Source: Entoloma clypeatum
Lineage: Eukaryota > Basidiomycota > Agaricomycetes > Agaricales > Entolomataceae
NCBI GenBank assembly: GCA_963565915.1
Contig: OY751490.1
Coordinates: 372,001-436,000, forward strand
Length of the DNA stretch: 64,000 nucleotides
Direction: 5' to 3'
Below are positions 1 through 64,000 of this stretch, piece by piece. A program made the position numbers and the translations under genes. Below the pieces are notes generated by a model. It was not told where the DNA came from. It saw only the letters and a program-made list of their open reading frames with translations, and searched no databases. Numbering within the stretch: position 1 is the first letter of the stretch; each line of letters begins with the position of its first letter.

Positions 1-2266
1 AGTCAAGCACTATTCACAAAAATAGTAAATTGCCTCACTTGGCTGACTTTACCTCACTTGACTGAATTTGGCCTTGATCCTGCCTTCAAAAATTATTTTT
101 AAGGTTCAAAAGTGCAATAAGTAATCTTTAAGACACTTGATAAAATTTCAAGTATGATCATATATATATTTAAAGAGGACATCAGTGTGGTGTGGCAGGC
201 CCCGCACTACATTCCTCTCATGTGTTCGTTGTTTGTGGAGGGGGTGAGTGGGGCTGTGACAGGGTGGGGTGTTGGTGTTGGCGGTGTATCCACATTGCAG
301 CCCAGCATTGGGTGTGTCCCCATTGGCAGTTGTGGTCGTGGGGGCCACATGTTGGTTGGGGTGAGGGTGTAGGGCACTGGTGTTGGGTTGTGGTGCCTGC
401 ACGCGTTCGTTGTTTGTGGAGTGGGGTGAATGGGGCCACAATAGGTTGGGGTGTTGGCATTGGTGGCATATCCTCATCATGGCTGAGAGGGGTCCATGGG
501 TGAGGTGTGGTGTAAGGCGTTGGCAGTCATGGACACCACCATCTGCATTGTGGGTATGAGGCAGTATGGGGTCAGTCCTGTTGGTGGTTGTGGTCGTTGG
601 TGTCTGCCTTGTGAGTCAGTGGGGGGAAGTGGGGGGTGCGGTGTTGGTTGGCCATCTGTATCAGCCAGAAGTCGTCATCATCATTCCCTACCATGGAGGC
701 TGTTAGTGGGTGGTGAGGGTTTGCATTGTTGTCAATTTGCTCCCTCAGCAATGGTGCAGGTTCTTCAGCACATTGTCACTGGAACCTGGGGGGGTTCAGA
801 AGTAATTAGTGAGGTGAAAACCAGAGGAGAGGGGATGGAGGATATGGTCCGGTGCCCCAGGAGTTGGAGTTGGGTGGGTGCTCGTTGTCATCAGGGGCAA
901 TGTCGCAGCAGGGTGGTGAATGGTGGAGGAGGAATGCAAAGTCCAATTTCAACTTCAATATTAGTAATTGAACAAAAATCATGTGACCTGAAACACTTGT
1001 GACTGACTGTTGGACTTCACATTTTTCTTCACACTTTCATCCCCCCGCTGGCACATTGACTTCGATGACAACAAGAATTTACCCAGGTAAGCCTCAACTC
1101 CTGGGTGGCCATTTCCACCCCACTAACAACCCCCCCCCCCCCCCCCCCCCCCTAGTTGATGACAATGTGCCGAAGAACCCACACTATTGCTGAGGAAGCG
1201 AGTGAACAACAAGACAAACCCATGCCACCGCTTACCAGCAGCCCCCGCGGTGGATACGGGAACAGCTGGATATGGGAACAGCTGAATATGGGAACAGCTG
1301 ATGACACAACACCTGTGCCACATCACAACGACACAGGGTGGACAGGGGACAACCAAAGCTGCACCCCCACCCTCAGTGAGTCTACCTAAGCTCTCCGCTG
1401 CCCCCACTAACTCACAAGACAGACCACTACAGCCCCCAGGCGACCCCATCATCTCTCTCTTCCCACTTTCACACACCCTCTGCTAGGTCACTTCCGATGA
1501 TAACAAGCACCCACCTACAACTCCTGGGTGGTGGAATGGTATGCCCCATGCCTCTTCTCCCTGTTTCCACCCCACTAACAAACCCCCTCAGGTCCCAGTT
1601 GGCAACACACCAAATGCCATGGCAGTCGGCCTTGTCCATTCCACACAATAATGGTCTCCTCTCATCATTAGCGACCATAGACAGCAGGTGCAAAACCCCC
1701 CATATGCCTCCGCCTGCCGTTGCTCACTGCTACATTACAGGACTACAATGTGCCACTGGTTGCACAGCAACGGACAATGCGACCAGGGGCAAGTACTGCC
1801 TGTGCATACCTGCCATCCCGGTAATGGTCCCCTCTTGTTGTTAGTATCACAGACAGCAGATGTGTATCCTCTCCTCTTATGTCTCCACCTGCTGTTGGCT
1901 CAGCATTCCCATGCATGCCCATTTTCTTTTTAAATATATTTATGTATATGTATCCACTTTGATAGTACTTGAAAATCTATAGAGTCCTTATTCTTACTTT
2001 TGAGTGACTTTTCATGAGCTTGGATCTGCCTTGAGCTACTTTGAGAGGTCTTGGATAACTGTTTGCTTTTGAGTGACTTCTCGTGAGCTTGGGTCTACCT
2101 TGAACTGCCTTGGGGAGTCTTGAAACTTGTTTAGGATAGTTACAGTATTTGGGTGGCTTGGATTTGGAAGCAAGAATGCCTTAAGTCAACTCAAGTAGGT
2201 TCAAGTTAAGTTTAAGCAGGATGCTATTTCGTGATGGCCTGCCCCAAATTGAAGCAACTTAAGGAC
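1..2266. other. Low-complexity, strand-asymmetric DNA without recognisable genes
   Basis: The first kilobase is rich in G and T (runs of GGTG/GTGG), and the next 900 bases are rich in C and A. Reading frames here translate to low-complexity Gly/Val/Trp or Pro/His/Thr strings without domain-like patterns, so I regard them as spurious. Two stretches (about 1060-1130 and 1490-1590) resemble each other: both contain CTCCTGGGTGG and CCACCCCACTAACAA, which suggests an old local duplication. From about 1930 the DNA becomes ordinary AT-rich sequence with loose TTGAG/TTGGA repetition. I cannot assign a function or a mobile-element family. Confidence 0.5.
1130..1152. repeat. C23 homopolymer
   Basis: An uninterrupted run of 23 C follows AACAA. 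It is a simple homopolymer and a likely place for sequencing or replication length error. Confidence 0.9.
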
Positions 2267-2589
2267 TGTTGAGGCGACACTAAGTCTAACGACATTGTGA
2301 GCCCAAACTTAGGAACTTAGAGATGGAACGTGGAAAGATGAGGAAAGGGCTGTATTGCCAAGAGACCCAGTGGAAATCTCAAGAGAACAAGCTATCAAAT
2401 ACAAGTGAAAGTACCCTACTTATATATGTAAAAACCATGAGGCTGTGTTGAGGCAGCGTCATGCTGCGCAACTCTGGAATCCTGCGCATCTTGCTGTGTG
2501 ATGTCCTCATGTACTGTATGATAAGATGTAGATAAGATAAGATCGAGGTAAGAGAAGATAAAGTGAAAAGTGAAAATACGATTATAACA
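2267..2589 (-). repeat. LTR of gypsy family D (3' LTR of a minus-strand fragment)
   Basis: Read on the minus strand, this stretch starts TGTTATAAT and ends CCTCAACA, so it has TG...CA ends. It is clearly the same repeat as the plus-strand LTR at 23521-23785, sharing the CTCATCTTATCTACATC block, the CAGCATGATGCTGCC block, the TATA region and the CTTTCCTCATCTTTCCAC block. The plus-strand copy lacks about 40 bp near its 3' end. On the minus strand the LTR is preceded by a purine-rich AAAGGGGGTAA (complement of 2590-2600), the expected polypurine tract, so this is the 3' LTR. Confidence 0.85.
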
Positions 2590-2600
2590 TTACCCCCTTT

Positions 2601-4002
2601 CTAGATCTCGACTTCCAGGTGAGATATGATGCCGTCTGGGGTGTCCATAAAATTTTCATAAGGTTTAAACTCCAATCCTTCAAAGATGTTTGCGCGTAAG
2701 TGCCGGGGTGCATTCGGGTTTAATTTAAAGAAGTCCTCCACCACTTCCTGGGCATGTTCCAGGTGATCTTCAGGTTCCCACATGTTGTGGTCCTGAGTCA
2801 GACCCTCCCATTGTACCAGATACTCCAGCTTCCCTCATTTCAACCTTGAGTCAATAACTTTAGAGATCTCATGTTCTTCTTCACCATTGATTATGATAGG
2901 GTTTGGCGCTCATGTCTTTTGAGACTTATATACAGGTTCCTTGAATAATCGAACCCGTGATACGTTAATTACCAGGTGAATCTTCCATGACTTCAGCAAT
3001 TTAAGTTCCACAGCATGTGACAAAATGATCTTGGTTATGGCATATGGTCCAATCCATTGTTCAGCAAGTTTCTTTAAGGGTCGGTTCAACTTCAGGTCTT
3101 TAGTCAATAACCAAACTTTGTCGCCAACTTTGTAAACTGGTGCATCACCCCATTTCAGGTTTGCATACTGTTCCATCTCTTCTCGTGCTTTTACTAGCAC
3201 CGCTTCTGCCTCCTCATGAATTTTTTTCATTCTCTCTGCAAATTCCTTTGCCAGTTCTGACTTTTCTGCCCTCTGAGGTTCTATGCCCATCCTAGGGTTG
3301 AATCCATAATTTACATAGAATGGCGAAAACTGAGTTGCTGTGTGTATTTTATTATTATAGGCAAACTCCATGCTTGCCATCCATTCGGGCCAATCTGTTT
3401 GCCGGTGGGAAATAAATGATCTTAGATATTGTTCCAACTCCTGGTTGATTCGTTCTGTTTGTCCATCTGTTTGCAGATGGGACGCCATCAATAATTTAGT
3501 TGTAATCCCCAGGATCTTGTTAATTCTTTCATAAAAGTTGCCACGAATTGTGGTCCTCGATCTGACATCAACGTTTCCGGCAATCCATGAAGTTTCCAGA
3601 CTTCGTCCCAATATAGCTTAGCTAATCCTTCAGCTGAGACTTTGTCGCATGTTTTGATGAAGTGTGCTTGTTTTGTAGATCTACAAGCGACCACTAATAC
3701 GGCATTATATCCCTGGGCTTCTGGGAGTCCGACAATAAAGTCCACAGTGACGTGTTTTCATGGTCCAGCATGTTCCGTGTTTGCTTTTAATTTACCGGCT
3801 AGCGGTTGAGGCACTTTTTTTGATCATTGGCAATTGTCGCAGCCCTCGACATAAGCTTTGACCATGTTTGTGATTCCAGACCACCAATAATTACGCGTAA
3901 CTAATTCCAGGGTTTCCATTGACTTGGATGTCCAGGGACTGGATTGTTGTGATGTAATTTAATAATTTCCACCCTGAGTTCCTGGTTCTTTGGAATCTAA
4001 AC
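2601..4002 (-). pseudogene. Ty3/gypsy family D integrase-chromodomain remnant
   Basis: Minus-strand fragments run in pol order: a Cys-x2-Cys end of the integrase zinc finger near 3830; the integrase core with DFIVGLPEAQGY (first Asp, near 3735); SDRGPQF (second Asp, near 3560) and the Glu in a TDGQTERINQE stretch (near 3450); the C-terminal GDKVWLL region near 3110; and a chromodomain end with WEPEDHLEHA at about 2780. Reading frames are broken at about 3500-3610 and 2790-2910, so it is not functional. The protease, RT and RNase H portions are missing because the family C LTR begins at 4003. Chromodomains direct integration to particular chromatin in this clade of elements. Confidence 0.88.
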
Positions 4003-4449
4003 TGTAAGGGCAACCATCTGATTTCCTCAATCCGACACCTCTGACTGTCCTCCGCTCCTCCACTCCGACACCTCCGATTGTTCCTCCGACCCTCCAACCA
4101 TTGTGGTACATCTATTACTTATATGTATTACTATACTTTACATTTCCTTTTGTTTCCATCTATCTTTCAACACCTCCGACCATACTCTGCATCGGAGTGC
4201 ATGTTGGAGCAATGATTTATACCACCACATGCACGCTTCCGATTTACATATCCTGTTCCCATCCCTACTCCTGATCTTTGTCATATTTCAACATTCCTCT
4301 TCTCATTTCCAATTCTCGTCATCTATATAGCTGTCTAGCTTGCAAGGGAATCCTCAGAACTTTCTCTTTGGATTTCCCTTGCAAGTCGTCCGACGTCGGA
4401 GTCGCTTCGGAGCACTTCGGAGTTGTTGGATCGTAAGGTCGCCCTTACA
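4003..4449 (+). repeat. 5' LTR of gypsy family C, copy 1
   Basis: The boundaries are TGTAAGGGC and GCCCTTACA, a 9-bp perfect terminal inverted repeat around a 447-bp LTR. The same LTR is found truncated at about 20758-21010 and, split by the KDZ transposon, at 35795-36011 plus 62646-62967. The LTR is rich in CTCCGAC/TCGGAG. It interrupts the minus-strand family D remnant. The flanking 5 bp on the left (TAAAC) do not match those after the 3' LTR (ATGGT), which suggests recombination between two family C copies. Confidence 0.85.
4324..4365 (+). promoter_or_regulatory. Family C LTR core promoter: TATA box and inferred transcript start
   Basis: TATATAG (4324-4330) lies 32 nt upstream of AGAACTTTCT (4356-4365). 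The latter is the exact reverse complement of the primer-binding site just after the LTR. In Tf1-type self-priming elements the primer is the first nucleotides of the transcript, so the start site is inferred at 4356. The same arrangement recurs in copy 2, with AGAACTTTCT at 62816-62825. Confidence 0.7.
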
Positions 4450-4451
4450 GT

Positions 4452-4461
4452 AGAAAGTTCT
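4452..4461 (+). other. Self-priming primer-binding site, family C copy 1
   Basis: AGAAAGTTCT begins 2 nt after the LTR end (4449) and is the exact reverse complement of the inferred 5' end of the element's own RNA at 4356-4365. It does not begin with the TGG expected for a tRNA 3'-end primer. Copy 2 has the same site at 62970-62979. Confidence 0.7.
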
Positions 4462-4528
4462 CTCTAAACAGACCAGGTACGAATAGTACCGTTGAAGCCA
4501 TTCCGCGCTTTGGAGTTGATGACACGGA

Positions 4529-4904
4529 TGTTACAAACACTTTTTCATCTTTTCTGTTATCTTATCTTATCTTATCTGATGGTAGATCATCTTATCTTAT
4601 CCAGACTCATGGTAGATGCACAGTAAAGCACAGTATCCAGCGCAGCCACAGTAAGTCGTGGAAAATGCATGTTGAGTACCACAGCAGTAGTTTACATCAG
4701 CGGACCACGGATCATCCTCATGCAAAGTGCATGTACATTTAGGGTAGGTACTTGTTAACAAGTAGTATATATAGTAGGTAGTTTGAACATGGAACCCCAG
4801 TCTTGAGCTGGTTTCTACCGCCTCAAACCTCTTTCTAAGCCTTTCCTCTTCCGTCCCGCGTTTCCTCTCTAGCAAGAACTGGGTTTGTGTTGGCATTGCT
4901 AACA
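4529..4904 (+). repeat. Family A 5' LTR
   Basis: The ends are TGTTACAAAC and GCTAACA (TGTTA/TAACA inverted ends), 376 bp. It includes a CTTATC-type short tandem repeat near the start. A TATATAT box at 4766-4772 lies about 33 nt upstream of AGTCTTGAGCT (4799-4809), the inferred transcript start. Confidence 0.9.
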
Positions 4905-4906
4905 TT

Positions 4907-4917
4907 AGCTCAAGACT
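4907..4917 (+). other. Self-priming primer-binding site, family A
   Basis: AGCTCAAGACT starts 2 nt after the LTR and is an exact 11-nt reverse complement of LTR positions 4799-4809. This is the geometry known from Tf1-type elements, in which the folded 5' end of the RNA primes reverse transcription. Confidence 0.78.
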
Positions 4918-5281
4918 TGTCAAAACTCCCTTCTTGCTCATTGTTCGACACATCCTCCACTTCCTCTCCATCACCATCGCCAGACTAGTCCACTGTGACG
5001 GACCGCGCGGACTCTAGCGCAAAAGAGACATACGCAATTCTCAGCGTTAAGAGACTTTTGACTCAGCAAAAGTACATCCATTATATTTGACTTTGCCGTC
5101 TGAGGTACACAGGGAAACATTGAGTCCATCCTGTACCGAGGTGATACAAGGCCAACGTAGCATATCTTCGGAGAAGCTACTGGCGCATGTGTTGATTTGG
5201 AAGAGAAGATCAAACATGTTCAAATCGCAAAAGGTGTGCTTCCTCAAGAAAAAATTGGATCCAGAAGCAGTCTAGTGCGCG

Positions 5282-5811
5282 TAGTGTTTGAGGGTTCAGT
5301 CCAGTCTGGTTTTTTGACCAAAAAATTGATGAACTGCAGACTGGCAGTTCACTTTTTTTTTCTCAAAGTTCGAAAAGACTGGACTGGACTGGTAAAGACT
5401 GGTTTAAACCAGTTTAAACTGGTAAAATCCTCAACCATTTATAAACCTATCAAAAGCCTGTTTTGTCAATCAAAAACATACTCAATTTGTTATCAGTAAC
5501 ATGTTTTTCAAGCATTTTGGATATAAACTCTTGTAAAAATGATTGAAAACTGTATAAAAGTACATCTTTGCCTATAAAAGTACAGTTTTTGATTGAATAT
5601 ATGATCAAAACTGGAACCAGTTCATATTCTTCAGATCCAAAACTAGAACTGGGGGTGAACCAGTCTAATTTTTTTCCAAATTTGAAGAGACTGGAGACTG
5701 GTTGAGCTCAAAATCAGTGAGACCTGAACTGCCAGTTCAGGTCTCTTCCAGTCCAGTCCAGTCCAGTTCAGGTTCATTTTCCAGTTTATAAGACTGAACC
5801 TTCAAACACTA
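5282..5811. mobile_element. hAT-like MITE inserted in the family A leader
   Basis: A 530-bp non-coding insertion has terminal inverted repeats TAGTGTTTGAGGGTTCAGTC and, on the other strand, TAGTGTTTGAAGGTTCAGTC (one mismatch). It is flanked by the perfect 8-bp duplication AGTGCGCG (5274-5281 and 5812-5819). The interior repeats CCAGTCCAGT/ACTGGACTGG and CAGACTGGCAGTTCA-type subterminal blocks on both strands. An 8-bp TSD and TA(G) ends fit the hAT superfamily. No transposase is encoded, so it depends on a partner elsewhere. Removing it restores a leader that aligns with the family D leader at about 24110-24150. Confidence 0.85.
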
Positions 5812-6360
5812 AGTGCGCGTAGGGGTTTTGACCACATATACTTCATTTTTCCTAGATCTTCCTCTATTTGGGTAACCCGCCTACCTGGATAGACAGATCG
5901 TTCTTTGAGTTTTTACCTTTTAGGTTTCCACATACGTCTAAGTACCATATCGGGGTCACGCACCCGGTACAAGACACTATTGACTTTTTCACACTGGCTC
6001 CTGTAGGCACTCGCAACAACCGTCGGCAGATCCTTGAATTTCCAACAACCGTCACCGCCACCAATCCACAATATCACAAGGCACACAAACCTTACAAACG
6101 AGTAGAGGTTTCGTTTATCACAAAGAAACTCAGGAACAAGGAATACATGTCGGTTGTTCCTAAATACACATACACCTGAGGGATACAAGGACCGTTAACC
6201 TCTGACCAAATCCTCATCACCGACTATTTTCCCATCGTCCCGAAAGACTTCGCTTTTGCAACAGCTCCATACGAAGCGCAGGACCGCTTAGTTTACATCT
6301 CTCGACCAATGCGCTTCACCGGAAACGACCCTAACTGGTTCACTGGTCACTAAAGAAACA

Positions 6361-7617
6361 ATGTCCAACCCCTGGGGAATACAACCCCAAGCAGGGCCAT
6401 CAGGCACACATGGGTCACAGTACTGGCCTCATCAGGAATCTCGGGAACCATCCCGCTCTGGCAATACGCCCCCGTCATCAGTCACACCAATTCAGGAAAC
6501 TGCGCCTTCACCACCACAGCAACCACAAGGGTTTTGGACACAGCTTTTCGGACTTATCACACAAATGCTTGCTCTATTCGCTTCTCTAGTACCAATCTGG
6601 AAAGCAAATCAGGAAAGCACAAAGGCAATCGCCGATGCGGTAGTTCAAATGGCTGGACGACCTCAGGCACAGGTACAGGCACAAACTCCCGGCGGATTGA
6701 GATCCACTCAAATCAAATTCCCTACACTGGACCCTTTCGATGGCAAACCAGAACAAGTGGAAAAATGGTTAATGAGCATGGTCTTTTATCTAGAAGGAGT
6801 ACAGGAAAATAACGATGTGCAAAAAATCCGGTTCGCACTTTCCCTGATCAAAGGAGGAAAAGCAGACATCACAATAAACTGGGCAGATGCAAGTCGAAGG
6901 GAAATTCTTTGTCAACAAGCAACAATGCTTCAAAACTGGATGGACTTTACGCAACGCTTCCTAGAGTACTTCAGGTACACGGAAGAATCTGAAGAAGCAC
7001 AGATGAAACTGGATGCATTTACCCAGGGAAGTCTATCAGCAGAAGAATTCATTACGGTCTTCAAAGGTCTGGCAATTGCATCGGGATATAGCAACATTGA
7101 CTTGCTCAACAAATTCAAAATTAAGTTGAATAAACCCTTGCGACGAAAATTACAGGAAAGAGATGGACTCCAAAACAACTTGGATGCCTGGTATGAAGCT
7201 GCGGTTACAGCTGACAGGAATTGGCGTCGCAATGCCTTTTGGGACAAACAATACGGCGGAGGATCAGAACCCTGCAAAGACAAAGGAAAGGCCCCGGAAC
7301 GATCGACAAACACCAATCAGAAACCTCAGGCATCGGCTGTCGCAGCGGTACCAAAGGCCCCTGATGCCATGGACGTTGATCGAACTAAAAGGCCGATCAC
7401 ATGTTATAACTGTCAAGAAACCGGACACATCGCAAAGGATTGCAAAAAGCCAAAGAAACAACACTTTGCAAGACGTCAGGAAGCAGTACCAGTGGCATCG
7501 ACTTCAAAAGTCGAAGAAATAAAGGACATCAGCGCAGATGTAATTATGCAACAGATCGCTGCCATGCAGGATCAAATGGACATTATTGCAAAGGGTTTTC
7601 AGCAGGGCAGCAAGTAA
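6361..7617 (+). CDS. gag: Family A Gag polyprotein
   Basis: The ORF encodes 418 residues from an ATG. The N-terminus is Pro/Gln/Ser rich. The middle (about residues 120-270) has the retrotransposon capsid pattern ([19 protein letters not shown] near the start of the domain). One zinc knuckle, [14 protein letters not shown] (Cx2Cx4Hx4C), lies near residue 345 and would bind element RNA. Gag assembles the cytoplasmic virus-like particle in which reverse transcription occurs. The frame is open throughout even though the downstream pol is damaged. A heptamer GGGTTTT in the correct phase precedes the stop and could feed ribosomes into pol. Confidence 0.9.
7593..7599 (+). promoter_or_regulatory. 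Candidate -1 ribosomal frameshift heptamer GGGTTTT
   Basis: In the gag frame the sequence reads AAG GGT TTT, so G GGT TTT fits the X XXY YYZ rule. A -1 slip leads directly into the pol frame, which is open here and continues through the protease. The heptamer is 15 nt upstream of the gag stop TAA (7615-7617). I did not identify a downstream pseudoknot by eye. Confidence 0.6.
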
Positions 7618-10600
7618 GCACGGACTTGCCCCACCCTAGTAACATAGTTAGGAACACTTCATTTGTATCTATACCATCTCTCGTAAATAATGAAGATTAT
7701 AACTCAAATGTTCCTACCTACGTGCGCTTTAACTACAGGCCTGCAAGCGGCACTCCTGAATTTATTGCGCAACAGCTGATAAATCAAAGAATTGATCATG
7801 CTACAGCCACGTTGAAAACATGGGTGCATGGATCAAGAAGAAATGAGGCAACACCAGAGACAGTTCAGCTCTTAAATGACCTGGACGACACAAAAGTGAT
7901 TGACGCCTTAATTGAATTGGCACAGCCACGAAAGTTTATTCATTCAGTAAATAAGGGGAATCAGTTAGATATTCCCTTGACGATGTTTATGCTCGATAAC
8001 AAGAGATCCTTCACAATGAGAGCTTTATTAGATTCTGGATGCACGGGATCTTGTATTGATCGAGAGTTTGTGAATAAGAATCACATATCTATGAAGAAAT
8101 ATCCAATTCCGCTTATGGTATACAATGCAGACGGCACTGAGAATGCTGGAGGACGGATAGAAGAGTACGTTGATGTGATGATTAAAGTAAAAAATCACCA
8201 AGAGAGATTACAATTAGCGGTATCATCTCTTGGGAAAACGGAAGTCTTTATTGGGCATGAGTGGCTGAAGTTCCACAACCCAGATATTGACTGGAAAACT
8301 GGATCTGTCCGATTCACAAGATGTCCTGCGGAGTGTCTATCTAATGAACTGCCAGAAGGATGTGAAGATGAAGATGCCACTTCATTCTTGGAAGACCAGG
8401 AACAGTTACTGGCGGTTGATTTGGAGGGTCGACTGTTAGCACGCGCAATGACTCAGGTTAAAGAGTTCGTCGAAGAAAAGGATCTTAAAGAGAAGATTCC
8501 TCAAGAATACTTTCTAGAAGTCTTCAAAAAGAAGTCATTTGATGAAATGCCTCCGGAAAGAGAATGGGATCACGCTATTGAGCTGATACCTGACGCAAAG
8601 CCTTTAGACTGCAAGATCTACCCCTTGAGTCAATCAGAACAGAAACAGCTCGACGAATTCTTAGATGAAAATCTGTCGACTGGAAGGATAAGACCATCAA
8701 AGTCACCGATGGCATCACCCTTCTTTTTTATCAAGAAAAAAGATGGAACTCTGAGACCGGTACAAGATTATCGGAAACTAAACAAAATGACAGTCAAAAC
8801 CAGATACCCTTTGCCGCTCATTCAGGAACTAGTAGACAAGCTGTCTGGAGCACATTACTTCTCCAAGTTTGACATATGATGGGGATATAATAACGTCAGA
8901 ATCAAAGAAGGGGACGAATGGAAAGCAGCATTCCGAACCAATTGAGGATTGTTTGAACCCTTAGTAATGTTCTTTGGGTTAACAAATTCACCAAGCATGT
9001 TTCAAACAATGATGAACGCGCTTTTCAAAGACATGATCGATGAAGGATTTGTCATTATTTACATGGATGATATATTGGTATTTTCAAAGACACTGGCAGA
9101 ACACAAAATCCATGTCAGAAGAGTGTTGGAAAGGTTACGAGAAAATAAACTATTCTTGGAACCAGAAAAATGCGTCTTTAGCGCCTGAGAAGTAGACTTT
9201 CTAGGCCTAATAGTATCAGAAAACTCGGTCAAAGTAGATCCAAAGAAAATCGAAGCGATCAAAGACTGGCCAGTACCAACGATCAAAAGAGAAATACAAC
9301 AATTCCTGGGATTTTGTAATTTCTATTGCCGATTCATTGAAGGATACTCTAAGGTGGCAAAACCCCTTAATGAGTTAACAGGGAAAATGGAATGGTGTTG
9401 GAAACAGGAACAACAGGACACTTTCAATGAATTAAAAAGACGCCTGTCAACCACACCAATTTTAGCAATGCCAAGAAATGATAAGGCATTCAGGGTTGAA
9501 GTTGATGCATCAGACTTCGCAATCGGAGGGATCTTGTCACAACAACAGGATAATGAAAAATGGCAACCAGTAGCTTTTATATCAAAGTCTCTTAATAGTG
9601 CAGAAAGGAACTATGAGATCTACGACAAAGAATTATTAGCCGTAATGATAGCACTGGAAGAATGGCGCCAATACCTTTTAGGAACGGAACAACCAGTGGA
9701 GATTTTAACAGATCATAAGAATCTCGAATATTTCCAGAAACCGCAGAAGTTAAACCGGCGACAAGCCAGATGGGTAACAGAAATGCAGGATTACAACTTT
9801 ATCCTAACGCATAGACCCGGCAATCAAAACACTAAAGCGGATATCCTCTCGAGACGAGCAGGACATGAAAGGGGGGTGAATGACAATGAAGACATCATAC
9901 TCCTTAAAACAGAATATTTTCGATCGATCGAGATCCAGGGTCTAGATCAGCAGATCTTAGATGAGATTAAAATGGACAAGGGACGAGAGAATCAAGTCAA
10001 ACAAAACCTGACGTTGAAGTCCAAGAATTGGGAAGAAGTAGAAGGAATTGTATATTGGGAAAGTCGCATGTATGTTCCAAAAATACCAGATCTTAGAGAA
10101 CAGATCCTCAAACTGGCACATGATTCCCCATTAACGGGACATCCGGAACAAGCAAAAATGTTTGAAATTGTCACAAGGAATTATTGGTGGCCAAGGTTAC
10201 GGGCTGACATCACCAAATATATCCAAGGATGCGAAACATGCCAAAGGACCAAAGTAAAGAGATCTCCGGCAAATACAGAACTACACCCAAATCAGATCCC
10301 AGAGAGGCCAGGAGACATGTTCTCAGTAGACTTCTTATAGTCGTGGATCGCTTCAACAAGAAAGGACGATTCATCCCAGTAAATTCAGACATATCGGCAC
10401 TTGGAACAGCAAAAGAGTGGCGCGATAATATATTCCGAGAGTACGGAATACCCAAAGAAGTAATCAGCGATCGAGGACCACAGTTCGCTGCAGAATTTAT
10501 GAAAGAATTATGCCGAATTATTGGAATAAAACAAAATATTTCCATGGCATACCATCCACAAACAGATGGACAAATGGAAAGGGTCAATCAAGAGATTGAA

Positions 10601-11340
10601 CAATATCTAAGGATATTCATCAATCACAAACAGGATGATTGGTTCGAATGGCTGGCCATGGCAGAATTTGCATATAATAACAAAACAAGCTCAGCCACAG
10701 GAGTAACACTGTTCTTCTTAGAAAGGGGACAACGGGATGGGAACCTACCAGATCGGAGAAACGACCAGAAGCGGAAGACTTTGCCAAACAGATGGCGAAA
10801 TCTCATGAAGAAGCAGAAGCAGCATTAAAACAGGCAGCCGATGTGATGAAACGGACTTTCAATAAAAAGAAAGGTCCAGTAATTACGTACAAACAAGGAG
10901 ACTTAGTCTATATAGAGGCAAGTCATATAAAAACCGGACGCCCTGCCAAGAAGCTTGATGACCGACACCTCGGCCCCTTCCTGATCGTGAGAAAAGTTGG
11001 AAGTGCATCATATAAAGTTGAACTGCCAAAAGCATGGCAACACTTTGACATCTTCCACGAATCACTCCTCACCCCATTCATACCCGCCACATACCCAACT
11101 CAACAGAAACCGCCTCCTCCACCTCCGGAAGTCGTTAACGGAGAAGCGCGATATGAGATAGAGAAAATCTTGGATTCAAGAGTTAAAGGACGGGGACTTC
11201 AATATCTGGTAAAGTGGGCTGGATATCCGATCGAAGAATGCTCATGGGAACCAGCGTCCACCATCAAAGTCGATGCTCCAGGAGCTGTTGAAGAATTTCA
11301 CGCTAACCATCCATTGGCACCCCGACCAATAAACATTTGA
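7600..11340 (+). pseudogene. pol: Family A Pol: protease, RT, RNase H, integrase, chromodomain (decayed)
   Basis: Pol lies in the -1 frame relative to gag. Visible landmarks are the aspartic protease LLDSGCTGS (about 8025), the RT motif YMDD (about 9060), RNase H VEVDASDFAIGG (about 9495), the integrase zinc finger with HPEQ...CETCQRTK (about 10140-10250), ISDRGPQF (about 10465), HPQTDGQMERVNQE (about 10555), and a chromodomain YEIEKILDSR...LVKWAGYPIEE (about 11150-11240). Stops TGA at 8877, 8943 and 9186 fall where related elements keep coding and look like CGA-to-TGA changes. A short deletion at about 10338 removes the segment after the first integrase Asp and shifts frame, and a further shift lies near 10725. 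The copy is inactive. Confidence 0.9.
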
Positions 11341-11405
11341 CTAAACTTCGTATCATACGAAAACCTTACCACTGCAAAACCAACAAATGAGTGGACAGAA
11401 GGAAG

Positions 11406-11522
11406 ATGGAACGAGAGTTTATTGTGATGATTGTTTTCTACACAATAATGGTGGGGCTTATGGTGACCATGTGGATAACAGCAGCAAAATATAGGGAAAG
11501 ACGAGAAAACTATCAAGCATGA
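11406..11522 (+). CDS. 38-residue putative single-pass membrane micro-ORF downstream of pol
   Basis: An ATG-initiated ORF of 38 residues sits between pol and the 3' LTR of family A. It begins MEREF, has a hydrophobic stretch of about 20 residues (FIVMIVFYTIMVGLMVTMWI), and ends in a charged tail with several Arg/Glu. Position and hydrophobicity recall the place where env-like genes sit in some gypsy elements, but it is far too short for an envelope protein. It could be chance; I recognise no family. Confidence 0.3.
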   Translation: MEREFIVMIVFYTIMVGLMVTMWITAAKYRERRENYQA

Positions 11523-11587
11523 CTCATACAAGAATGCGAGATAGAACTTGAAGAAATTGTGAGGGCACAATCTTAAAGGGGGGGTGA

Positions 11588-11982
11588 TGTTACAAACACT
11601 TTTCATCTTTTCTGTTATCTTATCTTATCTTATCTCATCTTATCTTATCTGATGGTAGATCATCTTATCTTATCCAGACTCATGGTAGATGCACAGTAAA
11701 GCACAGTATCCAGCGCAGCCACAGTAAGTCGTGGAAAATGCATGTTGAGTACCACAGCAGTAGTTTACATCAGCGGACCACGGATCGTCCTCATGCAAAG
11801 TGCATGTACTGTACGTTTAGGGTAGGTACTTGTTAACAAGTAGTATATATAGTAGATAGTTTGAACATGGAACCCCAGTCTTGAGCTGGTTTCTACCGCC
11901 TCAAACCTCTTTCTAAGCCTTTCCTCTTCCGTCCTGTGTTTCCTCTCTAGCAAGAACTGGGTTTGTGTTGGTGTTGCTAACA
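11588..11982 (+). repeat. Family A 3' LTR
   Basis: It has the same ends as the 5' LTR, is 395 bp long, and is preceded by the polypurine tract AAAGGGGGGG at about 11576. It differs from the 5' LTR by expansion of the CTTATC repeat and several substitutions. Confidence 0.9.
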
Positions 11983-12236
11983 ATGGACTCAAGTCCGCCC
12001 TCCTCCGATTCCGGTACATCCGACACCCCTTCTGATCCCTCTTCCCACCATTCCACCTACCACTCTGTAACTGGTGACTCCGTATCGCACGTAGAAATGG
12101 ATGTCCCTGAATGTCTTGCTGCGCTTGAACGCGAGTTCCAGGAACACCGCCAGACCCTCACCACCATTACCGCTCAACTCGAACAACTTATCCGCACTGC
12201 TATTCCACCTGTTCCCATTCCAAGTTTCATCCAAGG
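11983..12236 (+). pseudogene. Family C gag N-terminus (copy 1), cut by later insertions
   Basis: This segment continues the family C leader that was interrupted at 4528. It encodes the start of Gag, probably from the ATG at 12096 (MDVPECLAALEREFQEHRQ...), which parallels 63156 in copy 2 (MDDPECLAVLKREFQEHRQ). After VPIP the reading changes from gag sequence to SFIQG, which belongs to the RT/RNase H connection seen after 18804 (FIQGFSDITRPLF). An internal deletion therefore joined gag to late RT before element B inserted at CAAGG. Confidence 0.8.
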
Positions 12237-12604
12237 TGTTACGGACTAACGACTACGGACGTATACGCTTACTTTTCCACTTTTACTCATCGGCCCCCGC
12301 TTACACATATCGTATTATACTTTATTTCCTTTAGTATACTTCGCTCCCGCGCTGACTCGCTTTCCGCAGCGGTCTGACTCATTCCGCAGTCGTCTTACTC
12401 AGACGCACTGCATTCCGCAGTTATCTTACTCAGATACACTGCCTTGCGCAGCACTGACTCATATGCTATCGCCTATAGTCAGTACCTATATAAACCCTTT
12501 GTACTATAGCTAGATTCCTTAGATTTAGCAATCACATTGCTCTTCGCCTTTCCATCTTCCTGCATACTCTGCCCGAACCTTGGAACGGTTTGTTACGCAT
12601 AACA
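12237..12604 (+). repeat. Family B 5' LTR
   Basis: The ends are TGTTACGG and CGCATAACA. It contains short repeats of the type TTCCGCAG...GTCTTACTCAGA (12360-12470) that may be regulatory. TATATAAA at 12487-12494 lies about 34 nt upstream of AGATTTAGCAA (12521-12531), the inferred transcript start. Confidence 0.92.
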
Positions 12605-12606
12605 AG

Positions 12607-12617
12607 TTGCTAAATCT
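12607..12617 (+). other. Self-priming primer-binding site, family B
   Basis: TTGCTAAATCT begins 2 nt after the LTR and is an exact 11-nt reverse complement of 12521-12531 in the LTR, matching the arrangement in families A, C and D. Confidence 0.8.
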
Positions 12618-13395
12618 CGTTAGGTTCGCCCAGAGCGAAGAGAGCAACTACCAGACGAGTCAAGACGTCGCGCTTCTTTGAAGACTTCACCAGTAACCCA
12701 TTCGCCTCACCAGAAGCCCGACAGGAGGAGCTAAGTCCTCGAGACAGTATCGATTTTACACTCATCCAGCAGTACATCGAATCGGAGATCCGTCGCATCC
12801 TACAGCAGGTGCTTGACGAAGAACTAGACAACGACGAGCATCGCCCCCACGGCGAGATAGCAGAGAGCATCCATCTTGCTCGGCAACACCAGATCGCGCG
12901 TTACAACGCCCGACAGAACGAACTCGAAAGCTTTCGCGTTCAAGAAGGACCTCAGACAGGTCGGATCACAGAGATCAGAGAGTTTATCGGTGTCCAGACA
13001 ACCGTTATCAGAAGATTGATTAGGACGCTCACATTGAGACGTCCCAGAGCCGCATCACCACGTCTTACTCGAAGCAGCAGATCTACGCCCACTTCACCAC
13101 CAACGAGCAACAGACCGAGTACAACCGTTGGGCACGAAACGAGAGACTTGACCCTTTCTCGCGACCAACAGACGCGCAGGAACAGAGATTCCTTAGAGAT
13201 CTACAGAGGAAATACCCCGAACGTTTTGCCACCGATTCCGCCGACGAGTCCCCTGACGAATTTACTTTTGACTCCGCGCAATCAGATACCGAACAGACGC
13301 CTAGAACAGGGACTAGTTTTCAACCCCTACCTGTATCCCGAACCCCATCTTCATCCCAACAACCCGACACCTCTCCTACTCCGCAGGTTCTAGAC
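12618..13395 (+). other. ATG-free, coding-like 5' leader of family B
   Basis: From the inferred transcript start (12521) to the gag ATG at 13396 I find no ATG in any frame, over about 875 nt. The leader is nevertheless coding-like. One frame is open from the LTR to about 13393 and reads as a charged, helical sequence (QQYIESEIRRILQQVLDEELD near 12765-12830). The gag frame itself is open from 13024. The leader may keep scanning ribosomes from starting early, or may be the relic or non-AUG-initiated part of a longer Gag. Confidence 0.55.
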
Positions 13396-14262
13396 ATGGC
13401 AGAAGCACCGACAGTGCAAACAATGGATACATCCAAGATCATCAAAGATCCCGGGATGTTCAAAGACAGACACACCTTTGACGAGTGGTGGAAAGCCACC
13501 AAACTATACATCAGGTTCCAGAAGGGCCTGTCCGACGATCAGAAGATCCTGGCGGTGTTATCCCGCATGATGGAAGGGTCCGGTAAACACTGGGCCAGTA
13601 ACAAGTTAGACGATCTTGCCACCGATGGCGAGAACATCACCTGGTTAGGATTCTCAGACGACATCGCTACGCGATTCTCTATTGCCAACAAGTCAACAGC
13701 GGCCAAGGCGAGACTCGAAGTCCTGAAACAGGAGAAACGCACCATTGACGAATTCTTGGACGAATTCGAAGAGCTCCTGAAGCTGTCAAACCTTGGCGAA
13801 GAAACTGGGAAATACATCCTGGAAAAGAACGTCAACCGCAGAATTTCTGAACAAGTGGCTACCGATGGCAAGACGTACACCGATTACGCAAAGGAGATCC
13901 GAAACAAGGGACGACAGATGGAGGGACATGCATTAGTCATCCGAGGGGGTGGCAACACACGCACCGGATCGGGCACCACTTATGGTGGTCAAGGCAAAGC
14001 CATGGAGATCGACAAAGCAGGAGTAGCCCGTTGCTACAACTGTCAGCGCTTTGGTCACCTTGCCAAAGACTGCAAAGCCCCAAAGAAGAAAGATGGTCGT
14101 AAGTGTTTCAACTGCGACCAAGAAGGACATATCGCGCGCAACTGCCGCAAGCCGAAGAAGAACTCTGGAAAGATTAGGAAGGTGTCTGATGGAGATACCG
14201 ATGACGATGAAACCATCACCATAGAGACCGATGAGAAGGATTTTCCCGAAGGGTCCGATTAA
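13396..14262 (+). CDS. gag: Family B Gag with two zinc knuckles
   Basis: A 288-residue ORF starts at the first ATG of the transcript. Residues about 15-170 have the capsid-like helical pattern (FDEWWKATKLYIRF, ARLEVLKQEKRTIDEFLDEF). Two CCHC knuckles follow, CYNCQRFGHLAKDC and CFNCDQEGHIARNC, and then a strongly acidic tail (DGDTDDDETITIETDEKDF). Gag would package RNA and form particles in the cytoplasm. The frame is intact. The gag frame is also open upstream to 13024, so an N-terminal extension from a non-AUG start is conceivable. Confidence 0.92.
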   Translation: MAEAPTVQTMDTSKIIKDPGMFKDRHTFDEWWKATKLYIRFQKGLSDDQKILAVLSRMMEGSGKHWASNKLDDLATDGENITWLGFSDDIATRFSIANKSTAAKARLEVLKQEKRTIDEFLDEFEELLKLSNLGEETGKYILEKNVNRRISEQVATDGKTYTDYAKEIRNKGRQMEGHALVIRGGGNTRTGSGTTYGGQGKAMEIDKAGVARCYNCQRFGHLAKDCKAPKKKDGRKCFNCDQEGHIARNCRKPKKNSGKIRKVSDGDTDDDETITIETDEKDFPEGSD

Positions 14263-17200
14263 ACGACGCTAAGTCGCGACCCTTATCCATTAAACGAACT
14301 CGCTTGCCTGGTGCAGTTACAGACAATATAACTTATGTTATCCCTGCAAAGCGAGCTGTTGCGTCAACTAAGATTGTCAAGGGAGATAAACCTCCGAAAC
14401 GACGAGAGATCAAGCTGCAAGCTCAGATCAAAACACGACGAGGACCAAAGGCCATTCGACCCGAGGTCGATAGCGGATGTGAACGCACATGTATCCATCC
14501 CAGAATAGTACGGGAACAGAACCTTCCCACACGTGGAATAAAGCCCATATCAATCCTAAATGCGGATGGATCGCCGAACCGACAACAGAAAGCAGAAAAA
14601 CTTGCCGAAGTTAAGCTGGACTTAGGAACACACCAGGAAACCATGGAAGCAATGGTATTGGACATTGGGAGAACGGATATGCTTTTGGGACATGACTGGT
14701 TGGTGCACCACAACCCTACAATCAATTGGACGACCGGCGCCGTAACATTCAACCGGTGCCCATCAACGTGTCAAACCAAACACTCGGTTTTCAGGGTTAA
14801 CCCTAATGGTCGCAAACATCGGGTTCGCATGGTGGAAGTACGAGACAAGGACGCACCCAAGAAATCGAATCAGAAATGGAAGCCCGGAGACCCCATATTG
14901 GAAGCAGTTACTCCCACACCACCTCCCACAACCAAACGACCCTCATACGTTGAACGTTTTGCCCATCTTTTTGAAAAAGAAAACTTTGATAAGATCCCAA
15001 AGGAAAGGGAATGGGACCACGGCATCGAACTTACACCGGACGCACCAAAGGAGCTAGGGGGAAACACGTACCCTATGACCCAAAAGGAGCAAGAAGAACT
15101 GGACGAATTCATCGATGAAGGCCTGGCAACCGGAAAGATCCGACCGTCCAAATCCCCTTATGCATCACCCTGCTTCTTCATTAACAAGAAAGACGGTTCC
15201 AAACGATTGGTACAGGACTATCGCACGGTTAACAAATTTACGGTTAAGGACAAATTCCCACTCCCACGCATCAACGACCTCTTGGATGTATTAAAGGACG
15301 CAGTCTACTTCAACAAAATGGACATCATGTGGGGATACAATAATGTGCGGATCAAAAAGGGTGACGAATGGAAAGCCGCCTTCTTGACCAGCCGAGGATT
15401 GTTTGAACCATTGGTCATGTTTTTCGGTCTCTGCAATTCCCCGGGAACGTTCTCTCGGATGATGGCCAGCCTATTCAGGGATCAGATCCGTCGGCGCATC
15501 TGTGTGATTTACATGGATGACATAGTGGTTATTGGTAAAACCAAGGAAGAACTCGCCCGGAATACCGAGGAGATCTTGCAGATCCTGTCGGACAATGACT
15601 TGTTCCTAAAGGAGAAGAAGTGTCTTTGGGAAGTAACGAAATGCCCCATATTGGGATATGTCGTTGGTGAAGGACGTGTCGAGATGGAAACTGAAAAGGT
15701 GGACACAATCCGGAACTGGCGAGTACCCACATCAAAAAAAGAAGTCCAGAGGTTCCTGGGATTTGCCAACTTTTATCGACGCTTCATTGAAGGATACTCA
15801 AACATCGCAAAGCCACTCACGACACTTACGGGAAATACAGCATTCACATGGGGACCAGCGGCGCAAGAAGCATTTGAAGGTCTCATACGGGCAATCACGA
15901 CAGCACCAGTCTTGGCATTGCCCAAACCGGATGGACAGTTCAGGGTTGAAACCGATGCATCGGGTTATGCAATTGGAGCGGTACTCTCACAGAAACAAGA
16001 CGACAAGTGGCATCCTATCGCGTTCTTGTCGCGGACCATGTCCGCGGCCGAACAGAATTACGAGATCTATGACAAGGAACTCTTGGCAGTCATGGAAGCA
16101 CTGAAGGACTGGCGACATTATCTACTTGAAGCCAAGGAACGTTTCGAGATCTTAACCGATCACAAAAACCTGGAGTATTTCCGGCGTCCTCAGGACCTAA
16201 ACCAACGACAGAGGCGCTGGAAGATGAAGCTACAAGACTATGACTTCGAATTGCGACATGTACCTGGGAAGACAAATGCGAAAGCAGACATCCTGTCACG
16301 TTTGCCCTGGTATGAGACGGAACTCGAGCCGCAGGACAGCGACCAAATGCTCAAGGAGGGGCTATTTTTGAAACGATTGGAATCAGAAGATGTGATACAA
16401 ATGGAGATGTTCACGGAGGAACAATTCTTTGAAGGGGGTGAAACATCTGATTCCATCAAAATCGGAAACATCACAACCATCGAAAACCCATGGATCGTAC
16501 GCATCAAGGCCTCGAATCGCATGGAGACAGAAGTAGCCCAGGGTCTGAAGAAGAATCCTCACTGGTACCAGCAGGAAAATGGCATCACCTACGCAGGAGA
16601 ACGAGTCTATGTTCCACCAGACCCACAATTGCGCCAAGAACTGATGTTTGAAGCGCACGACGCACCAGTGGCAGGACACCCGGGACAGTATCGAACACAT
16701 GAACTTCTCACTTGCACCTACTGGTGGCCCACCATCCTACATGACGTAAAGAAGTATGTGAAAGGTTGTGACACCTGTCAACGCAACAAGATCAGCCGCC
16801 AAAGGAGACACGCCCCTCTGCACCCTAACGCCGCGCCAAGTCAACCATGGGAAGACATAGGGATTGACGTCGTGGGACCGATACCAGAATCTGATGGGAA
16901 GAACGCAATTCTGGTCATCACGGACAGACATTCAAAGATGCTTCATCTCATCCCGACAACCGTGGAGCTATCGGCTGAAGGATTAGCCAAGATCTATCGG
17001 GACCAGATATGGAAACTTCATGGAATTCCCAAGAAGATCATCAGCGATAGGGGACCGCAGTTCGCCGCGAAGTTTATGGAAATACTTTGCCGCATGTTAG
17101 GGATCAAAAGAAATCTGTCCACTGCGTACCATCCACAGACTGATGGACAGGCCGAACGATCGCATCAGGAAACCGAGGTGTTCTTACGAAACTTTGTCAA

Positions 17201-17912
17201 CCATCTACAAGATGATTGGGCGGAATGGATCGCAATCGCAGAATTCCAGTACAATGACAAAGAACATCAAGCAACAAAGTACACACCATTCTATCTCAAC
17301 TACGGTCTGCATCCTTGGAAGGGAGAACTTGTGTTGGAAGACACCAATCCGGCAGCAAACGACTTCTTGAAAAAACTCAAACAGGCACGAGAAGAAGCCA
17401 ACGCAGCACTGAAACAGGCACAGGATCAGATGAAGAAGACAGTTGACACACGACGAAGCCCGTCTCGGGATTACCGCATCGGAGACAAGGTGTGGCTGGA
17501 AGGGACTAACATCAGGACTGATCGTCCCTCAAAGAAACTTGACGCCCTCCGACACGGACCGTTCAAAGTCCTAGAGAAGAAAGGAGCTAGCGCATACCGT
17601 CTTGATCTTCCCAAAACCTGGAAAATGATCCACCCTGTGTTCAACGAAACCCTGTTATCACCATACGAAACCCCGAAGTATGCCATTCAGAAAAAGAAGC
17701 CAGCCCCTGATCCGATCATCGTCGAAGGACGAGAAGAATACCATGTCTCCACGATCCTGGACTCTAGAAAATTCCGCGGAAAGATCCAGTACCTTGTCCA
17801 ATGGGAAGGGTATGGCCCAGAAGAGAACATGTGGGAACCTCGGACTAATGTTCAGAACGCTCAAGACTTGATCCGAGACTTTCATCGGCAGAATCCATCG
17901 CGTCCACAATAA
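14235..17912 (+). CDS. pol: Family B Pol polyprotein (protease, RT, RNase H, integrase, chromodomain)
   Basis: This uninterrupted frame of about 1,220 codons is in the -1 frame relative to gag and overlaps its last 28 nt. Landmarks in order are protease EVDSGCERT (about 14465), RT YMDDIVV (about 15510), RNase H VETDASGYAIGAVLS (about 15945), the integrase zinc finger HPGQ...CDTCQRNK (about 16678-16790), core Asp in GIDVVGPIPE (about 16861), ISDRGPQF (about 17040), the Glu of HPQTDGQAERSHQE (about 17132), and a C-terminal chromodomain YHVSTILDSR...LVQWEGYGPEENMWEP (about 17740-17840). All catalytic motifs look intact. There is no slippery heptamer in phase in the short overlap, so access to pol may use reinitiation or another recoding mechanism. 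Confidence 0.93.
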   Translation, partial: EGFSRRVRLNDAKSRPLSIKRTRLPGAVTDNITYVIPAKRAVASTKIVKGDKPPKRREIKLQAQIKTRRGPKAIRPEVDSGCERTCIHPRIVREQNLPTRGIKPISILNADGSPNRQQKAEKLAEVKLDLGTHQETMEAMVLDIGRTDMLLGHDWLVHHNPTINWTTGAVTFNRCPSTCQTKHSVFRVNPNGRKHRVRMVEVRDKDAPKKSNQKWKPGDPILEAVTPTPPPTTKRPSYVERFAHLFEKENFDKIPKEREWDHGIELTPDAPKELGGNTYPMTQKEQEELDEFIDEGLATGKIRPSKSPYASPCFFINKKDGSKRLVQDYRTVNKFTVKDKFPLPRINDLLDVLKDAVYFNKMDIMWGYNNVRIKKGDEWKAAFLTSRGLFEPLVMFFGLCNSPGTFSRMMASLFRDQIRRRICVIYMDDIVVIGKTKEELARNTEEILQILSDNDLFLKEKKCLWEVTKCPILGYVVGEGRVEMETEKVDTIRNWRVPTSKKEVQRFLGFANFYRRFIEGYSNIAKPLTTLTGNTAFTWGPAAQEAFEGLIRAITTAPVLALPKPDGQFRVETDASGYAIGAVLSQKQDDKWHPIAFLSRTMSAAEQNYEIYDKELLAVMEALKDWRHYLLEAKERFEILTDHKNLEYFRRPQDLNQRQRRWKMKLQDYDFELRHVPGKTNAKADILSRLPWYETELEPQDSDQMLKEGLFLKRLESEDVIQMEMFTEEQFFEGGETSDSIKIGNITTIENPWIVRIKASNRMETEVAQGLKKNPHWYQQENGITYAGERVYVPPDPQLRQELMFEAHDAPVAGHPGQYRTHELLTCTYWWPTILHDVKKYVKGCDTCQRNKISRQRRHAPLHPNAAPSQPWEDIGIDVVGPIPESDGKNAILVITDRHSKMLHLIPTTVELSAEGLAKIYRDQIWKLHGIPKKIISDRGPQFAAKFMEILCRMLGIKRNLSTAYHPQTDGQAERSHQETEVFLRNFVNHLQDDWAEWIAIAEFQYNDKEHQATKYTPFYLNYGLHPWKGELVLEDTNPAANDFLKKLKQAREEANAALKQAQDQMKKTVDTRRSPSRDYRIGDKVWLEGTNIRTDRPSKKLDALRHGPFKVLEKKGASAYRLDLPKTWKMIHPVFNETLLSPYETPKYAIQKKKPAPDPIIVEGREEYHVSTILDSRKFRGKIQYLVQWEGYGPEENMWEPRTNVQNAQDLIRDFHRQNPSRPQ

Positions 17913-18029
17913 AAGAACAAACTTTGAGAGCCATTTTCCACATCGACTTCTGTCACATCGAGTTCCCCACTCCAACTCTTCTCGCCCAACACGCCGTTCT
18001 TCTTATACCTTTCAAACATCATTTCCGCC

Positions 18030-18398
18030 ATGTCCAACATCACCGCCGCCTCCACCGCTACCTCCGATCTCAACCCCACCATCACCACCCTCATTGGCGA
18101 AGCGCTCTCTATGCGCGATCAAATCCATGCGCTCGAAACCTCCGTTGCCGACATTCTCCACAGGCAGATGCATATCCGCCTCCATACCCTATCCGATTTG
18201 CCAACCACCCCCACCGCCGAGGAAAAACTTATCCTCAAAACTTATACCAACACCCTTGCCGTCGAGAATCGACGCCTTCGCCTCGCCGTTCGAGGTTTAG
18301 AGTTTGCCACGGCGGTAAACGATGAGCTGGTAAAGGACTGGGGCAACCGAGCTGACCCTACCTGGGCCGATCCGAATGGCAACGACGGATGGGAATAG
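18030..18398 (+). CDS. Extra ORF of family B between pol and the 3' LTR
   Basis: A 122-residue ORF starts at GCCATGT, a good eukaryotic context, 117 nt after the pol stop, and ends 37 nt before the 3' LTR. The product is helical: Ser/Thr/Ala-rich N-terminus, then heptad-like MRDQIHALETSVADILHRQMHIR and KLILKTYTNTLAVENRRLRLAVRGLEF, suggesting a coiled coil. I see no signal peptide or membrane segment. It is intact in a young element. The function is unknown; it could be an accessory protein or, less likely, a captured host fragment. Confidence 0.6.
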   Translation: MSNITAASTATSDLNPTITTLIGEALSMRDQIHALETSVADILHRQMHIRLHTLSDLPTTPTAEEKLILKTYTNTLAVENRRLRLAVRGLEFATAVNDELVKDWGNRADPTWADPNGNDGWE

Positions 18399-18435
18399 GT
18401 AGTCTGTGAGGACACAGACCTTGAGGAGAGGAACA

Positions 18436-18803
18436 TGTTACGGACTAACGACTACGGACGTATACGCTTACTTTTCCACTTTTACTCATCGGCCCCCGCT
18501 TACACATATCGTATTATACTTTATTTCCTTTAGTATACTTCGCTCCCACGCTGACTCGCTTTCCGCAGCGGTCTGACTCATTCCGCAGTCGTCTTACTCA
18601 GACGCACTGCATTCCGCAGTTATCTTACTCAGATACACTGCCTTGCGCAGCACTGACTCATATGCTATCGCCTATAGTCAGTACCTATATAAACCCTTTG
18701 TACTATAGCTAGATTCCTTAGATTTAGCAATCACATTGCTCTTCGCCTTTCCATCTTCCTGCATACTCTGCCCGAACCTTGGAACGGTTTGTTACGCATA
18801 ACA
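18436..18803 (+). repeat. Family B 3' LTR
   Basis: Same length as the 5' LTR (368 bp) and preceded by the purine-rich GAGGAGAGGAA (about 18423-18433). It is followed by the TSD CAAGG. Confidence 0.93.
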
Positions 18804-20765
18804 CAAGGGTTCTCTGACATCACACGTCCTTTGTTCCAACTCACAACCAAGGGCTGTGTATGGTCCTGGGACGACAAGGAAGTGGAGGCTTTCAGAGGTC
18901 TGAAGCGGAGGATCACCTCTGCTCCAATACTTGTCCTCCCCAATCACAGCAAAGAGTGGCGAGTCGAAGTGGACAGCTCCGACTTTGCGACCGGAGCGGT
19001 ACTGTCCCAACCATCGGAGGACAGTAAGTGGCACCCTGTCGTGTTTTATTCCAAAAGCCTTAGCCCAGTGGAACGCAACTACAAAATTCACGATAAGGAG
19101 ATGCTGGCCGTAATCCGTGCGCTGGAGGAATGGAGACACTTCCTTGAAGGAGCAGAGAAGACGGTGAAAGTTTGGACCGATCACAAAAACCTCAAATACT
19201 TCATGACCAGAAGCTCAATTGGTGGCAAGCACAGTGGTCTCTATACCTAGCACGTTTCAATTTCAAGATGCACCACCGCCCAGGCAAGTCAATGGGGAAG
19301 TCCAATGCATTGTCGTGCTGGGCGGACCACGGAGATGGCTCACAGGACAACGAGGACATAGTCCTACTCCGACCGGAGCTGTTTGCCATACGGGCCACTC
19401 AGGGAGTAGCCATTCAAGGTGAGGAGTGCGACGTCCTCTGACAGGTCCGACAGGGCATCCGCAATGGCCTTCTAGAGGATAGCATAGCAGAGATAATCAA
19501 ATCCCTTCCGACAGTCGGAGCTGCATCCGTCTGCGGAGCGGAATGACGACAGTCGGAGGGTTTACTGTACTTTCAAGATTGCATTTACGTGCCCAACAGC
19601 CCGCAACTCCGACAGCGAATCATCACGCAACATCACGACAACCCGGTGGTCGGACACCCAGAACATTGGAAGACACTAGAGTTGGTATTGTGCACTTATT
19701 GGTGGCCCCACATGGCACGCTTAATTGGTCAGTATTGCAAAACTTGCGACCCCTGCCTCCGCACCCTCTGGCGAACTCCATCCGCTCCCAGTTCCATCGG
19801 AGCGGTGGCAGGTAACTAGTGTTGATTTTATCACTGAACTACCAGAAGCCCATGGGTATGATGCTATCATAATAGTAGTGGACTCAGTCGGGAAACGCGG
19901 ACACTGCATTCCGATGCACTCCGCTCTCTCCGCCCTCGGGTCCGTGAAATCTTATGTTCAACATGTTTGGAAGGTCCACGGTCTTCCAGAGGCCATTGTC
20001 TCTGATTGTGGACCACAGTTTGTCGCCAAGTTCATGCGGGAATTGTATAGGCTGTTAGGTATCAAGGTTGCTGCCTCGACGGCCTACCATCCGCAGTCAG
20101 ACGGACAGACGGAACACGTGAACCAGGGATTGGAACAATACCTCCGACTGTTCATTAACAAATGACAGGACGACTGGGACGAATGGCTTCCAATGACGGA
20201 GTTTTCATACAATAACCATGTTCATGCATCCACGTGCCAAACCCCCTTCTACATCGACACTGGACGTCACCCACATATGGGCTTTGAGCCCCGACAAAGA
20301 CCATCGGAGATCGAGGCGGTGGAGGAGTTCAGCAAGCAGATGAAGTCCGCATTGGAGGAAGCACAAGCAGCTTTGGGAAAGGCCAAAGACGACATGGCAT
20401 GGTACTACAACCAGTGTCGGACATCTACTCCGACCTTCCAACCAGGTGACAAGGTCTTTCTGGATTCCTCCGACCTCAAAACCACCCGACCAACCAAAAA
20501 ACTGGCTCATAGATATGTAGGCCCGTTTCCGGTTGTCCAACCTGTCAGAATGCATGCGTACAAACTCAAACTCCCTCCTTTCATGTCTCGCATTCACCCC
20601 GTATTCCACGTTGTAAAACTGTTGCCAGCTCCGGAGGACCCTTTCCAACGAGATGTCCAAACCCCTCCACCTCCGACCGCAGTCGGAGAAGAAATGGAAT
20701 ACAAAGTCGAAACAGTTTTGGACAGTCGACTTCAACGAGGCAAGCTGCAGTTCCTGTTGGAGCAA
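18804..20765 (+). pseudogene. Family C copy 1 pol remnant (RNase H, integrase, partial chromodomain)
   Basis: The sequence resumes family C coding after element B. Recognisable are the RT/RNase H link GFSDITRPLF, RNase H VEVDSSDFATGAVLSQ (about 18965), the integrase zinc finger HPEH...CKTCDPCLRT (about 19656-19770), VDFITELPEAHGYDA (about 19825), SDCGPQF where relatives have SDRGPQF (about 20005), HPQSDGQTEHVNQ (about 20089), and the start of a chromodomain that stops at GKLQFLLEQ. There are frameshifts near 19205, 19440, 19545 and 19780 and a stop at 20163. The chromodomain runs straight into the middle of an LTR, so about half the chromodomain and the LTR start are deleted. Confidence 0.88.
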
Positions 20766-21010
20766 TGATTTATACCACCACATGCACACTTCCGATTTAC
20801 ATATTCCGTTCCCATCCCTACTCCCAATCTTTGTCGTATTTCAACATTCCTCTTCTCATTTCCAATTCTCGTCGTCTATATAGCTGTCTAGCTTGCAAGA
20901 GAATCCTCAGAACTTTCTCTTTGGATTTCCCTTGCAAGATACGCCTCGTATTGTACTTCGTAGAGTCTAATTTAACTTTGGAGTTGTCGGATTATAAGGT
21001 CGCCCTTACA
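20758..21010 (+). repeat. Truncated 3' LTR of family C copy 1
   Basis: It starts at TTGGAGCAATGATTTATACC, which corresponds to position 4206 inside the 5' LTR, and runs to the LTR end GCCCTTACA. It includes the TATATAG box. The next bases, ATGGT, match the 5 bp in front of the family C copy 2 LTR (35790-35794) rather than those in front of copy 1. Confidence 0.85.
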
Positions 21011-21015
21011 ATGGT

Positions 21016-21600
21016 TCTCTCTCACCAGCCCAATGGCCTCCACTCATGCCCAGCAGCCGCCTCGGCATAGTTTCACCAAGAGGCTGGTGTTCTAGGAACT
21101 GGCCAGGGTAGTGTAGGTTATTAGTGTTTCACATCAGAAAAAGGTCAAACTACTTAAATGGTACTTAAACAAACTTAAAGAGAAAGTTAAGTGGTTTAAG
21201 TGATTTAAGCTAAGTCAGCATCTTAAAAGTACTTAGAATCATGTTTTTTCTCGAATTTTCTAGTGGTAGTTTAAGTGTGTTTAAGAATGTATTAAGTAGT
21301 CTTAAGTGATTATTTCTATGCATGTCTTGAGGTGTCTTACAAGGCTTGAACAACCTTTAAACATACTTTAAAAAAATGAAAAGCTGGCACAATTTGTGGT
21401 TTGGTAGTTTAAGTAGTTTAAGTGATTTAAGTAATGTTTAATGTGTTTGAGTGATGCTATTTTGAGTTGTCTAAGTAGTTGTTGAATAGTATGTTGCAGT
21501 TAGGTAAATATAAGAGTTGAATTCTATGTTGATTTGGAGGGTAGGGGGTAGGGTAGAGAAGTATTGAGTAGGGGGTAAAATGTAAAATTTATGGAGTATT
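21016..21600. other. Short minisatellite remnant followed by AT-rich TTTAAGT-repeat DNA
   Basis: The first 50 bases resemble the minisatellite at 35156-35789 in the same orientation (GCCCAATGGCCTCC, CATGCCCAGCAGCC). The remainder is AT rich with many TTTAAG/TTAAGT words (for example GTTTAAGTAGTTTAAGTGAT). No gene is seen. Confidence 0.6.
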
Positions 21601-22195
21601 AGCGCGAAGGAACAGCCGTTGGGCATGAAGGTGCGAAAGGAGGGCCGTTGGACAGAAGGGACAGGCATTGGGCATAAAGGGAGCCATTGGGCACGAGACA
21701 CAGCTGTTGGACACAAAGGGCACAAAGGGAGGGCATTGGGCATGAGGGACGGCTGTTGGGCGCAAAAGGAGGGCCATTGGGTGCAAAAGGAGGGCCATTG
21801 GGCACGAAGGGAGGGCACAAGATGAAGCTGTTGGGCAAGAGAGATGGCTATTGGGTGCAAAAGGAGGGGCGTTGGGCAAGAGGGAGAACCGTTGGACATG
21901 AAGGACAGCTGTTGGACAGAGGAGACGGGCATTGGACAGAGGAGACGGGCATTGGACAGAGGAGATGGGCATTCGGCACAAAAGGAGGGCCTTTGGACAT
22001 GAAGGGCATGAAGGGAAGGCGTTGGGCATGAAAGAAGGGCTGCTGGAGATGAAAGACGGGCGTTGGGCACAAAAGGGGGGCCATTGGGCACAAAGGGAGG
22101 GCACGAGACGAAGCTGTTGGGCAAGAGGAATGGCCATTGGGTGCAAAGGGAGGCTGTTGGACACAAAGGGCATGAGAGGCAGCCATTGGGCATGA
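21601..22195 (+). repeat. Minisatellite array, GGGCA(C/T)(A/G)AAGGGAGGGC type units
   Basis: Degenerate units of about 18-24 bp built on CATTGGGCACAAAGGGAGGG are repeated about 25-30 times. Long reading frames on both strands (Pro/Asn/Cys/Ala repeats) are a by-product of units near a multiple of three and should not be read as genes. A second array of the same family lies at 35156-35789 on the opposite strand. Confidence 0.88.
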
Positions 22196-23520
22196 TGTTT
22201 CCTACTATATATTTTTACAGGTGATATCAAGTGTTCCAGGTGTGAAAAACCGCATTTTTCAACTTTCATCTTAATTTCATCACTAACACCCACTCTACCT
22301 CAATAAGTAGGTCATATAACCGACGCTTGGAGACCCTACTAGGTATAGGTAGATAATGCAATGCTCCAGTGGGCCATAGGAAGTATCAGGAATACTACCT
22401 GAGGCCTCAATGTGAGTACACATATTTTCGCTTTTATCACCCATTTATGCTCATTCTATGGCTCATCAAGGTATCCATTTCTAGGATAATACTCATATAA
22501 AATAACATTGTAGGTACTATTGGACAGATCCTGGCTTAGGGCCCTCACTGGAAAGTATGTGCTCCTCCTCCCCCTTGATCGCATTTTTCCTTTCCCTATC
22601 AAGCATATCTCAAGGCACTACTCATTATCCACTTTAGAGGAACTACTAGATGATATATCCTGCGATTCAGGGATGTGGGTGGTCTAGACAATAAGGAGTA
22701 AGTCTTCTTCTTCCAGTCCCTTCACACATATCTACATACAGCTCTATACCCATGTCTGGGCTTTTCTCCCATGCTTCATTTATAGTCCAACACTTCCTTA
22801 GGACTACCCCAATCATTCTAAGGGCCTCAAACAATACATATGAACTGCTATCCTCCTCCCCACCCATAAGTGCGCTTTTTTGATCTCCTCCCTCCCTCTC
22901 CTCCCTATAATACACCTCCCTAATGTTCTACTGTAATGATACATCATCCAAAGCCTTTCCAACTCATCCAAGAGCTCTCCTATAGATGCATAACAGCCAA
23001 CATATCTCAAGATTGATAGATATAACAATCCTAAGCCTCCAGGACATCAAATAACAATAATATTTAATCTATTATACTGTAGTTACATATATAAACATAT
23101 TGTAAAAAAGAAGGGAAGCGCAATGAGGCCGGAATAATGAGATAGTTGAGCTCACCATGCAGAACAACGAGCACGAGGTAGCCAAGCAACGACTAACACG
23201 CGCAGCAGCTGTGTTGATGGTTGTGATTGATGGGTGTGGGTGTGATTTTGATGGCTCTGACCAACCATGATCAACAATGACAAAGCATGGGGTTCTTGCC
23301 ATTGGAGTCTCGCATGTTTGGGGAATGATTTAATGCTGGTGTTGGGAATCTGATGATATTGAGCCTAATTAGGCTGGTAGTTCAGAAATACTAGATGCAA
23401 TATTCAGTTCACAGTTTTGTGTGACCTGTGACTGAACACTTGGTCAAAATGGTACAGTACTTGACATAGCTTAATTTGTACTTAGGGAAATGCTTACTTA
23501 TTACCTTCTTGCACAGTCCT
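22196..23520. other. AT-rich unidentified DNA
   Basis: No long frame with domain-like sequence was found. Phrases such as CATTTTTC...TTTCATC and ACTACCTGAGG repeat loosely. This may be decayed non-coding mobile DNA. It ends exactly where the family D LTR begins. Confidence 0.4.
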
Positions 23521-23785
23521 TGTTATAATTGTATTTTCACTTTTCACTTTATCTTCTCTTACCTCAATCTCATCTTATCTACATCTTATCATACATGAGG
23601 ACATCACGCAGCAAGATGCGCAGGATTCCAGAGTCGCGCAGCATGATGCTGCCTCAACACAGCCTCATGGTTTTTACATATATAAGTAGGGTACTTTCGC
23701 TTGTATTTGATAGCTTGTTCTCTTGGCAATACAGCCCTTTCCTCATCTTTCCACATTCAATCTCTAAGTTCCTATCGCCTCAACA
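23521..23785 (+). repeat. Family D 5' LTR
   Basis: The ends are TGTTATAATT and CGCCTCAACA, 265 bp. It matches the minus-strand LTR at 2267-2589, which has about 40-60 additional bases near the 3' end. TATATAAG at 23679-23686 is followed about 33 nt later by AGCTTGTTCT (23712-23721), the inferred transcript start. Confidence 0.87.
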
Positions 23786-23787
23786 GA

Positions 23788-23797
23788 AGAACAAGCT
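23788..23797 (+). other. Self-priming primer-binding site, family D
   Basis: AGAACAAGCT starts 2 nt after the LTR and is the exact reverse complement of 23712-23721. This is the fourth family in the window with the same layout. Confidence 0.75.
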
Positions 23798-24329
23798 CTA
23801 AACTCGCCCGCCCAAACTCACTTCCCTTTCCTCCATTCCAACTTTGCTGTTTTGTGCTTTTTCATCAAAAGTACACATCTTTATGTGGACCCTAGCGTTA
23901 AGGGGGGCCTCCCGGACTTCAGGGATAAGAAGGGAAATGCTCAGTGCACCCACTATAACTAGCGTTGCCGTTCGAGATACATAGGGAAACATTGAGCCTG
24001 TCCCGTGTTGAGGTGACCAAAGGCCAACACATCTAACCTTTGGGGAAGTTGCTGGTGCATGTGATGGTTTGGAAGAGAAGACCGTACACGTCTAGTTCAC
24101 AACAGGTGTTCCGATTCAACCAGTCCAGCACACGTGGGGGTTTTGACCACGTGGACTTCATCTTTCCTAGATCTTCCTCCATTCGGACATCCCGACTGCC
24201 TGGGTAGACAGATCGTTCTTTGGGTTTTCTTTTCAGATTCCCCCCGCCTAAGCATCAGAACAGGGTTGTGCACCTGATGTAAGGTACTACTGTTCAAAAC
24301 AAACCACTCCCCCCTGTCAGAACACCAAC
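23798..24329 (+). other. Family D leader, homologous to the family A leader
   Basis: This untranslated stretch shares blocks in order with the family A leader once the MITE there is removed, for example GGGTTTTGACCAC, TTTCCTAGATCTTCCTC and AGACAGATCGTTCTTTG. The LTRs and gag starts of the two families are much less alike, so the leader is either conserved for function or was exchanged by recombination. Confidence 0.65.
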
Positions 24330-25503
24330 ATGGATAACCAAGATCTTCAGAATGAAGCCCCCGAACATCATGAACCCCCCATCACACCACCTCCTCCCCG
24401 ACCAGGCTGAAGAATTGACATAGCTGCAGGTCCCAGCGGGTGTGGTGGGTCCCGGCCCCTGTTTTTGGGATGGTGGGCAAAAATGCTCATGTGGATCCGA
24501 GTAAATCGAGATCTGCTACATGGAGATGACAAAGTCTGTATTGCAGTGTGGTCCCGATTAGATGGACCGATCACAGGAACATATGGGGAGACACGACTCA
24601 CCCAATTCATGGAATCAAACGATTGGCCAACATATCGAAACTTGGTCTATGAGATTACCACAAGGTTTCACCCTACCACTGAAGTAGAATGGGCCAGAGC
24701 AAAGATTGAGGGGTTCAAACAGAACCAAATGAAGACAGACGATTGGATCACGCAGTTTGGAACACTGGCAATCAAAGGAAAAATTGAGGATCATCATGGG
24801 ATTTCCTTATTAGAGAGAAATGCCCGGGACTCAATTGTGCAACAATTATTTCAGCAAGGGAGACGGCAGGATACCATGCAGGAAACTGTTGAGGAGATCT
24901 CAGCCATCGGAAGAGCTGAAGAAAATTACGCCATGAGGCAAGGAATGAGGCAGGCTCCTCAAAGACAAGGAAATCAATGGGGAAATCACCCCAAGAATCA
25001 GCAAGCACCACGGCCGCAAGGCCAGAATAATTTTGGAAGGCCCTTTGGGCAACAACAAAATGGGGGGTACCGTCCTCAACAACAAAACGGTCAGCAACAA
25101 CAACAACGCGATCCGAATGCGATGAACGTTGGTCAACAGGAACCAGTGACGAGCTCCTGGTAACTGCTTTAACTGTGGTGGACAGGGGCATTTCACCCAC
25201 AATTGCAGGCAGCTGCAGCACAGGGTACAAGCGGCAATGATCAAACAAATTGATGAGCATGAGGAAGAAGATGGTCGTCGGGATATCTGCCCAGGGAATT
25301 GCCAAGGTTGTAGAAATGATATGGCCGCGAGGTGGGTGGGGGGAGGTCAACACATACCTCCTCCGAATGAGATGAACGACGTTCCAATTTCCACCATCGC
25401 CTTTATGACACCTAGACGAACCCACGCCCTCATGACCTCGCCGTTAATCTCGCCATTATGTCTGTTCCATACTCATTACGAGAGCTCGACTTCTGCGACT
25501 TGA
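24330..25503 (+). pseudogene. Family D Gag remnant
   Basis: An ATG at 24330 opens MDNQDLQNEAPEHHEPP but meets TGA at about 24409. The capsid-like region follows (RLTQFMESNDWPTYRNLV, VEWARAKIEGFKQNQ), then a Gln/Asn-rich linker (about 24950-25120). A zinc knuckle CFNCGGQGHFTHNC at about 25168-25209 is out of frame with the preceding segment. The remainder (to about 25503) reads into Pro/Arg sequence and is then cut by copia sequence. Pol is missing. The copy is dead. Confidence 0.8.
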
Positions 25504-25521
25504 TGGCAACAATTTTCAGAT

Positions 25522-26715
25522 GGGTCCGAGGAAATCTATATGCGACAGCCTGAGGGCTACATAGTAAAAGGGAAAGAGCACCTCGTGTACCGACTATACA
25601 AAGCTCTATATGGACTTAAACAGGCCGCATTAGCCTGGTGGAGAGAACTTGATTCCTCCATGAAAAAGCTCGGCTTTGTCCGGCTTCACTCCAATGCAGG
25701 AGTATTCATTCACAAAAGTACCAGCAGGGAAATTGTAATCACCGTCATTTATGTCGATGACTCTGCTTTTCTCGGCACAAACTGGGAATATACGCTAGAG
25801 AAAAAGAAGGATTTCATGACAACATGGGAATGTAGGGACTTAGAGCACCTAACGTCTGATGGGGAACCAAAAGAGTTTCTCTCAATCCAAATAAGGCAAC
25901 ATGGGAAATGAATCTTCATTGATCAAGTACCTTACCTTGAGAAAATACTCGCACACATGGGGATGAGTGAATCCAATGCAACCCACACCCCACTCCCTAT
26001 GGGCTACAAACCCATGACGTCCGAAGATGAACCTAATGCAGAACTTCAATCCAAGTACCAATCTGTCATCGGATCACTTGTATATCTGATGATTGGAACG
26101 AGGCCTGATATCTGCTTTGCTGTAATCAAAATGTCCCAATTTTCTGCAAACCCCACTAAATGCCATTTAGAAGTGGCTAGGGATATTTGCAGGTATCTAA
26201 AGGCAACAAAAGATTATGCAATCATGTATGATGGCGACTCCGGGAAAGGGATCTATGCGTTCACAGACTCCGACTGGGCGTCAGATGAAAACACGAGGAG
26301 GTCGACCACTGGCTTCTTCATATCACTGGCGTCCGGAGCAGTGACTTGGGTATCATCGGCGCAAAAAACCATCGCCCTCTCTTCCACAGAAGCAGAACAT
26401 ATGGCGCTATCAGATTGCAGTCGCGCAGTGACATGGCTAAGAAGCATGCTTGCCGAACTTGGAATGCAAATTGGATCAGTTCTGATCTATGGAGATAACA
26501 ACGGCTCCGTTTTCATCGCATCCAATCCTGTAACTGAGAAGCGATCCAAGCACATCGACGTGCGATTCCACTTTGTCAGAGAAAAAGTATCTGAAGGCAT
26601 TATCACGGTCGAATTCATTGAAGGAGTGAATAACCCTGCAGACCTTTTAACTAAGAATCTGGGGAAAATCCTCTTTAACAAGTTTATCCCATACTTCGGA
26701 TTACTAAAAAACTAG
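25522..26715 (+). pseudogene. Copia-type pol, 3' half (RT end and RNase H), 5' truncated
   Basis: The region encodes the end of a Ty1/copia reverse transcriptase (YGLKQAALAWW, and YVDDSAFLG as the catalytic YVDD motif at about 25750), followed by the connection (VIGSLVYLMIGTRPDI) and RNase H (FTDSDWASDENTRRSTTG, SSTEAEHMALSD, DNNGSVFIASNP, KHIDVRFHFVREK). One stop at 25909 interrupts it where the full copy at 39-44 kb has AGG. It is closely related to that full-length copy. The 5' end is joined abruptly to family D gag near 25503-25522, with no LTR there. Confidence 0.9.
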
Positions 26716-26783
26716 ACGAAGAAAAGTACCTAAAATGGGAAAAAGTAAGATGTATTTAGAAGTATGTACTAAATATGGGGGGG

Positions 26784-27082
26784 TGTTGAAACTTTTCCCA
26801 TCATGTAGATTAGATTAGATTACATCACCATTACATATCTTCCTTACATACTTGTTTGGTTGGTACAAACAGTAGTACAGTATATAAGACCAGGAAACTG
26901 TCAATATCAACAAGTTGTCTCTTGACTCTTAACCAGCTCCATCGCTCTTACCAGCCTCAACCGCTCTCACCAGCCTCACCCCTCCAAACCATGTAAGTGG
27001 CTAGAACGGTTACGTAGAGTACTTCCACTGTAGCTGTGTTGCTCAGTACATCTGTGGCTAGCGCCCATGTGGAACTTCAACA
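26784..27082 (+). repeat. Copia 3' LTR
   Basis: A 299-bp LTR with ends TGTTGAAAC and GGAACTTCAACA (TGTTGAA/TTCAACA inverted ends). It is preceded by the polypurine tract AAATATGGGGGGG. It is the same family as the LTRs at 38856-39160 and 44325-44632 on the other strand. Confidence 0.9.
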
Positions 27083-28010
27083 ATGTGGGAATCTGAATTC
27101 TATGCAGGGGTGTGATGGGCTGGAAACCCGGAGGTATCGGAGTTGTTGGAGTTACGGGGGATAGTTCTGTTAAACGTTGTTCAACATGTTGAAGAACTTG
27201 CTGCCTGCCAGCTTCTGCGGCTTTTGCTGTCTTGGTGTTTCGGAGTGCCATGACTAGCAGGAATCCAAAAATGGTTTGAGTTCGAATATACTGTTAAGTA
27301 GGTTAGACATTGGGGCTTCGTCAGAGCCTGTCAGAGGTTGGACGGAGTACTGGGACCGGAGTTGCAACTCCGGAAATGTGGAGTAACAACAAAGGGGAGG
27401 GACATGGCTTCAATGTATGTGTTGCGCCACCGTTTGTTGGACAATGTCCCAATTTCAGGAGGTCGGAGGAGAGGTCAGAGGTGCGGAGGTCGGAGGAGAG
27501 ATTTCGGTGAGGGACACGTTAATGTGGAAGTGGTCGGACGACGTCGGAGTTGAGACTCAGACACAGTACTGAGCTCTTCAAAGAGTAACAATGGAGGAAG
27601 AGCAGTAGATGATGATGTTGTCGGCGTATTGTACCATGGCGAGGATCTCTGGCATGAGCTGAGAACAGAGGAGTGAACTTTGTTGATATTCGAACTGAGG
27701 AACTACAGGTATGGTACGAGCTTAAATATCTAAAGGTGATTACTTTACGGAGATGATCGGAGTAGGTCCGGAGTTGTGGCGTAAGTTGCCAGCAACTGTA
27801 TTGAACATCGGAGATGTCGGAACAGCAGACCATGCGGGAAAGGCGATGCATAAGTCAACGGGCGTATGAATATGAAATGCATAAAGGCATGGAGTTACAA
27901 ATGTGAAATGCACGATGGCAACATGCGGAGACACGGAGGTGGCGGATGTCCGAAATATCGGAGGACGATCGGAGTGACTCGGAGTTTCGGAGACAGATAT
28001 AACACCGACA
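27083..28010. other. TCGGAG-rich unidentified DNA, probably retroelement derived
   Basis: On the minus strand 27251-27085 reads as a short helical, Thr/Pro-rich peptide (QQVLQHVEQRLTELSPVTPTTPIPPGF) that could be the start of another gag, but it has no diagnostic motif. From 27310 to 27980 the plus strand is dense in TCGGAG/GTCGGA, the word that is also over-represented in family C, so this may be a decayed relative in opposite orientation. No intact gene is seen. Confidence 0.4.
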
Positions 28011-28991
28011 TCCAATCCGAAATTGCTACACTAACTTTCGGACAACACCACGACAACCCGGTGGTCGGACACCCAGGACGTTGGAAGATGCTAGAGTTGG
28101 TATCGCGCACTTATTGGTGGCCCCACATGGCACGCTTAATTGGTCAGTATTGCAAAACTTGCGACCCCTGCCTCCGCACCAAGGTCCGACATTCCGCACC
28201 CTCTGGTGAGCTCCATCTGCTCCCAGTTCCATCGGAGCAGTGGCAGGTAACTAGTGTTGATTTTATCACTGAACTATCAGAAGCCCATGGGTATGATGCT
28301 ATCATGATAGTAGTGGACTCAGTCGGGAAACGTGGACACTTCATTCCGACGCACTCTGCTCTCTCTGCCCTCGGGTCCATGAAATCTTATGTTCAACATG
28401 TTTGGAAGCTCCACGGTCTTCTGGAGGCCATTGTCTCCAATCGTGGACCACAGTTCGTCACCAAGTTCATGCGGGAATTGTATAGGCTGTTAGGTATCAA
28501 GGTTGCTGCCTCGACGGCTTACCATCCACAGTCGGACGGACAGACAGAACACATGAACCAGGGATTGGAACAATACCTCCGACTGTTCGTTAACGAACGA
28601 CAGGACGACTGGGACGAATGGCTTCCGATGGTGGAGTTTTCATACAATAACCATGTCCACACGTCCATGGCCAAACCCCCTTCTACATCGACACTGGACA
28701 TCACCCATGTATGGGCTTTGAGCCCCGACAAAGACCATTGGAGATCGAGGCAGTGGAGGAGTTCAGCAAGTGGATGAAGTCCGCATTGGAGGAAGCACAA
28801 GCAGCTTTGGGAAAGGCCAAAGACGACATGGCATGGTACTACAACCAGCGTCGGACATCTACTCCGACCTTCCAACTGGGTGACAAGGTTGTTCTGGATT
28901 CCTCCGACCTTAAAACCACCCGACCAACCAAAAAACTGGCTCATAGATATGTAGGCCCGTTTCCGGTTGTCTGACCTGTCGGAACGCATGC
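28011..28991 (+). pseudogene. Family C copy 3: gag-integrase fusion by internal deletion
   Basis: The first 40 bases match the end of the family C gag (compare 63797-63840, SDIQSEIATLTFGQ) and jump at GGACAAC/CACGACAAC into the integrase zinc finger (HHDNPVVGHPGRW...CKTCDPCLRTK). The integrase core follows (VDFITELSEAHGYDA, SNRGPQF, HPQSDGQTEHMNQ), then the C-terminal GDKVVLDSSDLK. A frameshift lies near 28677 and a stop after GPFPVV near 28972. Short GACAAC identity at the junction suggests deletion by template switching or end joining. Copy 3 ends where an LTR-like sequence begins at 28992. Confidence 0.85.
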
Positions 28992-29249
28992 TGTAATGGA
29001 CCGATTCCCTGTACCCAGGGCCTACCATATCCTTACCATATCCTTACCATATCGAGGTTGTTTGGCATGGGCTTTGGGCATATACTATACAGTTGATCGG
29101 ACTTGCAGCTTATGTTGATGGACGATTAGTCATGGTTGGACAGTCCTTTTCTTACACACACATCATTGTACTCTGGTAGAGCCTATACATTGGTCTCACT
29201 GAAGTACTATGTGTGAGTGAGATTAGGCACCCGTAACGACTCGTTACAT
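28992..29249 (+). repeat. Orphan LTR-like sequence
   Basis: A 258-bp block with ends TGTAATGG and CTCGTTACA (TGTAA/TTACA) interrupts family C copy 3 exactly after GAACGCATGC. It contains two tandem CATATCCTTAC units. I could not find the second LTR or the continuation of the family C sequence downstream, and no PBS is obvious, so it is either one end of a truncated element or a solo LTR followed by a rearrangement. Confidence 0.45.
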
Positions 29250-29380
29250 TTTTTTCAGTGTTCCTTATAGGAGCTATCAAGCACAGGGGACCACCCCCGA
29301 TTTTCGAGCACAAAACTTACTGTATATCCGAAAAAACACGCGTCTAGACTCCCTGAGTCTCAGCCCTCTTTAGAACCCTT

Positions 29381-29914
29381 ATGGACCCTTTTCGGATGGC
29401 CTATCTAGTATCTGATGGGCCCTGGCTTTCCCAAAGAAGCCCTCTACGAAGCAAGGCTTCCACTTTGAGTCATGGACCATTTTTGGCCCATGATCAAGTG
29501 TTGAACCATTTTTGGCACGACTTGAGGTCCAGTTCTCGCGAACTGGAGACCTCGTCATCTACGTCTAACTATACTACACGCGAGATGCCAGAGGCTCCGA
29601 AAAAGCCTCTGTCATCATCACATATTCCCCATGCTTCACTTCAAACTCAATTTGAGCTCCACGCAAAGCATTATCTATTGATGATTGGTGTCCGAGAACG
29701 TTATCTTGATACACTACTTGATTTGTCAATTGGATACTATTATATGATATGTGAGGGAACAGCTGCCGCTGCTCCCGAGCACAATACCAAAATATTTTAC
29801 GGGACCCTCGAGCATTTTGTCAGGACCACACATGGAATGTTTGAAGATGGGCCTTTCGAGAAGCGGAGAACTACAAAGGTTTCTTGTGGGAATACAAACC
29901 GAATATTGGTATGA
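29381..29914 (+). CDS. Unrecognised 177-residue ORF
   Basis: An ATG-initiated ORF downstream of the orphan LTR. It has Ser-rich N-terminal sequence and then SLQTQFELHAKHYLLMIGVRERYLDTLLDLSIGYYYMICEG, which looks like structured helical protein rather than low complexity. It could be the gag-like ORF of a non-autonomous LTR element whose left end is 28992-29249. No motif I recognise. The downstream frames to 30370 are Pro/Ser rich and broken. Confidence 0.35.
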   Translation: MDPFRMAYLVSDGPWLSQRSPLRSKASTLSHGPFLAHDQVLNHFWHDLRSSSRELETSSSTSNYTTREMPEAPKKPLSSSHIPHASLQTQFELHAKHYLLMIGVRERYLDTLLDLSIGYYYMICEGTAAAAPEHNTKIFYGTLEHFVRTTHGMFEDGPFEKRRTTKVSCGNTNRILV

Positions 29915-31395
29915 AGAGCCTTCAATCACCTCCAAAAATTCCCCTGCCCCCTCGTCACCTCCTGTTTACAAGAAAGAAGATGGTCCGTTAGGTCCATCTT
30001 CTTCTTCGGAAAATATGATCGCTAAGTCCATCTACGTCTCGAAAAACAACCTCTGTGGCCGCTACATCCATAGAACTTGTTCCCAATGTGAACAATGGAC
30101 CTCCAGGCCCATCCTTTGCTCCGAAAAGTCCTTCGACACCGCCGACAAAAGCTGACCATTCAAACTGGTGGAGATCTGGCTGGATCCCTGCCCGTCACGG
30201 TCGACTATATCCGAATACCTCCTGCCAACGGCGGAGGAAATTTGGGAGTAGTTGGGAACAGAGGGAGCAATACGCTCCCTCACCAATTATCAAAACCCGA
30301 GGGAGTACCACTCCCTCCGAAACTAAGAAGAAGTCTCGCCGACGACGGAAACACTGCCATTGCTGTGATTAATGTACCCCTCTTGCAGCCTTCAAACCAC
30401 TTTGAAGAGTGTCGTCGGCAACCACAAAATTGTGATTGTCATCGTCAATAAAAACGATGTCAGATCGTCTGACTCCTCTCTTCAACATCGAAGGAGAGGG
30501 GGGTCGCCAAGACCAGTCTGGAATTTTAAACCAGAAGGGGGCAGAGGAAGGGAGGAGTCTCTAAAAGACCCCTCCTGACCAAAATTTTAAACCAGAAGGG
30601 GGCAGAGGGAGGGAGGAGTCTCAATACAACCCCTCCCAACTTAACCCCAATCCACTTTGAATATGCTTCATTCCTAAACGAAGCAGAAAGGGGAGAGAGG
30701 TGGAGCAATGCCCCACACTCTTCCACAAAAAATACAAAAAATACAAAAACATTGAACGTGATTCATGCAACGGAGGATGATTAAACACCCTCTGCTACAA
30801 TGAACTATTCCAATGGCCTGGAAGGGGGCACCCAATTATCCCCCATCCAAGTCAAACTTAACGAGCGCACATCAAACGAGCACCTCAACGAGCGATGAGG
30901 GCAATGGCTCATATCATTGCCCCCAATCAACGACGAGGATAATGGCTCACACCATTACCATCAGCCAAGTGTTGTGGTTGTGCTGACAGCTCATACTGTC
31001 AACATGGCTCATTGTTGTGTGCAATCCCTCAAGACGAGACGAGACGAAGGCTCATACCATCGTCATTGTCATCAAAACCATCCTAGACCAGATGGAGGAC
31101 AAATATGTCCTCCTCATGGTCGTACCCCTTCTTGCGTCGCAAACAAAGCTCGTAATAAAGTAAGAGACGATTGGTGATAACACCAATTGACCTCGCCGTC
31201 GTCACCCATCCAGTATCATACCAACAACAGTGGACTAGTGTGCACAATGCAAGTCCACCGCACTACTACTTGCACAAATGCGCAGCCAGTGGTGGTGATA
31301 GAATGAGAGCATAGAGAATATGTAGAGGATGCAGTAGCACCCTCCACATGTTCTCCTTCAGACTACGAGTTGTCAGGGATCGACGACAAGCATGG
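29915..31395. other. Unidentified DNA with a two-unit 61-bp direct repeat
   Basis: No convincing gene. Two 61-bp units (30523-30583 and 30584-about 30640) begin ATTTTAAACCAGAAGGGGGC, the second with small changes. Between 30840 and 31190 phrases such as AACGAGC and GGCTCATA(C/T)CAT recur. This may be the interior of the non-autonomous element that starts at 28992. Confidence 0.4.
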
Positions 31396-34300
31396 CAAAA
31401 AACCGGCGAAAGACTGGCAACAAACCGGCAACACGGCGACAGGCCATCGGCAAATTGATGACCCATCGGCAAAAGCGAGCCTTGAGTGTTGGCAACACTC
31501 AATATACAAAGAATGATGCTAATGACAGATCGGCAAATAATTCAGCGGCAAAAGACACCATGGCGAGAAACCGGCGAAGGACCGGCCACAAACCGGCGAC
31601 AGGCCATCGGGGAATGGATGGGCCACTGGCAAAACCAAGTCCTGAGTGCTAGCAACACTGCAAATTAAAATAATGATGCTAACAACAGATCAGCATATCA
31701 TTGACTGGCAAAGACACCTGGCAAAAAACTGGCAAAAAACCAGCAACAGGCCATCGGTGAAAGCAAGCCTTTGATCCATGCTGGTGTAATTGCTTTTTAC
31801 CATTTTTGATGCTTATGACCAGTTTGTGCTGCTCATGACTGATTGAATAAAAATCCATGTATATATTCTGAGCTTTTCGGCATTTGTGCTCCTCATTGCA
31901 CAGTCAGTAATGGGTGGTGGATGTATGGGTTCAATGTGGCATGATGTGTGACACACACACATCACACATGTCAAATACATGTAAACAAATCTCCAAAAAT
32001 GTCGCACATCCTCCTCATTATCTCTACACAGGAACAAGTAAACTTTTCTACTATATCAGTTAGATAGGGGAGCATGTTGTATCATCAAGTATGTATTTAT
32101 TTTATCAAATTTTGCCGTGGATTCCAAGTTATAGAGGTCCCATGGTCTGAACCAATAATAGTAAACAATGCACCAAAGACGTCACACAGGCACGCACAGT
32201 GCCTTTCTCATGATTGATTAATAGTTTGAAGCAATAGAACTCATGACTGCATATGTATTCACCTTGTGACACACTTTGTATAATTTTTAGAAGTCCAGAT
32301 ATGATGCAAATAATCAAACGTGCAGGTTTGAGAAAAAGTGTCATATCTCCCTAAGAAATGAACCAAATTTGAAAAATGAAGGTGTTCTGAGATCCCCTGA
32401 ATGTGGAGAATCCAAAGGTGAAATAAAAGATTTTGGTCAAATTTTCGACCTATTTTGCTCATATTCACCTTATCAAGTCCTTGAACTTTAGTTGAATGGT
32501 CTGAGAAGGTTTACATACAATGTTTCAATGGTATCCAAACAGTACATGTAGACTAAAGTGGTTGTGGAAAGGGAAAAGGAGGAAAACATTGGTTTTGGTG
32601 TTTGGAGAAACCCATGATGCACTGTTGCATCACGATTTTGCCTGTGTTTTGATCTCTCATTTCAGAATACAGATTCTCAATCATACATAGCTTGAGTATC
32701 CAACTGTATATATACTTTTCATGAGTTCATAGGCATCTATCCATTAGTTAACAAGCATATTTGTGGCCCATAGAGTGAAAAGTGTAGGAAATATGATTTT
32801 GTTCCCAACACTGTCATTGTTATGCATGTGGGATTCTGAGACATATTTTGGACAAAGTCTTATCTCCAGTCTTCCACATGGCATGGATTCCCTTGGAACT
32901 TTTTGTATCAAGTAGATGTACATCTGATACACTCTATAGAACTATCTATAGATTTATTGACCATATAATAATAATGCCAGATGATGAATACATAGACATT
33001 TTTGATGTGCAAGTTGTCTGATACTTTTTAACACCTATCTATACATCACACACCATTTACTATTGATGCATTGAGATCTACTCACACTAGAGAATAGCCA
33101 TACACAGGTGCCCAGATTGCACCGCACCCATAAAATGATGATCTGTGCCAAAGATGAGGACATACATTTCAGCTTTTTTCACCATGTTCTACCTCTACAT
33201 GGTATCTGCATATCTTTATTCATATCCTCACATAATCGGGAATGAACCTCCAGATGGTTCTGTGGTGGGGAGAGACTTTCTACGGTGTATTAGAACAAAT
33301 ATACTGGTATTAGCATTGTTTTCTATTATTTGGTTCAGACCATAGGACCTTAAATCTGTGGCTAATTAATACATACTTGATGATACAACATGCTCCCCTA
33401 CTCATCTGATATAGTAGCAAACATTACTTGATCCTGTCTAGATATAATGAGGAGATGTGCAATATCTTTTGACATTTGTTTACATGTATTTGACATGTTT
33501 GATGTGTGTGTGTTGTGCATCATCCAACATTCGCCAGTCTTTCACCGGTTTTTTGCCATGGTGTCTGTCACCAGTGAATTATTTGCCAATCTGTCATTAG
33601 CATCGTTCTTTGTATATGGAGTGTTGCCGACACTCAAGGCTCGCTTCTGCCGATGGGTCATCAATTCGCCGATGGCCTGTTGCCATGTTGCCTGTCTTTC
33701 ACAGGTTTTTCGCTGTGGTGTCTTTCGCTGGTGAATTATTTGCTGATCTGTTGTTAGCATCGTTCTTTGTATATGGAGTGTTGCCGACACTCAAGTCTCG
33801 CTTTTGCCGATGGGTCATACATAACTTCACTGATGGCCTGTCACCATGTTGCCGGTTTGTCATTGGTCTTTTGCCGGTTTTTTGCCATGGTGTCTTTTGC
33901 CAGTGAATTATTTGCCGATCTGTTGTTAGCATTGTTCTTTTCATTTGCAGTGTTGCTGGCACTCAAAGCTTGGTTTTGCCGATGGTCCATTCATTCGCCG
34001 ATGGCCTGTCGCCGATTTGTGGCCGGTTTTTTGCCGGTTTTTTGTTGTGGTGTCTCCTGCCAGTGAATTATTTGCTGATCTGTCATTAGCATCGTTCTTT
34101 TCATTTGCAGGATTGCCAGCACTCAAGGCTGACATTCACTGATGGCCTGTCGCCGTGTCGCCGGTTTGTCACCGTGGTGTCTTTTGCTGGTGAATGATAT
34201 GCTGATCTGTCGTTAGCATCATTCTTTTAATTTGCAGTGTTGCCGGCCCTCAAGACCTGCTTTCACCGGTGGCCCATTCATTTGCCGATGGCCTGTCGCC

Positions 34301-34503
34301 AGCTTTTCCCCGGTCTTTCGCCGGTTTTTTGCCATAGTCTCTTTCGCCGGTCAATGATATGCCAATCTCTTGTTAGCATCATTCTTTTAATTTGCAGTGT
34401 TGCCGGCCCTCAAGACCTGCTTTCGCCGGTGGCCCATACATTCGCCGATGGCCTGTCGCCGTGTCGCCGGTTTGTCGCCGGCCTTTCACCGGTTTTTCGC
34501 CTT
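31396..34503. mobile_element. Foldback-type element with long tandemly repeated inverted arms
   Basis: The left arm (about 31396-32180) and right arm (about 33310-34503) are inverted copies. For example, the left ATGGTCTGAACCAATAATAG corresponds to the right CTATTATTTGGTTCAGACCAT, and the left CATGTCAAATACATGTAAAC to the right GTTTACATGTATTTGACATG. The outer parts consist of tandem units of about 130-170 bp carrying (G/A)CCGATCTGT...TTAGCATC...TTGCAGTGTTGCC plus CGCCGGTTTG words: six in the right arm (starting near 33590, 33748, 33915, 34072, 34203, 34362) and two in the left. The loop (32181-33309) has no gene. I could not define a TSD. Coding capacity is absent, so it would be non-autonomous. 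Confidence 0.75.
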
Positions 34504-35155
34504 CAACTTATAGAAAACATCTTTAATCAGCTTTGTCTCGGAGCAGCTTGGGGACAACATCTTTGAATTATTCAGCAAAAATGTTCACAAGCTGGAATAA
34601 AAACATTTTTATGTAGAAAAATCATAACATTGTGATAACATTAGTATTATAATACATCCTCACAAATGGAAAATAAGGGAGTGTGTTGCGACAAGGACAT
34701 TGTAACACATATAAAACAAAGGGGCCCTCATCAAAAAGACAGGCAAAGCACAATCCCTTGCTTCTCATATACACACTCCCAGCACTGTGACACTCATCAC
34801 ACATATCTGGCTGTACACCTCCTTCCTCGCACCCCCGTACCCTGCACTCCTCAAGAGTCTGTTCATGTCACTGTGTCACAGGAACTTGGTGCTACGTGGT
34901 TCATGGCAGTGTGGGTGAGGTTCACATCATTGGCGTGGGGTGGCTTTGCACAACGGGGTGAGATACATGGCTGTGGGTGGTATAAGTGTGAGGGGGAAAG
35001 GTCTGAGAGGGAAGAATGACTCTGTTGACATTGAAATGTTTGGATGTTGCCATGACATGCATGACACATGACATGTCATGGCAACTTCCGTACATTGGTT
35101 GCACAACAGCAACGGTACTTAATGATCCAAGGTTTGTCTTCATCTGTCATTCCAC
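34504..35155. other. Unidentified intergenic DNA
   Basis: No gene-like frame. A local palindromic cluster of CATGACATG/CATGTCATG lies at 35052-35083. Confidence 0.4.
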
Positions 35156-35789
35156 AACTGTGGCGCTCTCTCCCAACGGCCTTCCCTCATGCCCAACAGC
35201 CTTCTCTCATGCCCAATGGCCCTCCCTTTGTGTCCAATGGGCCTCCTTTCATGCCCAACGGCCATCCCTTGGTGCCTAACAGCCTCTGGCTGCGTCTCAT
35301 GCCCAACGGCCATCCCTTCAGGCACAATGGCCTCCCTTTCTGCCCAATGGCTCCCTTCATGTCCAACGGCCCTCCTTTCGCACCCAATGGCCATCCCTCG
35401 TGCCCAATGGCTGCATCTCATTCCCAACAGCCGTCCCTTTGCTCCCAACAGCCATCCCTTGCGCCCAACGGCTGCGTCTCATGCCCAACGGCCTTGCTTT
35501 GTGCCCAACATGTGTCCCTTTCATGCTTAATGGGCATTCCTTGTGTCCAATGGCCACCTCTTGTGTCTAACGGCCTTATTTTGTACCCAATGGCTCTCTC
35601 GTGCCAAACGGCCTTCACCTGTGCCCAACAACTGCCGCTCCACACCCAAGAGCCATGTCTCTCATGCCCAACGGATCTCTCTTGCCCAACACTCTCTACT
35701 CATGCCCAACGGCCATCCCTTGCACCCAACAACTGCCTCTCCGCGCCCAAGCCACATCTCTTGTGTCCAAGCAACGTCTCTCGTATCCA
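35156..35789 (-). repeat. Minisatellite array, opposite orientation to 21601-22195
   Basis: Units such as CATGCCCAACGGCC(A/T)TCCCT repeat in a 17-24-bp rhythm. It is the reverse-complement family of the 21.6-kb array. The family C copy 2 LTR is inserted at its right edge; the sequence in front (ATCCAATGGT) and the sequence after the truncated family C LTR at 21011 (ATGGTTCTCTC) read as one continuous array when joined. Confidence 0.85.
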
Positions 35790-35794
35790 ATGGT

Positions 35795-36011
35795 TGTAAG
35801 GGCAACCATCCGATTTCCTCAATCTGACACCTCCAACACCTCCAACTGTCCTCCGCTCCTCTGCTCCAACACCTCTGATTGTTCCTCCGACCCATCTTCC
35901 GACCCTCCAACCATTGTGATATGCCTATTACTTATATTACTATACTTTACGTTTCCTTTTGTTTCCATCTATCTTTCAACACCTCCGACCTCCGATGACC
36001 TCCGACCGTAC
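35795..36011 (+). repeat. Family C copy 2 5' LTR, first part
   Basis: It starts TGTAAGGGCAACC as at 4003 and runs to GACCGTAC (36004-36011), where the KDZ transposon begins. The LTR resumes after the duplicated GACCGTAC at 62646. Confidence 0.88.
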
Positions 36012-36240
36012 CACATACTCAACCTACACTGTATTGTAATTTACGGTCCAGCGAACGCATACAGTGTATGGTAAATTACGGAAGCAGCGAATTCGCTACA
36101 GCACCAGCGAATTCGCCACGGCGGCGGCGACAGAACGAAATGTGGGCCGGCGACAATGTCAATGCACCCGGCGACATTCAATTTCACCGGCGAATTCTCC
36201 ACGGCGGCGGCGACAGAACGAAATGTGGGCTGGCGACAAC
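36012..36240 (+). repeat. Left inverted end of the KDZ transposon
   Basis: From TCAACCTACACTGTATTG (36019) onward it is nearly identical to the reverse complement of the right end, through AGCAGCGAATTCGCTACAG and the GGCGACAGAACGAAATGTGG block. It contains internal palindromic parts: TACACTGTAT (36025-36034) pairs with ATACAGTGTA (36059-36068), and GTAATTTAC pairs with GTAAATTAC. These could be transposase-binding or hairpin structures. Confidence 0.88.
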
Positions 36241-36500
36241 GTCAATGCACTCGGCGACATTCGATTTCACCGGCAACAATGTCAATACAGCCGCGAAATG
36301 TGGGCCGGCGACAACGTCAATGCACTCGGCGACATTCAATTTCACCGGCGACAACGTCAATACAGCCAGCGACATCCACATCCAAATTCACCGGCGACAA
36401 CTGCAATGCAGCCGGCGACAAAGTCAATGCAGCATCCAAATTCACCGGCGACAAAGTCAATTCACCGGCGACAACGGCAATGCAGCCGGCGACAACATCA
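36100..36500 (+). repeat. Subterminal CCGGCGACAA repeat cluster (left)
   Basis: More than a dozen copies of CCGGCGACA followed by A(A/T)(T/C)GTCAATGCA or related sequence occur in 400 bp, often separated by TTCACCGG. The mirror-image cluster lies at 60580-60900. Clustered short repeats inside the inverted ends are typical transposase-binding candidates. Confidence 0.8.
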
Positions 36501-36572
36501 GACAGAGTCATCTGATACAAACCAGGAGGTGTTTCATGGTAGCCTATTTGACATTGCGAACCCGTAATGTAC

Positions 36573-37385
36573 CTATTTCCCATCGCCCAACCGCCCACCC
36601 GCACCCTGCCCATCTTGTTCCTGCATTGCCTCACGATCTATATTAATAATCCTATCAGCAATGTTGTCGCTGACCATCTCGTCCACCATTCGCCGGGTGT
36701 CAGCTGCCTGGCGCCGGGAAGTGTCGAGCATGTGGATCCTTTGTACCTCAGCATGGTACAGATGGTGTGCAGCATCCTTGTAGCTGATGCCCAGCTGTGC
36801 CTGGAGTGCTTTCACCTCAGCATGAAGTGAGAGAAGCTCTCTGTGGCTCAAACCCTATAGAAAGACATGAGAGCGAAAGACACAACAGGGGACAGTGACG
36901 AACCGGCACAGCAGGTGCTGGGACAGTACCCCGGTTGATAAGGCCTGAAGACAGGGCTTCCATAGAAAGGGGCTGAGGAAGAAGGAGGTCAGCCTAAGAC
37001 CAATGATCGGCGAAACATGTTGAAGACTGCTCGGCGAAACAACCGGTGAAGATTTCTCGGCGAATGACCGGCGAAGATTGCTTGGCAAATAACCGGCGAA
37101 GACTTCTCGGCGAACAAATATCGGCGACGATGCTCATCCGCACTCTTCACGACGTGGATGCAGTGAAGGAAGGTGGTGGTGTGTGGTGTGGGGAACAAAA
37201 AGTGTACTCACCCCTCCTGCGGCGTGCTTAAAATCAAGAGATCGCCGCATCTCTGCCATGTTCAGGGCCAGATCCGTGGCAGGGACAAGGAAATTTGGCA
37301 CCAGATACTCGTGCCCATCCGGGGTGGTACCTATCGTATAGCCCGGCGGCACATCGCGATGGGGTTGGTTGGATGGGGCAGACAT
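36573..37385 (-). CDS. KDZ passenger gene 1: small coiled-coil protein, two exons
   Basis: Exon 1 (37385-37212) starts MSAPSNQPHRDVPPGYTIG and continues YLVPNFLVPATDLALNMAEM. A GTGAGT donor at 37211 and a CTATAG acceptor (36856-36855) give a 357-nt intron in phase 0. Exon 2 (36854-36573) continues GLSHRELLSLHAEVKALQAQL and LGISYKDAAHHLYHAEVQRI, then ends Gly-rich. The protein (about 150 residues) is mostly helical. The intron itself carries repeated CCGGCGAA words. Proteins of this look recur in Agaricomycete genomes, to my recollection, but I know no function. Both exons are open; this gene looks intact. It is divergent to passenger gene 2. Confidence 0.7.
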
Positions 37386-37574
37386 GAGGAGCAGCAGAAA
37401 AGAAGGCGACCGGCGGGAATTAGGTTGCCAATCATCCCAATGATCAGGGCGGAAGTAGTCACGTGTTAGAAAAGTTTGTTTTTTGTTTCGTTTATTCAAC
37501 GGCGAGCGGCGATTACACGCGTTTCCAACTCTACCTACCTACTACCAACGCATTTCCACAACACCGCCCTCAAG
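37386..37574. promoter_or_regulatory. Divergent promoter region between passenger genes 1 and 2
   Basis: A gap of 189 bp separates the ATGs of two divergently arranged genes (37385 minus, 37575 plus). It is AT richer than its surroundings near 37470-37500. No TATA box is convincing on inspection. Confidence 0.45.
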
Positions 37575-38562
37575 ATGTCCGCAACACCCCGCAACATCGA
37601 AGAAATTGTCGCTGACTTCACCCGTTTTGACGCCACGATTCGCAAGGGGATGGCTGATGGGACAATCGTTGCAGGGTTAAAGGGCATGAAGGGAAAGTTG
37701 GTGAGTAACCCCCGGAGCCGTTGTATTGACCCAATTCTAATGTATTTCACGAACAGTTGAAATTGTTCAAGGAAGCGGCGGGGCAACCAGCGGCACCATT
37801 TGCCGGGTTTGCATGGATAAATCAGTTTGTCGTGTCCTGGGCCCACAAGCGCAAAGAGGATGGATTTTTGGATGGTCAACGCCTCGCCCTGGCAACATTC
37901 GACAGCCTGCGGGTACAAGAGGCAACAGCACCAGTGGCTGGGCCAAGCAATGTGCCGACAGCAGCCGTAGGTGGACGTCCGGCACCACGTCCCCTTACGG
38001 CAAAGGCAAAGGCAACGGCGAAGGGACAGGAGGGGAAGGGGACTGACCAACAAACAGGGCAAGGCAGACACGAGGGGTCAGAGGCCATGGAGGTGGACAA
38101 GTCGTCGAAGGAGAAGGCGAGTACGGCTACGGCGACGGCGAGGGAGAAGGAGAAGGAGATAGAAAAGGTGAGGGCGGCAAAGGAGACGAGGACGACGGCG
38201 CAGGAGAAGGAGAAGACGGCAACAGCAACGGCGAAAGAGCCGCCGGCGACAACAACGGCGAAAGACACACCGGCGACATCAACGGCGAAAGACACGCCGG
38301 CGACAAGACCGGCGAAGGAGACACCGGCCACAAGATCGGCGAAGGAGACACCGGCGGCGGCGAAGGAAGGGGCGAAGCAGACGGGGATGGGTAAGGTGGC
38401 GACGGACGCACCGGCGAAGAGGACGATGAGGTCCAAGCCTGCAGTGGCATCAAGCAGTGACGAGGACGACCAACCGGCGCCAGCACGAGGCGAGACGGCA
38501 CAAGGCCACAGGAATTACGCTCGCCGAGCGCCTGTCCACACCGGCGAATACAACGACATCCT

Positions 38563-38653
38563 GTGCGATAGGTGCAAATTCAAGGCGCAGCCATGTGAGA
38601 AGGAGAAGTTTGCTGCGGCGTGTTATGCCTGCTACACGCTGAAGGGGAAATGC
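38563..38653 (+). other. Zn2Cys6-type cysteine cluster in passenger gene 2
   Basis: Six cysteines are spaced 2-6-8-2-6, with basic residues between (CDRCKFK, TLKGKC). This fits the fungal binuclear zinc cluster. The protein context, with an Ala/Thr/Lys-rich N-terminus and a C-terminal coiled coil, fits a DNA-binding protein acting in the nucleus. Confidence 0.7.
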
Positions 38654-38855
38654 CTGACTGATGGCGAGGCGCCTCAGAGGAAGACGAAGAAGACCAAGAT
38701 GGAGGGCCCCAGTGTGTCACGAAAGGCGAAACCGGCGAAGGGGGCAGCACGGCAGAAGGTGACGAAGGTGACTGAATATGTCGAGGTAGAGACAGAGGTG
38801 GACGGTGATGATGAGGACGGAGAAGACAAGAAGGGCGATGTGACCACCTCCCGGC

Positions 38856-39160
38856 TGTTGAAGTTCCACCTGGGCGCTAGCCACAGGCGTACTGAGCAAC
38901 ATAGCTACAGTGGAAGTACTCTACGATACCGCTATGGTCACTTACATGGTTTGGAGAGGTAAGGCTGGTGAGAGCGGTTGAGGCTGGTAAGAGCGATGGA
39001 GCTGGTTAAGAGTCAAGAGACAACTTTTTGATATTGACAGTTTCCTGGTCTTATATACCGTACTACTGTTTGTACCAACCAAATAAGTATGTAATCGAAG
39101 ATATGTAAATGGTCACGTGATGTAATCTAATCTAATCTACGTGATGGAAAAGTTTCAACA
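38856..39160 (-). repeat. Copia 3' LTR (plus-strand left end)
   Basis: 305 bp. It has the same core as the other copia LTRs, including TCTTATATACC, a likely TATA region, on the minus-strand transcript side. Confidence 0.9.
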
Positions 39161-39226
39161 CCCCCCCATATTTAGTACATACTTCTAAATACATTTTTAC
39201 TTTTTCCCATGTAGGTACTCTTTCAT

Positions 39227-42200
39227 CTAGTTTTTAAGTAATCCGAAGTACAGGATAAACTTGCTAAAGAGGACTTTCCCCAGATTCTTAGTTAAAAGGT
39301 CTGCAGGGTTATTCACTCCTTCGATGAATTCGACCGTAATGATGGCTTCGGATACTTTTTCTCTGACGAAGTGGAATCGCACGTCGATGTGCTTGGACCG
39401 CTTTTCAGTTACAGGGTTGGATGCGATAAAGACGGAGCCATTGTTATCTCCATAGATTGGGACTGATCCGATCTGCATCCCAAGTTCGGCAAGCATGCTT
39501 CTAAGCCATGTCACTGCGCGACTGCAATCTGATAGCGCCATGTATTCTGCTTCCGTGGAAGAGAGGGCAATGGTTTTTTGCGCCGATGAAACCCATGTTA
39601 CTGCTCCAGATGCCAGCGATACGAAGTAACCAGTGGTGGACTTTCTGGTGTTTTTGTCTGACGCCCAATCGGAGTCTGTGAATGCGTAGATTCCTTTCCC
39701 AGAATCACCATCGTACATGATCGCGTAATTTTTTGTTGCCCTCAAATACCTGCAAATATCCCTAGCCACTTCTAAATGGCGTTTGGTAGGGTTTGCGGAG
39801 AATTGGGACATTTTGATCACGGCGAAACAAATATCGGGTCTTGTCCCGATCATTAAGTACAATAATGATCCGATGACGGATTGGTACTTGGATCTGAGTT
39901 CCGCATTGGGTTCATCTTCAGACTTCATGGGTTTGTAGCCCGTCGGGAGTGGGGTGTGGGTGGCATTAGATTCGCTCATCCCCATGCGTGTGAGTATTTT
40001 CTCAAGGTAAGGTATGTACTTGATCAATGAAGATCCTCTTCCCATGTTGCCTTATCTGGATCGAAAGAAACTCTTTTGGTTCCCCACCAGGCACGAGGTG
40101 CCCTAGGTCCCTGCATTCCCATGTGGTCATGAAGGCCTTCTTTTTCTCTAGTGTATACTCCCGGTTTGTGCCGAGAAAAGCAGAGTCATCGACATAAATG
40201 ACGGTGATTACAGTTTCCCCTTTGGTACTTGTGTGAATGAAAACTCCCACATCGGAGTGAAGCCGGACAAAGCCGAGCTTTTTCATGGAGGAATTGAGTT
40301 CCCTCCACCAGGCTAATGCGGCCTGCTTGAGTCCATATAGGGCTTTGTATAGTCGGTACACGAGGTGTTCTTTCCCTTTTACTATGTACAGTAACCCTCA
40401 GGCTGTCACATGTAAATTATCTCACGGAGTGTTCCATAGAGGAAGGCTGATGAGACGTCCAAGAGTGTCATGAACCACCCTTCAAGGGCTGTCAATGCCA
40501 GAATCAACCGGACAGTCTCGTACCTCACTACTGGTGAGAAGATCTGATCAAAGTCGATCCCTTCTACCTGTGAGAAGCCTTTTGCGACGAGGCGCGCTTT
40601 CAGACGCCCGTCGGATTTTCCATTGTAAACCCATTTGTTCCTTAGAGCTTTCCTCCCTGCAGGTAGGGGTACTAGCTCCGTGATTACCCCGCGGCGTTTG
40701 AGCATGTCTAGCTCTTTTCGTTCAGCCGCATACCAGTCTTCTTTATTTGGAAGAGGGTATATGTCTTTGTGGGACATTTCAACAATCCCAACCTGAGCTG
40801 ATATTGCTTCTATCCGAAGCTCATTCAGCCATGCCGTCTGACCGCCCAATCTCTGTCTTCAATCTAATTTTTCAAGATCAGAAGCAGGTGTATCTTCCCC
40901 ATAGATACTTCCGGGCATCCTCCGAACTCGTCGTTCCCTGATCGGTCGATCTGGTACTGGCTCGGGCTCCGGAGTGGGTACTCGTGGCTCGTCATCAGGC
41001 TCACTGGCAGGTGGTTCGTCGTCTGATTCGGGTTCATCTTGTTCTGTAGGAACAGGGTCATGAGGTATTTGGTGATGATCATCGTCGTCGTTGTTACCAG
41101 GGATGAGATCCTCAAACTCATCTGCCGGCTCTGGGTTTTCCATTTCTGGATCGTTTTCTGGCAAAGGATCGATATGGCATCTAGGGTATTTGCTTTCATC
41201 AAAGATGGCTTTCCCACCCATGAAAATCGTGTTGGTCTCAGGATCCATGAAGCGGTATCCCTTGACCCCTGGTTTTGATCCGAGATAAATCATCAATCGA
41301 GATCTTGATTCCAGGGAGTTTCTGCGTTTTTCTTTTGGGATATATACATATGCTTGGCATCCGAAAACTCTGACGCTGGACATGTCGGGGATCTCATTGG
41401 TCACCCTAAAATAAGGGGTATTCCATTCGAGACGCTGCATGGGCGTTCTGTTGTAGAGAAACGCTGCATGTTCCAAACAGAATTCCCACCACATAGGGGG
41501 TAAGCACGCGTCGAAGCGCAAGGCCTGAGATTTCTCCCACAGGGTTCGATTTATCCGTTCTGCTCTACCGTTCTGCTGGTGCTGATACGGGAGCGTGACG
41601 TCGATCAGAACTCCATGATCGGCAAGTTCATCCTTGTATTCATCGAATTCTCCGCCTCCATCAACTCACCACTTTTTAGGAGTAGCAGCGAATTGATTCT
41701 GGATCATTGCAAGAAATTGTCTCAGTGCTGTAATGGCACCAGATTTCTTCCTAAGCAAAACGACCCAGACATGGGATGAAAAATCATCCAAAAAGGTGAG
41801 GAAGTATTTGTACTTGTGATATGATGCCGTGGATATCTGCTTTAGATCCGAATGAATTAAATCAAAAGGTTTGACTGCCCTTGTTATGGAATTGGAATAT
41901 GATTGATTTGGCATTTTCCCTTTGAGGCACCCTGTGCAGCTTTCCTGTGATTTCTCACGTACTAACGTTTTAGGTACCCCTTTGGTACTGGTGGGAATCT
42001 TTCCGAGTGCCTTGTCATTCGGATGGCCAAGACATTTGTGCCAGATTTCAACCATGACTTCACTAGAAATTGCATGAATTTGATCGTGGCGAATCTCAGT
42101 GTCAAGCCAGTAAATGGTTTGTCCAATAATGTGGGGCGAGAACTGTATTTTGTTCAGCCCTTTGGAGATGTTGATTTCTCCACGAGTCCCGTCTACTTTG

Positions 42201-42376
42201 TAACCATGGTTAAGAAAGACGCCTAATGATAGTAAGCGTGTATCCATGTCCGGGATGTAGAACACCGGTCTGAGAAGATGGGTTTTAACTTCCCCATTTA
42301 GGGTGTGCCGTACTGGAATGGCCCCAACTCCGAGAATTTCCAGTTGCTTCCCTTTGCAGCTGTTTGGACAAATCAC
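39227..42376 (-). pseudogene. pol: Copia pol: integrase, RT and RNase H (frameshifted)
   Basis: On the minus strand the integrase begins after the protease with a zinc finger HKCLGHPN...CTGCLKGK (about 42040-41930), core Asp residues in DLIHSDLKQI (about 41855) and FLDDFSSHVWVV, and the GGGEF region near 41645. RT follows with NKWVYNGKSDGRLKARLVAKG (about 40640) and YVDDSAFLG (about 40190), then RNase H (FTDSDWASDKNTRKSTTG, SSTEAEYMALSD) to a stop at 39227. A one-base shift at 42376 separates it from gag-protease. Stops or shifts occur near 41664, 40855, 40407 and 40020. The TGA at 40408-40406 corresponds to CGA at 25543 in the sister copy. Confidence 0.9.
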
Positions 42377-43950
42377 TTGACCCCGAGGGGTTTGTAGTAT
42401 GCGAAGTCCTTAAACTCATGGGTGAAGTGTAATGAGGCGCCAGAATCTAAGATCCATTGTGCGCGTTCTTTTCCCTTACAATGTGTGCAGTTGGCAAAAT
42501 GTTTTATAAATTTTTTGTGTAGATCGTTACTAAAGTGATCTACACATTCTGCACTGCTACTGGCTAATATATTATATGTCTGTAAACAGGCATTGTTAGC
42601 GTTCCTCAATTGATAAGGTTTGAAGGAATAAGTTGACGAACCGTCGAGTTCAATCAATTCATCAGGTCCCATGCGCTCTGATTGATGGTCAATGTCCATC
42701 ATCCTGAGGGAGTCATCCAAAGGCGGAGTAACTCGACGCTGCTTGGATGGTCTTTCATCTTCTTCTGGGATAATCATATCCAGAATCCGAAGATTTGACC
42801 CTGAGGGACGAGCACCAATGCTCCACGCGAGTTTCCTGACATGGTCATTCTTTTTCCACGCAGACGGCTTGCCCGAAGGAAGCCCGGTGTACTGGGATGG
42901 AGGCGGGTTCATGCGTTGCAGGAGTGACTGCATCCTTTGGGAGTCTGGCTGGGCGGTACTCATCATTTTTCCGCGCCCAGTGACAGTCGTGAAGGAAGGT
43001 GCCGGAAGAGGAGAGAAGTGAATGGCGGGAGCAACAAACTCAACCGTTTCTTCCACATGGTCGGACGTGTTGTCCGCATTGTTGGTGCTCTTCTTCTGAT
43101 TGCGCCAGCGTTCTTTTCCCTTCTTCTTTTCAGAAGCGGTACTAGGGTCGGTCGAGTTAGGCTGCTCGTCAGCATCGTTTTGCGAGGTACTCGGCTTTTG
43201 CTGCTTTTCCCATTTGGGGTCTTGCCCCTTTCGCTTTGTCCCGGAGATTTTCCGGGCCTGCTCGTTGGACGTACGAGTGGACCCAATCGAATACTTGCGC
43301 CGGTACTCTGAGATGATGCTATCCGCGACGGCTTTGTACGTGAAGTCGTCGGCGTCATAGACCTGGAAGAGGGCGGTGGAGAGCGACGACCAGGCGTCGG
43401 GAATGGCACTTGCCAGGATCATGGCCTGCATCAGGTCAGGGACATCGAAATTCGATTCGCTGAGACGGGCGAAGAGTGCTCCGAGGCATTCTATTTCAGG
43501 GACCGGGTCACGACCTGACAGCTTGAAGGAAGCTGCCGCTTTGAAGTCGCCGAAGATGACGGCTGGGGTTACTTTGGAATAGGCATCCTTCAGGGTCGTC
43601 CATGCATCCAGAGCCAAGTTGCTATCCTTGATGTGGCGTCTGATCGCCTCAGAGACTTTCAGTCGGATTGACCCGAGGGCCTTATCGTCGTCTCTGATCC
43701 AACTCTTTTCTTCCTTGCGGAAGCCAGGCTGATCGACCGTGGCGACCAGCACAGGGGGAGCACCAGCGGTGGTGCCAGGAGTGGAGATCGTGGTAGTGAA
43801 ATCGGCGATATCGGGGCGGGGGATGTCGCCAGAGACAAGGCGCCAGACTCCTTGATGGAGGAGGTAGGACTTCATTTTTTTGGCCCAGCTTTGGTAGTCG
43901 ATGCCGTCAAAGGCGGAGATGGTGTCAAGAGCAGAGCGAGAGGTAGACAT
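42373..43950 (-). CDS. gag: Copia Gag-protease
   Basis: The ORF starts at ATG 43950 (MSTSRSALDTISAFDGIDYQSWAKKM), the usual start of a copia Gag (UBN2-like domain, KVTPAVIFGDFKAAASFKLSG further on). It continues through a Lys/Asn/Ser-rich linker to the aspartic protease signature WILDSGASLHFTH near the end. I see no CCHC knuckle, although there is a short HCKGKERAQ stretch before the protease. About 525 residues, open to 42373, where a single-base shift breaks continuity with integrase. Confidence 0.85.
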   Translation of the reverse strand: MSTSRSALDTISAFDGIDYQSWAKKMKSYLLHQGVWRLVSGDIPRPDIADFTTTISTPGTTAGAPPVLVATVDQPGFRKEEKSWIRDDDKALGSIRLKVSEAIRRHIKDSNLALDAWTTLKDAYSKVTPAVIFGDFKAAASFKLSGRDPVPEIECLGALFARLSESNFDVPDLMQAMILASAIPDAWSSLSTALFQVYDADDFTYKAVADSIISEYRRKYSIGSTRTSNEQARKISGTKRKGQDPKWEKQQKPSTSQNDADEQPNSTDPSTASEKKKGKERWRNQKKSTNNADNTSDHVEETVEFVAPAIHFSPLPAPSFTTVTGRGKMMSTAQPDSQRMQSLLQRMNPPPSQYTGLPSGKPSAWKKNDHVRKLAWSIGARPSGSNLRILDMIIPEEDERPSKQRRVTPPLDDSLRMMDIDHQSERMGPDELIELDGSSTYSFKPYQLRNANNACLQTYNILASSSAECVDHFSNDLHKKFIKHFANCTHCKGKERAQWILDSGASLHFTHEFKDFAYYKPLGVK

Positions 43951-44310
43951 TTTTAATGAATCTAGAAAAGGGTTTCCCAATCAGTGATATGTTTTTTAAT
44001 GAATATGATTTGAGAAAACAAGTAAATGATTCCTCATGACATATTCCCTTCAGGAATAGCGGTCGTGGGAAAAACCCTTTTTATATGTCAGGAGCGTATG
44101 AGGTACGATCGGATTTTCCACAAGATGTGTACTAAGCCAATCCCCTTTAGGGACGCTCCATGACAGGTACTTTGTCGTAATGACATTTTCCCAGGTTCAT
44201 GTGTGAAGAAGTATGACTCAGAGACCAGATCTTTTGATCGGTTCTTTGCCAACCAGGGTAGAGTGGGCAGGTACTTGCTGTGGCCAGCGTTCCCAAGTCC
44301 CTCTGCTATC

Positions 44311-44324
44311 CGGGGCCCATAACC
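44311..44324 (-). other. Copia primer-binding site, half-molecule initiator tRNA-Met type
   Basis: Directly after the 5' LTR the minus strand reads GGTTATGGGCCCCG. Its complement, CGGGGCCCATAACC, matches the anticodon stem-loop of eukaryotic initiator tRNA-Met around CAT. Some copia elements (for example Drosophila copia) are known to prime from an internally cleaved initiator tRNA, so this is the likely primer. Confidence 0.65.
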
Positions 44325-44632
44325 TGTTGAAGTTCCACCTGGGCGCTAGCCACAGGCGTACTGAGCAACATAGCTACAGTGGAAGTACTCTATGATACCG
44401 CTATGGTCACTTACATGGTTTGGAGAGGTAAGGCTGGTGAGAGCGGTTGAGGCTGGTAAGAGCGATGGAGCTGGTTAAGAGTCAAGAGACAACTTGTTGA
44501 TATTGACAGTTTCCTGGTCTTATATACCATACTACTGTTTGTACCAACCAAATAAGTATGTAATCAAAGATGTCTAAGGTCACGTGATATAATCTAATCT
44601 AATCTAATCTACATGATGGAAAAGTTTCAACA
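44325..44632 (-). repeat. Copia 5' LTR (plus-strand right end)
   Basis: 308 bp. It differs from the partner LTR by several substitutions and an extra AATCT unit near 44600. It is flanked by CCGGC. Confidence 0.92.
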
Positions 44633-46502
44633 CCGGCGACGAACCACTGGCGATGGCGGGGACGACCGTTCGCCGGCGGCGCGTTCGACGCTGCCCCCCG
44701 TCCTCACGGATGCGCGTGAGTAATGATACTGAATCATTTCTTGTACATCATCTCACGCAGTGTGGCCTGGAAGTGGAGCTATACCTGGTGGACTGGTTCC
44801 GCCAGCAGGGAACCATCTCACAGCGGGCATACCATACACAGAGTGGCGCCCTGTTCAAGCTCGAAGGGCAGATTAACAAGCTCACGAACCGCTTCAACCG
44901 GATCCTCGAGGGGGCAAATGCACAGCTGGCGATGCAGGAGGAGAACGCGTACTCCCGCCTGTTGTACATGGAGGACACACTCAAGGGGTTGAATGTCAGG
45001 TTGACGGACATCGAGAACTACCTGGGTTTCGACCGCTGTCCCGCCCACAACAACCGCGAGTATTGGCGTCCCTACCTTCCCCCACCGCCAGAAGTCAACG
45101 TAGAGCGCCTCTGGCCTGCAGACCCTGAGGGGATGGACCCGGAGCACTACAAGATGGGGCGGTGGCAGCCGGACGAGGGTGCATGGCAGGATTCGCCCCT
45201 GGGACGGCCATCGACGATGAGTGACCCGCCGTCATCGACCCCTCGCGCCTCGTGCCGACCACCCTTCGCCGGATCCCTCGCCGAAGGTTCTGGGACACCT
45301 GGCCCATCTCGGCGAGTGCCATTCGCCAGGTCCTTCGCTGATTCGCCGGTCAACCCCTACGCCGCTTCCTTCGCCGTTGGGCATTCGCCGGTTAGTCGCC
45401 GGGATGGCTCACCCTCGCCGTCGCCCCCAGCCACTGTCGCTGCCACCACCACTACCACCACTGCCGCTGCCACCGTCACCGCCGCCTCCCACCCCGTCAC
45501 ACACCCCGTCGTTGCCCCTCCTGCAGTCAACCTTATCACGCCGACACCAACGACATCCCAGGAGACGGCGCAAGGCACGGTGCAACTCATCCCCCCCCAC
45601 CTGTGAGTCCTATGGCTGTCGTGCCAGAGGAGGAATCTGTGATGGAAGACGATGTGCCCGACACCACCCACACTCATCCGGTGACCCTCGCCGCCTTGCC
45701 TGCCGATGCGCTTCGGCAAAGTCCTCGGCTAAGCGACCACTCATGTTTGCCATCTGCATCGGGCAGTACAGCGTCATCTGAGGGGAAACGTGGACGAAAG
45801 CGCAAGGGTGGGGATGACAGCAGCGCGACTGGGGGAAAGCGGTCTCGCGCGTGAACACGACCGGCGAATCTTTTATTTTTTATTCACATATCCATTTTTC
45901 ATTTCGCTTTCATTTGTTCTACTGTTTTCTTATTGCTTGTCATGTAAGTATTGTATGAAAGGCAATCCTACTTTTGTCGTTTGGAACGGCGAAGGCCATT
46001 TGAGTGATCTGAATCAGTTCTTAGCATGGTGACGATTCAAAATCAGAAACATGAATATCCTACCATTTGGTGTAATCAATGCTGGATCAATCACTGAGTC
46101 GTTTGCTCGAGTCAACATCAAAGCTCGTACGGCAGAGGCTGGGACGCTATACTGTGGGTCGCCATCCAGTGGGCCATTGATCGGTGCCATAACCATCATG
46201 CCCTGTTGAATGAGTTCATTCATTTGCATTTGACCTACAGTCACATATCCGTCACTGGCCACACCCTCGGTAAAACGTTCTTCGGCGAAAGGTCCTTCGG
46301 CGACATCACCGGCGAATGTTTCTTCGGCGACATTCCTGACGGCGACATCACCGGCGAACGCTTCTTCGGTGTTCGTGACGGCGAATGGATCATCGGCGAA
46401 GGTGCCCTCGGCGACAATACGGCAAACACGGCGAATTTCGCCAGTGGTTATATGACTGCTCGCCATCCCCTCACTTCCACTGGGCCATTCTGTATCAGAC
46501 GC

Positions 46503-47797
46503 TGATAGGGCCGCGATGCATCTAGGCCTAAATCTTCGCATTTTGCATCATTTCACACTATCTCTAAGGGATATAGGGAGTCCTAGATGAGCTCCGATTC
46601 TGAGGACTTAGTGGCGACGTTAGAGAGACATTTTAAAACATTTAGAGACCATGGCAATGTAGGACATAGCGCTGGTCACCACTATGGGCTTAGCTATGAT
46701 ACTCGAGAGCCATGGGATCGTCTCGCGAGATAGATAAGACTATCAAGCACCTCTCAAAACGAAGCGCGAAACAAGGAGATTGATTATATTGGATTTATCG
46801 ATGACACTAGCACTGTTTACTATACATCGAGGGCTTGACTGGAGACATTCTCGCGAGAGGCTTGGCAAATGTGCGCCTCGCTTCGCGTCCAAATGGTCCA
46901 TATGGAGAATAGCCAATGACATCGGATTGAACAGACCGAGATCATGTTTGATACACCGCGATCAATGTGCATTACATGGCAGACATATTGATATGGATCG
47001 GTTGTTGATCGGTTGCTTACCGAGATGACCCTTAATCAAAGCATCTGATACCTCGCAGTAACTCATTGGCATCGTCGCGAGGTGTATCAATAGACCGAGA
47101 CAGTGGAATAGTGTCCTCACATGCATGATAGAGGTAGAATATGGAGAAAAGAACGTACCTGTTGCATTGTCAACCACATGGACACATCGCGACGTCTCTA
47201 GCGAAGGCTCACTTGACTGGATACCCCTTAGCGAGACCACATGCATCCCTTTTCTATATTTATTGCAGCTCATGTATAAAGTCTCATAGTTTCGTCGTAG
47301 ATAGGTTAGGTTAGATTGTGCCCCAGAATTGATAGCATTTGTCTTGTGCATCTGTCGTCATTCGCGAGTATCATTGAAGCCTCGAGATCGTTTGGTTTGC
47401 ATCGGAAGTCAGTCGCAATTGTGTTTTGTGTGTTTGAGAACTTGTCAATCGTCAAATCGTGTTATCTATCGGTCGTATTGGTCATTGTCGTGTTCGTATT
47501 CGGTCGAGATCGTGTTCGCGAAGTCTTGTTGGTTCGGAAATCACAAACCTCGGTTCATTATCTATTGAGAGCTATCTCTAAGTCTTGTTCGAGACTTATC
47601 GAGCCATCGCTAAACGAGTTATTCAATTGTTGTTTGGAAGAGTCGCATCCTGAGTGATCCCACTCATCACCCCGAACTATATCGATTGAGAAGTACACAT
47701 CGCGAGACTTGTTCAGTCTTCGTTGTTGTGTTTGGTGTTTGTGTGTGTGATAGAGATATCGCTCGCGCTCATCCCCAGACTCACTTCCTTCGTTTCA
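46503..47797 (+). repeat. 5' LTR of the non-autonomous element
   Basis: 1,295 bp. It contains repeated CTCGCGAG-type words. Three reading frames of 80-130 residues occur identically in both LTRs and show no domain features, so I do not call them genes. Confidence 0.92.
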
Positions 47798-47799
47798 TC

Positions 47800-47817
47800 T
47801 GGAGCCCACCGCGAGGG
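47800..47817 (+). other. tRNA-type primer-binding site
   Basis: TGGAGCCCACCGCGAGGG starts with TGG, 2 nt after the LTR, as expected for pairing with a tRNA 3' CCA end. I cannot name the tRNA with confidence. It contrasts with the self-priming gypsy families in the same window. Confidence 0.6.
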
Positions 47818-47968
47818 GTGGTTCTAAAAACAAGAGTTTAACTCTATATTGGTTCGCTATTGTCCCTTTCAAGGAATTCAGCGATAGCTCTCGCTTGAGA
47901 GATAACCCTGTCCTCTTCAAGCACAGCTGGTGTCGCACCAAGAAGCGATACAAACCCTTGCAGTCAGC

Positions 47969-50184
47969 ATGCTCATGCAAAGTGAAATGGCCAAGCACAA
48001 CCAGCGGATTGCTATGTCCAATAGCGGTCTTGCACAACCATTTGCTCCATCGCTAAATGCTGTTCAGCAACTTTATTATAATCTTAATACATATGCACCA
48101 CTTCGCGGTGCTATGCCATCGATACCCATCCCTTATACCCCTGTTCAGAGCTATTCAATGTCTGGAACATTGGATCCAGTTGCTCATGATGTGGCGATGC
48201 CTGTGAATTGGATCGCGATGCAAAGGCAGTATGACAACATTGCAGTCACACCAGTGCAGCAGCTGCCACCTGTTCAGAACAATCTCGAGAGTACTGTGGA
48301 GAGCCTCGCGATGCAGGACAGCCTGATCGCGATGGCTAAGGCAATGCAGGACATAAGTCAGTTTGTCTCTGACAACATTGCAAATGACTTGGATTTTTAG
48401 AGAGCTCAAGGAAGGCGAAGCAGATTCCAGCGAAGTCAAGGGTTGCTAGGAATCATGCCAAACCGCCGGAGAAGCGATCTAGAGACAGGAAACCCTATAG
48501 CGAGATAGAAAACGAAAATGATATTGATACAGTTGATGAGCCAGAGCCTCTATCGAAGTTGAAGACATTGACCAAGATGAGGCTTGGCACCCCCAAAAAT
48601 AGTGACAGAGCAGTCGATAGCAATGATGTCACTTCGCGGAAAGTGAATTTACACTTTGGAGATGATCCTGAAGTCGCATTTGTTTCACTTGGCAATGTTT
48701 GGCAACCTGATTGCGAAGCCTTCCCTGACGTCAATAAAATGGGACCGGTACTTTGCAGTAAGGCACCTATTGATGATCAATCAAATGGTGTGGCCATCTC
48801 GAAGGATCTCGCGATGCCCATAACTATTACTCTCGGTGATTTGCTAGGAGTGGACAAAACAGTTCAGAATGATTTACGAACGTTATTGACTAGAAAGCGA
48901 GATTTGGCAAATGATTATGCATTCAGTCTACTAGATTCAATGGATAACACTCCATTATCTTATTGCGGTCGCTCTACTGATGTCGAAGATGTTGTTAATA
49001 GTGATGAATTATTGTTCGCAGTCATGGAACAAACTGATTGCGAGGCTATTCTGCCACCCAAGGAAGCATCTAAGCATGTGTGCATCGCAGAGGAGCTGGA
49101 GACGCTTCGCGAAGTTGGTTCAGTGATCGCGAAGGGTGTGGAGAAGCAATGTATGTTTGAAAGTACTTTCAAAATTGTTTCGACATGCAGGAAAGTTGTT
49201 ATTGATCTTGAACTACCTTGGGACCCTGATATATCGGTCTCACAGAGTCTTCGCGAGGCTGTTCCAGTAATCGAGAGCAATGCTGCGAAGGGATTGTACT
49301 CAAAGAATAGTTTGCAAGATGTCCCGATGTCCAAGGAAGTTGCTATTGATCTTGAGCTACCTTGGGATCCTGATATATCAATATTGCAGAGCCTTCGCGA
49401 GGCTAGTTCAGTGATTGCTAGAGGTGCAAAGGAGCGATGTATCTTGGGCAATGGATGCCAGATCTTCGCGATGCTTAAAGTGGTTGCTGTTGATCTCAGA
49501 CTACCTTGGGATCCTGATATATCGACCTATATGAAAAGTGTGAATAAAGAGATGGGGAAATTGCCAGCTTTGGCTCGAGATGTGTGGACCTTGATGATGT
49601 GGTATCTAGACACCAATCAGAAGGGTCCCCTAGCAAAGATTGAACATCGAAAGGATCCTGACATTGTGATGCATAGAGGTCACATCTCTGAAGCATTGCA
49701 AGCAGGCCTCCAAATTTTGCGAGACATGTATTCGCATATTGATGAATATAACATGTTGTGCAATGTAATATCCTTTCAGGATACCATTAGAGGCATCCAT
49801 CGCGAAGCATCTGAGGCATTTCGCGAGGCTAGTAGAGATAGTGCGATACAGGTTTCTGAGGGACAACTTCTCTCAACGGTATCTGACAGTCATGGTCATG
49901 TTGGGGGGCTGGAATTGCTTCGAGATGCCAAGAAACAGTTGAAACGGTACAACCCAGAAATTGCGAAGGATAGGGACTGGGTCTCTGACATGTCTAGAGC
50001 AGGCATTCAAATTTCGCGAATTGTGTATTTGCATATTGATGCCTATAGCCTCTTAGATCTTGAGAACTGTTTAGAGGCAGATTTAAAGACATGTGTTGTG
50101 AGGCATTTTGCGATGTTATTAGAGATGGAAGGAGACATTTTCTCGCGATGGTATCTAGTGATAGTAAGCATGTTGAACAACTGA
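47969..50184 (+). pseudogene. Gag-like protein of the non-autonomous element (one frameshift)
   Basis: Two open segments (47969-48400 and about 48399-50184) are joined if one T is restored in the T5 run at 48394-48398, giving one protein of about 740 residues. The first part is Gln/Met/Pro rich. A basic Arg/Lys region follows (KPPEKRSRDRKPYSE), then acidic sequence. The second part contains three copies of DL(E/R)LPWDPDIS, two followed by QSLREA, at roughly 49212, 49350 and 49491. I see no zinc knuckle, protease or RT motif. The frame is unusually rich in the hexamer TCGCGA. It might be a particle protein or a protease-region relic; no family is recognised. Confidence 0.55.
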
Positions 50185-51099
50185 AATGGCTTCGCGAGAA
50201 GGAATTGAGTTGGTATTGTTGTGGAATTGCGAGACCAGTCAGAGATTCCAGTAAATTGACTTGAGATTGTGTGGATAATGTATCTTTGGCTGGAGTCAGA
50301 AATGTCGAGAGGTATTGCTGTGCGAATTGATCACGAGATCAAGGAGCATCTTCGCGAGACTAGTAATGGCATGAACTGTTGAAATATGTGTCTTGAGAAA
50401 TAGTTGCTATGATGATTCAACTCGGAGAGTTGATATTTTAGTGTGGGGGAGAGAGACTGGCCACGTGTTGGCTCCAGAACCTTCTGTGATGCTTGATATG
50501 CGTTAGATATCAGTCAAACTTGGTTAAGGTTGATGAATCAATAAGGTGCTATTAGCAGAGATCAAATCTTGATGGATATACCACAATATTGATTGACAGA
50601 GAGACCAATGACTTGATGCATTTGCGATGCACCAGATTGAGAAATTGATTGCCTGTTCTCAAAGAAGACTACTCCTAGGGGATGGACTTGTGATTTTTCC
50701 ACTTAGACTTCTGAGAGTTAGACATTGGCAAAAGCGAAATACTACATGTGGGCAATGTGCCTGTATATGACATGAAAAATGGAATGGAAGTCTTTGAGAT
50801 GTTCAAGGCTCATATCCAAGCAGATAGCAATGTTCTGCGAGGCTCTATTGAGATGCAGATAGGTCAGCCAAAGCTTTGTAAAAATGCGAACAGAAGAGTC
50901 TATGTGTTTCGCGATGTTCTGGGAAATATTGGACATAGTAATGGTCATAACAGCGAGGCATTCCAAGCAGAGTTGGTTCGTGAGGACATGTTTTGGGGTT
51001 GAGGCTCGAATATATTGAGATCAGTGCTAGAGTGGACTGGTCATATCGCTGTCGCTAGATAGGATTGACTGGGACAGTCAAGATTTAGTGTGGGGGAGA

Positions 51100-52394
51100 T
51101 GATAGGGCCGCGATGCATCTAGGCCTAAATCTTCGCATTTTGCATCATTTCACACTATCTCTAAGGGATATAGGGAGTCCTAGATGAGCTCCGATTCTGA
51201 GGACTTAGTGGCGACGTTAGAGAGACATTTTAAAACATTTAGAGACCATGGCAATGTAGGACATAGCGCTGGTCACCACTATGGGCTTAGCTATGATACT
51301 CGAGAGCCATGGGATCGTCTCGCGAGATAGATAAGACTATCAAGCACCTCTCAAAACGAAGCGCGAAACAAGGAGATTGATTATATTGGATTTATCGATG
51401 ACACTAGCACTGTTTACTATACATCGAGGGCTTGACTGGAGACATTCTCGCGAGAGGCTTGGCAAATGTGCGCCTCGCTTCGCGTCCAAATGGTCCATAT
51501 GGAGAATAGCCAATGACATCGGATTGAACAGACCGAGATCATGTTTGATACACCGCGATCAATGTGCATTACATGGCAGACATATTGATATGGATCGGTT
51601 GTTGATCGGTTGCTTACCGAGATGACCCTTAATCAAAGCATCTGATACCTCGCAGTAACTCATTGGCATCGTCGCGAGGTGTATCAATAGACCGAGACAG
51701 TGGAATAGTGTCCTCACATGCATGATAGAGGTAGAATATGGAGAAAAGAACGTACCTGTTGCATTGTCAACCACATGGACACATCGCGACGTCTCTAGCG
51801 AAGGCTCACTTGACTGGATACCCCTTAGCGAGACCACATGCATCCCTTTTCTATATTTATTGCAGCTCATGTATAAAGTCTCATAGTTTCGTCGTAGATA
51901 GGTTAGGTTAGATTGTGCCCCAGAATTGATAGCATTTGTCTTGTGCATCTGTCGTCATTCGCGAGTATCATTGAAGCCTCGAGATCGTTTGGTTTGCATC
52001 GGAAGTCAGTCGCAATTGTGTTTTGTGTGTTTGAGAACTTGTCAATCGTCAAATCGTGTTATCTATCGGTCGTATTGGTCATTGTCGTGTTCGTATTCGG
52101 TCGAGATCGTGTTCGCGAAGTCTTGTTGGTTCGGAAATCACAAACCTCGGTTCATTATCTATTGAGAGCTATCTCTAAGTCTTGTTCGAGACTTATCGAG
52201 CCATCGCTAAACGAGTTATTCAATTGTTGTTTGGAAGAGTCGCATCCTGAGTGATCCCACTCATCACCCCGAACTATATCGATTGAGAAGTACACATCGC
52301 GAGACTTGTTCAGTCTTCGTTGTTGTGTTTGGTGTTTGTGTGTGTGATAGAGATATCGCTCGCGCTCATCCCCAGACTCACTTCCTTCGTTTCA
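51100..52394 (+). repeat. 3' LTR of the non-autonomous element
   Basis: 1,295 bp at a constant offset of 4,597 bp from the 5' LTR with no difference found by eye. It is followed by ACGC. Confidence 0.92.
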
Positions 52395-53985
52395 ACGCGT
52401 GATGACTTCCGCTCCCCTGTGAGACGCTATTGCGATGGCGCTGATCTGGGACAGCAAGCAGGCCATTCCTCGCTGATCGGCTCTGTCTTCGCTGTCCCCT
52501 TTGAGCTTCTGCTAGTATGGGGTATTGGCTTTCCACCTTGTGTCTGTCCTTGTCGACAATCTTCTTGAAGCGAAATGCCTTCCCTGCACCATGTCGATCC
52601 TGCCTTGATTTGATGTGTTCAAAGAAGGCTTCGATCTCCTTCTTGTGCAGGTTTCGTGGATCCTTGATAGTGAACCCCTGTGGGAGGTATTCAGCTGCGA
52701 CCAAGAGTCGCGTGTTAGCTGCCAGAGTCCCAAATGGCACATGGTTAGTACGGCCAGCCGATGCAAGAGCTGTCATACTTCCAATCAGCAGTACTTGATT
52801 GAGAAAAAAATCGCTTACAGTAGTGTTTGGACAAGAACTCGCGTAGTAAGTGCTCGAGCTGACCCTTGGTCATTGTTCCAAAAGAGACATCGGGAACGAG
52901 GGGAAACCCATTCGGCGAAAGGGCTATTGTCGCTGCGACGGCCAGCTGATCAGTTGCATTTGCCGGAGTCAGTCTCTCATTCCCTGGCGTCAGTCTTCCA
53001 TTCGCCGGAGTATTTGCCGGAGTATTTGCCGGAATATTCGCCGGAGTCAGTCTTCCAGCATCCGGCACATGTTTGAGGCCCTTGACATACTCCCCAAAAA
53101 AGCGGCACATCTCATTCACCACGGTGGCCCTGCTCTCCACAAATGACAGTGCCTTTTTACCCATCAGTCCCGCCGAGTCCTCATGACTTTAGCCAGTTAG
53201 CCAGTTTTGTAAACTGTCGCCGACCGGCAAACATGACGCACCACATTATTCTGTATTTCCCATCCTCTCTCGGGTACCCATAAAATGACATTGTCACCAC
53301 ACCCATCTCACGCCAACACTTTGTGGAGAAATCCTCCACTCTCGGGGTTGCCTTCGACTTTGCTAGCCTGTCATCGTGGTTAGCTGTGTACACTGCAATC
53401 AGCAGGAAGACTTACCAGTGCTGTACCTCAGGAGGATAACCTTGTTCCTGATGCTGGTCCACTAGAATTTGGATTTCCTTCTTACCCTCGGCATCCATGG
53501 CTTCATAAATATTTTTTGCGGCACTCAACCTCTGTCCAAAATGTGCTCGGAGTGCAAGATTCAGATTCTCCACACCGAGCATCCTCTTCATTTCCTCCTT
53601 TACCTCATTCTCCTTCACCTGCCACACAACCTCTAGTCTACTCACCTTGCGATCATGTTGCCCCCTTGTGGTCACAAATGGTCTCCAGTTGTTCCGGAGC
53701 CACTTTGCAAGTCTCTGTACTATGGTTAATTAATCCAGCAACACACATATATAGTCCAACTCATACCTCAGTCCGCTCCTTCACTTCCTTTGGTTCTATT
53801 GGAACATCCCCATTCTGTGTCCAGTAGTTGAGCAGTGGGAGCAAGATTGAAGTCACGATCTCGCGACGTGCTGCTGAGGATGTTGCAGAGCGGTACTCAT
53901 GCTTGAAATGTTGAAAGGTGGCTCGCTCCTCTGCCGTGTACTGACAGTTGGCTCGAGGCTTTCTTTGTGGTGCAAAGTCGGACAT

Positions 53986-54235
53986 GGGTGGTGGGACGTG
54001 GAATTATTCAAGAAACATCCTTGATGGAACCCATTGGACATATATTGCTTTAGTGATTTTCGTGAACACATGTTTAATACTTTGATCATTGATGATGTAC
54101 AAAAATGATAGAAGACAAGCTTTTGCGGTGACAAATGAACACGCGGAGATCATTGTGGACATGTGTTCACCATGCGCCATCGCGTTTGAACCTGAACCAA
54201 TCCTCTCTCGTGAACCAATCCTCCCCAACCTTTCA
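53986..54235. promoter_or_regulatory. Divergent promoter between passenger gene 3 and the transposase
   Basis: A gap of 250 bp separates the minus-strand ATG (53985) from the plus-strand ATG (54236). The second divergent pair of the transposon is arranged like the first (37386-37574), so the element may express its genes from two bidirectional promoters. No specific box is called. Confidence 0.4.
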
Positions 54236-57200
54236 ATGTCGAGCCGACGATCAAAGCGACAGAAGAGAATTCATGTATATGATGAGGATGAGGATTATCA
54301 GGTGGTTACAGTAAAGAAGGTGACCGTACCGACTCGACAAGGACTAATTACCCAAGATGTCGATGTCCCACTATACCCTCCCACCAATTCCAATCTACAA
54401 CCAGAAGATGAGGCAGGTCCAAGCACTGAGCCTGTCAGTGTTGCGATCCCTCCAGATGGCCCGTTTGGTGATGCTGGATGGGAAGGATTGGCGAGCGATG
54501 ATATGATTCCAAATAGAAACAAGGTACAAGCTAATAAATGATCTCGAGTATAATTACTAACAGGCATGGTAAAGCAACACTACTGGATGCAAGAATTTGT
54601 CCATCATGCTGATTCCTTGTTGACTGCATTACTGTCCCGAGAAGCTTTGCCGGCTGGTGGATACTGCCAGACATGCACTGGTGAGAAAAGAGCTGTTTGG
54701 AGGTGCATAGATTGTACCATAACACCTTTACTCTGTCGTGGGTGCATGCGCCATGCTCATCGACATGACCCGTTGCACCGCATCGAGTGTTGGACTGGTA
54801 GTTTCTTTCGCCGTGCCGGCTTGTGGGAGGTCGGTACATACATTCTTGTTCCGCATCATCTGGACACAGACCTCTGCCCATCATTGAAATGGCAAGTCAC
54901 ATTCTTGGAAGAACTTCAGATCCAGCAGGATGAGAAGGAACAGTACCGACTCACGGTGACACCCTTCGCCGGCGAGAATGCCTTCGCCGGTGACCCTGCA
55001 TTCGCCTGTGACACAACCTTCGCCGATGACCCTACATTCGCCAGTGACACTAACTGCGCCGATGACAATAGATTCGCCGGTGACACCACATTCGCCGATG
55101 ACGATACATTCACCAGTGACACTACATTCGCCAGTCCTACTGCCGATGGGTTGGACGATGACGATACTGACTACCCGAGTACTGAGCTTGGCAAGGATGA
55201 CGATGAGGACGGCAACCTTATGCCATGCCACGGATATCTCGCCGAGAATCCCCTGAGGGCGGCGCCCTTCGCCGACACCTCAACAGCCGCCGAGGCAAAC
55301 ACTAGTTCCATCCCCGCCATACCCCAGCATGACTCATTGCTCAACCACTACGTGCGTGTTATTCACCCTAATGGGATCCATCATCTTGCGCTGGTTACCT
55401 GTCAGTGCCAAGGCCAGGGGAGTGTTCACGGCGACCTGATGCACTGTCGCCTGGTGCCAACAACCTTCATCCGGTACAGAACTCTGTTCTCTGTTGCTGT
55501 TCTGGATGATTTCCGCCTTTCGAACCTCGAGTGCAAGGCCACGGCATACCAATACTTTCAAAAGCTTCGTCGACTCACATTTCCCATGGCACCTCTGAAG
55601 GCACCCAACCTCTATCAAGAACTGCTTCAGCTGTCGCGCATCTGGCGCTGGTTGAAGAAGAAGAAGTGGGCTGGCCATGGCCACAGAACGGCGACCGGCG
55701 AACAGACGGCACCCGCCAAATTTGGCAACTTCTGTCCAGCATGTCCCCAACCAGGAATCAATCTCCCAGAACACTGGAAAGAGGATCCACGACGGTAGGT
55801 GCATCATCCCGATATCGCGTTCCTTGGTGAATCAAATGCACAGGTGGGTGTACAATCGGTCTTTTGTCGCCGACGGCAACTTCAAGGCCGACCATGTTTG
55901 GCAAAAAACGTCCGGCGAGGTGTGGCTGGATGAGGGTGCTGGTATGATGTCGAAGCGTGAAGACTATCTCGGATTCCTGAAGACCGCCGTAGAGCGCCTC
56001 ACAGTATGAAAGTTTTGGCATTGTTATACAGCCCAGAGATGCTGAAAAATTGATTTCTAGAAGGCACCATGTGAGAACCAGTTTCGTGCCATTGAGCTCG
56101 CTATGCTTGGCTCCAAGGCATGCGACATCACTGGCATCGTCGCCGTTGCCTGTGCACGGCATGGGTGTTTTGTCCCCAACGCGATTGCCAATCTGTTCAA
56201 GGGTGAGGGCCAAAAAAATGCTGACTGGGTTCTTCTTATGGGTATCAAGTATGGCAATGTGGATGTGGAACAGATCGTCATGATCATCTACGGCATCGTC
56301 TGTCAATACTTTGTCTACCTTTATGACCGCATTGGTCACCTCCTCCCCCCTGGCCTGGTGCTTGACTGGGCTATCAGCCTCTTTCATGTACATGGCACAA
56401 GGAAGAATGTTTTTTCCGTTATGCCACGTCCTTCATTCCTGGTGCCGCCGTCACCGCCGGTGAAATCCTCGAGACTCTGTGGTCAAATCTGAATGTCATT
56501 ACAACAACAGTACGGACGGCCACATTGGCAAATAGGGCAGAAACCATTGATGACCATGCAACAGACTCAAATCACAAGAAGATGTTGAACATGGGTAAGT
56601 ATTCCACAATCAGCCCTCTCGCCGATGATTGTTTCCCTGACAATTTCTTCGCCGACATTCTTTCGCTGATCCTTCCTTTTGCCAGTCCTTCCTTTTGCCG
56701 GTCCTTCCTTTCACCGGTGACCATGTTTTCGCCGGTAAACCTTCGCCGGAACATTTTCGCCGGTCCTTCCTTTCACTGGTCACCACCCTTTCGCCGACCA
56801 TCCCTTCGCCGGTACCTTCGCCGTTTCGCCGGTCTCAGTACCTGTCTTGTGCCGGCGACATGTCCAGGCGAGATCAATGTCTCATGCGGCAACGGACTAC
56901 TTCGTCAAGATGACAACGGCAATCACCCATGATCATGTGAAAAACTGGGAGACAGAAATTAAAGCTGCTGAAGCACGTTGCCTCGCCGATGTCACGGCAA
57001 TGGATATTCTATGCACTCGTACAACCGATCCCGAGGAGCCTGTCGACATAATGCCAAGCGAGGTGCACACCCCGGTGAAAGAATGGATAAGAATGGCCCT
57101 CAATATCGAGGAGAAACAGTGCGTGTTTTATGTGTCACTCACTCTTAAGCCTTCTCATTGCTGGGCAGGATTGAGTTAGAGGACCGTCTCCGGCATTGGA

Positions 57201-58203
57201 AAAAGAACCCTCGGCCTGAAGATTCAAAGCAGATTGAACACCTTCAAGATAATCTCACATCCCAGCTGACTGTGCTCGATACATTGCAACAGCAGGTTGG
57301 GGTGCTGGGTATAGTGGCACCAGATACATCAACATCAGATGATCCGACAGCCTTTGACGATCTTGATGATGATGAGCATGAAGGCAAGAGCAATGACGAC
57401 AGCGACATCCCCGGCCACTATGATGTCGCCGGCCACCTCCCACATGAACACCGGCCACTCGTCTTACCTTCCACAGCATCTGGTGGCAATCAAGCTCACT
57501 GTGCTGTAGAAGTGGCCGAGCGAACAAGGCAGGCCACACGACATCTCAATGCCCTTCGCACGATCATCGCCAACAAATCCTTTCACTACTCCCATGTCAT
57601 CTGAGTAGCACCCCGGAAAGGTGTCAAAACCCGAGCTCGAGCTGCGATCATCAAGCTCAATCAGCAGATTTCATTCCATTCTCGAGTATATACACGATGC
57701 AGGGCAGCCCTCAGCCGGCTGCAAGCTTCGCCGGACATCATGGCGAGATTTCGGGTTTTAAGCCGAGACGACCTGAAGTGCAGCACGGCCGTTCTGGATC
57801 CCAACATCCAGGGGTCAACGACTCTGCGCCTGTCCTGGATATGGCAGATGCAACTGAGTGTCAATCATACGTCGCTGGCGGCCGTGCTAGAATGTGAGTC
57901 GCCGGGTATTGTCGCCATGGATCTTCTGATTGTCCCTTAGTCCAACGTGTTCACTGGTTACATGCACGAGCACGAAGCCACCGCTGGGAGGAGGAAGTCA
58001 CCCTGGTCCAATATGAGATGGGTTGGACGACCAGATATTTTGTCCATCAACGGGACATTTGGGACGGCCGGCGACAAGTTGCCGCTTCGCCGGCACTCAT
58101 GGCACACGCAGCAAGAAAGGCAGCGATGTGGCACAACCTTGCGGCAGATGCTGAAGATGAATTTGTGGGTACTACAAGGTCATATGTGCGGATAATTGAG
58201 TAG
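54236..58203 (+). pseudogene. KDZ transposase (CxC2 type), seven exons, inactivated
   Basis: The probable start is MSSRRSKRQKRIHVYDEDED (54236). Introns fit at 54524-54574, 55795-55843, 56004-56060, 56595-56838, 57119-57168 and 57894-57940. The N-terminal cysteine cluster (CQTCTGEKRAVWRCIDC, then CRGCMRHAHRHDPLHRIECW) is the KDZ-associated CxC2 domain. The catalytic part has FVADGNFKADH (first Asp, about 55870), then YGIVCQY (about 56290) where the family typically has YDIxCQ, and GEILETLW...N (Glu, about 56460). The C-terminal RARSHRWEEEVTLVQYEM is also typical. Damage: one base missing at 56396 in the HVHGHK motif, TGA at 57602-57604 probably from CGA, and the Asp-to-Gly change. It would cut and insert the element's DNA in the nucleus; this copy should be dead. 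Confidence 0.87.
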
Positions 58204-58243
58204 TGTTTTCACATTTATACGTATGTAACATGAGGAAGAAAAC

Positions 58244-60494
58244 ATGGATGAAACGTGTAATGATGTGACACATTGTGATCTGTCACATTTACCGCCATCT
58301 TCTTCTCATCCACACTCTATTGCAACTGCAATGCCCTCTTCCTCCACCTCAACTTCTTCTATGACCGGTCATCCTCATCCTGATCCAAACACAGTAGTTG
58401 CATACTGTGAGTCACGCTTCCGTGCCGCTTTGCTCGGCATTCAGCAGGCGCCAGCAAATCAGCAAGGGTGGATGAAGGATGTACTCACCTCGGAATTGGT
58501 AAGGTGATGTGCCGATTAAACAATCTGTATACTAACATATCGTAGGCCGTGTCGATGCGCTTTGTTGGCCTGGCGGCAAGTGCTGGAGTGCCAATAGACA
58601 TTCCAATCATCACTCACACACTGTCGTTCACCAATCTGGGTGGATATGGAAATGACGCCCATCCCCATTTTCCTTGGTCAGCCGTGCTTGATGGGAGCTC
58701 CCACCCGACGCAAGAATTTGGCATTGTGCCGCACTACCACCTCGACTGGTGGAACCACCCAGAGCACCCCCAGCAGATATTAGATGACAACACGCTCACC
58801 CAGTGTCTCAAAGTCCACCACGGCGTCCTTGGTCACCCGCCAGGTGGCGAGAATGTCGCCGGTCCATTCGCCGGTCCATTCACCGGTCACTCTCTCTTGC
58901 CGACTATCCATCAGTTCCCCCTCCCCATATCTCTCTGAACTCTCAGGCAGCGGCGGGGTACCGCGCCGTGGCTCTTGACGCCTCTCACCAACTCCAAGCG
59001 GTGGCGAACAGGCTTCATGCCCAGGAAACAGCGTCGGCGAATGCGTTGCACTTAGCCATCCGTCGTGCTAGTGGTTTCAACATGCTCTATGAGCACGCCA
59101 TGACCCTTGAATCCCTGGAGCCCGCGAGGGGACACATTGCAGTACCAGCATCTCACCCGTCGGCGACCATCGGCAAATGCGCCGTTTCGCCAGCGTCGAC
59201 TCCCCAACCCTCGTCGTCACGGCTGGTGCGCAAGTCAACCACCGCCCAAGCGCAACGGAAAAGTAGGCCAAAGATCAAGAAAGTCAGCCTCCAGGATCTG
59301 GCCACCATGATCCAGGCCCTCAAGTGGACCTGGGGCATTGATCTCGAAGTTGATGACATCGGGAAGCTGGTGAGAGCAGCAGAAAACCAATACCAGCTTC
59401 CGCATTCTGGATATGACGAGTCCCTTGCCGACGGCGCTTTTGCCGGTAACGACTCTGATGGCCCAGGAGATGCCCCCTTCTCAGACATGATTGGTCGCCA
59501 TTCCGCTGCCTCGCCATCTCTCATCACCGACCTCGGCACCCTCGATATTCCGCACCATTTCAGAGAGTATCCCCTTCGCCGAGCCCATACGGCCACGCCG
59601 GCGGACAACCTGCCACATGGGGCAGGTGACCACTTCGCCGCTGCTCTTCTTCCTGCCCCTTCCCTCACTGCTCTTGATGCTGAGTGTGACTCACCGATTT
59701 TCACTCCAAACCCCAGATCACCTGTAACTCAAGTTCCGGCCACCTCCACATCGCCTGTTGCCGATTACCAGGAGGTCGTCGACATTATCATGGGCGATAT
59801 CAGTGATGAACAGGCGACCTCTGGCGATATTCCTCTCCAGCTTGTCATGCAGACACTGGAGGATATGAGTGACACCGATTCGCCGGCCCACCCTTCGCCG
59901 AGCCACCCTTTGCCATCCCAACCTTCACCGACTTCGCCGACTTCACCCTCTTCGCTATCTTCCATGTCTTCGCCGTCCCAGCCTTCGCCAAACACCGTTG
60001 CGCCGACGCGGCATTTGCTGTCCATTGACTCCCCAGACACTCCTTCGGCTGCAATCTATCATCAGACTCTGGACGTTGTTATGAACGTCCTAGAGGAGGC
60101 GGTGAGTGACATAGAGGATGACCAGAGCGGGCCCTCACCGTCAACACTATTTGACAATGCACTGGCAGCTCTTGAGGACTCCGATGAAGCTGACGACGAG
60201 GCCGACGGCAGGCACGAAACTGACGGCGACCCTGACAGCGATGGTGACAGCAGTGGCGTCACAAACGCACCTACTGCCGCCAACGTCGCCAGCGCACTTG
60301 AAGGTGTCGACTCCGATGTCTCTGATAGTGAGCCAACTGGACCCCTCCCTCCCATTCGTTCGCCGGGGCTCTTTGCCCATGCCCCCGGGGCTCAATTCCA
60401 ACGCCGCCCTTGGACCGCTGAAGATTTAGCTCATGTGCGTGTCCCTGGCAGTTCGAGTGATACTGGGTCATCGGAGAGCGAGGGTGCAGAGTGA
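58244..60494 (+). CDS. KDZ passenger gene 4: acidic Ser/Pro-rich protein of unknown function
   Basis: ATG 58244 opens exon 1 (MDETCNDVTHCDLSHL); a 47-nt intron (58499-58545, GTAAGG...TAG, phase 0) leads to exon 2 (AVSMRFVGLAASAGVPIDIP, HFPWSAVLDGSSHPTQEFGI). The frame must change before 58947; a phase-0 intron 58855-58946 with a weak donor GTCGCC and acceptor CTCAG would do it, otherwise there is a frameshift. Exon 3 is about 515 codons: a helical start (SHQLQAVANRLHAQETASAN), a basic segment (KSRPKIKKVSLQDLATMIQALKW), then acidic Ser/Pro/Asp-rich disordered sequence. It follows the transposase by 40 bp in the same orientation. No family function is known to me. Confidence 0.65.
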
Positions 60495-60559
60495 TATGGC
60501 ATAGCGGCATACCATTGTTATTCCACTATCATACTATACAGATGTCTACGCTTTTTCTC

Positions 60560-61009
60560 TACAATAAAATGAGCCTTGGTTGTCACCGGCCATGGCACAT
60601 TGTCCTTGTCGCCGGCTGCATTGAGTTTGTTGCCGGCCACATTGTCCTTGTCGCCGGCTGCATTGACTGTCGCCGGACCACATTTCATTTTGTCGCCGGC
60701 TGCATTGACTGTCGCTGGCTGCACTGATTGACTGTCGCCGGCTGCACTGAAGTAGTCACCGGCCACATTGGGTTTGTAGCCGGCTGCATTGACTGTCGCC
60801 GGACCACATTTCATTCTGTCGCCGCCCGCCGTGGCGAATTCGCCGGTGAAATTGAATGTCGCTGGGTGCATTGACATTGTCGCCGGCCCACATTTCGTTC
60901 TGTCGCCGCCTGCCGTGGCGAATTCGCTGGTGCTGTAGCGAATTCGCTGCTTCCGTAATTTACCATACACTGTATGCGTTCGCTGGACCGTATATTACAA
61001 TACAGTGTA
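60560..61009 (-). repeat. Right inverted end and subterminal repeat cluster of the KDZ transposon
   Basis: The segment 60795-61009 is the reverse complement of 36025-36240 with few mismatches. Inward of it are more than ten GTCGCCGG(C/A)(T/C) words with CTGCATTGACTG spacing (60600-60800). The outer 12 bp of the end lie beyond the Tc1-like insertion, at 62626-62637. Confidence 0.87.
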
Positions 61010-62623
61010 CAGTGCCTCACAAAACTGATTCAATGTTTGTTGCTTTTTGAATACCTTCAAGATAACTCTGCAAAGAATACCAATTGAATTAAACCTTTGG
61101 TATATAATTGAAAGCCCTACTTCAGGGCTTTCGGAATATAAAAAAATCATATGATTTAGACCAGAATCCGATATGATTAAATTAAATCAGCAACTCATTG
61201 AATCAGTTTTGTGAGTACCTATGGCAATTATCAGAATCAAATGCTTCACTGGTTGTATGGTAACCAGTTGTCATGACTTACTGATGGAACTTGACTAGAA
61301 CCCTGATGGGTTGTCAAGGAAAGTTGTATAAGAAGAATCCAACCTCAACAGCCTCCATAATTAATCATGCGCCCTATCTCCTCTTCCCACAAGGAAAACA
61401 TTCTTTCTCTGGCCTCCAATGGTCACTCCACTCGTCATATTGCCTCTAACCTGGGTGTCAGCCAACCAACTGTCTCCAGAGTGCTTCAGAATCTTCTTCC
61501 TCATCGCAATCTCTCTTCTGGTGGTCGTCCATCCAAGCTTTCTCCCACCAACACACAAAACATACTTTCACAAATCACCTCAGGGAGAGCCTCCAATGCT
61601 GTGCAGGCTACCAAACACATCAACACTGTCATCTCCAATCCTGTCTCCCCAGAAACTGTGAGAAGGGTTCTCAGAAAACATGAATTCAAGGCTGTAACAA
61701 AGAAGAAAAGACCTTTCTTAAAGGCCATATATCGGAAGAGGCGGTTGGCATTTGCTATGAAGCACAGGGAATGGACAGTGGAGGACTGGAAGAGGGTCAT
61801 TTGGTCAGATGAGACCAAAATCAATAGGTTTGGGTCAGATGGCAAGGAATGGGTCTGGAAAAAGAAGGGTGAGGGGCTTATTGAAAGAGAGGTTCAGGGC
61901 ACAGTCAAGTTTGGGGGAGGAAATATTATGGTTTGGGGTTGTATGGGTTGGGAAGGTGTGGGAAGACTTGTAGAGATTGAGGGGAGGATGGATGCTGATC
62001 AGTATGTGTCCATTTTGGAGGACAATTTGCTGCCCAGCATGGAGGAGAGTGGAATCTCTGAAGAGGAGATCATTTTTCAGCAGGACAATGACCCCAAGCA
62101 CACCTCCAATAAGGCCAAAAAATGGATGGACAGCAAGAATATTGCTCTGCTGGATTGGCCTGCACAGTCCCCAGACCTCAATCCTATTGAACACCTCTGG
62201 GTTCATATTAAAAGGAAGTTGAATGAATATCCAACACCACCCAAGGGAGTCTGGGAGATTTGGGACAGAGCAGCAGAGGTGTGGAATAATATAGAGCCAG
62301 AAGTGTGTCAAAACCTGATAGAAAGTATGCCAAGAAGGGTAGAGGCAGTAATCAAAGCTAAGGGGGGTAATACCAAGTACTAAAGTATAAAATACTGTAT
62401 TTATTGTACATACTCACAAAACTAATTCAATGAGTCCCTGGAGTAATTTGATCATATATTGATCATTTCTTATGGGAATTACATAATTATTGCAGATTCC
62501 GAGAGCCCTGAAGCAGGGCTTTTAACCAGGTACCAATACCGTCTTTTGATTGGCATTATTTGCAAAGTTATTTTGAAGGTATTCACAAAGTAGCAAACAT
62601 TGAATCAGTTTTGTGAGGCACTG
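61010..62623 (+). mobile_element. Tc1/mariner-type transposon, intact
   Basis: The terminal inverted repeats start CAGTGCCTCACAAAACTGAT and extend about 75 bp with some mismatches. TA is duplicated at 61008-61009 and 62624-62625. Inner copies of the CTCACAAAACTGATTCAATG word lie inverted at about 61197-61218 and 62411-62431, giving each end a two-site structure. The single transposase gene is intact, so the element may be active. It inserted at a TA inside the right end of the KDZ transposon. Confidence 0.95.
61367..62383 (+). CDS. Tc1-like DD34E transposase
   Basis: 338 residues from ATG 61367 with no intron or stop. The N-terminus is a helix-turn-helix DNA-binding region (HKENILSLASNGHSTRHIAS, then LGVSQPTVSRVL). 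The catalytic triad is visible: Asp in IWSDETKINRF (about residue 147), Asp in FQQDNDPKHTS (about residue 240), and Glu in SPDLNPIEHLW, exactly 34 residues after the second Asp (DD34E). The usual GRPR-like hinge is represented by GGRPSKL near residue 53. The protein excises and reinserts the element at TA sites in nuclear DNA. Length and motifs are those of a functional Tc1-family transposase. Confidence 0.96.
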   Translation: MRPISSSHKENILSLASNGHSTRHIASNLGVSQPTVSRVLQNLLPHRNLSSGGRPSKLSPTNTQNILSQITSGRASNAVQATKHINTVISNPVSPETVRRVLRKHEFKAVTKKKRPFLKAIYRKRRLAFAMKHREWTVEDWKRVIWSDETKINRFGSDGKEWVWKKKGEGLIEREVQGTVKFGGGNIMVWGCMGWEGVGRLVEIEGRMDADQYVSILEDNLLPSMEESGISEEEIIFQQDNDPKHTSNKAKKWMDSKNIALLDWPAQSPDLNPIEHLWVHIKRKLNEYPTPPKGVWEIWDRAAEVWNNIEPEVCQNLIESMPRRVEAVIKAKGGNTKY

Positions 62624-62645
62624 TAGGTTGACTACCTGACCGTAC

Positions 62646-62967
62646 TCCGCATCGGAGTGCACATCAGAGCGATGATTTATACCACCACATGCACGCTTCC
62701 GATTTACATATTCCGTTCCCATCCCTACTCCCAATCTTTGTTGTATTTCAACATTCCTCTTCTCATTTCCAATTCTCGTCGTCTATATAGCTGTCTAGCT
62801 TGCAAGGGAATCCTCAGAACTTTCTCTTTGGATTTCCCTTGCAAGGTACGCCCTCGTATTGTACTTCGTAGAGTCTAATTTAACTTTGGATTTCCCTTGC
62901 AAGTCATCTGATGTCGGAGTCGCTTCGGAGCACTTCGGAGTTGTTGGATTGTAAGGTCGCCCTTACA
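62646..62967 (+). repeat. Family C copy 2 5' LTR, second part
   Basis: It continues the LTR after the KDZ insertion (TCCGCATCGGAGTGCA...) through TATATAG (about 62784-62790) to GCCCTTACA. Compared with copy 1 it has an additional internal stretch of about 85 bp ending in a second TTTCCCTTGCAAG. The PBS AGAAAGTTCT follows at 62970-62979. Confidence 0.87.
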
Positions 62968-63155
62968 GTAGAAAGTTCTCTCTAAACAGACCGGGTACCG
63001 ATAGTACCGTTGAAGCCATTCCATGCTTCGGAGTTGACAACACGGACTCAAGTCCGCCCTCCTCCGATTCCGGTACATCCAACGCCCCTTCCAATCCCTC
63101 TTCCCACCGTTCTGCCTACCACTCTGTAACTGGTGACTCCATATCGCACATAGAA

Positions 63156-64000
63156 ATGGATGACCCCGAATGTCTTGCTGTGCTCAAACGCGAGTTCCAG
63201 GAACACCGCCAGACCCTCACCAATATTACCACTCAACTCGAACAACTTATCCGCGCCGCTATTTCACCTGTTCCCATTCCCAACCCTGACCTGATTCCCC
63301 CTCCAGCGGAGGCCCCAGTTCCAGCCTTTCCGCCAGCTCCGATTGCGCCTGCCAATCCAGGTGCACGTCGGGCCAAACCCGCGACTCTGTCAGACTTCGA
63401 TGGAGCGTGCACCACGGGTTGGACTTTCCTTAATTCTTGCGAACTGTATATGGGACTGGTTCCGGAACAGTTTGCAGATGATCATGCTAGGATCTACTGG
63501 GCACTTTCTTTCATGAAGAGTGGGTGTGCTGCGCGCTTTGCCAACCGCGTCATCCGACAAGAGCGTCGGACTGGAGCTCTGTCCCACCAGACCTGGGTAC
63601 AGTTCCGAACCACGTTCATTGTGGAGTTCACTCCGAAAAACGAAGAACAAGATGCACAGCTCATTCTTGAAGGAGAGGCCTATTACCAAGGTAGTCGAGA
63701 TGTGGAGGCTTACATTGACGACTTCAAAGATTATGTCGAAAAGGCTGGGTACACCAAAGGAACAAACATAGTACTCAAGTTCTGACATGGGCTCCAATCC
63801 GACATCCAATCCGAAATTGCTACACTAACTTTTGGACAACCTGCGGATGACAACCCGGAGGCTTGGTATGCAGCTGCACGAGTCAATGATGATAATCGGA
63901 TCGCAAATAAAGCGTTCAAGTCCACCATTCTGACATGCCCAAACCCTTTCCGCGCTGCTCTGACAGCACCAAAGGCAGCAGCAGGATCTGTCTTCCCCCA
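63156..64000 (+). pseudogene. gag: Family C copy 2 Gag (continues beyond the window)
   Basis: ATG 63156 starts MDDPECLAVLKREFQEHRQ. A Pro/Ala linker follows, then the capsid domain (ATLSDFDGACTTGWTFLNSCELYM, TWVQFRTTFIVEFTPKNEE, VEAYIDDFKDYVEKAGYTKG). A TGA at 63783-63785 interrupts LKF*HGLQSDIQSEIATLTFG, where an Arg (CGA) is expected. The frame remains open after it to the window end (NPEAWYAAARVNDDNRIANKAF). This is the best-preserved family C gag here and shows what copy 1 and copy 3 lost. Zinc knuckle and pol lie outside the window. Confidence 0.87.

What the first reader, a model, noticed from the sequence alone, without database searches (positions are those of the whole stretch)
36012..62637. 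A multi-gene KDZ transposon with defined ends carries four passenger genes
The ends are fixed independently by an 8-bp TSD inside a recognisable LTR, by inverted ends of about 220 bp, and by mirrored subterminal repeat clusters. Inside are a KDZ transposase and four other spliced genes, arranged as two divergent pairs plus one trailing gene. After removing three later insertions it is about 13.3 kb. A cut-and-paste element carrying several conserved, non-transposase genes is reminiscent of cargo elements such as Starships but uses a KDZ enzyme. Whether the five-gene set moves as a unit elsewhere is not shown here.
Basis: partly seen in the sequence, partly recalled or inferred. Interest (0 to 1): 0.92.

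Follow-up and report, generated by a model that had tools for sequence, protein, structure and literature searches.

The report
Five-gene KDZ transposon, dead copy
A fungal "jumping gene" here carries not just its own moving enzyme but four other genes that travel with it as a fixed set in many copies and in distant relatives, so they are probably part of its machinery rather than stray cargo.

Summary
The element spans 36012-62638. Its target duplication is 7 bp (ACCGTAC), not 8, and it ends 5'-CA...TG-3'. The open question, whether the five genes move together, is answered: yes. In the same 60-Mb genome, 12 loci (window included) carry all five genes, all 12 in the same order and orientation. 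Of 12 end pairs read, 7 have an exact 7-bp duplication, each different. One 4.8-kb copy with the same ends shows no hit of the five genes. Two other KDZ families carry all five at 28-55% identity (KDZ catalytic piece 72-76%), so the "passengers" are a conserved module, not Starship-like cargo. A TET-bearing KDZ locus shares two of them (G1, G2). G1 has a Zn2Cys6-type cysteine pattern. Each family is peppered with a largely private CG-rich motif, in exons as much as elsewhere, recalling the VANC/VANDAL anti-silencing system of Arabidopsis. That link is unproven: an LTR element in the window shows a similar pattern. The window copy is dead: LTR elements sit in G1 and G2, a Tc1 element in the right end, and the KDZ and G5 frames are broken.

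The parts
36012..62638 (.). Whole KDZ element (family A copy, relic), about 13.3 kb of element plus three later insertions; 5'-CACATACTCAACC ... GGTTGACTACCTG-3'
36005..36011 (.). Left 7-bp target site duplication ACCGTAC
62639..62645 (.). Right 7-bp target site duplication ACCGTAC
36012..36259 (+). Left terminal inverted repeat, CACATA tip; in 8 other fetched copies this tip lies on the G5 side, so tips and interior are swapped here
60775..62638 (-). Right terminal inverted repeat, CAGGTAG tip (60775-61009 plus 62624-62638), split by the Tc1-type insertion
36615..37390 (-). Gm1, small two-exon gene of unknown function (exon 2 at 36615-36854; exon 1 placed approximately through copy C14:2341065)
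37560..45880 (+). G1, gene with a Zn2Cys6-type cysteine pattern C-x2-C-x6-C-x8-C-x2-C-x6-C (read in the other copies); interrupted by the Copia LTR element (limits approximate)
46035..53700 (-). G2, multi-exon gene; last exon interrupted by the second LTR element (conserved exon at 52501-52824; outer limits approximate)
54190..58140 (+). KDZ transposase gene, CxC2 domain (in frame 54554-55795) and KDZ domain (55854-56572, frame break); limits approximate
58325..60494 (+). G5, trailing gene (698-aa main exon in an intact copy; one frame break here)
38856..44632 (-). Later insertion: Copia-type LTR retrotransposon, 5-bp TSD CCGGC
46503..52394 (+). Later insertion: LTR element with 100% identical LTRs, 4-bp TSD ACGC; carries its own dispersed motif CTCGCGA
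61010..62623 (+). Later insertion: Tc1-type transposon (DDE_3, HTH_Tnp_Tc3_2) at TA

Best explanation
This is a dead copy of a KDZ-superfamily DNA transposon, closest to Kyakuja by its 7-bp TSD and 5'-CA..TG-3' ends, in a fungal genome, probably an agaricomycete (inferred; the organism was not identified). Long copies are mostly 13-14 kb and carry a fixed module of five genes: the transposase (CxC2 + KDZ) and four element-encoded accessory proteins. Shown: the module occurs as a unit between two distinguishable ends in many places, with 7-bp duplications; at least one copy without these genes keeps the ends and has its own duplication; the module recurs in two other KDZ families. Inferred: cut-and-paste movement by the KDZ enzyme acting on the ends. 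Inferred: the accessory proteins serve the element itself. G1, with a Zn2Cys6-type pattern, most likely binds DNA and acts in control of expression, anti-silencing or assembly on the element. The roles of Gm1, G2 and G5 are not known; a regulatory or transposition-cofactor role is the most likely.
For: Twelve loci with all five genes, all in the order Gm1- G1+ G2- KDZ+ G5+ or its exact reverse; 8 of the 12 have both ends among the scored end hits. TSDs: 7 of 12 family-A pairs exact at 7 bp, one 6/7, one 5/7, three without. Copy C1:135609-140424 with TSD ATGGCTT and no hit of the five gene searches. Families B and C with all five genes and tips CACATAG/CAGGTAG. Close homologues within 15 kb of a KDZ hit: Gm1 14 of 28, G1 17 of 26, G2 18 of 27, G5 20 of 38, random means 1.4-2.0; distant homologues g2 6 of 8, g5 7 of 9, gm1 2 of 6, means 0.3-0.6. 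G1 cysteine spacing kept in family A, in one family B copy, in family C and in a TET-bearing locus. All 6 PDB chains matched by the G1 profile are, by name, Zn2Cys6 regulators. G2 C exon, A against B: dN 0.42, dS 2.24.
Against: One genome only; movement was not observed. Three of 12 end pairs lack a TSD. PDB E-values for G1 are weak (0.34-7.1), Pfam PF00172 is below its cut-off, and both structure models are poor (mean pLDDT 56 and 55; no useful Foldseek match). One family B copy has lost a G1 cysteine. dN/dS among family-A copies is 0.47-0.75 for pieces of G1, G2 and G5, and 3.76 for Gm1 exon 2, where dS is only 0.006; the A-B dS is near saturation and dS for Gm1 between A and C could not be estimated. 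At the thresholds used, 50 of 119 clusters hold KDZ hits alone. A G2 exon found no homologue in the large protein database. Two of the 12 loci span 27 and 30 kb, so further insertions or rearrangements are likely there.
Confidence: 0.87

Rival explanations
1. Self-marking (VANC-like) reading: an element protein, most likely the Zn-cluster protein G1, binds the short, largely family-specific motif spread over its own element and keeps it unsilenced or brings it into the transposition complex; motif and protein diverge together between families.
For: Family A: TTCGCCG 72, 46 and 74 times in three copies against shuffle means of 1.2-2.0; B ACCGGCA 35 and 42 times in two loci against 1.3 and 2.3; C GCGGCAA 27 against 1.1 (60 shuffles each). 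TTCGCCG is 3.4-5.3/kb in A and at most 0.11 in B, C, the TET-bearing locus and the host stretch; GCGGCAA is 2.1/kb in C and at most 0.3 elsewhere. In A the density is alike in approximate exons (5.0/kb) and outside them (5.9/kb), so it is a DNA-level feature. Spaced pairs of the A motif: 718 genome-wide against 13 for the reversed pattern. All four KDZ motifs hold CGG or CCG, the triplet that Zn2Cys6 proteins read (recalled). Parallel with VANC targets: tandem motif arrays varying between related TEs, with a variable protein beside a conserved transposase (PMC5735166: abstract, outline and one results section seen).
Against: One of six control stretches, the LTR element at 46503-52394, has a dispersed motif as strong as those of families B and C (CTCGCGA 22 against 0.8), although no gene of this kind was recognised in it. 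ACCGGCA is not private to B: 2.0-3.1/kb there, but 0.98 in C and 0.4-0.7 in A, against 0.03 in the host stretch, and its spaced pairs are only 129 against 54 in the control. The TET-bearing locus has a weak motif (CCGACGG 18 against 1.4, shuffle maximum 7). The base-contacting lysines of GAL4 (recalled) are not evidently kept in G1. No binding was tested.
Confidence: 0.18
2. The dispersed motifs are neutral: products of slippage and tandem duplication in the element, or of a host process acting on several TE classes, with no binding protein behind them.
For: In family A the commonest neighbouring motif pairs are direct repeats at variable spacing. An unrelated LTR element in the same window shows the same kind of pattern.
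Against: The motif is spread over 13 of 14 1-kb bins in each of two copies and is kept by the gene-less copy C1:135609-140424, where 11 spaced pairs are listed. Equal density in exons and elsewhere is not what slippage in coding repeats alone would give (inference).
Confidence: 0.62
3. Starship-like cargo element: a transposon that carries host-derived, variable passenger genes.
Against: The gene set is the same in 12 of 12 complete loci and in two other KDZ families. No accessory gene reaches a Pfam cut-off that would name a host function. The enzyme is KDZ, not a tyrosine recombinase.
Confidence: 0.03
4. Short element whose ends happen to flank unrelated neighbouring genes.
For: A 4.8-kb copy with the same ends and no hit of the five genes exists.
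Against: Twelve loci with the same five genes in the same order, in 8 of which both ends were also among the scored end hits.
Confidence: 0.01

Closest known systems
Kyakuja (KDZ superfamily), Kyakuja-1_LB and Kyakuja-2_LB of Laccaria bicolor (Kojima 2025, PMC12730594; parts 1-3 of 7 plus find passages seen)
   Same: KDZ transposase, 7-bp TSD, 5'-CA..TG-3' termini, further gene beside the transposase. A TET-bearing KDZ locus in this genome shares G1 and, weakly, G2 with this family.
   Different: Kyakuja of that paper is reported to have no TIRs and to carry TET/JBP; this family has TIRs of about 165-235 bp, no TET match in the 12 five-gene loci, and Gm1 plus G5 instead.
KDZ1, KDZ2, KDZ3 of Cryptococcus neoformans (PMC12810828, find passages seen)
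   Same: About 9-11 kb, long TIRs (139-241 bp), KDZ transposase with a CxC domain; insertions into a reporter gene observed.
   Different: 8-bp (KDZ1) or 4-8-bp TSDs, CxC1 instead of CxC2; accessory genes are not described in the passages seen.
KDZ elements of Pleurotus ostreatus and Marasmius oreades (PMC7641404 and PMC8290104, find passages seen)
   Same: In Pleurotus, intact KDZ transposases are all preceded by a CxC2 region, as here.
   Different: No further genes of the elements appear in the passages seen; the Marasmius TIR motifs are in a supplement that was not seen.
VANDAL/VANC of Arabidopsis (Hosaka 2017, PMC5735166; abstract, outline and one section seen)
   Same: Short motifs forming tandem arrays that vary between related TEs, beside a fast-evolving element gene and a conserved transposase.
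   Different: A plant element in which VANC binding and hypomethylation were measured; here nothing is measured and the candidate protein is of another type (Zn-cluster).
Starships
   Same: Large fungal element with several genes.
   Different: Tyrosine-recombinase captain and variable cargo against KDZ enzyme and a fixed five-gene module.

Membership tests
KDZ superfamily (PF18758) | KDZ transposase domain above the curated cut-off | tested here: met
KDZ superfamily (PF18758) | Associated cysteine cluster (CxC2, PF18803) | tested here: met
   E 3.9e-16
Kyakuja | 7-bp target site duplication | tested here: met
   7 of 12 family-A pairs exact at 7 bp, none at 8 bp
Kyakuja | 5'-CA..TG-3' termini | tested here: met
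Kyakuja | No terminal inverted repeats (as reported for the Laccaria families) | tested here: not met
   TIRs of about 165-235 bp
Kyakuja | Transposase grouping with known Kyakuja in a tree | not testable with these tools
   reference sequences not held
TET-bearing (TET+) KDZ element | TET/JBP gene inside the element | tested here: not met
   11 PF12851 hits in the genome, none in the 12 five-gene loci; one lies 2.7 kb from an 79-residue G5 fragment at C8:3819020
Zisupton | 8-bp target site duplication | tested here: not met
Starship | Variable cargo | tested here: not met
   gene set the same in 12 of 12 complete loci
Starship | Tyrosine-recombinase captain gene | not tested
   not searched for; the enzyme found is KDZ
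Zn2Cys6 binuclear cluster proteins (PF00172), for G1 | C-x2-C-x6-C-x5-12-C-x2-C-x6-8-C spacing (recalled) | tested here: met
   family A, family B copy at C2:1788 kb, family C and TET-bearing locus; the family B copy at C9 lost one Cys by a small deletion
Zn2Cys6 binuclear cluster proteins (PF00172), for G1 | Match above the Pfam cut-off, or solved-structure match | tested here: inconclusive
   2 of 11 members match PF00172 (best E 0.0017); the family C piece scored 18.2 bits against a cut-off of 21; 6 of 6 PDB matches are Zn2Cys6 regulators by name but E 0.34-7.1
VANC-like sequence-specific anti-silencing | Element protein binds the element's motif and removes methylation | not testable with these tools
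   only motif statistics

The most novel reading that the evidence does not exclude
Fungal KDZ transposons have an independently evolved self-recognition system. An element-encoded zinc-cluster protein (G1) reads a short CGG-core motif that the element has multiplied over its whole length, in exons as well as elsewhere. Motif and protein diverge together between families, giving each family its own anti-silencing or transposition control. TET-less lineages keep Gm1 and G5 where TET-bearing lineages carry a demethylating enzyme.
Probability: 0.16. Interest if true: 0.85.

Novelty: new variant of a known kind. Interest (0 to 1): 0.58.

Why it matters
KDZ elements of mushrooms are known mainly for their transposase and for captured TET genes. 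Here three families of a TET-less KDZ lineage share a five-gene module with recognisable ends and TSDs, and two of those genes are shared with a TET-bearing KDZ locus. That turns a "hypothetical gene" background into defined parts of a transposon and gives a short list to test. If the motifs are read by an element protein, it would be a second, independent case of sequence-specific self-protection by a DNA transposon.

Tried and rejected
Per-codon conservation scan to draw exons: no clear signal among near-neutral copies; replaced by open frames shared between copies and by distant families. HMG-box identity for part of G2 (an idea recalled from the 2014 KDZ paper, which is not held): no Pfam, PDB or fold match; the model shows three long helices at low confidence. 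Zn-cluster fold for G1: model too poor. Homologues outside this genome: G5 has 6 metagenome proteins at 27-35% identity among 7,993 scored candidates, a G2 exon none; Gm1 and G1 were not searched there. Spread among species stays open. TET as a passenger of this family: rejected. Tandem or circular origin for copy C2:676905 from its odd flank: only 13 bp match a tip and the rest of the flank has no similarity; left open. Papers: four full-text searches bearing on KDZ elements or element-borne zinc-cluster proteins (listings, with passages of six listed papers opened) showed no description of this gene set or of these motifs; supplements and the 2014 KDZ/TET paper could not be read, so its list of extra genes was not compared.
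Full report
WHAT WAS CHECKED. The ends stand: inverted repeats 36025-36259 and 61009-60775 are 94.5% identical over 237 columns, and the flanks are the two halves of one LTR whose relative at about 4178 in the window is unfilled with a single copy of the target. The target duplication is 7 bp, ACCGTAC. All 19 right-type tips read elsewhere are CAGGTAGTCAAC inward, so the G at 62638 is part of the element. The element thus has two distinguishable tips, CACATA and CAGGTAG, and begins 5'-CA and ends TG-3'.

DOES THE SET MOVE AS A UNIT? The window is C9:372001-436000 of a 60.08-Mb genome. The 249-bp end has 46 matches there, with 40 of 169 candidates scored, so this is a lower bound. The right-hand 8.2 kb of the interior matches 20 other loci at 83-97%, with 21 of 94 candidates scored. 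Searches with pieces of each gene give, after merging rows by hand, 28 close Gm1 places, 26 G1, 27 G2 and 38 G5, and KDZ has 118 matches. Clustering by position gives 12 loci with all five genes, the window included, and all 12 have the order Gm1- G1+ G2- KDZ+ G5+ or its exact reverse; one further cluster (C2:4905433) holds all five only as two copies together. Two of the 12 (C2:1398933, C6:4729291) span 27 and 30 kb. Eight of the 12 have both ends among the scored end hits. Where both tips of a family-A copy were read, 7 of 12 pairs have an exact 7-bp duplication, each different; one has 6/7, one 5/7, and three (C6:35597, C14:179800, C2:676905) none. A 4.8-kb copy at C1:135609-140424 has both tips, the duplication ATGGCTT and no hit in the five gene searches (the G5 search scored 64 of 88 candidates); its interior was not fetched. 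A 5.4-kb copy at C5:354854 keeps pieces of G5, G1 and Gm1 and has an exact duplication. Ten copies aligned are 85-98% alike, mean 95%.

ARE THE FOUR GENES MACHINERY OR CARGO? Two other KDZ families carry all five. Family B (C9:3440-3471 kb, an inverted pair; also C2:1774-1788 kb and C9:4654-4659 kb in part, 92-94% alike) keeps the family-A order on its more complete arm, CAGG tip first: Gm1- G1+ G2-, then KDZ+ and G5+. Family C (C6:1647876-1668846) has all five with the blocks rearranged and the same two tips, TSD 6/7. Protein identities to family A: KDZ catalytic piece 72-76%, G2 C exon 51-55%, Gm1 exon 2 46-48%, G1 cysteine region 33-42%, G5 28-32%. So the accessory genes evolve much faster than the transposase but are kept. 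Distant homologues lie near KDZ hits above chance: g2 6 of 8, g5 7 of 9, gm1 2 of 6, random means 0.3-0.6; the maxima of 2,000 random draws were 4, 3 and 3, so the gm1 value alone is not beyond chance. G2 C exon between A and B has dN 0.42 and dS 2.24; among A copies the ratios are 0.47-0.75 for pieces of G1, G2 and G5 and 3.76 for Gm1 exon 2 on a dS of 0.006.

RELATION TO TET-BEARING KDZ. The genome has 11 TET/JBP matches, none in the 12 five-gene loci, two within 15 kb of a KDZ hit; one other lies 2.7 kb from a 79-residue G5 fragment. One TET-KDZ locus, C2:5103-5121 kb, holds a KDZ 31-44% identical over its main pieces, a G1-type cysteine motif (E 7.3e-5) and weak matches to G2 (0.0015 and 0.0069), but no Gm1 or G5 match below 0.1. 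Its G1-type gene recurs at seven places in all (my grouping of 12 matches, one of the 12 being family C itself); four of the seven lie within 20 kb of a TET match, and two of these at almost the same 5.5-kb spacing. Whether TET and KDZ lie within one element there was not shown.

WHAT THE ACCESSORY PROTEINS ARE. No Pfam match reaches its cut-off for the pieces of Gm1, G1, G2 or G5 tried. G1 has C-x2-C-x6-C-x8-C-x2-C-x6-C in family A, in the family B copy at C2:1788 kb, in family C and in the TET-bearing locus; the family B copy at C9 has lost one cysteine. The profile of this region finds six PDB chains, by name all Zn2Cys6 regulators (LAC9, GAL4 three times, the ethanol regulon factor, PPR1), with E-values of 0.34-7.1. 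Two of 11 members match PF00172 (best E 0.0017). The predicted models of G1 and of part of G2 are too poor to use (mean pLDDT 56 and 55).

DISPERSED MOTIFS. Family A copies hold TTCGCCG 72, 46 and 74 times in the three copies counted, against shuffle means of 1.2-2.0. Family B holds ACCGGCA 35 and 42 times in two loci against 1.3 and 2.3, family C GCGGCAA 27 against 1.1, the TET-bearing locus CCGACGG 18 against 1.4. They are largely, not wholly, family-specific: TTCGCCG is at most 0.11/kb outside A, GCGGCAA at most 0.3/kb outside C, but ACCGGCA reaches 0.98/kb in C and 0.4-0.7 in A beside 2.0-3.1 in B. In copy C14:2341065 the density is 5.0 per kb in exons (approximate) and 5.9 elsewhere, and 13 of 14 1-kb bins hold the motif, so the peptide repeats (FAG and the like) look like a by-product. 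Spaced pairs of the A motif number 718 in the genome against 13 for the reversed control (only the first 100 or so places are listed; most of these lie in family-A copies or at places with the same tips, but not every one was checked); for the B motif 129 against 54. Against a special meaning: of six control stretches one, the LTR element at 46503-52394, has a dispersed motif as strong as those of B and C.

THE WINDOW COPY. It is a relic. A Copia element sits in G1 and a young LTR element (identical LTRs) in the last exon of G2, both placed through copy C14:2341065; a Tc1-type element splits the right end; KDZ and G5 each have a frame break. Its tips are swapped relative to the interior: the CACATA tip lies on the Gm1 side, whereas in C14a, C12, C2b, C11a, C13, C6, C14b and C5s it lies on the G5 side. 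Two other single ends (C9:702682 and C2:1715381) are swapped too. Recombination between the inverted ends is the simplest reading.

VERDICT. A real, multi-copy, multi-gene KDZ transposon family with a conserved module; known superfamily, new TET-less variant. The cargo analogy fails; the self-recognition reading is open and testable.

Noticed in passing
46503-52394: LTR element with 100% identical 1,295-bp LTRs, a 598-aa frame without a Pfam match, and a dispersed motif CTCGCGA/TCGCGA spread over its whole length.
   Followed up: partly
36012-62638; C9:702682 and C2:1715381 in the genome: Copies in which the tips are swapped relative to the genes, as if the interior had flipped by recombination between the inverted ends.
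   Followed up: partly
L017:480-505 (C2:676880-676905): The CAGG tip of copy C2:676905 directly abuts 13 bp identical to the complement of the CACATA tip, with no further similarity and no TSD.
   Followed up: partly
L049-L050 (C9:3440-3459 kb): Two family B elements lie as a large palindrome, 99.7% identical over at least 3.66 kb of the arms.
   Followed up: no
C8:3819020-3821988 in the genome: A TET/JBP match lies next to a 79-residue piece of G5.
   Followed up: no
31391-34501: A dense block of direct and inverted repeats just left of the element, 75-89% alike.
   Followed up: no
25525-27082: A 1.56-kb stretch 89% identical to part of the Copia insertion, in reverse orientation.
   Followed up: no
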